The notes beneath the pieces were generated by a model that saw nothing but the letters and a program-made list of their open reading frames with translations, was not told where the DNA came from and ran no database searches. The position numbers and the translations under genes were made by a program. From contig NW_013546367.1 in assembly GCF_000760515.2 (NCBI RefSeq), forward strand, positions 1-38,039: 38,039 nt of DNA. The letters are read 5' to 3'. This document shows, piece by piece, positions 1 to 38,039 of the stretch. The number at the start of each line of letters is the position of its first letter. Within the stretch, counting starts at the first letter, position 1. Source of the stretch: Mitosporidium daphniae (Eukaryota > Microsporidia).

Positions 1-2
1 GT

Positions 3-197
3 ATACTCATCAGTTTAGATTTACTATTGCTTTTTGTAGTGTGCTTGGATATTTTTTTAATTATACGTTTAACTAACCCACTTTCGTGGCTCAAGACTCA
101 ACACGGTACTCTTCAGGTCCTTTCAAAATGGGATGGCATCAAATTTGCTATTTATCGCAGCTTTCCAAAGACAGTCGGGAGTGAATTAAATGATTGA
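3..197 (+). CDS. 3' end of an unidentified membrane protein gene (5' truncated by window)
   Basis: A stop-free frame runs from the first bases of the window to a TGA at 195-197, giving about 64 residues without a methionine. It begins with a strongly hydrophobic stretch rich in Leu, Val and Ile (about residues 1-21, probably a transmembrane helix). A polar tail follows, with a WLKTQHG segment, a WDGIKFAIYRSFP segment and a short acidic end. I do not recognise the family. The window starts with GTATAC and has TTTTTGTAG at 31-39, so the first 39 bases could instead be an intron; the frame stays open either way. The absence of stops and the balanced amino-acid composition argue for real coding sequence, but the rest of the gene lies outside. 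Confidence 0.45.
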   Translation: MLISLDLLLLFVVCLDIFLIIRLTNPLSWLKTQHGTLQVLSKWDGIKFAIYRSFPKTVGSELND

Positions 198-319
198 GGC
201 AAGGAATATATCCCTTTGGTCCATCTTTAGAATTTGTGAGAATACGAAGTTTTTGAAAATGCTCTTACCTCGTTATTTTGAAATACGCATTTGTCTCGCC
301 TCAGAATTTAAGGGGATCC

Positions 320-340
320 AACCCTAACACTAACCCTAAA
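320..340. repeat. Telomere-like CCCTAA motifs
   Basis: CCAACCCTAACACTAACCCTAAA holds degenerate copies of the TTAGGG-type repeat (complement strand). A second pair of copies lies at 471-483. Both flank the small minus-strand ORF at 346-522. They are too short to be a telomere, and genes continue on both sides, so they are interstitial sites, possibly for a telobox protein such as the one encoded at 8926-10310. Confidence 0.55.
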
Positions 341-345
341 TTTGC

Positions 346-522
346 TTAATCTAATTCCGCTTTCGCTCCGATCTGCCCTTCCAAAGCCTGTTTTGCATCT
401 TCAGCTGCATCTAGCGTTGAGATCAGGGTTTCTTTTCCATGATCCCGCTTATTAAAATAAAAACCATAGTAAACCCTAACCCTGAATAAAGCAACCTCAA
501 AAGAGATATCTGCCACACACAT
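346..522 (-). CDS. Small hypothetical protein (58 aa, or 47 aa if a 33-nt intron is removed)
   Basis: An uninterrupted minus-strand frame starts with ATG at 522 and stops with TAA at 346-348. The C-terminal half is helix-like and charged (GKETLISTLDAAEDAKQAL, then a Lys/Glu-rich end) and looks like real protein. The middle of the 58-aa form (VRVYYGFYFNK) is translated from a telomere-like GGGTTAGGG stretch. That stretch could be a 33-nt intron beginning GTTAGG and ending AATAAG, whose removal keeps the frame. No family is recognised. It lies downstream of CENP-C on the same strand, with 89 bases between the CENP-C stop and this start. It could also be chance. Confidence 0.3.
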   Translation of the reverse strand: MCVADISFEVALFRVRVYYGFYFNKRDHGKETLISTLDAAEDAKQALEGQIGAKAELD

Positions 523-611
523 TCAATTATCCACATGAAAAACGGATCCAAACAGGCCTATATGGCTATTTTGATGAGTAAATCTGATGGGAATCACAGA
601 TAAGTTTATTT

Positions 612-2188
612 TCAACAGTTCATATTCACATAAAAAAGCCTAGCTTCCTCCGTTGCAGATTCATTGGTAATTTCAAATTGATTGTGAGGCGGGATTCTGA
701 ACTCGGCTCCATCAACGGCTATGAACGATGTAGTATGTATTGTGACCTTACATACTCCGGAGCAAAGGAAAAAAATCTAAAATGAAACCAAAAATGTGTA
801 CGATTGACATCGGGCCTGAATTTGAATTGGGCTTTTTCCCACACCGAGCAGGCAGCACAAGGGAACCAGATGAAAATGCCCCCTCTTGTGTAAATGTAGA
901 TGCCACAAAAAATCGATCTTTCCTTGAACTTGAGGATACATCGATGTCGTTATGGCTTATCATTAGCTCTATGTCATGAGAATTGGAAAAGGTTACTTTG
1001 AGAAATCTCTGCTTTGGAGTGATCAGAATTGACAACAAATACGGGGCCCGAAACCTCCTTATGCTCTTCAAAACCAAGGCGCTCCAACCTATGAGCCAAG
1101 GACAAAATCTTCTTTTTCGGCAAATTCTTTCTACTCGCCGAAGAAATTGCCCCAGTACATGTTAACCTCCTTCTTTTTGTGCCCACTCGCTTGTTAGAAG
1201 CTTTGCTATCGTCCATTTCCGGGTACGTAATTACATCTAAAACTGCTGGAAGCGATAATTTGGCGCACGATTCACGACGCCCATAGACAACACGCTCGTT
1301 CTTCCAAAACTCCAATGGCCTATATTTCCTTCTATTTGACCGGCGAGGATGAGGCTTCAGGGATGCTTCCGTGATGTCCTCATAGTGATTTTCGTTGCTA
1401 TCTGAGTTGGTAGAAGATAACATGGTCTGCTCCTCATACTCAAAAAATTGTTCTTCCGGTACAATAATATGGCCCTCGGTATTGGATATTATGGCCTCTG
1501 TAGAAATCGTCTCTGGTGATAAAAGCTCCGAATCTGGGAATGGAAGCTCTGTGTAGGGATGAGGAGAATTGCTAGATTTGGCCGATCCAGACGGATCAAC
1601 GTCATGAGTGTCCACCGTGTTGATGCTTGTAAATGAGAGTTGAAAATAGGATTCTGAAACGTCCAAACACTGGACATCATCGATATTGGTGGTCAACTCT
1701 ACACGTTTATCAATGGCGTGGTCAACCAAACTAAGACTTTCCTTGTTTGAAAAATCATCCCCAATCACATGGATGGCATCTCCTCCATTAATCGATAATG
1801 TAGAGGCAGTTACTTGCTGTGTTGCATCAAAGGTGGGCAAGGAACTTGGAAATTTGCCATCACTGAGTGTATCGTTTTCAAGTTCAAGTTGATTAGAAAA
1901 AAATGCATCAACAGAGCAGTTGGTCTCAACAGAGCGATTTGTGTCAACAGCGACACCTTGAATAGGCTCAATCCTACTGGTAAATCTGACCTTCGGATTG
2001 GGGGATTTTGCTGCATTCCAGTATGCCTCTACGTTCTCGAGGTTGTGGTCATTCAATGGGATGTTCTTTGGCATCTCTATGCCGGTCCTACGTCCCGCGT
2101 CTGAGGGCGACAGCAGGGAAGCGATGGCTCCCTCCGAAAAGCCTCCAGAAGGCAAAGCTACAAAATCTGTTCGTGATGCTTCTTTCAA
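612..2188 (-). CDS. MIF2: CENP-C / Mif2 inner kinetochore protein
   Basis: CENP-C binds centromeric CENP-A nucleosomes and links them to the outer kinetochore. The predicted protein has 507 residues. Residues 282-304 hold the CENP-C motif (RRSNRRKYRPLEFWKNERVV), whose Arg and aromatic residues contact the nucleosome. The C-terminus is a cupin dimerisation domain: GSLVLPARCGKKPNSNS, then FFLCSGVCKVTIHTTSF, then a strand-rich end with FRIPPHNQF. This domain appears only after removing two introns, 969-996 (28 nt, GTAACC..CATAG) and 777-801 (25 nt, GTACAC..TTTAG). The first half is poorly conserved and acidic, as is usual for the family. Start is the first ATG of the long frame. A conventional long-ORF reading loses the last strands of the cupin. 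Confidence 0.9.
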
Positions 2189-2399
2189 CGTCCTCTATGG
2201 ATTTAGAAAAGAGGGGTTACTCGGGTTGATATAATCGAGTCAAGGGTCGCCTTTGACGGCTGAACTGATAATTCGTCCATGAATTTAAATTTCGGATTTA
2301 ATGTCAATTTTAATGCAATTTTTCATTTAGCGGTTTTGGATCGACTGTTTAAATATGGTGGCGAGCAGTCGTTTGAAGGGGTATTGATATTGACTGCCA

Positions 2400-3054
2400 T
2401 TAGAACACACGTTCCGATCGAGCGGTGCGTTTTCGCTTTCTCTTTGCGGATGATTCTATAATTGAAATGTTCGGGATTTCCAAAAACCCCGCGGAGCCTC
2501 TAAAATCAGCCTGGCTATTTTGAAAAGATGTTGACCTGTTTCCTAGGAAATCCGAAGCAAGGCCCAAGTAACCATACCTGGATGCCGGCTCGATATATGC
2601 TCTCTGGGTTTCCCGTGGCAATTTTGCGATGCTTTTAACGCTTGATTTAGCGCCGTAATTTTGAACTCCAAATATAACTGCTGCTGACGGGCCTGGTAAT
2701 TCCAGAACGATAAGGCTCTATTAGCAACATCGAGAATGGTGGACGGCGAAAGACCGGCCAAAACCATCTATCTGCTAAGTCCTCCGTACATCTACTGATT
2801 TCCATTCGGTTTCTGGATCGAGGTTTGTAAAAAAGATATCCTTTTCTGCAAACAAGTCTGAATTGCAGGCTGGACATCGCAATTTGGACGTGAAAAACTT
2901 GGTTCCGCACTCTTCGCATATGATATCTAAATTGCTTATTGATGTCAAACCTACGAGAACACGAAGTTATGTATGCTCGGTCGGTGAGAAAAAGCTTCCC
3001 GCACGCAACGACATTGCAATAGAGCGAAACAAATTCATCCCCACTACAATTCAT
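2400..3054 (-). CDS. CCNB1IP1: HEI10 / CCNB1IP1-like RING E3 ligase for meiotic crossovers
   Basis: HEI10 (CCNB1IP1) is a RING-type ubiquitin or SUMO ligase that marks crossover sites on meiotic chromosomes. The spliced protein has 187 residues. It carries a RING of CNVVAC, CSH, CEEC and CPAC pairs in the first ~55 residues. The signature MVLAGLSPSTILDVANRALSFW then leads into a coiled-coil stretch and a basic Ser-rich tail (KRKRKR). Three introns are inferred: 2927-2954 (28 nt), 2768-2795 (28 nt) and 2543-2577 (35 nt). The first splits the codon of the RING histidine, so without splicing the finger is destroyed. The first two are well fixed by family similarity; the third rests on frame restoration in a poorly conserved tail. 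It is divergent from the Mpv17 gene, with 66 bases between start codons. Confidence 0.88.
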
Positions 3055-3120
3055 GGCACCAGATAAAATTTCAAATAATGCATAAAATTTTTAACTTCAA
3101 TTTGATTTCCAATCTTTCAG

Positions 3121-3858
3121 ATGTTTAAAAACTCTGCCCGGTTCTACAATCATTTGCTAAACCGCTACACATATCCCGTACAAATGGCGTCTGCCGGCAT
3201 GCTTTGGTTTTCGGGTGATGTCCTCTGCCAATACTTGGTTTGGCACGCCAGCTCGGGCACCGAGCTTTCCTGCTGTACGTCTGCCACATGCCCAGAGTGC
3301 ATTTGCGATTCTACAATGACACCTGTGCAGCGGGAGCGCTCCACATTTACTCAGCAAATCGACTGGCCAAGATCTGTTCGAATGACTTTGTATGGAACGT
3401 TTTTTTCTGCGCCAATTTATACATTCTGGTTTACCCTTTTAGAAAAGCTTTCAACACACACGTTCAAATCCTACCCGAGCTCCGTGATACCCTCAAAGCT
3501 GCTCAAAACTCCCTCCCATCTTCAAAGCGCAAAAGTTTCCAACGCAACATCCAGATTGCTAAAAATAACTGCCTTCAAGACTTTCCTTGACGTAATCGTA
3601 TTTGATCCTTTCTATTTGTCGTTCTTTTTTACCGTCTCCGGCTGCATGGAAAATAGGTCAAAAGAGGATATCAAAAAAAAGCTGCATGACGAGCTTTCCA
3701 CAACGTATTTGACTGGCGTTGCTGTGTGGCTTCCAATTCAATTCGCCAACTTCCGATACATTCCGGTCCCTTATCAACCCTTGATCGTCCAAGGTGTAAA
3801 TCTTTTTTGGAATTCTTTCCTTTCTTGGGTCCAACACAAAGAATCTAGGAATCATTAA
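3121..3858 (+). CDS. SYM1: Mpv17/PMP22/Sym1-family membrane protein
   Basis: Members are small four-helix proteins of the inner mitochondrial or peroxisomal membrane, thought to form channels. The 245-residue protein shows the family landmarks: SGDVLCQ near residue 30, IDWPRSVRMTLYGTFFSAPIYTFW in the middle, and the C-terminal signature GVAVWLPIQFANFRYIPV followed by FWNSFLSWVQH. It has no intron. An unusual feature is an insertion at about residues 40-78 that contains five cysteines within 15 residues (CCTSATCPECIC) and has no counterpart in typical Sym1 proteins, which run about 180-200 residues. TTTCAG lies directly before the ATG, resembling a splice acceptor, but no GT donor exists in the preceding 60 bases. 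Whether it is mitochondrial or peroxisomal cannot be told from sequence. Confidence 0.88.
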   Translation: MFKNSARFYNHLLNRYTYPVQMASAGMLWFSGDVLCQYLVWHASSGTELSCCTSATCPECICDSTMTPVQRERSTFTQQIDWPRSVRMTLYGTFFSAPIYTFWFTLLEKLSTHTFKSYPSSVIPSKLLKTPSHLQSAKVSNATSRLLKITAFKTFLDVIVFDPFYLSFFFTVSGCMENRSKEDIKKKLHDELSTTYLTGVAVWLPIQFANFRYIPVPYQPLIVQGVNLFWNSFLSWVQHKESRNH

Positions 3859-3991
3859 GAACCCATCGCTTATAGAGTGAAGCATTGTGCCTCTTATTTA
3901 TTAATAAATTTATTTTGTACGCCAAATTTGTTTCATTGCACGTCCAATGGAATTTTCTCCTATTTGAGCATAATTCCGCGCACTGCACTTG

Positions 3992-4214
3992 ATGGAATAT
4001 AAGGAGCTTCCGGCAATTCTCTTTCCTTTCTCGCTCAATGGTACCAAATTTCTGCTGATTTAGTTTAGAAATGCAATTAAGAACACTGGTGGAGGAGCAG
4101 TCGATTTTATTTATCATTCACATGCTCATAGTGCTGATAATTGTTTGCATTTTTCTCATCGGCCTTACCATTGGATATCTAACGCAAGGACCAAAATCAG
4201 ACCCTAGAAAATAA
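3992..4214 (+). CDS. Small single-pass membrane protein (64 aa), one 28-nt intron
   Basis: Two exons join across a 28-nt intron (4041-4068, GTACCA..GTTTAG) to give a 64-residue protein. The N-terminal ~28 residues are soluble (MEYKELPAILFPFSLNE). A run of about 25 residues almost free of charge (ILFIIHMLIVLIIVCIFLIG) forms one transmembrane helix, and a short basic tail ends KSDPRK. The intron length matches the commonest intron class of the neighbourhood and the join is in frame, which supports a real gene. I do not recognise the family. It ends 3 bases before the stop of the convergent RNase H2A gene. A 90-codon open frame on the opposite strand (3845-4117) is less convincing. Confidence 0.55.
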
Positions 4215-4217
4215 ATG

Positions 4218-5458
4218 TCACCTCCGGTTTATTAGGGTATTTGAGGGCTTAAGGCCTAAATTAAGTGTAACCCTCGTGTTCAATAGGTCTGTGCCATTAT
4301 CAGCCATTCGATTGTGTGCGTTTAAGGCTGCCAGAGGCGTAGCCTTTGCCAAGCACCCCTGAAATGGGCCGGTAGATTCACCGCTTTTTGGCCCTTTAAA
4401 AAAGCTAGAAAGCTTCCGCTGGCCACAACTTGGAATCGCATCAGCTTGCTTGTGCATTTTTGCCTTCTTGACCTCCACTGTCCTGCATTCAACACTGCTG
4501 CCAAGCTCAGAAATCGTTGGAACAGGCCACTCTATTTCAATAGCATGTTCTTGCAGGATTTTTTCGCACGTCGACCAAGAAAAACGAATCAAGTCAGCAA
4601 AGCCAAAAAACGGCTGAATATTATTATTCAGCCAACCGATGGTTACTGGATCTGAAAGTCAGTTTGAAAAGCAGGCAGTTACCTCCCGGGTATCCCGATC
4701 CAAACTTTTTGTTTTGAAACCGATCTGTTTTAGCGTTGCTGGCAAAATCCCAGTTTTCCAAGCAAACATCTCTGAAAACCTGAAGATTAGCGCGACACAA
4801 GGCACCTTAGCAAGAATGCTGGCCGCAGATACCATTGGATATAAAGAATCTGCCTTTGGCGAGACCGTGAATTTGATTTTTGGAAATTTAGACGAAAGAA
4901 ATCTCTCCAGTGAGGCGGGCACGCCCACAGTATCGATCCAAAGCTATGGAAAATAAAATCGCCATCTTTACGGTAGTGATATTTATTCCCTTGGAAAGAA
5001 CACGCTCGATCAATTCTACTATTGCTAGATGCGATAGCGTATTAAGGTTGATCTTGTTCCTAATATTGTTGCTCATTAAAAGCGACCTACTTTTTTAGCA
5101 TGGCTTGCGATATTTCAACAGCAGAGATTGGTTTGATCAACCAACCAAACTCTGCTGAAGCTCTGGCACTAGTCAGCGATTTGATAAAGTTGTTTCTTTG
5201 GTCTGCAGAAAGTGTCTTCGAATCTAACATTAAGACTGCAACATGATGGATACCTTGGACCCCCAATTGCTTTATATTCGCCTCCTCGTGTAAAGGGCAA
5301 AATGCTATGGAATATACAAGAGGACCTTTCAAGTTACTTGAAGTGAACATACCAAGAACCGGCCCCCTTCCGGCCTCATCGATGCCCCCACAAAATGGCG
5401 CCATCCCACTTTTCACTTGTTTGGGAAACGCCTCAACAGGCGGCAACAACGCAGCCAT
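4218..5458 (-). CDS. RNASEH2A: Ribonuclease H2 catalytic subunit A (RNase HII family) with C-terminal PIP box
   Basis: RNase H2 cuts RNA in RNA-DNA hybrids and removes single ribonucleotides from DNA. The spliced protein has 374 residues. Catalytic landmarks are GGIDEAGRGPVLG (Asp27, Glu28), DSKTLS, WIDTVG and SPKADSLYPMVSAASILAK, then FGSGYPGDP and FADLIRFSWST. Four introns restore this order: 5060-5090 (31 nt), 4944-4971 (28 nt), 4780-4805 (26 nt) and 4652-4682 (31 nt). Family similarity stops at about residue 275. The extra tail of about 100 residues contains QRKLSSFF (near residue 308), a perfect PCNA-interacting motif. The start at 5458 is preferred over an upstream in-frame ATG at 5506, which would overlap the Nup53 stop. 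Confidence 0.93.
4398..4421 (-). other. PIP box (PCNA-interacting motif) coded in the RNase H2A tail
   Basis: The eight codons read Q-R-K-L-S-S-F-F, an exact Q-x-x-[ILM]-x-x-[FY]-[FY] match, followed by basic KGPK. It sits in a low-complexity, probably disordered tail outside the catalytic fold, where such motifs normally work. Confidence 0.75.
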
Positions 5459-5487
5459 TGATGGAACCAAAATATTTATTTGAATTT

Positions 5488-6561
5488 TTACACCCCAAAA
5501 AACCAATTTAAAAGATTGTCAAAATAACTGCCAAGTTCTTGGGTTTGTTCCACCCTTAACGGAAACAAGGCCTCGTCGGCGTGATTTTGTTTGTAATCTA
5601 AAAAGATATTTTCAGTATTCTGGATGGAGGAAGATGGCGTGTTTTGGCGCTTAAGCTTCACCGGGCTACATGACCAAATTACATCCTCGGCACAAATGGA
5701 ATTTAACTTGGCCCTTGCCGTATCAAATGGAATGACCCCAAGCATATATTGTACATCTGTGCCATCAGCCAACGTTGCAAACATTAAAGTTCCTTGCTTT
5801 TCTAATGCTTTTGAAGCATCCAATGGGGAAGCCCATTCTACATGGATCCAAGACGGACCAGCGGAACAGTTATCAAACGGATCCCTGAACGTGCTGCTAG
5901 ATTTGGGTTCGATGGGATTAAGGCTTTTAATAAACTTCACAGTTCCTATCGTTTTAAAATATGAGATGATCACATCCAACTCTGCCGGTGGAAATCCAAA
6001 TATAGTTGTCATCGTACAAATAGGAAACTCTCTGTTCCTAATGGAGGAGAACGGGGTTATTGGGGACTGTGCAAGCATAGCATTTTCGACACCTCCTGAA
6101 GATGGTGTTGGAGTACAGGGTGTATGTGCTACAGAATCCGACAGCGATTCCCTAGGCGGACTGCCAAGAAGACCAGAGCTAGGAACTGCATCTGCAAAAG
6201 AAGAAGAAGAGCTAGAGGCAATTATTTGATTTAAATTATCGATAGATATCGTATCCCGGAGTGGAGAGAAAGTTCTCCGCTCCAAATGAACTTGGTTCGC
6301 GGAGACATTGTTTTTGCCAGCATGAAAGAAGGATGGCGGTGTGCCTTTGGACGGTGAAGATGTGAGTGGTAAATTTCTTAATGGGTCTGGAGAAGAGGCC
6401 TGACCCAATAAATATTGTGGGAGATACATGGAGGTGCATGGCGATTTGACAGCAGAAGAAGAAGAAGAAGCCTCGGAATTCTCTGATGAAAATTGCCTCC
6501 CAGAGGCTGTAGGTTGGGTTCCCCATTCATATGTGGCTGAGGAGGTGTGTGTTTGAGACAT
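5488..6561 (-). CDS. NUP53: Nucleoporin Nup53/Nup35 (MPPN/Nup35-type RRM)
   Basis: Nup53/Nup35 is a nuclear pore component that links the inner ring to the pore membrane. The 357-residue single-exon protein has a Ser/Pro-rich disordered first half. A Nup35-type RRM follows at about residues 180-285 (TTIFGFPPAELDVIISYFKTI, SWIHVEWASPLDASKALEKQG, then YMLGVIPF). The last residues, YFDNLLNWFFGV, match the amphipathic membrane-binding helix at the family's C-terminus. The length is close to that of fungal and animal members. Its stop lies about 30 bases upstream of the RNase H2A start on the same strand. Its start faces the lipase gene across a 342-base divergent spacer. Confidence 0.88.
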   Translation of the reverse strand: MSQTHTSSATYEWGTQPTASGRQFSSENSEASSSSSAVKSPCTSMYLPQYLLGQASSPDPLRNLPLTSSPSKGTPPSFFHAGKNNVSANQVHLERRTFSPLRDTISIDNLNQIIASSSSSSFADAVPSSGLLGSPPRESLSDSVAHTPCTPTPSSGGVENAMLAQSPITPFSSIRNREFPICTMTTIFGFPPAELDVIISYFKTIGTVKFIKSLNPIEPKSSSTFRDPFDNCSAGPSWIHVEWASPLDASKALEKQGTLMFATLADGTDVQYMLGVIPFDTARAKLNSICAEDVIWSCSPVKLKRQNTPSSSIQNTENIFLDYKQNHADEALFPLRVEQTQELGSYFDNLLNWFFGV

Positions 6562-6903
6562 TTGAATAAAATAATGAAGGATGTAAAAATTAAATTAAAA
6601 ATTATCTTCAATTAATCAGCATGCACTTAAATGGAAAGTCAATGTTTGATCTTTGATCATGCATCAAAGCCAGTAATTTTCCAAACTTTACTTGAAGTCA
6701 AACCGCATTGAAGCGTATGGGATTTTTTTCTGTCATAACTCGGGCGTTGAACCCGGCATTCGGTATTTGTGTGATGCTAATTAGCAGAGAAAGATATTCT
6801 GACGGCCATTATAACGCAGTTTTATGAGTTTTCTGTAGATTTCCTGTCGTTTTGGTACAAGGTTGGATTTTCCTGCTGATTTTAGATCATTTATGGAAGG
6901 TTA
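6562..6903. other. Divergent intergenic spacer between NUP53 and the TAG lipase
   Basis: No protein gene is visible here. The Nup53-proximal 50 bases are very AT-rich (AAATTAAATTAAAAATTA). At 6862-6892 a GTACAA..GCTGATTTTAG segment of 31 nt could be a 5'-UTR intron of the lipase gene, ending 11 bases before its start. A B-box-like GGGTTCAACGCCC lies on the minus strand near 6740-6754, but no tRNA can be folded around it. Confidence 0.4.
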
Positions 6904-8828
6904 ATGGACCAAGTGCTCATTAAAAACGAGCTGATGCTTGGCATGAACAATGCCACGAATTATTCCGAATGGCTTCAGTTTGCCTCGCAATTGGATATCT
7001 TGGAAGGTAAAAATGCAGCGTTGCTAACGCAGCACTTTAGGCCAACATTTATGGCGACTTCAAGACACCTCGTCCGTGTATGATTATGAACTGCTTTCTC
7101 GCCGATTGGAAGAAATGCAAAGCGCCTACTCTTGGGCAGATGTCAATGCTGTCGCATTTTTGCTTCGAACAAGCATGTCAAGAAATATCGGCAACATTGG
7201 CGCAAAAGAGCTGTACCGGTACTCTAGAATAGGCACGAAATCATTGATCGAAAAATACTTGAAGCAAACGTCTTCGCTGATTGATTATGTGGTGTCGCAA
7301 GAGTCTTATTTTCAAAACATCTCGCCGCCACAGCTGGACGGCCGAATACATGGGCTACCTTTATATTTGCCTTCAGAAGCCACGGAAGTTTCTTCCGTTT
7401 CAAGATCCCCAATTCCTGCGTCCGGCAAAAACGATTCGTTTCACAACATTTCCTCTGCCGACCTGATAATGAGGCAGCTATCTTTCTTTTCTGACTTGCG
7501 ACATACACTTGGAAACTCTGCATTGATGTTATCCGGCGGCGCTACGCTTGGCATCCATCATATTGGCGTACTCAAATGCTTGTATGAGCAAAAAATGCTA
7601 CCTCGCATCCTATGTGGGTCGTCAGCGGGGGCCATCGTGGCCTCCATGGTAGCTATTCGTTTGGATTCTGAACTTCAAGAAATCCTTGCATCCCTTGACG
7701 ACGTTTCTTGGCATTTCTTTGAAGGCCCAGATCAACACCTCAAACATACCACCTTTCCGTTGGCCAGATTCGCCAGGCAGCTTATCCGGCTCATACGAGA
7801 TGGCGCCGTTTTCGATAGCGACGTTCTCTCCGAATTTTTGCGTGAACATGTCGGTGCAACGGTCACCTTTCTAGAGGCCTACAATCGCACCCGACGCGTT
7901 TTGAATGTTGCCGTGTCATCGACCACGCCATATGAAATGCCTCGCCTTTTGAATTATTTGACATCACCATATGTGCTGATTTGGACGGCAGTTGCTGCGT
8001 CTTGTGCAGCTCCAACTCTCTTTAAATCCAGTAGGATTCTTGTAAAAACCCCGTCTGGGGAAATCATCCCATGGTCGGGCTCGGATGATGCAACTTGGAT
8101 GGACGGGTCTGTTGAAAATGACCTTCCAATATCCAGAATTGCACACCTGTTTAATGTAAACTTTTTCATCGTATCGCAGGTTTCCATTTTGGGGCTTATT
8201 TTAGGTTAATCCACACGTGGTCCCTTTTCTCACAAAGGGCGGTATCCGCGAATCAAGGCTTGATTCGTTTAAACGCATTGTGTGCCATGTGTTGAGGGAA
8301 GAAATCCTTTTTAGGCTCCCAATGCTGATTGATTTTGGCCTTGTTCCCAGACGGCTGGGCGTCTTTTTAAGAAACATCCTCTCTCAAAAGTACGAAGGCG
8401 ATGTGACAATTGTTCCAAGCACCATAGCCTTGACAGACTTGCTGAATATTTTTACGGCTCCCACTTCAGACAGGGTCCATTCAGCGGTTTTACGAGGCGA
8501 GCATGCCACTTGGCCATATCTTGCCTTCATCCGTTCCCAGACCTATGTGGAGATGAAATTAGACAGGGTACTTTATGCGCTAAAGTGCAGATTGTTAGAG
8601 CAGTCTTGGAGCCGTGCCCCACGGGAGCTTCTGAGGCCGATTGGGTTCACCCCATCAGCCGAGCTTGACAAAAATGGGTCTCCAAGCAACTCGAATGCAA
8701 ACGACAGCTCTGTTGTATGGAACGAAGAGGCCGCCGTGCCTCCTCTGTTGGGTGAACTGGGTTGGAAATACCCTAGCAATCGAATTTCGCCTTTTCTTAA
8801 CCACACCAGCTATCCAAGGAGTAGATAG
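6904..8828 (+). CDS. Patatin-domain triacylglycerol lipase (Tgl3/4/5-SDP1 type)
   Basis: Enzymes of this group hydrolyse storage triacylglycerols on lipid droplets. The spliced protein has 621 residues. An N-terminal DUF3336-like region (YSEWLQFASQLD..LWRLQ..YDYELLSRRLEEM) precedes the patatin domain. The oxyanion loop is SGGATLGIHHIG, the nucleophile elbow GSSAG (Ser229) and the catalytic Asp lies in WMDGSVENDLP (Asp389), completing a Ser-Asp dyad. The C-terminal part keeps GEHATWPYLAFIRSQTYVEMKLDR, typical of Tgl4/SDP1. Introns are 7007-7040 (34 nt, with GCTAACG branch-like site) and 8180-8204 (25 nt). The start is the ATG at 6904; an ATG at 6893 meets a stop after three codons. It is a full-length, probably active lipase. 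Confidence 0.9.
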
Positions 8829-8925
8829 TGCATGTGCGTCCGCGTCCTCTTGCATGTTATCCAAGTAAATTGTAAAAAAATTTATAGAGAAACCTTGATA
8901 CATAACTCGTAATTTTGCCATTAAG

Positions 8926-10310
8926 CTATGGCATCAGAATCCCCATCCGTCCTGAAGACGAAATTGATACGGAAGGCGCACCGGAAGGCAAAGCCACGGA
9001 GGTGCTTTTTCGGCCATAGGACAGCTTTTCTGTTCGAAGCTTCACAACGGACGGTACCCACATAAAACGTTTGTTCTGAAACTTCTCAATGTCCGCTGCA
9101 ACCCGGCGCTCACGGGTGCCTTCATAAACATGGACAACTTGCTCCTCTTCAGAAACAAGAGAGCCACAGGCCTCCCCAGAGTATGTGGCTGTAGGATCGA
9201 CAGATCGGATTTCTCTAAGATATATCAGAAATGGCGTATTATCATCAGGGCCCAATGAATAAAACTCGTCCCTGGAGGCCACCTTTAGAGCCGCATCACG
9301 GGGCCATCTATTTTTATAAACAAAGCCGCTAACCTATTCTGGAAGATGTGAAAGTTGGAAGCGGCAGTACGATACGGTGCGTGGGACTCGTCCAAAAGAA
9401 TATACCGTCTTATCTCTGCAAATTAGAAAAATTGTTGCGCAAGGTCAAAGCCAGAGCAAGGCAAAAGTAAAAGCAATCGTACCGTGATCAGACCAGGGAA
9501 CGAATGTTTCCAAGTTTCGCCACTTGTCTTTCAGGTCTACGGAAGACCTATCCTTGAATTTGAATGCCGGGTCCGAAAGGATAGCCTTCCACTTTCCTTT
9601 TCCATATTTCCTGACACCCTCCTTCAAATATCTAAATAAAAGAATTGGTATTAGATGGTGATAAATAATTGGCAATCACAGGGAAAGGCCGGCAACTTAC
9701 TCCGTTTCTTCTTCATCCCAAAAACACCGATGCTTCCAAAGGTGCTCCCCAGACGCTCTTTTAGCCCTGCGAGTTTCTGAATTTGCCAATGGTGGTGTGG
9801 CAATGGCAGAGCTCTTCGCAGACTTGGATGTCCGTTTCCTCAATGGGGCAAGTTCTGAAGAAAGAGATTCAAACTCGTCATTTGAAGCCTCTTTTTCGGC
9901 CTCTTCATCCTCCATCATGCTAGAAAGCTGATGAAATGGGGTCGATGTTCCGGCCGTAGAGTTCAACAGATGCGAGTGCGAATTATGGATAGAAACGATG
10001 GTGTTGTGGCTTTGAGGATGGTCTAAATTGGACGCGTGATTATCGCCCAACATTTCATTAGCCTCCTTCCTTGGTAGACGCCCCTTTCGCCGAGCGGTAA
10101 GATCGGGGATCGCGCTGGACGGGAAGTGTTCTTGCGCGGGACTTGAATCAGAATGTGTTTCTCGTACCATCTAAGTGCGTAAGATTCGCATAAGAAATGG
10201 CCCGTGTGATAACAATGAATATGGAAAATGATTATTGGACTTACCTGTGATAATAGGGTTGGTGAATGACGGTGTAAACCTAAACAAAAAGTAGGGTTAA
10301 TTTGTGCCAT
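8926..10310 (-). CDS. Telobox Myb/SANT protein, probable telomere-repeat (TTAGGG) binding factor
   Basis: Telobox proteins bind duplex TTAGGG repeats at telomeres or in promoters. The spliced protein has 382 residues from ATG 10310, or 360 from ATG 10170. A single Myb/SANT repeat ([23 protein letters not shown]) ends in the telobox VDLKDKWRN. Conserved-looking stretches [20 protein letters not shown] and [18 protein letters not shown] follow; I cannot assign them to a domain. Introns are 10171-10244 (74 nt, GTAAGT donor), 9632-9700 (69 nt, GTAAGT), 9416-9482 (67 nt) and 9308-9333 (26 nt). The first exon and the bases before it contain AACCCTA motifs, the expected binding site of such a protein. 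It could be a TRF/Taz1-like telomere factor or a Tbf1-like transcription factor. Confidence 0.8.
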
Positions 10311-10370
10311 GGGGCCAATGTAAATGATGTGCTTGTTGGGGGGGGGGTAATTTTAATTTTACTTAATTTT
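10311..10370. promoter_or_regulatory. Short divergent promoter with a G10 tract (telobox gene / U2A')
   Basis: Only 60 bases separate the upstream telobox start from the U2A' start. The stretch contains a run of ten G at 10338-10347 followed by an AT-rich block (TTTTAATTTTACTTAATTTT) that ends at the U2A' ATG. If the telobox gene starts at 10170 instead, the region is 200 bases long and includes two TAGGGTT motifs. Confidence 0.45.
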
Positions 10371-11160
10371 ATGGTGAGGCTCTCTTTGGATTTGATTGAG
10401 CACTCTCCGGTATTCACAAATGCCATTGGCGATCGAGAGCTTGACTTGCGGGGTATCCTTGTGTGCTGCTTACAGATTAGGTTGTAAAATTGTGGCAATT
10501 GAAAATCTGTCTTCGACCCGTGATCTCCACGATACCATTGATCTTTCGGACAACGAAATACGGGAGTTGGACAATGTTCCTCCTCTCTTCAGGTTGAAGC
10601 ACCTGTATCTCTCAAACAACAAAATATCAAAAATAGACCCTGCCCTTGCGCAACGGGTTCCGTTTCTGCACACGCTTATTCTAAGCGGAAATAATATTTC
10701 GGAGCTTACAGACCTGGTCCCTCTGGCCGGATGGTCTGATTTGAGGCATAAAAACACCTATTACAAACCCCAATTAGAGGGGCTTTCGTTGATCGATAAT
10801 CCAGTCTGCAAAAAACCCAACTACAGACATTTTCTGATTTCGCTGATCCCAAGCTTAAGGGTTTTGGATTATTGTAAGGTTACAGACAAGGTACGTTACG
10901 CCAACTTTTTCCAAGGAACGCAAATATGTGCAAGAATTGTTGCAATCTGGCGTTCTTTCCGCTTCAGATTCCTCCACCGCAGTTCTTGTCAAAAAACAAG
11001 ACGAATATTCGCAGCAGAAGAAGGAGCGGATGAAGGTATTTATTTGTGCGTCGGATTTATATTCTAGGCTGCCATTGCACAGGCAACGTCGCTCAGTGAG
11101 ATAAGGCATTTGGAACGCGCTTTCGCATCCGGCTACATTCCAGATGACCTCGCTAGCTGA
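10371..11160 (+). CDS. LEA1: U2 small nuclear ribonucleoprotein A' (SNRPA1 / Lea1)
   Basis: U2A' is a leucine-rich-repeat protein that binds U2B'' and the U2 snRNA stem-loop IV, so it takes part in branch-site recognition. The 234-residue protein follows the family from end to end: VRLSLDLIEHSPVFTNAIGDRELDLRG, CKIVAIENLSSTRDLHDTIDLSDN, LRR blocks, NPVCKKPNYRHFLISLIPSLRVLDYCKV and the C-terminal AAIAQATSLSEIRHLERAF helix. It needs three introns: 10453-10480 (28 nt), 10891-10915 (25 nt, AAG acceptor) and 11036-11067 (32 nt). In a region full of tiny introns it is a fitting neighbour, because it belongs to the machinery that must recognise them. Confidence 0.94.
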
Positions 11161-11224
11161 TAAACTTTAAAATTGCCAGCCCAGCCTTGTTTTTAATAAT
11201 ACACTTCTAAAATCAGACCGGCTT

Positions 11225-13413
11225 ATGATCTTGTTGTGCAAAAATATTTTTTCTTGCACCCGACAATATTCAGTGATGTCCACTCGTGCTTTTTTCAATG
11301 GCTTCCATCATATCGATGGGAGGGATATTAAGGTAGACTTTTCGCTTGATGCAAATGGCATCAAAGACAAGTGCAGGGATCTCATTTCTGCGGCCCAGAT
11401 GGCATACGATTCCATTTCGTCGCTTTCCGACACGTCGAGAACGTTTGAAAACACGGCAGAACCCATTTCACTTGTGGAGGGATATCTGGCTACTTTTTCT
11501 TCCTCGCTCACATTTCCCCAATATGTTTCTACAGATAAAAAGGTGCGAGACGCCTCCGTTGAGGCCAATAAGGCCATCGACGATTTTCTGGTCGAAGTAA
11601 GCATGCGCGAAGATTTGTATGCTGCCATTAAGGCCATCCCAGACGTCGAGCTGTGCAATGCAACGGATAAGCGTTTAGTTTCCCATATGCTTCGACGCTT
11701 TCGCCGCTCCGGGCTTGACCTTTCCGAAAAAAGCGATAGGGATCTGCTCAAGGAATGGAAAAAGCGAATTGCTGCCATGTCGATTGAGTTTTCCGCCACT
11801 ATTGGAGAAGATACGACCTCGTTGACCTTCACTCGAGCGCAACTAGATGGTCTTAGCGACAATCAGCTTTCTGCTTTTGAAAAGCATGGAGAGCTCTTTG
11901 TGGTTACCATGAAATACCCAGACTACAATGCCGTGCTAAAATACTGCAAGGTGGAAGATACTCGGAAGGCAATGAATTTGGCTTATTCAAGTCGCTGTAT
12001 TGAAAATGGGGAGCGCATCGTGGAGACCTTGAAACTGAGACACAAGTGTGCCACTCTGTTGAAGTACCCAGATCACGCTTCGTTTCAATTGGAAGAAAAA
12101 ATGGCCAAAAGCCCCGCTGAAGTGATGTCTTTTTTGGAAAAGATTTCGAAGCGCCTTACCCCACTGATTGAGCAGGAGCGCCTGTTGCTTCTCAAAGAAA
12201 AAGAGGCCGAAAAAGGGCCCTCGCCCGATCTAACCCTGGAGGCTCATGACTTTGCATATTACAACCGCATCCAGGCCGAGAAAATTGGCATCAATGAGGA
12301 AGAAATTTCAAAGCATTTTCCGCTCACCAAAGTTCTTTTGAAGATGCTTGAAATCTACGAGCGCGTGCTGTGTTTTCGCTTCAAAGAGATTCCAGCAGAC
12401 CATCTATCTTGGCATCCTGATGTTCGTCTGTATCAGGTCGGGGTTTCCTAATATAATTGATAGGCTTTGGACGGGAAAACAAACAATGTCATGGGATATT
12501 TCTTCATTGATCTTTTTCCACGAGAAGGCAAGTACAGTCATGCAGCTTGTTTTCCCCTCCAGCCTGGAATGATCGACATTTACGGCGAAAAGGACTCGAC
12601 GCCTCACTATCAGACTCCCGTTGCGGCAATGGTTGCCAATTTCACCAAACCAGATTCGGAAGGAGAGTCCCTTTTGAAGCATCAGGAGGTGGTCACGCTG
12701 TTCCACGAATTGGGGCACACAATGCACCACATCTGCTCTAAAAGCCGCTACTCAACATTCCATGGCTTTTCTGTTGAGGGAGATTTCGTGGAAGCCCCAT
12801 CCCAGATGCTGGAAAATTGGTGCTGGAACTCGCAATCCCTTTCATTCCTCACTGAAGACTCGCTGCTGGAATCGAGCTTGAAGGCTCTTTTGGCATCTAA
12901 AAACTTGAATACTGGGTTCCATTATCGGAGACAAATTTTCTTTGCAATATTTGATATGTCCCTGCATTCTATTTTTCCTGATGGCATTTCTCCGGATGGT
13001 TGGACCTATGCTTTGCTTGTAAAGCACTGGAAGGACCTTCGATTCGCCCTTACGGGAATCAAAGAAGATAAAGAAAGCTTTGGTGCAAACACCTTTGGCC
13101 ATCTGATGAGCGGATGTATTTTTGAGGATTACTTTAGCTTTTTTTAGATGATGCCGGCTATTATGGATATCTGTGGAGCCTTGTTATTTCGGAGGATTTG
13201 TTTGCAACTAAATTTAGCCATCCCGGCGCTGTGTTTGATGGCGAAGTTGGCCTTTCCTACCGCACTGAAATTTTGGAGCCTGGGTCGAACAAGTAGGCTT
13301 TTCTTCGCCCTTAACTTATCAGGGATGCTGCCGAAATGGTAAAATCGTTCTTGGGACGTCCGTTCAATGAAGCCGCTTTTTGCAAGTCTCTCGGAATCCC
13401 ATTAGATAATTAG
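11225..13413 (+). CDS. PRD1: M3-family zinc oligopeptidase (thimet oligopeptidase / saccharolysin type)
   Basis: These metallopeptidases degrade short peptides in the cytosol or mitochondria. The spliced protein has 699 residues. The zinc site is HELGH (residues 485-489) within VTLFHELGHTMHHICS, followed by FHGFSVEGDFVEAPSQMLENWCW with the third ligand Glu. The upstream DLFPREGKYSHAACFPLQPG is typical of THOP1/Prd1. The substrate-binding SGYDAGYYGYLWS appears only after splicing. Introns are 12437-12463 (27 nt, CCTAAT branch-like), 13116-13147 (32 nt) and 13293-13322 (30 nt). A possible mitochondrial leader (MILLCKNIFSCTRQYSVMSTR) precedes a second in-frame ATG at 11276, so dual targeting is possible. 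The similarity is closer to thimet oligopeptidase than to mitochondrial intermediate peptidase. Confidence 0.92.
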
Positions 13414-13552
13414 CAGCCACCCTGAAGACACGGCCGCTATATGTTTCCAGTAAAGAATTCCATACACTTTCTTGAAAATGTCGATGCCTATCATCGGCAA
13501 CTATTTGGTTAAAGCTACGGTCGCCCATGCGCGAAACACACGTCAGACATGC

Positions 13553-13580
13553 ATTGTCATTTGCCGATTGTCATTTGCCG
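13553..13580. repeat. 14-bp tandem direct repeat in a convergent spacer
   Basis: ATTGTCATTTGCCG occurs twice in a row in the 213-base spacer between the convergent M3 peptidase and USP7 genes. Nothing else in this spacer looks like a gene. Confidence 0.7.
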
Positions 13581-13626
13581 CTAGCTGCACGCAGTTGTGG
13601 ATTTAGTTTATTCAAATTACTTTGCT

Positions 13627-16600
13627 TCAGTTGATACGCATGGAATCTCCTGGACGCGCCCACGAAGACGCCGATGCGGGCGAGATTGGCTGAGATACAG
13701 AGGGCGTCTGCGAAAACCGAGAAAAAGAGCCTATCTCCCTGATAGGCAATGGCGATCGTTCTGGATGCTCTATTGCAAGAAGATCAAGATCTTTGTCAAA
13801 GCGATTGCTTTCTAGATTGATATACTCATATAACGAATCTTCAGCAGAAAGTACGGGTGCCGCTGCATTAGGGTCGGCTGCCGGCGAAGCGGTTGCGATA
13901 AGTCTTTCAGAGGATTCGTTTTGGCCTCCCAATGGACGGATGTGGTGGATTTTTAAAGAGCCTCTCCCAAAAGCTACATCGAATTCGGTAACTCCCGGCA
14001 CTGTCCGGGCAAGTCGCTTCATGGTTGCCTCCATTGATTCTCCAGGATGGACAACAAAAAGCGATGGAACCCCAAAATATGATCGCGCTGTTGAGAACGA
14101 CGATGTCCTTGATGAGGGCATTAAAGAGAACTTTGAGGATGATGACGATGACGGCGATGAAGATGACGATGAAGACTGTGATGGCACATGTAGAGCGATC
14201 GCAGCACCAGCGGAAGGTCTGCTGTGCACTATTCGAATAATGTGATTAGAGCCATCATGATGCCGAAGGTCGACCAAATAAAGCAACGAACGCCCCCCAA
14301 CCACATCCAGTTTGTCCTCATGGCCAAATACGCGGACAACCATCCCATTCACGGTCTCCAAAAGCTTCAGGGATGACATTTCAGATGGGAGAAAGCTGGG
14401 AATAAAATCGATCAGCGAAAAGGTGTCGTGACAATCTTTAAAAGAGCACTTTACACGCTTGCGCAATTGAACCAGATAGTTGAGGGACATTTCAAGCGTA
14501 TCTTTGCCCAGAGAGGCACAAACAAACTCTCTGTGTGTCTGCCGGTAAAATAACACCTCCTGCCCAGAAGGCGGCACCGCAGTGGTGATTTGAATGCCCG
14601 ATTTCCGACGCGAAAGAATCCCCTTATACCCTGCCATAAAGACAACATCTCGGACACTAATTTTGTGCAAATTTTGATGAGGGAGCGTAATCCATTCATT
14701 GGACTGTGAAAGCAATTTAACATCGCCGACATCAGGAGCTGCCCCGTCAATCAGCAGCGGGAAAGAGGCAAAATCGAGCTTGCAAAGAAGATCACCTACA
14801 ATCAATAAATAAGCGTACCCAGTTGGACGGAGAGCGGAAAATGCACGTTCTCAATAATAGGCACTTCAACGCCCATATTTACCAAGGCCTCGCCAAAAAG
14901 CACCGAAAGACAAACGGTCGAAAATTGACGCTCAAAGGAGGACAAATCCATTCTGTTGAGAATTATAAGCACAACGCCGTCCATGCTAGACTCATCCAGC
15001 TGCGTGCCAATCGGCACGCAGGGATCGACAAAGCAAGAAGAGAGGGGGTCTCCGGCATCAATTTTTGCCTCCTCTACAAGAAGCCAATCAGATAGGTCTT
15101 CAATTTCGAGAGCAGATCGAATGGAATTCCCAATGGCGGAGTGTTTCCCCACCACCATGGAGGCCTGGAACCGCAACGAGCCATCCTGCACATCAAATGA
15201 CTTGATGAACAGCAAAACCTGGCCGGCTCGCTCAAGATTCTTTGGAGACCCCTCTCCTTGCGGAAAAAGAAGCTCTTCAGATCGAGGAACGTCATACTCG
15301 ATGCCATCATCTAAGGGACAGGCGCCATTTTTGCGATTGGATCCATCATCGCCACTGGATTGATCTGAATCCCCATCTATTTTACAGGTAAGATAGAGAA
15401 ACGCATTTGCGAGCTCCCCAAACGAGGTACCAAGGGATGTGATGGGTTGGATTTTTCTCTGCGCACCTTCTGCTCCTCCATGAGCCTCAATGAGATAGAA
15501 CAGCTGGCAGGAAACTGGAATTCCATATTCCTGCTCTAACTCCATGGCGAATGAGCCAAGCAGCTCAGAGGAGGGCTAAAAGTAAGAAAATGCGGGAAAA
15601 CCTTTGTGATGATGGTGGAAGACTCTAAAGCACTGTCAAGAGGAAGCCCGCGGTCCGAATATTCGCCAACCTCTCTTAGAACGGTGTCTGTGAGGAGCCT
15701 AACACTTGCAAGGGATTGATTTTGGTGCCGCCGTACGGTCTCCTCTTCGCAGGAAGATGAGTTTGATGGTGTAAGAACATGGTCTGGAGCTCTCGGGATA
15801 CCTCCGACCATTTCAATCCATCTAGATTCAAGGACATAGACGAGCATATACGCACTGGTGTGCCTCTTTATCATCACGCTGGCAGACATCTTGGATGAAG
15901 AATCTGCGCCAGAATGGGTCCCCAGCACCGATTGGGAGTTTCCAAAGTTTTCATCAATGGCCTCTTTGGCGGACACCGGATAAACGTTCTCATCATCGAA
16001 ACGTAGCCAACGACCCCACGATGAATTCGAATCATCACTAGAGGCTCCGCCTCGAATGAATGCATAATAGTGGCCTCCACCGACATCTCCAGAGTGTACC
16101 AATACTGCGTGCAGACGATACCGAAGCGAAGACTTTGGTGAATCGGAACATGGCGGTACCGCGGCTAAATTGGATGATTTCTGCATAGCCATGGAAGAAG
16201 CAGATGCACCATTGCCCAGCATGACAAAAGGAGCCATGTCAAGCACTTCTGGAAACTCGAACCGATCGTTGATCTAAATTGAGGAGGCCATCGCGGTACC
16301 TTGACCACTCGATCGCGTTCAAAATCGTACTCAAATCGCTTCAGCTGGATGTGCAGCACGGGAGGCAGCGTGGCAAACACAACTCCAAGCTTTGCCTCTT
16401 GAAGCCCATAGCCTTCGGCATTGTATGAATTTTCGCCAACCAGAAACTCTGGCTCCACAAAAGCGGCAAGGGAGCGCTCGAGTGATGGCATTCCTTTAAC
16501 GGTCACTGCGACATCGTAAAAAGGCTCTTTCCCCGTGCTCTCAAAAGGCACATTGAGACACCGCACATAGCGAAGCGTCTCGCCCCTGAAGATCTCGTCG

Positions 16601-18123
16601 AGCGCCTTTTCGACAGGTGTATCTTTCATCTTGCGCTCAAGAGCATCCATCAGTAAGCGCGAAAACTCTTGCACATCCTACAATAAAAAAGGCACCAATA
16701 CTCGCTGGTAAAACGATTCGATCGATTTCCATCCAAAGGAACGCGTGAGCTCCGTCGTCGAAACGGCCCCCTCTGCGACTTGAAGTGAATAGAAAAGTCG
16801 TTGCAGTGCCAGAGGAATATTGCTGGTATCGGCACAAGCTGTCTCTGTGACCGGAATTCCAAATGTAGCCGCGCGAAACGCCGTAACCATGAATAGCGAC
16901 TGGAGCAATGAGTTCATGTAGCACGTGGCACCCTGATTTCGCAACCCAACATAGCCACATTCGCGCCTCGAATCGTAAGAAAGCGGGTCAATCCAAAGAT
17001 TACCAACCGGGTCATTAATGGTTCGGATCAGGGCCACAACTTTAAGCTCGCATTGCGGCTCTGCTCTGCAGCAAACTCGCAAAAGACGCGCCGTCGGAAC
17101 AAAGGAAAGATATCCCCAATCCTGACAATCTAAAAAGGAAGTTTGAAGCACTGAAGCAGATGCGTGAGAACCAGATGATGTCATAGACAAGGCAGGGTGC
17201 GCTACAGAAGCCCCGATAAATCGGTGGTTGTTTGTACGTTGCAGAAGCACCTCTGATGCAGAAGGTACCACAATGGAAAGGCTGAACTGCACACATAGTG
17301 TCGCTTTATCTGCAGTCGTTGGGGCCCGCTGAGGGACCACGCGCATCAAATACAGCGACACCTGAGATGCGCTTGTGGATGCACTTGGCCCAGAGCGTGG
17401 ATACAAAAGCAGCTTCCAGTATGAATCGTCGTCCATTTTAAAGACGGGCGAGCAAAGCTCTTTGTGTTTGAAGAGGGAAAGAAAGTTCGGAATCGACCAC
17501 ACAAAGTAGCCTTCTGAGGATACCTCCAAAGAGTCGTCACCGATTGGCGGCAATTCTATTGTATTATAAGCATGCGCCTCACCGCTGATAGGACAATGGT
17601 CTTTCTCCAGCGTCTGCATCAAATTACGGCCATATGTGGAGATCAGCCCAGATTCCAGTTTGCTCTCAAGCATTGGGATACGCAAAAGAGCCTCGACCTC
17701 ATCATTGCCGGCCTTGAACCCCTTTTCTTGATCGTCCTGAACGTCCTCAATGTCAGACTCTGAAGAGGAGAGGACCATTTGAGCTTGATTGTGGTCTTGG
17801 ACGCCTGATTCTTGAGCAGCATATGACCGAGATTCTTGTGTGTGTTGCCGCTTCGGAGATCCAAGCTCCATGCCCCTGCAATATGAAGGAACAAAAGAGG
17901 ATGGAATCTCCGCCTCCGCCTCCCAACTGACGCCATTGTGGAGATATGTTGCGAGTCCCGCATTTGATTGAGGCAATCCAGTCCCGGGAAGATCTTGTGG
18001 CGAAACTGCGCCGTCAAAAGCACCATTTTCTGCTATTTTGGCTGTATTTGGAACATTGCCCTCTGCCTGTCGATTCTTGTGGGAAGAGAAATTGTCGCCG
18101 TGATAAGAATTTGATGGGGGCAT
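13627..18123 (-). CDS. UBP15: USP7/Ubp15-type ubiquitin carboxyl-terminal hydrolase with MATH domain
   Basis: USP7-type enzymes remove ubiquitin from nuclear and peroxisomal substrates. The protein has 1465 residues, longer than human USP7. A Ser-rich N-terminus leads to a MATH/TRAF-like domain (FVWSIPNFLSLFK onward). The catalytic domain follows: Cys box NQGATCYMNSLLQSLF, QRDVQEFSRLLMDALE, LHIQLKRFEYDFERDRVVKINDRFEF split over an intron, and His box HSGDVGGGHYYAFIRGG with WLRFDDENV. A long C-terminal region of ubiquitin-like domains ends in a poly-Ser stretch and a low-complexity tail. Introns are 16678-16701 (24 nt), 16274-16299 (26 nt), 15576-15601 (26 nt) and 14796-14818 (23 nt). All catalytic residues are present. 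Confidence 0.93.
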
Positions 18124-18191
18124 GCCCAGAAATTGAGTAATTAAAAATAAAGTTTAGCGAAAATTTAACTTTTCGGCCAATTTTTCAGGTT

Positions 18192-21100
18192 ATGCAGTCG
18201 CCGGCATCATCGGCATCATCGGCATCATCGGCTGTTGATCTTGCCTCGAAAGTGCAAGGGGAGGCTGCAGATGAAGAGACAAATTCCGAAGATGTTTATT
18301 TGGTAGAGCGAATTTTGGATGAAATTTCTGATGATGACGGGGTTATTTATTTCCTTGTCAAGTGGCAGGGATATCCAACGGAAGACGCTACATGGGAGCC
18401 GCAAGAGAACATCATCGACGAGGGCCTGATTGCAGAATGGAGATCCAGAAAGGCGCCTCCAAGTTCTGCAGCGTCTAAGAGATTCTGCCTCGACAACGAC
18501 CTCAACACTGTTAAAAAGAAAAAAAACAAGCATATTACGAGGGAGCAAAGAAAGTTTGATGCTCGATCAGAAAAAAAAGCCGCCATCAAGCTGAAAGAAG
18601 AGATTCCGGGTATGAAACAAAAAACTCCACAACCTGTCAGCTCACCGGATTCGAATAACACCATAAATGAACAGCACGAAATATCGAAAGCCCAAATGTC
18701 TACGCATTCTCAAGAATCCTCGCAAAGGGATAGCGAAAAGGTTCCACGGCACCTTTCACTCGCCATCTCCGTAAACATGGACCCAGTAAAGTGGATTTCC
18801 GAGGTCAGGCAAGCTTCCAATGCATCCATTGGCATGATCTCTTTTCTCGACGCAAAAAGTAGACACGAATCCAAGTTCAAGGAATGGGTCGCCTGCCAAT
18901 CCGCCAAGATACTCATTTTTTGTCCAACATCGCTGATGGAAGAGTGGCGCGTCGTGTCGCGATCGTCGTCGGCATCCTGTCGCCTTCGTATAGAACCTCC
19001 TTCAGCGGCATTTTCTCTCTCTTCGATGCAGAAAAAATGGGAATTTATTGTCCTGGTAGATCCGGCGTTGAAACTTATTAACCGGCCCAGTTTTGATGAA
19101 ATTCTTTCTATCAAGCACGGCTTTCTTTTGGTTGTCACAAAAATTCCAATTGCAGAGCAGGAGCTGCTGATAGACGATCCTGCGATCGCCAAACTTACTT
19201 CTACTTTTTGTCAGCTTCCATTGTTAAGGTTTTTGCCGCAAAAAATCAAGACTTCCAAGAAAGCCCCTAAATTGGAACATACATCTTCTGCATCTTCACA
19301 ATCATCCTCTGGAGGTGACATGCACATGCCCGAAACATTAAAAGTCTCTTCTTTCAAAACGCCATTGCATACGCAAAGTCAAACTTCAGACACACACAAC
19401 ACAAGGTCTAAACCCCAAGAGTCGGGCATCAAGCAACAGCCGCCAAAAAAGCTTCCTCCCCTGCTCACTGCAGAGCTAGCAGAGCTATTTTCTCAGTGTG
19501 ACGACAGCCAAGATTCACCTTCCAGAATTGCACTGCCAAATAGCGGATTGGAAATTCCAAAAGCATCTTTCCCTTTTCACGAAATATCTGTCGACAAGGA
19601 CTGTGATTCCGAGCCTCCCCCTCTTCCAAAAACCTCCAATCAACAACAGACCGCACAAAATGGTACTAAAATTACCACTTTACAGCAGGAAACCTCTCCG
19701 CTTTCTCTTCCTAAAGAATTATTGGTCCCAAGCTTCCGGGATCAACCAGCTACCGTGCTGCCAACACAATCCTCAATACTGCCACCGACACAAATACAAA
19801 TTCCAACAGAGGATCAAATCAACCAAAGCATTCCACGAGCATTTTCTGAAATTCCAAAAACACATTGCTCAACCGTGACGCCCATTAACCCAACAGGCTC
19901 AACCGTGACGCCCATTAACCCAACAGGCTCAACAGTATCTACGGATGCAATATCGCCTGGCGAACAAGCAGTAATGAAAGCTACATCTGTTTCGATGAGC
20001 TCAAATGCTTTAGCATTACTCTGTGCACGCCCGGAAAATCCGACTGCAGCATGCAACTCTTTGCAGATTTTGACCTTTTCTCCAGTAGCACTGGCCGATT
20101 ACATCAATCGTGCAAAGCAAATCTCAGAAGATGCCAAGAAGGCTCTGTTGATGATCATCAATCCACAAGAAGGTGCATGGACCCTTTCCTTGCAGCCGAT
20201 CGCAATTGCTGAGCTTCCGTCAATTCTTTTTCAATTCATCTCGCAAGCACAACGGAGACAAGCCCAGGGTTGGCTTTTTCTTGCCCTACACACTAAAACC
20301 GAAACATTTCGCGCTGTTTTCATACCCAAAGAGCTTCTCAACGATTTGCGCCTGACGGCCATTGGTACCCAATCGACCGCGATTCCACAGATTCTCTCTT
20401 CATCTGCTCATCAAATTTTGACCGCACCATCATCAAAACTTCCCGTTTCTGCCGAAAAAAATACACATGTTCCTGCCCAGGACACTGGTGTACCTTCAAA
20501 GCGATCTGGGACTTGGCCTTCATCCCCACGTTCCATACCAGCCCCCATGACCCCGTTATGCGTGGACGATACTGTACCATCTCAAGTCGGCACCCCTTTA
20601 AAAGCTTGCTCGATGCAGTCATTGAAGACAAAGCCGGCGCCTCTCGCTCCTACGTCCTCATCTCTTCCACAAAGTGAATCCGTCCACGTGGTGAGAAATC
20701 AAGGGCATGCAAAACCCCTTAACATTCCTATTGAAACACCTGTGGCTCCAAAGTACCCGCATCATATTGAAGAGCTACTCCCACAGGCGCGTATTGTTGC
20801 CTCTGTATCTACACTGGCGTGTACGTCTGTCGAGCCCCTCATGCCGGTGGCAAGTGAAAATCACCATGCACCAGCTGTAATTAGTACTATATTGCCGCCC
20901 CCAGTAGTGGCGCATCCTGCCTCAACTGCTGTTGAGGCGGAAATATTGCCCTCGCCGACGCCGATAACGTCAAAAACAAAAATTTCAGAACGTAAGTTGC
21001 CGCACAAATGCCACTGGATTGGATGCTACTTTTCCACAGCCCATTGGAATCTTCTCAAGGAGCACATGGGGCTTCATCTACCCGTATCGCCGCCATGCCA

Positions 21101-21296
21101 ACTTGATGGAGAAGGCGTTAATAGATATGTGTCTGAGCCTCCAGAGTCGCTTCTGGCGCTTCAGGCAAGATGCCTGGCTACTTATCAACAATGGTCTCTG
21201 CAGCTGCTGACCGAAAATGACCGGCTTAAGTGCTCAATTGATATTTTAAAGACTCAAGTTGCTTCTCTTCTTGCCCGATCGCAAAGCAAACGTTAG
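18192..21296 (+). CDS. Chromodomain protein with decayed SNF2-like region and C2H2 finger
   Basis: The 1034-residue single-exon protein starts with an HP1-type chromodomain (residues 35-88, VERILDEI..YFLVKWQGYPTEDATWEP). The aromatic cage residues Tyr36, Trp58 and Tyr61 are kept, so methyl-lysine reading (H3K9me or similar) is likely. Residues ~209-350 resemble a SNF2 ATPase lobe with broken motifs (see findings). A long Ser/Pro/Gln-rich linker follows. A C2H2 finger (Cys940, Cys945, His958, His962) and a C-terminal leucine-rich coiled coil (ENDRLKCSIDILKTQVASLL) end the protein. It may be a class II HDAC-complex subunit of the Hda2/Hda3 kind or an inactivated CHD/Mit1 relative. I cannot choose between these. 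It is divergent from USP7. Confidence 0.75.
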   Translation: MQSPASSASSASSAVDLASKVQGEAADEETNSEDVYLVERILDEISDDDGVIYFLVKWQGYPTEDATWEPQENIIDEGLIAEWRSRKAPPSSAASKRFCLDNDLNTVKKKKNKHITREQRKFDARSEKKAAIKLKEEIPGMKQKTPQPVSSPDSNNTINEQHEISKAQMSTHSQESSQRDSEKVPRHLSLAISVNMDPVKWISEVRQASNASIGMISFLDAKSRHESKFKEWVACQSAKILIFCPTSLMEEWRVVSRSSSASCRLRIEPPSAAFSLSSMQKKWEFIVLVDPALKLINRPSFDEILSIKHGFLLVVTKIPIAEQELLIDDPAIAKLTSTFCQLPLLRFLPQKIKTSKKAPKLEHTSSASSQSSSGGDMHMPETLKVSSFKTPLHTQSQTSDTHNTRSKPQESGIKQQPPKKLPPLLTAELAELFSQCDDSQDSPSRIALPNSGLEIPKASFPFHEISVDKDCDSEPPPLPKTSNQQQTAQNGTKITTLQQETSPLSLPKELLVPSFRDQPATVLPTQSSILPPTQIQIPTEDQINQSIPRAFSEIPKTHCSTVTPINPTGSTVTPINPTGSTVSTDAISPGEQAVMKATSVSMSSNALALLCARPENPTAACNSLQILTFSPVALADYINRAKQISEDAKKALLMIINPQEGAWTLSLQPIAIAELPSILFQFISQAQRRQAQGWLFLALHTKTETFRAVFIPKELLNDLRLTAIGTQSTAIPQILSSSAHQILTAPSSKLPVSAEKNTHVPAQDTGVPSKRSGTWPSSPRSIPAPMTPLCVDDTVPSQVGTPLKACSMQSLKTKPAPLAPTSSSLPQSESVHVVRNQGHAKPLNIPIETPVAPKYPHHIEELLPQARIVASVSTLACTSVEPLMPVASENHHAPAVISTILPPPVVAHPASTAVEAEILPSPTPITSKTKISERKLPHKCHWIGCYFSTAHWNLLKEHMGLHLPVSPPCQLDGEGVNRYVSEPPESLLALQARCLATYQQWSLQLLTENDRLKCSIDILKTQVASLLARSQSKR
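19868..19927 (+). repeat. Perfect 2 x 30-bp tandem duplication inside the chromodomain gene
   Basis: The unit CTCAACCGTGACGCCCATTA plus ten further bases is repeated exactly twice, in frame, giving two copies of a 10-residue STVTPINPTG block. Identity at the DNA level suggests a recent duplication in a disordered linker. Confidence 0.85.
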
Positions 21297-21400
21297 ACCA
21301 CCCCCTGTACCTTAACCTTGTGGAATTTGATTCAAATATATTTTGAACGACCTCGCAATTTTATGTGGCCACGCCTCCCCTGTTGCAAAGCCACTAGAGT

Positions 21401-21419
21401 GGGGAGGGTTAGGGTTAAC
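21401..21419. repeat. Telomere-like TTAGGG motif in the convergent spacer
   Basis: GGGGAGGGTTAGGGTTAAC lies in the 176-base spacer between the convergent chromodomain and HSP70 genes. It holds one full and flanking partial TTAGGG copies. No gene is visible in the spacer. Confidence 0.6.
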
Positions 21420-21472
21420 GCTAAATTTATATTTTGTATCCATAAGTGTATTAGATAGATGGTGTGGACTTG

Positions 21473-23443
21473 TTAGTCGACCTCTTCAATGGTTGGGCCG
21501 TTGGCATCTGCAGCAGCAGATCCAGAAGCTCCAGGGGCACCTGGGAAGCCACCGGCGGGGAAGCCACCAGGCATACCACCTTCTGGCATGCCTCCAGTTG
21601 CACCGTAAATTTTGGAAAGAATGGGATTAGCAATTTCTTCCAACTCTTTCTTTTTATCTTCATAAGCATCCTTCTCAAGCGTTTGGTTTTGGTCCAGCCA
21701 CTTGACGGCCTCATCGATGGCAGAGTCAAGGGTTTTCCTTTCGTCGGCAGAAAGCTTTTCCGAAATGTTTTTCTCCTGGAGAGAGTTCTTGAGACTGTAA
21801 GTGTATGACTCGAGCGAATTGCGGGAAGTAACGCGATCAGCGACCGCCTCATCTTCTTTGCGGAACTTTTCGGCTTCGCTAATCATGCGCTCAATTTCAT
21901 CCTTGGAAAGACGGCCCTTATCGTTGGTGATAACGATCTTGTTAGAGCGACCGGTGGTCTTATCAACGGCAGAGACATTGAGAATGCCATTAGCATCGAT
22001 GTCGAATGAAACCTCAATTTGGGGCACACCACGGGGGGCTGGTGGAATACCGTCCAACTCGAACTTGCCCAGCAAATGATTGTCTTTGGTCATGGTGCGC
22101 TCGCCTTCAAAGACTTGAATAAGAACTCCGGGTTGGTTGTCAGAATACGTGGAAAATACCTGGGCTTTTTTCGTAGGAATCGTTGTGTTGCGAGTGATAA
22201 GGGGGGTCATGACACCTCCGGCAGTCTCGATACCGAGAGACAAGGGAGCGACATCCAAAAGCAAGATATCTTGGGTCTTTTCCGAAATATCGCCATTAAG
22301 GATGGAAGCCTGGACGGCTGCACCATAAGCAACAGCCTCGTCAGGATTGATGCTCTTGTTGAGCTCCTTTCCATTGAAAAAGTCTTGCACCAGCTTCTGG
22401 ATTCTGGGAATGCGGGTGGAGCCACCGACAAGGACAATTTCGTCAACCTGATTTTTGGACTTTTGAGAATCCTTAAGAACCTTTTCCACGGGATCAAGCG
22501 TAGAGCGGAAGAGGTCCTGGCAAAGCTCCTCAAAGCGAGCACGAGTGATGGAGGTGTAGAAATCAATGCCCTCAAATAGAGAGTCGATTTCAACGGAAGC
22601 GGTTGTGGCTGAGGACAAGGTGCGCTTAGCACGCTCGCAGGCTGTACGAAGACGGCGGATGGCACGTGCGTTTCCAGAGATGTCTTTTTTGTGCTTGCGC
22701 TTGAATTCCTCGACAAAATGGCTAACCATTCTGGAATCAAAGTCTTCTCCTCCAAGATGCGTGTCACCAGCGGTTGCCTTTACTTCAAAGACACCACCTT
22801 CCATGGAGAGCAAAGAAACATCAAAAGTACCACCACCCAAATCAAAGATCAGCACAATACGCTCGGTCTTGTCAGATTGTTTATCGAGACCATAAGCGAT
22901 GGCTGCAGCGGTGGGCTCGTTGATGATGCGGAGCACATTGAGACCGGCAATAGCACCGGCATCCTTGGTTGCTTGGCGCTGAGAATCGTTGAAATAGGCA
23001 GGAACCGTGATCACAGCATTGGTGATCGTAGTACCGAGATATGCTTCAGCAGTCTCCTTCATTTTGATGAGGATCATGGAAGAAAGCTCTTCGGGAGTAA
23101 ACTCCTTCTTTTCGCTCTTGAATTCAACGCTAATCTTGGGCTTGGTGTTGGCATCAACGACCTTGAATGGCCAATGCTTCATATCAGACTGGACAATTGG
23201 ATCGTCAAAACGACGGCCAATCAGACGCTTAGCGTCGAAGACTGTATTTTCTGGGTTCATGGCAGCCTGATTTTTGGCACCATCTCCGATAAGACGCTCA
23301 GTGTCTGTGAATGCGACATAGGAGGGAGTTGTCCTGTTTCCCTGATCATTTGCAATGATCTCGACGTGATCTCCAATAAGGACACCAACGCAGGAGTAGG
23401 TGGTTCCCAAATCAATACCAATAGCGGGCGATTTTTTTGACAT
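21473..23443 (-). CDS. SSA: Cytosolic HSP70 chaperone (Ssa/Hsc70 type)
   Basis: HSP70 folds and shuttles cytosolic proteins with ATP. The single-exon protein has 656 residues. It carries the three family signatures ([28 protein letters not shown] and [20 protein letters not shown]), an intact linker and substrate-binding domain, a Gly/Met/Pro-rich tail and the C-terminal EEVD that binds TPR co-chaperones. EEVD marks the cytosolic/nuclear class rather than BiP or mitochondrial HSP70. The start at 23443 ([13 protein letters not shown]) is chosen over an in-frame ATG at 23470 because it matches the family N-terminus. Upstream lie a TATA box and a perfect heat-shock element. The absence of introns is common for heat-inducible HSP70 genes. 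Confidence 0.97.
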
Positions 23444-23477
23444 AGCGAGTAATGAAAAGCAAAAACGCAACGCAAAG

Positions 23478-23485
23478 CTTTTATA
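23478..23485 (-). promoter_or_regulatory. TATA box of HSP70
   Basis: On the minus strand this reads TATAAAAG, about 35 bases before the HSP70 start codon. It is the clearest TATA box in the window; most other genes only have generally AT-rich starts. Confidence 0.7.
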
Positions 23486-23500
23486 TGAAATTTTGCCGTT

Positions 23501-23523
23501 TTCGGGAATATTCCAGCATTTTC
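23501..23523. promoter_or_regulatory. Heat-shock element (HSF binding site)
   Basis: TTCGGGAATATTC is a perfect TTCnnGAAnnTTC array. The same spacing continues with GCA (one mismatch) and TTC at 23521, making four exact units of five. It lies 16 bases upstream of the TATA box and about 60 bases before the HSP70 ATG, so heat induction through HSF is very likely. Confidence 0.85.
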
Positions 23524-23629
23524 TACATTTCGGAGTAATTTTAAAATTAATCTGAAATTAAAAGCCACCCCCTCGCCCTGCGCCTGTAAAACTTAACCTC
23601 AGCATTTACAAAATTTAATTTTGTGCCAT

Positions 23630-25331
23630 TCATTTCCCGGAAATCATGATGGGGGCGATTCGCTTTATCGGGGCCCGTTCTGAATGTGTGTTTGGTTGCA
23701 CATTTGCAGGCTGCAAATTCTCCTTTTCAACAGGATAGCTTTTCTCTGCACTCGCATCTTCAACCGTAGGCATAGCGTGCAAAGTTGGGATTTCCCGTCT
23801 GTGTGGCACATTATGCTCCTGCATAGCGCCAGTTCCCGAAATCAAGGGCGTTATTGCGCGTTTTTTCTTCTTTTTAAACATCAAAGAGAGATCAAGAATC
23901 ACGTCATGTCGCTCTATCATTCTAAATGTGCTTGTAAGGTTATCGATTATAAGCCCATCTTTTTGGGGACAAATTTTGGAATCGATTGCAAATAAATTCA
24001 TAAACGGCCGCATAGAAAACGAGGATAAATATAGGCTGTCTTGCTCAGAAGTTTGCCCAAGCGAAGAGTAGATCCTGGGCACGCCGTTCAAGGTGGGGTT
24101 CGACTGACCATCGGCCCGCCAAGAGTCCTGAAGACGTTTACGCGAAACAGGGTCATTCATATCTTGGTCGAGCGAAAATACATCCCTTTCATCCCTTTCG
24201 TCACACATCAGTTCGTCATCGGATAAATATCCATGAGGTACAAGCCAAGAGGAATCTTCCTCTTCTTCTTCACCTTCGCCCTCGTCATCTTCGGAGCCCG
24301 AGTCGCTTTGATCGGTGTCTGAGATGTTTTCAATTTCGCCCTCAAGCTCATCGCAGTCATCCTCCCATTCATTGTCAGACTCAACGGAATAATCCAGCTC
24401 GAGCTCCTTTGATAGGTCTTTGGCAAATGGACGACGGCCACTTATGATAAGGGACTGCTTAGAGAAGGTTCCAAAATAGCAAGGCCGGATATTTTCGGCA
24501 AAATGGAATAATTTAAAGCGGACCATAGGAAGCAGCGAAAGCTGTTCGATTTCTTTAGATGATCGCCGATTGTTGTTTTCATTTGTCGTCTCAATGGTTG
24601 CACCGGTGTTCCTTGTCTTTTGGAGCAGACTTTCAAATTTCGCCATCTTGACATTGGGCTTTACAAAAAACGTTGGAAAGTAGGACCAAAATCCGCTAGA
24701 AGACGAATGGGTTTGACTCTCCAGCAACATGGGATGCTCGCTAGAGCCTCCTTGATAACCGGATTCGTTTTCTTTTCGAACAATTGAAAAAAAATTTGAA
24801 AGCACAGGGCCAGAAGAAATCGAGGAGCTTTTCGGGGTGAAAGCCTTTCGTGCAGCCTTTTTCGGCGATGAAGTAATGGCCTTCGAAATCGGGCGAAGCT
24901 CTGCTGCTGCTGCGTCAACAACAATATCAAGAGGCTCTATCGTATCTGTTGTGGGCGAAGAGGCCATCTCTGGACTGTGCTCTGTAGCCGCCTGAAGTTT
25001 CCTTTTTGATTTGGCTTTGATTTTTGCTTTCTTTACAAGGCAAGAATGACATGCAAGCGAGGAAATTTTTTCTAAAAGACTTGCTCTGAGGAATTATAGT
25101 GAACGAATACCTTTTTTGTGCACAATCAATAGCCTCGTTCAAATCGCAAACCAAACCTTCAATGATCTTGACATGGTCTCTGGCAAGCTCTGGAGCAACA
25201 ATGCACTCACTGTGCACAAAAGGCTCTATATCTAGTTCTTTGCGTGTCTCAATGGAAGCATTCTGTGCATGTTGTTCTAACCTGAGTACGCTTGCGGTCA
25301 CGTAAAGGCCCTGCCGAATCAGATCTTCCAT
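23630..25331 (-). CDS. RLF2: Chromatin assembly factor 1 large subunit (CAF-1 p150 / Cac1)
   Basis: CAF-1 deposits H3-H4 behind replication forks together with PCNA. The 558-residue protein contains the conserved block VRFKLFHFAENIRPCYFGTFSKQS, R-PFAKD, YSVESDNEWEDD, a strongly acidic run and WLVPHGYLSDDE. A PIP-like GPVLSNFF (about residues 166-173, coded at 24788-24811) lacks the first Gln but keeps Leu and the Phe pair. One 25-nt intron (25086-25110) joins a 74-residue N-terminal helical exon (MEDLIRQGLYVTASVLRL) to a Lys-rich segment and the main frame, with no stop. Without the intron the N-terminal part would look like a separate gene. The N-terminal region itself is not recognised. Confidence 0.88.
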
Positions 25332-25830
25332 TAGAGGGAAATTAAATTGTTGGTCGATAAATTAAATTGGTGGTTTGGTGAGTAAATTTGAATTTTTTGG
25401 GCCATTAAGGCGATTATTCCAAAAAGCTTCCAAAGGCATTTAAAAGCTACACGGAAACTCGCACATGGCCAACTTTTTCTACATTTTGACTTGGGCCAAG
25501 TTGAGCGCTAAAATTTGAAATTTTAAATGCAGCTGTGATTGGCTCGCGTGCTCTGCTGCTTTTGCAAATGGAGTTGTTTATTGTCAAAGATAGTAGGTAA
25601 TTATTACCGTACTCAAGTCATATGCTCACACCTTGTGTACTGCATGTTATGAAAAGCAGGGACGATTCAAGCGTTGTAAACCAACCTGGTCTCAAGCATA
25701 TTGTTTCATTAATTGCACTTTAAGGCCAAATTTCCCCAATATTATTGGATGTGCGGTGATATGACTACTGATCTTATTTTGGGGTATATTTTGCACACTA
25801 GCCATAAATCAAGACCACGCTACAACTTCT
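25332..25830. other. Divergent spacer between CAF-1 and kynureninase
   Basis: These 499 bases form the longest gene-free stretch of the window. AT-rich AAATTAAATT blocks repeat close to the CAF-1 start (25342-25375), consistent with a promoter. Around 25500-25530 AAAATTTGAAATTTTAAATG appears. I found no tRNA, no conserved ORF and no inverted repeat of note. Confidence 0.5.
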
Positions 25831-27362
25831 ATGGAAGAGGCAAAGCGACTTGACTTGGAAAACCCTTCATTTAGATCCAAGTTTTTGATTCCCTTCGATG
25901 CGACATCTGGGAAGGAGAAGATATATCTTTGTGGGCATAGCCTTGGTTTACAACCAAAAGAGACCGCCGCTCGGGTTGCTGAAATGCTGCAGATCTGGGC
26001 TAACGAGTGCCTCCGCAATCTCTAACATCTTTAGTGCAAATTTGGGACATTATTCCGAAAATGGCTGGGGAGCTCTTGAGGACCAATGCGCTTTACTGAT
26101 GGAGCCGTTAATTTTTTCACCGCTACATGGCGAGATGAAGGGAACCATTGGAATAGGAAATACGCTCACCGTAAATCTCCATCTACTTTTGGCCAAGTTC
26201 TATTGTCCCACCCAAACGCATCATAAAGTTTTAGTAGAAATGCACATTTTCCCCTCCGATTTGGTAATGTATCTCGGTTTTATTGTAGTATGCTATCCGC
26301 TCGCACATATCATTCCATGGGTATGACCCTGACAGCTCTATTGTTTTTCTTGATGATCCCTCGTCCACGGAACATATCCTTGCATCGTTAGACCGAATAG
26401 AGGGTATTGCGCTTTTTTTGTTAGGAAACATCCAATTTCTTACGGGGCAAGCGTTCGAGCTAGGAAAGATTTTTTCGCATGCCAGAAAAAGAGGTTTGTT
26501 TATAAGCCAACACTTTTCTTGTCAGAATGTCTGCCACACCATCTTGATACTTTCTTGCGATCTTTACACCCCTAACCTGTATCCATCGCTTCATAGTTTT
26601 TATTTACACACGTGTTCGCTTTGTTAGCATACTAATGGGAATAGGTAAATGCTTATTGATAAATTTTGGCATCCCTGCTATTGGAGCTGACCTTGCCCAT
26701 GCGGTTGGAAATATCCCTTTAGCGCTTAACGAATGGGATGTCGACTTTGCCGTGTGGTGCACTTACAAGTACCTCAATGCAGGCCCTGGCTCTATCGGTG
26801 GGTATTACATAAACAAAAGGCATCTCGACAAAGATGACAAACTCCCAGCGTATGCATTTACTTGTTTTCATTGCAAGGCTACTGGGCTGGTGGGGAAATG
26901 AGCGATCTTCTCGGTTTCTGATGCTGCCCGGTATTGATTCGCTCCAATTTTGTAGATTTTCATCCAAGAGGCGATGCCGGGCGATATCTTGTATCCAACC
27001 CGCCCATTCTAAGTTTGGTCCCGGTCAAGGTTTCCCTGCAGCTGTTTCGTGATACGGGAGGCATTATCCCGCTTCGAGAACGATCCACGAAACTCACATC
27101 ATACTTGAGAAGCCTATTGGTGGAGCGGATCGGCCCACCAACGATCACCATCATTACGCCAGAAGGCCAATGCGGAGCTCAGCTTTCCATCTCCATCACC
27201 GTCATCCCAATTGATGAAGTTGCCAAACAGCTTCTGCTGGAAGGAATTGTTGTCGATACTAGGCGCCCAAATGTACTGAGGGTAGCTCCAACGGCTCTTT
27301 ATAATACGTTTGTGGATTGTTTCCTTTTTGTAAAGGCTCTTGCAAAAATTTTGTGCAAGTAA
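25831..27362 (+). CDS. BNA5: Kynureninase (L-kynurenine hydrolase)
   Basis: This PLP enzyme cleaves kynurenine or 3-hydroxykynurenine to (hydroxy)anthranilate and alanine in tryptophan breakdown and de novo NAD synthesis. The spliced protein has 424 residues, near the family length. Landmarks: [79 protein letters not shown] with the PLP lysine, [13 protein letters not shown], and a C-terminal [15 protein letters not shown]. Introns are 26007-26034 (28 nt), 26264-26288 (25 nt), 26494-26644 (151 nt), 26850-26877 (28 nt) and 26931-26955 (25 nt). The 151-nt intron is the least certain; it ends with TACTAAT close to AG and leaves a short KCLLINF insertion. The gene looks intact. Confidence 0.9.
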
Positions 27363-27462
27363 GGGCTTTTGGGAAATAAACCATCTTTTTGACATCGCTT
27401 TGGCCGAAAATTGGCCATTTGGACGTTCCAACTTTTTAAAACTACAATTTTAGCAGAGCCCC

Positions 27463-28509
27463 ATGATAGCATCTGTTCCAGCAGCGGTGTTTACAAAGCC
27501 CCCATGCTTCAAAAGGCTGCTTTCAACTGCGCAGACCATCAAGCCAGCCTTGAAACCCATAATTCCTCCTTTTCTTTTAAAGCTATCAGCGCGCTTTCCA
27601 GAATTTTCCGAGCCTGATCGCTCGCTTCTTGTCGAAAAAATCAATGATGGTTCGATTTTGTCTACGCTTCAGCCAAAGCAATATAAAACCATACTCTTAT
27701 TGATGAAGTTGAACAAAAAGATACCGCCCCACATGCGCTGTAAGGATCTAACCCTAATTCCGCCAGCGGGCCTGCCCCCGAAGCACCTTACAGCCACAAA
27801 GAAGCGCCATTCGGGTCGCAACTACACCGGGCAGATTGTTGTTCGGCACAAAGGAGGCGGGGAACGTCACAGATATCGTTTGATTGACTTTAAAAGAACC
27901 GAGGCGTTCAGTCCGCTGCTTTTGGGTGTCAAATCTCAACCCCCATCTAATACCGGACCGCCGATCCAACGAGTCGTTCGCATTGAAAAAGATCCGAATA
28001 GGACATCCCATATTGCGCTGCTCCAAAGAGAGGCCGATAACTCTCTTTCGTATATTGTGGCACCAGATGGCCTAAAGGTCGGAGATACCATTAAAAACGA
28101 CGGGACTCCCGGACTTGGCGAGTATTTACCTCTATCCTTTATTCCGGTGGGGTCCTCTGTTCACAATGTCGAGCTGAAGCCAGGAAAAGGGCCCCAGCTG
28201 GCAAGGTCTGCTGGAACTCGGGCTATTTTTGAAGGAATGGATCTTTCCGGAGAAAAGGCAATCATTATCATGCCCTCCAAAAGGAAGGTGCTTGTAGATC
28301 GAAACTGCAAGGCAGCCATTGGTCAGGTTTCAAATATTTCTTGGGGATCGACACCCTTGGGCAAGGCCGGTGTAAATAGGCGGCGAGGCATACGGCCGAC
28401 AGTTAGAGGCATGGCCATGAATCCTGTAGACCACCCTCATGGCGGTGGAAAGGGCGGTAGAAACAAGGGCCATCATTCGCGCTCACCTTGGGGCAAGATT
28501 GCAAAGTGA
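27463..28509 (+). CDS. RML2: Mitochondrial large-subunit ribosomal protein uL2m
   Basis: uL2 helps form the peptidyl-transferase centre. The 348-residue protein is of the bacterial type, with KKRHSGRNYTGQIVVRHKGGG, RVVRIEKDPNRTSHIALL, IPVGSSVHNVELKPGKG, ARSAGT and the C-terminal MNPVDHPHGGGKGGRNKG containing the functionally important histidine. An N-terminal extension of about 110 residues relative to bacterial L2, with a basic, hydroxylated start, fits a mitochondrial targeting sequence. It has no intron. Its presence implies mitochondrial translation, hence a mitochondrial genome. Confidence 0.95.
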   Translation: MIASVPAAVFTKPPCFKRLLSTAQTIKPALKPIIPPFLLKLSARFPEFSEPDRSLLVEKINDGSILSTLQPKQYKTILLLMKLNKKIPPHMRCKDLTLIPPAGLPPKHLTATKKRHSGRNYTGQIVVRHKGGGERHRYRLIDFKRTEAFSPLLLGVKSQPPSNTGPPIQRVVRIEKDPNRTSHIALLQREADNSLSYIVAPDGLKVGDTIKNDGTPGLGEYLPLSFIPVGSSVHNVELKPGKGPQLARSAGTRAIFEGMDLSGEKAIIIMPSKRKVLVDRNCKAAIGQVSNISWGSTPLGKAGVNRRRGIRPTVRGMAMNPVDHPHGGGKGGRNKGHHSRSPWGKIAK

Positions 28510-28625
28510 TCACCACCGACCCACGCATCAGCCCATTAAGTTATTTGACGCTCAATAAATTTAATGATCTAATCAACCCCGTTTCAAAGGGCAATCAAAA
28601 CCCGTTCTCGGCGGCAATGATGGTG

Positions 28626-29009
28626 CTAAAAGGTGCACGAACACCCACTACACTTGACTTTGCAAGGACCGATCGGCTGAATGTGTTCTAATTTGGCGTC
28701 TAATAAGGAGGGAGTTGCATCGTTGTCTGCCATTTCATGCCTTTGTTCGATCTTCACCAAATACGTTGGATTAGATGCAAAAGAGCTCATATTGACCCCT
28801 TGAGCAATGTTTTTCAACAGAAAACGGGCCACCTCTCGCCCAAAGACAATCTGCTGCTCAATGTCTTGCTTATCTAAAAGGCTTCGGTTGCTCTCAAATG
28901 CGCTGCGAACCTTGATTTTGGCTGCCTTGATTACAGAAAGATCGTTTTTGAAAACCAAGTTTATGGCTCGCAAAAGCTCTCGATAAAGCTTCACCCCACT
29001 CTCATTCAT
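28626..29009 (-). CDS. MZM1: LYR-motif protein MZM1 (LYRM7), complex III assembly factor
   Basis: MZM1 is a matrix chaperone that holds the Rieske iron-sulfur protein before insertion into complex III. The 127-residue protein begins GVKLYRELLRAINLVFKNDL with the LYR triplet at residues 8-10. It continues with IRSAFE-like KVRSAFESNRSLLDKQDIEQQ and FGREVARFLLKNIAQGV, as in the family. The C-terminal tail carries four cysteines within eleven residues (CKVKCSGCSC), which is not a standard part of MZM1. The start is ATG 29009, matching family N-termini, rather than an upstream in-frame ATG at 29048. It lies downstream of the ankyrin gene on the same strand. Confidence 0.85.
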   Translation of the reverse strand: MNESGVKLYRELLRAINLVFKNDLSVIKAAKIKVRSAFESNRSLLDKQDIEQQIVFGREVARFLLKNIAQGVNMSSFASNPTYLVKIEQRHEMADNDATPSLLDAKLEHIQPIGPCKVKCSGCSCTF

Positions 29010-29054
29010 ATTTAGAACGGTAAAAAAATTTAAAACGGCACATAGCATTGCGAT

Positions 29055-29586
29055 TTATGATAAAGTGGAAAATTTCAAAAGAAGTCCGGCCACTTCATCC
29101 TTTCCGAGCATTTGAGCTTCGTCCAGAGCCGTACGTCCGGCATTATTTTTTACATTGAAAATGGCCCCAAATGGAATGAACTTTTCATCTTCGGTTTCTT
29201 CTACCCCACCAGCAGCGATATCAGCCGGATCTTTTTGGAAAAGCGCGCAAAGAACGTCTTTATTTCCAGACATTGCGGCCCAATGGAGCACTGTATTTCC
29301 GCTTTTGTTTTGTCGGGCCAGCAAGGCATACTTGTCTTCATACCTTTCCATTTGTTCTAATATAAATGCAATAACATCTGAGGATGACAAAGAATAGGGT
29401 ACTTGAATGGCTATTTGCAGCAGCCATGTGCAGTGCTGTGTTCCCTGATTCGTAGTCTGACGCATTGATGAGTTTTTGCTTTAATTTTGGATAAATATCG
29501 GCGAGAATATGCTTTATCAAGTCTAGCTCGCCAAACCTAGCACACTGGAGCCATTCATGAACATCTTCTGTCGGAATTTCGTCCAT
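29055..29586 (-). CDS. Small ankyrin-repeat protein (YAR1-like)
   Basis: After removing one 25-nt intron (29378-29402) the protein has 168 residues. It starts with an acidic segment (MDEIPTEDVHEWLQCARFGELDLIKHIL). Three ankyrin repeats follow with the usual GNTALHMAAAN, GNTVLHWAAMSGN and AGRTALDEAQMLGKDEVAGLLL cores. Size and layout resemble Yar1, the chaperone of ribosomal protein Rps3, but ankyrin repeats alone cannot prove this. The start lies 8 bases downstream of the HEN1 stop. Confidence 0.7.
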
Positions 29587-29593
29587 TGAAAAA

Positions 29594-30586
29594 TTAATTA
29601 AAATTTTTGCAGACCTCATAAAACGACTTACCGTCCATGGTCAAGTCCAGTTCATCACTCCTAGCGATCGCATCTGTGATAAATTCCTCTGAATAGCGTA
29701 GGCAATTTAACTGAATTACAGCATCTGAAAGTAATACAGCCTCCTTTTTATACACCAGTGGCTTCAGCATTGAGATAAGAAAGGACCGCTCCCTGTCTGC
29801 TAGCTTTTTGCTTTTGAAGTGGAAAGTAAATGCATCCGCTGGAGGGATGAATGGTGGAATCCGTGCCTTTTTTAATTGCAGGCTGATGGTGAAAGCTTGC
29901 GAACAACCTCCTGTAGCAGACATGCTTCCCTTACCAGGCAGGATTCCAATTTGCTCAAACTGGCAGTGACAGGCGATGTTTGGATCCACAAGATGGGAAC
30001 GGCACCAATGTCTAAATTCGGCCCTCGTCCACTCAAATTTGTGGTCTGGGTGTCGAAATCGTGTTGGTCCGCACGGCAAAAAAAGATTATATTCCGAGTT
30101 TGGCGTAGTAACGGTTGCCTTTGACAAAAAGTCTGACGAATAGCGGAAAAGCTCTGGAAAGGCCTCCAATTCGTCGGGAGCCAGGTGCTCAATGATCTCA
30201 ATCGCCGAGAGCCCATCAAAAAAAATATTCATTGCGGGTATTGCAGAAACTGGCCGCTGAATCAGTATTATCCTAACAGAGGGCCCGCTCAAGCGGCCAT
30301 CAATTCTGTAGCGAAGCTGTTCTAGTCTGAGCCTGGCGCTTGATATTTCTGATTTATCTGCATCTATCCCGATAAGTTCTACCTCTTCCATCATCAAAAG
30401 AGGTTCGGAAATTGATGGGAAAAGCAATTGGCCAAGAAAAAACTCCAAAAACTGTCCGCCTCCACACCCCACGTCCAAAATCTATTTTTAGAAATGGCGC
30501 CTAACCCTGGAGCACCCAGCGACCACTTCAAAGGCGCGTTTGTACCTTTGATAGGCAAGGGGGGGATCAAAAAGAGGCTCAAACAT
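29594..30586 (-). CDS. HEN1: HEN1 / HENMT1 small-RNA 2'-O-methyltransferase
   Basis: HEN1 methylates the 3'-terminal ribose of small RNAs and so protects them from uridylation and decay. The spliced protein has 322 residues. An N-terminal FDPPLAYQRY-like start is joined by a 24-nt intron (30482-30505) to the SAM motif ILDVGCGGGQFLEFFLG. The metal-binding IEIIEHL and the downstream TPNSEYNLF, RHPDHKFEWTRAEFRHWC blocks with the second metal-site histidine follow. These are the defining residues of HEN1-type Mg/Mn-dependent methyltransferases. No dsRNA-binding domain is present, as in animal and fungal forms. It implies Argonaute-bound small RNAs, though no Argonaute or Dicer is in the window. 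Confidence 0.9.
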
Positions 30587-30796
30587 CAAATTGGATCTTG
30601 CAAGCATTTTTGTGACCCTAAATCAGTTGATTCGAGTTTAATTGAATGCGCGCGCAAACTTTGATAGCCTCAATTTAAATTTAATTATCAAACTANCAAA
30701 TGCACAAATGAACAAAATTTGTATGTGTCACATATGCACAGCCAATGATTATCGTCATATTGATAATCTAGATCACTCAATTTTGCTTTTTCAATC
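30587..30796. other. AT-rich divergent spacer with one undetermined base
   Basis: The spacer between the HEN1 and TLC-like gene starts contains an N at 30696 and blocks such as TCAATTTAAATTTAATTATC. No gene is evident. The N shows a weak point in the assembly here. Confidence 0.5.
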
Positions 30797-32001
30797 ATGG
30801 ATCTATCCACCTGTTTTGTTAATTTTTTAGGCTCTGTTTTGCGTCTATTTCCTCCTGCTTTGGTGACCTGTGTTAAAGCCTTCTCTCCAAAAAGTTTCAC
30901 TACCATTTCTTTTGTGCTATGTTTTGTTGTACAGATCGGGTTTAAATACATCTTTAAATTTGATTTCCTTAAGCAATCGGCATATTTCGTTGCCTTGATA
31001 CATGCGTGTATTTCAAGTATTGTATCTGTCCTCGTAATTTTCTCCACTCAAGTGCTTCGACCGAACTCTTTAGAAAAGCGGCTAGGTATTAATAACATTA
31101 GGGGGTTAGAGATTATTTCTTTTAACTTTTTAGGGATTGGTTTAGCACTTTGCCAATTTTAGAAGACATCAATAAGATCAATTTCGGCTATTTCATTTGG
31201 CAAACCATCATGTGTATCGTAATGCTTATACATAAGGAAAATATAACGGTATGGTATTTCGCCTATAGCATTTTCGGACTCGTTCTTTTTGGAATCTTTT
31301 CATATCCTATTGCGCCTTACATTGGCGTGCTTTTTCTTGTGTATGAAATTCCTATGATCTTTTTCAATCTCAAAAATATTTTTTTTCATAATTCTACAAA
31401 AGTAACCGTCAGTGATAATGATAAAAATGCAGGCACTGAATTCATTCTACATATTCTATTTATATCTTCTTTTTTTCTTTTTCAAATCATCCTTGGCCAA
31501 CCAATTTCGATCGAGCTTTTTAACCTACTTAGATATGGCCAAGATGAACTTGGAAAACTATCAAAGTACTCTATAATCTACGGTGGTATTATTATGAATA
31601 TATTAAATATATACTGGTTTTCATACGAGACTATCGAAACAGTAGTCGAAAAAAAAACACTTTTGATGATAATTATGGCCGTTTTAATGGCCCAATACTT
31701 TGTCGCCATATTTCTTGTCCCTTTAATGCCTCTGTTTAAAAAAAGATATCAATCTAAACGAAATCAATTGCAACATGAAGATGAACAAAGCGAAGATTCA
31801 GATAAAGGACACAATTCAGTTTTAGAAAACATGTTTCCATCTGACACATATAGCCGTCTAAACTCAAAGCAAAATGAACAAGACAGTTTAAATGAACAAG
31901 ACAGTTTAAATGAACAAGACAGTTTAAATGAAAAAAAAGACAGTTTAAATCAACAAGACGGAAATTCAGAAGAATCCGATAAAGTTACCTCTTCTCTGTA
32001 G
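30797..32001 (+). CDS. Multi-pass membrane protein, possibly TLC-domain family
   Basis: Two exons joined over a 23-nt intron (31140-31162) give 393 residues with about seven or eight hydrophobic helices. The order of features recalls the TLC (TRAM-LAG1-CLN8) fold: YFVALIHACISSIVSVLVIF, then INFGYFIWQTIMCIVMLIHKE, then VLFLVYEIPMIFFNLKNIF, but the match is loose. The cytosolic tail is hydrophilic with repeated NEQDSL units. Codon use is far more AT-rich than in the neighbours, with many TTT, ATT and AAA codons. This suggests a fast-evolving lineage-specific gene or a gene of different origin. Function is unknown. Confidence 0.6.
31873..31947 (+). repeat. 18-bp tandem repeats coding NEQDSL in the TLC-like protein tail
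   Basis: AATGAACAAGACAGTTTA occurs three times exactly. A 21-base variant with an extra Lys codon and a degenerate fourth partial copy follow. All are multiples of three, so the frame is kept. Confidence 0.9.
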
Positions 32002-32110
32002 GTAATCTCGTAGGTGGATCATAAGGGCAGGCAGTAAATTAACCCTAAATAAATTTTCAATAAACTTTGACAAGTGCCGCTGATAGGAAAAATTGCAGCA
32101 AGTTCACACT

Positions 32111-32131
32111 TCGGGTTGGGGTTGGGGTTAC
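32111..32131 (+). repeat. GGGGTT-type telomere-like triplet repeat
   Basis: TCGGGTTGGGGTTGGGGTTAC contains three G-rich TTGGGG/TTGGGT units downstream of the COX4 stop. TTAACCCTAAAT lies 70 bases before it (2038-2049 within this 32-kb segment, i.e. 32038-32049). The function is unknown; chance or a telobox protein site are both possible. Confidence 0.5.
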
Positions 32132-32148
32132 CATGCCATGTCTACGCT

Positions 32149-32740
32149 TTATTGGTCTGACGCGGCTTTCCCCACATGGCTGCTCTCGATGCCCAGCGAA
32201 TCCAACAATGCCCTTAGCTCTCCGTCTGAAGAGGGAAGCTGTGCTTTCGGCAGGTAATTCGCAATGTCGATTGCAATGGCGTCAACTACCTTGAAAGCCT
32301 GGCCGCAGTCGACACAGCGCCCGATTTCGCCCTTTGCCACGTTGAACCATATTGTCTCGTGGCTAGTCCGTGGCGCCCCTATGCACATGCGGAGGGATTG
32401 CGAGCTACGTACCTGTACAGCCGATAATCCTTTCATCGCCAGTGGCCTCCACCAGAATGGGATCCCCATGTGTGCCAAACCGGTCGCCAGGAAGCCACTC
32501 GTTGTCAAAGATGTTGATGCCATGCGTTTTTGCAAGATACTCCAGTCGCTCCAGCCCAACGGACATGTCAAAATCGGTGTATGGCCGGTCTGCAGAGGGG
32601 CCGGGCCCAACGATAGGCCTATATTCGCCATTTTGGGCACCAGAAGAGGAGCCAAGGCAGCGCCAGGACACAAGCCTTCCGTGGTGACGACCACACCGGG
32701 CCAAGTGACGCATGCATGCTGCGGACGCAATTTCGAACAT
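32149..32740 (-). CDS. COX4: Cytochrome c oxidase subunit COX4 (mammalian COX5B family)
   Basis: This zinc-binding nuclear-coded subunit belongs to respiratory complex IV. The spliced protein has 185 residues. A basic N-terminus (MFEIASAACMRHLARCGRHHGR) is a likely mitochondrial presequence. The core reads RLEYLAKTHGINIFDNEWLPGDRFGT, PILVEATGDERIIGCTG, then across a 34-nt intron (32379-32412) APRTSHETIWFNVAKGEIGRCVDCGQAFKV. The metal ligands look like the fungal Cys-His-Cys-Cys set, with Gly in place of the second Cys of the animal C-x-C. The C-terminus is about 35 residues longer than usual. It shares a tiny divergent promoter with ATP7. Confidence 0.9.
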
Positions 32741-32786
32741 TTTAAAATAAATTGCGTTTGCGCTTGCGTTTACCTTTGGTCTGCTC
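32741..32786. promoter_or_regulatory. 46-bp bidirectional promoter between COX4 and ATP7
   Basis: Only 46 bases separate the two start codons. The COX4-proximal half is AT-rich (TTTAAAATAAATT) and directly precedes its ATG. The centre carries overlapping TTGCGTT / TTGCGCTTGCGTTT repeats. Both products belong to oxidative phosphorylation, so joint control from this spacer is plausible. Confidence 0.55.
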
Positions 32787-33423
32787 ATGAACAACAGGGT
32801 TTTCAATTGGGCGTTTGCATTTGCGCATGTCATCCCCAGTCACAAGAAAATATTTACTTCCACCATCCAAAAAAACGAGGAGCTTCGTCGCCTTATTTTG
32901 GAGTTGAAGGAGACAAAAGGGAAGCTTTCTCGATTGGATTGGAATGCATATTCCAATGCTGCTATTTCGACACCCTTCATCAAGAAAGAAAATCCTGCCG
33001 CATTTATTGAAGATCTCCGAGCGAGTATTTCTTCCTTTTCGCCCAAAATTGACATTTCCATCGACAAGGAGTATGCTCTTATCGAGGCAGAGCGAAGTGC
33101 TCTGGTACCGCTTGTTTACCTACATTTAGATTGATGAAGCAACCGAAATAGAGAAAAAAGTGTCTGCAGAGATGGAGTTCACTTCTGATAAACTTGAACG
33201 TTACAACACGCTCACCAAGAAGCCGGTGGATGAATTTTGTGTATTGGTTTATTTTATTTTATCACAGGTTGATGATATATATTTTTTAGAGCCCGAGTTT
33301 AAGGAGGAGTTTTATCAGCTAGTTAAAGACGGATGCTGGACCGACTCTCCTCAAATCTACATGGAATGGAAGGCAAGACAGGCCGCCGCTGCCACCAATG
33401 GAGGTGCAGTTGCTCATCATTAG
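32787..33423 (+). CDS. ATP7: Mitochondrial F1Fo-ATP synthase subunit d (Atp7)
   Basis: Subunit d is part of the peripheral stalk of mitochondrial ATP synthase. The spliced protein has 194 residues, a little longer than the usual ~160-175. It is mostly helical and charged and ends with the family-like KKPVDEFCVDDIYFLEPEFKEEFYQLVKDGCWTDSP. Introns are 33105-33129 (25 nt) and 33241-33267 (27 nt). The second is a multiple of three without an in-frame stop, so unspliced mRNA would still be translated with nine extra hydrophobic residues. The identity rests on overall layout and the C-terminal pattern and is less certain than for COX4. The first ~25 residues may be a presequence. Confidence 0.75.
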
Positions 33424-33492
33424 GAACGACGATGCTTGGCAATTAAAATTTAAAGCCAAATTTTAAAATAATTTTTTTGCATTTTCCAGACG

Positions 33493-34364
33493 ATGGTTTA
33501 CACGTCCTCGGCGGTTACGTCTTCTTCTGGATCGATGGGATCGTCTGGCGAGTCTCTATTTTGTGGGCCTAATGCAGTGAGCAATCCATACTCATTTCTT
33601 CAAGAGCTTGGAAGCGGCGAAACATCCGAGGTACCTTCCCTTTGTTCATCAACCGAAACTCTTTCCGAGGAGACCCCAAATCTTTCCTCCATCTTAAACT
33701 CCTTACAAAAGGAAAAGGGCACCGATGCTCTTCAATTGAAAACAAAGCTACCTTATGCGTGGGTATTTTGGTACCTTCGCCCGCCTCAAGGTCTCAAGTC
33801 GACCCAATTAAACTTTGAATCGCTTTTGAAGTATATCGGGACCATGCAAACTTTACAAGAATTTTGGTCTATTTATTTGACATTGAAAAGACCGGATGAG
33901 CTTTCCGTCGGAACAACTGATTATTCGTTCTTCAAAGAAAATATCCGTCCCGTTTGGGAGGATCCGGCAAATCAGCATGGTGGAAAGCTTGTCATACGTC
34001 TGAGGAAGAACAGCTCTGTGTCAACCAGAATTTGGGAATTACTGCTCCTTGCCCTGATTGGAGATGAATTTTCGGATCTCCAAGAACATATTTGTGGCGT
34101 TGTTTTTTCCATTCGTCCATATGAAAACTTTATCGCCATTTGGATGCCAAAGTCTGATGATCTGCCCCAAATACAAAAACTAAGGTATGTTTTCCATGTT
34201 AACTTCAATGTAGAGATCGACTTCGTAGCCTTTTTGGCCTTGCTCCGGATACTCTTATTGAATATAAAGCTCACAATTACGCCAAAGAAGGCGTTGCTCC
34301 TTCAACAGCGCGATCAAAGGCGTCAATCGATGCACCCTCCAGTGTTCAGGCGAATAAAGAATAA
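33493..34364 (+). CDS. eIF4E-family cap-binding protein (class II / 4EHP-like features)
   Basis: eIF4E proteins bind the mRNA cap. The spliced protein has 280 residues. After a Ser-rich N-terminal third comes the fold: YAWVFWYLRPPQG, QTLQEFWSIYLTLKRPDELSV, YSFFKENIRPVWEDPANQHGG, then IWELLLLALIGDEF and ICGVVFSIRPYENFIAIW. The cap-stacking Trp102 equivalent is kept (VWED), while the position of Trp56 appears to be Phe, as in 4EHP-type proteins. One intron of 29 nt (34185-34213) leads to the final exon (RDRLRSLFGLAPDTLIEYKAHNY), the usual C-terminus. Without splicing the last family helix is lost. TTTTCCAG stands 4 bases before the ATG. Confidence 0.9.
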
Positions 34365-34483
34365 ACATTAAGAAACTCTTGGCACAGTTGATGCTGAAAC
34401 CAGAATACCATATCGTGCCCACCGCGCACCATCAACCTTGCAGAGCGCTGATTTTAAATGGCTGATTTGTAAATTAATTTAAA

Positions 34484-35077
34484 ATGTCGCCCCCGGAAGT
34501 TCTGGGCTCCTCCACCTCGCCTTGTAGCGATGATGCCACTACTTGCTCCTCGACAGATCGGCTATGTGAGTCGCAATTTGTGAGAAATTTTATCAAGGAT
34601 TTCCTTTGCAAACATTGCTCCTGCACCCATTTCCTAGATACCCCTGTATCGTTCACTGGCGACTCCCCGTTAATCTTTGAAGACAAATATGCAGTCACCG
34701 TGAAGCAGTTGCATTTAGATATTCCGCTGCAGCTTCTTATGTGTTCCTCCTCCACTCTTGAAGACGTTATCGATGCATATGAGAGTGAAATGGATCGTCT
34801 TGGCCAAACCCCCATCCCGACTGGCGAGCAACGCTGGTTGCATAAAGGAAAGCCACTTTTGAATACCGCTATGCCACTGGCGTGTCTTTCTACAAGTAAG
34901 GAGATAACGCTACATCTCGTTCGTAAGGTCTCCACTATTCCAAGCAAATCTGAAATCGATTTATTTCAAGCGCTTTGTAGCTTTGAGCGCGACGCAAATT
35001 CTGGACACGGCCACACGTGCACGGATCCTCAATGTAAATCATCGGTCTCATTTCTTTTGAGCCATTTAAAGGAATAA
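34484..35077 (+). CDS. Ubiquitin-like-domain protein, Cys-rich, unknown role
   Basis: The 197-residue single-exon protein has a Ser/Thr-rich start and a Cys/His cluster at residues 41-49 (LCKHCSCTH). A ubiquitin-like domain covers about residues 71-149. There, IPTGEQRWLHKGKPLLNTA..STSKEITLHLVRK follows the beta-grasp pattern of ubiquitin (IPPDQQRL..GK.L..TLHLV). A C-terminal HGHTCTDPQC segment has two further Cys and two His. No C-terminal Gly-Gly is present, so it is not a conjugated modifier but more likely an adaptor. Its last 12 bases overlap the convergent FHA gene. Confidence 0.6.
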   Translation: MSPPEVLGSSTSPCSDDATTCSSTDRLCESQFVRNFIKDFLCKHCSCTHFLDTPVSFTGDSPLIFEDKYAVTVKQLHLDIPLQLLMCSSSTLEDVIDAYESEMDRLGQTPIPTGEQRWLHKGKPLLNTAMPLACLSTSKEITLHLVRKVSTIPSKSEIDLFQALCSFERDANSGHGHTCTDPQCKSSVSFLLSHLKE

Positions 35078-36010
35078 TAAAATTTTATTTACAACGAGAA
35101 CCATTAATGCCGCCAGTAAGGAACATAAAGTAATGGACCTGCATGTCCATCTTATAAAGTTCCTGTTGTCGATTCCCACAATAACACGTTGGCTGCTGGT
35201 ATTTTTCAGACTCTCAGCAGGCCAATCGCATTTATCCTTCTCACCGGCGAACAAAAGGTGCCTATGACGGCTTGATGTGAACTTTTGGATGCTAATGTTT
35301 GAGGGGAGTCGACCATCTTCTAGACTGTTTACTGCTAAAGACGGATTGGAAGGGAGGATGTGCCCATTGGTATTTCCATTGATGTGTCCATTGATGTGTC
35401 CATTGATGTGTCCGTTGATGTGCCCATTGGTATTTGTCAGCTCTAAAGTGTTTTCTGAGCACACTGATAATGTGAAATCCTCCCGATCACGGCGGACTCG
35501 GAGAACAAAGAAAGAGAGAAGAGCACCTATCATAAAGACCCCATAGGACGAACCTTCTTTTGACGCAATCTCGCCAAATTGAACTAGGGATGAAGGAAAA
35601 CTTTGCGAATATATCGAGGCAAACGGACTGCTGTGGCCTTGTGCAGATAATCTGCAACCGTTTAAAAAGGTTCCATTTGAAGAGCCTATATCGCGTATAT
35701 ATATCTACACACTATTGGATGCTAAAACTACTGTATCATCTAGGATCAAAAGCTCTGCATGTCTTCGGCTCAAAAGTGCGCTGTTAAAAGGGCATTCTGG
35801 AGATTGCCTTCCAACTAAAAAGGGGATTCCCTCGTGGAGCATTAGTTCTATTTCGGTTTGAACGGATGAGTCTGCGTCAAGAGTGGTTTCTATACATGCG
35901 ATTTTGGCCCAATATTCCTTGGTGTTTTTTTTCGTGGGCGAAGAACAAAGCACCTGCTTGAATGGCGGAACAACAGGAACCATCCGCTGTTGTGAGATGA
36001 CGCTAACCAT
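35066..36010 (-). CDS. Tail-anchored FHA-domain protein (Far9/Far10/SLMAP-like)
   Basis: The FHA fold binds phosphothreonine. After removal of a 27-nt intron (35705-35731) the protein has 305 residues. The FHA domain carries FLVGRQ (Arg68), LLSRRHAELLI (Ser81, His84) and IRDIGSSNGTFLNGCRLS. A linker contains NGHI repeats, and the last ~20 residues form a hydrophobic helix (SITLCSLLAALMVLVV) with a short end, as in tail-anchored proteins. This architecture is that of SLMAP, yeast Far9/Vps64 and Far10, and S. pombe Csc1, which bring the STRIPAK phosphatase complex to ER or nuclear membranes. The coiled coil usual in those proteins is not obvious here. The ATG at 36010 follows TTTAAATTTGAA. Confidence 0.8.
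35375..35422. repeat. 4 x 12-bp tandem repeat (NGHI units in the FHA protein)
   Basis: TCCATTGATGTG occurs four times in tandem (one copy with a single change), coding Asn-Gly-His-Ile four times on the minus strand. Flanking NGNTNGHI units are related. Copy number could vary between strains without shifting the frame. Confidence 0.9.
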
Positions 36011-36095
36011 TTCAAATTTAAACAATTTGTGGCCAAATTTAAAATTTCAATTATAAGAAACACACACTTCGACGGCAGTTCTATTTGCCTTGCCA

Positions 36096-37658
36096 TCAAG
36101 GCTCTAAATTTACGGAGGCATGAGAAAACCAATGGGGGGTCTCTTCAATTTCAGCCAAGATCTGGTCGAGAGACCTGGATTCGCAGAGTGCAGCCATGTC
36201 TATGCGATCGCCAAAAATAAAGGTCCTTCTAAGAGTTTCCCATAAATTGGTGGATATGTTTTTTGCAGGAGGTGGCATGCCTGGATGCAAATATTGCGCT
36301 TTTAGGGCGCGAATTAAATATTCCGCCGCTTCTTGGTAGCAGCCAACGTTCATGCAAGAAACACCCAAGTTATGCAGCGCCCTGATGAAGGAGGGCTTTA
36401 AAGATAAAGCCTTCTCATACATGGCAATTGCCTTTTCGCTTTGATGGTTATTTGCAAGAGTCGCGCCCAACCGATTCCACAGCAAATAATCGCTGGGAAA
36501 CATATTAACAGATGTTTGAAAACAATCGATGGATCGATCAAACTCGCCCATGCTGTAAAATAAAAGTCCGAGAGCCATTTGGAGATTGGAAGAGAACTTT
36601 TGATCCCACCCTCGTCGATTAATAACTTCAAGCAGTGCCGAAATAAGCGCGTCTCTTGATGCGGTCGTAGGGACAATAAACCCATCAACTGCAATGGCAA
36701 GCCATTTTGTAAGCACCTGAATAACCCTCTCATCATAAGCTTCATTTGTCAGCGACACCGCCAAGGCTAAAAGAGCGTCTGCATTTTTTGGGTCAATTGA
36801 AAGGGATTCCTCATAAGCGATAAGGGCAGCACCTTCTTTTTCATTCTCTGCTTGACAATTTCCGAGAAGAAACCACGCCTTAGAGAGTAGCTTTATGTCA
36901 TCGGAGGACGGCAAATAGCTTTGAATTGCAGCTTCAAAGGCAAGTGCAGCCTCAGTTAGCGATCCGGCGGGATTGGAAAAGATTTCCAGCCCAATTGAGA
37001 GGGGGTCACTTTCCTGCATGAAGGGATTATTTTCTTCAAAAGCATACTTTGACGAAGATGAGATCAAATTTGAGACCTTACTGTTCCACAGTGACTCGAA
37101 CATTTGAAAGTCAGAAGCAGTCTGATCAGTTACACTATCGTTGTTTGAAAACTCGTCCCTCCATGATTCTGATTGAGAGCTTTTGGAGTTGGAGCCATTC
37201 CAAAGTGATTCGAATTGGTCAAAAAGCTCATTTAACTGCTGTTGTTCATTAATGGGTAGCCGATTTTCCATTGCAGATTCAGCTTGGTCAAACTCTGCTG
37301 CCCAAAGGGCTTCAGGATTCTTTTCTTTTTCAAACGAAAATTCATTGATCCATGTACGAAAGTGAGCATTTGTTATTGAATCAAAATGTTTTTCTTGTTT
37401 TTTTGAAAAAGAGCATTCATCGGCAAGGAATTCAGAACTCCATGAAGCGGAAGAAGCGGAAGAAGCGGAAGCGGGATGCCTTCCACTAGCAAATGAGCTT
37501 TCCAGTTCAAAATCTTTCACCGTCGATGAAAGTTCTAAGCCAGTATTGAGAAGCTCTTTTCTTTTTATTTGAAACCCATTGTTCAGGTGGTCAATGAGCT
37601 TTGCCACAGGCTTGCTTGAAGCTGCCACTTCCTGGCATGAGAGATCAGTTGGGTTCAT
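36096..37658 (-). CDS. PEX5: PEX5, peroxisomal targeting signal 1 receptor
   Basis: PEX5 carries PTS1 proteins into peroxisomes. The single-exon protein has 520 residues. Its N-terminus has a conserved-position cysteine (Cys8), the usual site of monoubiquitination for recycling. Four WxxxF motifs follow: WSSEF (73-77), WINEF (103-107), WAAEF (119-123) and WRDEF (166-170), which bind PEX14/PEX13. The C-terminal half holds tetratricopeptide repeats (GNCQAENEKEGAALIAYEESLSIDPKN, LGATLANNHQSEKAIAMYEKALSLKP, LGVSCMNVGCYQEAAEYLIRAL) forming the SKL-binding cup. A short Ser/Ala repeat lies at residues 63-72. It implies functional peroxisomes, which canonical microsporidia lack. Confidence 0.93.
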   Translation of the reverse strand: MNPTDLSCQEVAASSKPVAKLIDHLNNGFQIKRKELLNTGLELSSTVKDFELESSFASGRHPASASSASSASWSSEFLADECSFSKKQEKHFDSITNAHFRTWINEFSFEKEKNPEALWAAEFDQAESAMENRLPINEQQQLNELFDQFESLWNGSNSKSSQSESWRDEFSNNDSVTDQTASDFQMFESLWNSKVSNLISSSSKYAFEENNPFMQESDPLSIGLEIFSNPAGSLTEAALAFEAAIQSYLPSSDDIKLLSKAWFLLGNCQAENEKEGAALIAYEESLSIDPKNADALLALAVSLTNEAYDERVIQVLTKWLAIAVDGFIVPTTASRDALISALLEVINRRGWDQKFSSNLQMALGLLFYSMGEFDRSIDCFQTSVNMFPSDYLLWNRLGATLANNHQSEKAIAMYEKALSLKPSFIRALHNLGVSCMNVGCYQEAAEYLIRALKAQYLHPGMPPPAKNISTNLWETLRRTFIFGDRIDMAALCESRSLDQILAEIEETPHWFSHASVNLEP

Positions 37659-37712
37659 CTATTTTTAAAAGTCATTGTTGCTTCAAACCCCAAATTTCAT
37701 TTTGCCATCCAT

Positions 37713-37804
37713 GCAACTTTGAGTCTTTTAGGGCTGCAATTTTGAGTCTTTTAAGGCTGCAACTTTGAATCTTTTAGCGCTGCAACTTTGAATCTTTTAG
37801 CGTT
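37713..37804. repeat. 4 x 23-bp tandem repeat in the PEX5/TCTP divergent promoter
   Basis: Units of the form GCAACTTTGAATCTTTTAGC plus three bases occupy 37713-37735, 37736-37758, 37759-37781 and 37782-37804 with few changes. They lie between the PEX5 start (37658) and the TCTP start (37853). The period is about two helix turns, so a repeated protein-binding site is possible. Confidence 0.9.
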
Positions 37805-37852
37805 GTAAAATTAAATTTGTCCAAAGTTGATTGGTAAACTTTTTTTAGTCCA

Positions 37853-38039
37853 ATGCTTCTCTATAAAGATGTCATAACAAGTGAGTTTCATATTTCATCC
37901 ATCCTCTCCCTCTTTGTTTTTTATAATCCTCTTATACCTAGAGGATGAATTGGCCAGCGATTCTTTTTGCTTGAAAGACGAAGGGTTTTTCTATCGGATT
38001 CAAACCAACTATATCAACAAAGCTGGTTTAAAAATCGAT
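37853..38039 (+). CDS. TMA19: Translationally controlled tumour protein (TCTP/Tma19), 5' part
   Basis: TCTP is a conserved cytosolic protein associated with ribosomes, growth control and stress. The first exon codes MLLYKDVITK, and after a 61-nt intron (37881-37941, GTGAGT donor) the frame continues DELASDSFCLKDEGFFYRIQ and runs off the window end. This matches the family start M-[IL]-[IL]-Y-K-D-[IV]-x-x-x-D-E-[LM]-x-S-D. Forty-two residues are visible, about a quarter of the usual ~170. The strong donor and long intron at the very start contrast with the tiny introns elsewhere. The 23-bp repeats lie about 50 bases upstream. Confidence 0.85.

What the first reader, a model, noticed from the sequence alone, without database searches (positions are those of the whole stretch)
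777..37941. Pervasive ultrashort introns with length peaks at 25 and 28 nt and few multiples of three
By restoring frame and family conservation I place 41 introns in 19 genes. Of these, 36 are 23-35 nt. Counts by length: 23 (2), 24 (2), 25 (8), 26 (4), 27 (3), 28 (8), 29 (1), 30 (1), 31 (2), 32 (2), 34 (2), 35 (1). Lengths of 3n+1 make up 20 of 36, 3n only 6. A shortage of 3n introns is known from Paramecium, where unspliced 3n introns escape nonsense-mediated decay. My detection favours frame-shifting introns, so part of the bias could be artefact. After removal all 19 genes give an integral codon count. Introns this short are rare outside ciliates, nucleomorphs and some microsporidia.
Basis: partly seen in the sequence, partly recalled or inferred. 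Interest (0 to 1): 0.85.

Follow-up and report, generated by a model that had tools for sequence, protein, structure and literature searches.

The report
Thousands of tiny introns in Mitosporidium
This DNA comes from Mitosporidium daphniae, a water-flea gut parasite on an early branch of the microsporidia, and its genes appear to be cut up by great numbers of ordinary but extremely short introns (mostly 23 to 34 letters), although the reported shortage of lengths divisible by three is mostly an effect of how the introns were first spotted.

Summary
The window is a contig of Mitosporidium daphniae: its HSP70 equals a deposited protein of that species, and a deposited U2A' protein lies on a contig of the window's length. 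Ultrashort introns are well supported. A self-trained gene model introns of 22-36 nt in 298 kb against 40 in a codon-shuffled null, and 48 of 23-35 nt in the window. Splicing raises Pfam scores, and six of six junctions checked fit homologues. U1, U2, U5 and U6 snRNAs are present: ordinary U2-type introns with weak signals. 'Few multiples of three' is not upheld: 14 of 48 in the window, 104 of 342 phase-known introns in the sample. Lengths 25-29 form one hump rather than two peaks. Only 3n introns without an in-frame stop look depleted, roughly 1.6- to 3.5-fold, as nonsense-mediated decay would predict. UPF2, UPF3 and Mago were found; UPF1 was not, in the 80% of the genome held. No RNA evidence was available. 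Known microsporidia have similarly short but few introns; this is an intron-rich member of a known kind.

The parts
10371..11160 (+). U2A' (U2 snRNP A') gene with introns 10453-10480 (28 nt), 10891-10915 (25 nt), 11036-11067 (32 nt)
   Evidence: LRR_9 133.8 bits unspliced, 175.8 spliced; three junctions fit the homologues that do not themselves read through; deposited protein P0241 splices the 25- and 32-nt introns and reads through the 28-nt one
11225..13413 (+). Peptidase M3 (thimet oligopeptidase-like) gene with introns 12437-12463 (27), 13116-13147 (32), 13293-13322 (30)
   Evidence: Peptidase_M3 113.6 bits first ORF, 183.9 second ORF, 375.9 spliced; three junctions fit 11 homologues
6904..8828 (+). 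Patatin/DUF3336 lipase gene; supported introns 7007-7040 (34) and, by frame only, 8180-8204 (25); the call 8156-8179 is judged false; calls 6763-6787, 6862-6885 and 8752-8776 are unproven
   Evidence: DUF3336 65.9 to 108.3 bits on splicing the 34-nt intron, patatin domain unchanged (94.4 and 93.4); 8156-8179 judged by a recalled lipase motif
4218..5458 (-). RNase H2 catalytic subunit gene; introns 5326-5352 (27, replaces model call 5305-5337), 5224-5253 (30), 5060-5090 (31), 4944-4971 (28), 4780-4805 (26), 4652-4682 (31)
   Evidence: RNase_HII 30.9 bits for the unspliced ORF, 138.2 with the model's introns, 155.4 with the 27-nt intron. The model's 18- and 24-nt introns near 4179-4221 are doubtful
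13627..18123 (-). USP7-like ubiquitin hydrolase gene; introns 16678-16701 (24), 16274-16299 (26), 15576-15601 (26), 14796-14818 (23)
   Evidence: UCH 50.7, 41.4 and 52.8 bits for single ORFs, 186.8 spliced; the last two introns rest on the gene model only
32149..32740 (-). COX5B gene with intron 32379-32412 (34 nt)
   Evidence: COX5B 32.0 bits unspliced, 99.2 spliced
32787..33423 (+). ATP synthase subunit d gene with introns 33105-33129 (25) and 33241-33267 (27, translatable)
   Evidence: No family hit for the first ORF; 21.5 bits with the 27-nt intron retained, 27.6 spliced
33493..34364 (+). eIF4E gene with intron 34185-34213 (29 nt)
   Evidence: IF4E 142.3 bits, profile to 144/158, unspliced; 151.0 bits to 158/158 spliced
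25831..27362 (+). Kynureninase gene; model introns 26007-26034 (28), 26264-26288 (25), 26850-26877 (28), 26931-26955 (25); calls of 21 and 103 nt uncertain, 27308-27335 judged false
   Evidence: Gene model; only KYNU_C found in Pfam, 64.0 bits, so most junctions are untested by homology
23630..25331 (-). CAF1A-like gene with model intron 25086-25110 (25 nt)
   Evidence: CAF1A_dimeriz 65.5 bits in the main ORF, intron from the gene model only
612..2280 (-). Gene of unknown family with model introns 777-801 (25), 969-996 (28), 2195-2220 (26)
   Evidence: Gene model only; no Pfam family for its main ORF
21476..23443 (-). HSP70, intronless in the model; identifies the organism
   Evidence: 100% identical over 656 aa to 'Hsp70 chaperone [Mitosporidium daphniae]' (P0130)

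Best explanation
The window is a contig of Mitosporidium daphniae, whose genome is rich in ordinary U2-type spliceosomal introns shrunk to about 23-34 nt. They are removed by a spliceosome with conventional snRNAs, probably by intron definition: a weak GTA donor, a weak YTNAY branch-like motif with its A mostly 7-8 nt before the 3' end, and TAG, CAG or AAG. Retained copies usually carry a frameshift or an in-frame stop and are probably destroyed by translation-dependent decay, so selection mildly removes 3n introns without a stop. Shown here: GT-AG inserts of a narrow length range, branch-like signals, homology support at tested junctions, presence of snRNAs, UPF2, UPF3 and Mago, depletion of stopless 3n introns. 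Inferred: actual splicing, intron definition, and decay as the selective force.
For: Organism. Self-trained model: 468 introns in 298 kb, 408 of 22-36 nt. Nulls: 40 of that length in 283 kb of codon-shuffled spliced sequence and 61 in 435 kb simulated. Other terminal dinucleotides fit worse: log-likelihood 5103 for GT-AG, 4519-4847 for 11 alternatives; 172 introns of 22-36 nt against at most 76, although totals are alike (224 against 195-261, 148 kb). Family scores rise on splicing. Six of six junctions checked fit. A deposited protein splices two of them. snRNAs U5, U2, U6, U1 over Rfam cut-offs, with the U1 5' end, U2 GUAGUA and U6 ACAGA seen (motifs recalled). Branch-like A at -7/-8. Stopless 3n depletion. 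UPF2, UPF3, Mago.
Against: No transcript evidence. In Hamiltosporidium, a microsporidian, 890 introns predicted earlier shrank to 98 once full-length transcripts were used (PMC10542269, passages), a warning for any prediction without RNA. UPF1 was not found by three family searches; the AAA_12 hits are a SEN1-like gene and one I did not classify. The false rate among stopless 3n calls is uncertain: the null predicts 16.5 of 30, yet of 15 compared in Pfam 10 clearly support splicing, 4 are neutral and 1 is against. 3n+1 introns carry fewer in-frame stops than expected (45 of 133, p = 0.009), which the decay idea does not explain. The model misplaces or invents some introns.
Confidence: 0.88

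Rival explanations
1. The interruptions are sequencing or assembly errors in a draft genome, and the genes are really continuous.
For: The window is a draft contig with one N.
Against: The inserts share GT-AG ends and a narrow length range that other dinucleotides do not give. The representative of a five-member protein cluster from 3 contigs, the longest 4,230 bases and so not the window, ends at the stop inside the 27-nt peptidase intron (P0001; the other members were not seen). Proteins of relatives read into a short insert at the same U2A' site (P0242, P0244).
Confidence: 0.02
2. A true Paramecium-type shortage of 3n lengths exists, and the gene model hides it by inventing 3n introns.
For: The null shows that false calls are mostly 3n: 24 of 40 in one run, about 19 of 29.5 phase-known per genome sample in ten runs. 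Subtracting them and correcting for recall leaves about 91 3n introns beside about 128 (3n+1) and 100 (3n+2).
Against: Pfam favours splicing in 10 of 15 stopless 3n calls compared and rejects 1, so fewer seem invented than the null says. 3n introns with a stop are not scarce: about 73 after correction, against about 63 if 3n were a third (my arithmetic). Even the lowest estimate is about 29% 3n.
Confidence: 0.2
3. The excess of in-frame stops in 3n introns comes from the 3' TAG and phase composition, not from selection.
For: TAG ends 321 of 408 introns and is in frame for 3n introns in phase 0, where 48 of 52 have a stop.
Against: The expectation was made from non-3n introns with the same ends and phases, length changed to the nearest multiple of three (55% with stop), and observed 3n exceed it (74 of 104). 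Within phase 1, 14 of 31 have a stop against 26% expected. The phase-0 skew of 3n introns is only p = 0.04 raw.
Confidence: 0.25

Closest known systems
Paramecium introns (PMC11334263, passages; PMC5014332, passages)
   Same: Very short introns (more than 95% of 20-34 nt in Paramecium), numerous; introns translatable on retention are depleted.
   Different: No clear overall shortage of 3n lengths here; three stop codons, and a 3' TAG that itself supplies an in-frame stop in phase 0; unrelated lineage.
Canonical microsporidian introns: Encephalitozoon cuniculi (PMC3629993, passages), Hamiltosporidium (PMC10542269, passages)
   Same: Same phylum; GT-AG introns of 22-76 nt (E. cuniculi) or mean 28 nt (17 confirmed, Hamiltosporidium).
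   Different: Those genomes have few introns (34 after a thorough search plus three more in E. cuniculi, 98 predicted in Hamiltosporidium) and, in E. cuniculi, relatively strict motifs; here about 1.2 per kb with weak motifs.
Mikrocytid introns (PMC10245619, passages)
   Same: Parasite with a reduced cell and many very short introns.
   Different: 224 introns of 16-17 nt with highly conserved sequence in M. mackini; 23-34 nt and variable here.

Membership tests
Ultrashort U2-type spliceosomal introns | GT-AG ends, narrow length range below about 35 nt | tested here: met
   408 of 468 calls are 22-36 nt; GT-AG fits best of 12 pairs tried
Ultrashort U2-type spliceosomal introns | Removal restores conserved coding sequence | tested here: met
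   for the genes tested there
Ultrashort U2-type spliceosomal introns | U2-type spliceosomal RNAs in the genome | tested here: met
   U1, U2, U5, U6 over cut-off; U4 not searched
Ultrashort U2-type spliceosomal introns | Excision seen in RNA | not testable with these tools
   No transcripts held
Paramecium-type 3n-depleted introns | Overall shortage of lengths divisible by three | tested here: not met
   104 of 342 raw (p = 0.09 for three equal classes); about 29-33% after correction
Paramecium-type 3n-depleted introns | Depletion of 3n introns without in-frame stop | tested here: met
   30 of 104 raw against 39-45% expected, p = 0.016 or 0.0006
Paramecium-type 3n-depleted introns | Nonsense-mediated decay machinery | tested here: inconclusive
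   UPF2, UPF3, Mago found; UPF1 not found
Canonical microsporidian introns | Few introns with strict motifs | tested here: not met
   142 of 195 gene models with at least one call; 5' splice site about 5.1 bits in the intron, 3.9 of them GT itself
Mitosporidium daphniae (source organism) | Identity to named proteins | tested here: met
   HSP70 100% over 656 aa; U2A' record on a 38,039-base contig

The most novel reading that the evidence does not exclude
Mitosporidium is a Paramecium analogue inside the microsporidian lineage: roughly seven thousand introns of about 27 nt, recognised with very weak signals by a conventional spliceosome and policed by decay. It would capture the stage at which microsporidian introns had shrunk to near the physical minimum but had not yet been lost, so that shrinkage came before loss.
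Probability: 0.45. Interest if true: 0.62.

Novelty: new member of a known kind. Interest (0 to 1): 0.45.

Why it matters
Microsporidia are a textbook case of genome reduction, and those examined have few or no introns. An early-branching relative with introns in most gene models, nearly all close to minimum size and with conventional U1, U2, U5 and U6 snRNAs, makes the order of events testable: intron shrinkage before intron loss and before spliceosome reduction. It also asks how a spliceosome fits a 25-nt intron with little 5' signal beyond GT. Practically, gene models of this genome can be wrong where such introns are missed, as one deposited protein shows.

Tried and rejected
Ciliate code: dropped, because the window's genes read in the standard code once introns are removed. 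Exact motif scans for strong splice signals found little or nothing, since the signals are weak. The C109 helicase was first taken for UPF1; sequence comparison points to SEN1. An overall 3n deficit was taken seriously after subtracting null false calls and given up when Pfam supported most stopless 3n calls compared. A first run of the dinucleotide control timed out with nothing printed; one search replaced it on 148 of 298 kb, starting from the trained codon usage. For the kynureninase, splicing of the 21- and 103-nt calls could not be decided. Rfam found nothing in the window itself. Haag et al. 2014, the first genome paper, and Whelan et al. 2019 are not held, so whether they describe these introns is unknown to me.
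Full report
What the window is. The window is contig C84 (38,039 bases) of a genome held as 4.66 Mb in 147 contigs. Its HSP70 (21476-23443, minus) is 100% identical over 656 residues to a deposited 'Hsp70 chaperone [Mitosporidium daphniae]' on contigs of which the longest has 729,536 bases (P0130). A deposited M. daphniae U2A' protein sits on a contig of 38,039 bases, the window's own length (P0241). M. daphniae keeps a mitochondrial genome, and its newer assembly has 5.83 Mb in 10 contigs (PMC12449221, passages; also PMC12534020, passages). The contigs held here therefore cover about 80% of it.

Are the introns there? I trained a gene model on 298 kb: the window, 247 kb fetched by place, and four search loci. 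It started from weak hand-set splice signals (GT, AG, a slight preference at two neighbouring positions, an AT-rich middle) and a uniform length prior, then re-estimated codon usage, splice profiles and lengths, the lengths smoothed over 7 and 3 nt so as not to favour any remainder modulo 3. It settled on 195 genes and 468 introns, 408 of them 22-36 nt. With real spliced coding sequence whose codons were shuffled, it introns, 40 of them 22-36 nt, in 283 kb; with fully simulated intronless sequence, 79 introns, 61 of that length, in 435 kb. Training with other terminal dinucleotides in place of GT-AG, from flat splice signals, gives lower likelihood in all 11 alternatives tried; these call as many introns in all (195-261 against 224) but at most 76 rather than 172 in the 22-36 range (148 kb). 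In the window the model introns, 48 of 23-35 nt.

Homology. Removing the introns raises family scores over those of the unspliced ORFs: peptidase M3 113.6 and 183.9 to 375.9 bits, UCH 50.7, 41.4 and 52.8 to 186.8, DUF3336 65.9 to 108.3, RNase HII 30.9 to 155.4, LRR_9 133.8 to 175.8, COX5B 32.0 to 99.2, eIF4E 142.3 to 151.0. The patatin domain, which no supported intron cuts, is unchanged (94.4 and 93.4). The three junctions of the peptidase line up with 11 homologues, and the three of U2A' with the homologues that do not read through. The deposited U2A' protein splices the 25- and 32-nt introns exactly as here but reads through the 28-nt one from another start. Two relatives read through a short insert at the same site, which back-translates to about 27 and 24 nt (P0242, P0244; the lengths are inference from protein).

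Not every model call is right. 27308-27335 cuts a natural kynureninase C-terminus, 8156-8179 cuts a lipase motif (both judged by recalled family sequence), and 5305-5337 should be 5326-5352. Introns of 18, 21, 45, 63-72 and 103 nt in the window should be treated as unproven, and many of the rest have only the model behind them. A microsporidian precedent calls for caution: in Hamiltosporidium an earlier count of 890 predicted introns fell to 98 with full-length transcripts, of which 17 were examined in detail (PMC10542269, passages).

Signals. Donors are GTA in 69%, with about 5.1 bits in the intron, 3.9 of them GT itself. The 3' end is TAG in 321, CAG in 50 and AAG in 36 of 408 introns. A YTNAY-like motif occurs in 274 of 408 introns against 205 after shuffling, with its A most often 7-8 nt from the 3' end (A enrichment at -7 and -8). 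U1, U2, U5 and U6 snRNAs are each found over the Rfam cut-off. They carry the conventional U1 5' end, U2 GUAGUA and U6 ACAGA (motifs recalled). I infer ordinary U2-type splicing by intron definition.

The modulo-3 claim. Among introns of 22-36 nt with known phase, 104 are 3n, 133 are 3n+1 and 105 are 3n+2 (p = 0.09 for three equal classes). To measure bias, real non-3n introns were changed in place to 3n length and the model run again: 226 of 232 with an in-frame stop and 95 of 122 without were found; 111 of 233 could not be made stopless. The source introns were ones the model had found, so recall may be somewhat high. The null predicts 16.5 false stopless 3n calls. Yet of 15 stopless 3n calls compared with the intron retained and removed, removal gains 4 bits or more in 10, changes little in 4 (cytidine deaminase, GNAT, Myb, WD40) and loses 8.7 bits in 1 (AAA_25) (ATP synthase d). 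Those 15 of 30 were chosen because they seemed to lie in known families, and two more were run only with the intron retained. Taking 13.5 to 30 as the true number and correcting for recall gives about 91-112 3n introns beside about 128 and 100, that is about 29-33% (my arithmetic).

What does remain is a deficit of translatable introns. If non-3n introns are changed to 3n length without selection, 45% have no stop. Observed are 30 of 104 (p = 0.0006, or 0.016 allowing for recall), and fewer after removing false calls. The estimated depletion is about 1.6- to 3.5-fold. The 3n introns lean towards phase 0, where the terminal TAG is itself in frame (52 of 104 against 90 of 238, p = 0.04). 3n+2 introns show no significant stop excess (62 of 105, p = 0.21); 3n+1 introns have fewer stops than expected (45 of 133, p = 0.009), which I cannot explain. 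Selection against translatable introns is reported as general in intron-rich eukaryotes (PMC11334263, passages), so this is the expected pattern, not a surprise.

Machinery for decay. UPF2, UPF3 and Mago nashi are each over their Pfam cut-offs; Mago's two exon matches lie 26 nt apart, where the model places a 35-nt intron. UPF1 was not found. Two of those searches rang in no control genome, and a fifth of the genome is missing, so absence is not shown.

Place among known systems. Microsporidia examined before have few or no introns (PMC3629993, passages; PMC7017984, passages); those of E. cuniculi are 22-76 nt, and Hamiltosporidium has 98 predicted introns, 17 confirmed with mean 28 nt. Here 142 of 195 gene models carry at least one call. 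Net of null calls the density is about 1.2 per kb, which would be about 7,000 in 5.83 Mb if the sample is typical (my arithmetic). The short length is therefore shared with the lineage, while the number and weak motifs are not. The 2025 genome paper has no occurrence of 'intron' in its main text and trained its gene prediction on proteins (term search and passages). Library searches for Mitosporidium with intron terms list no paper that, from its listing, describes these introns; of the 38 papers that name the species I looked into five by term search. The 2014 genome paper could not be read, and the deposited protein shows that some of these introns were annotated.

Noticed in passing
10371-10480: The deposited M. 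daphniae U2A' protein (P0241) begins at a different ATG and reads through the 28-nt first intron, losing the conserved N-terminus; other public gene models of this genome may have the same fault.
   Followed up: yes
13116-13147: A relative's peptidase (P0002, 57% identical) ends in a hydrophobic tail where this intron lies, as if read into an intron at the same place; P0002 and a U2A' relative (P0244) are both listed with a contig of 8,978 bases, suggesting conserved gene neighbours.
   Followed up: partly
L028 675-3361: SEN1-like helicase gene with model introns of 28, 27 and 25 nt; a second AAA_12 helicase lies in L029.
   Followed up: partly
300-490 and 21400-21420: Short runs of CCCTAA-like sequence between genes (9 ACCCTAA or TTAGGGT in the window), resembling the telomere repeat.
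   Followed up: no
37700-37800: Short tandem copies of a unit like GCAACTTTGAATCTTTTAGCG near the right end of the window (by eye).
   Followed up: no
3n+1 introns, 298-kb sample: 3n+1 introns contain fewer in-frame stops than length-altered controls (45 of 133 against 45% expected, p = 0.009).
   Followed up: no
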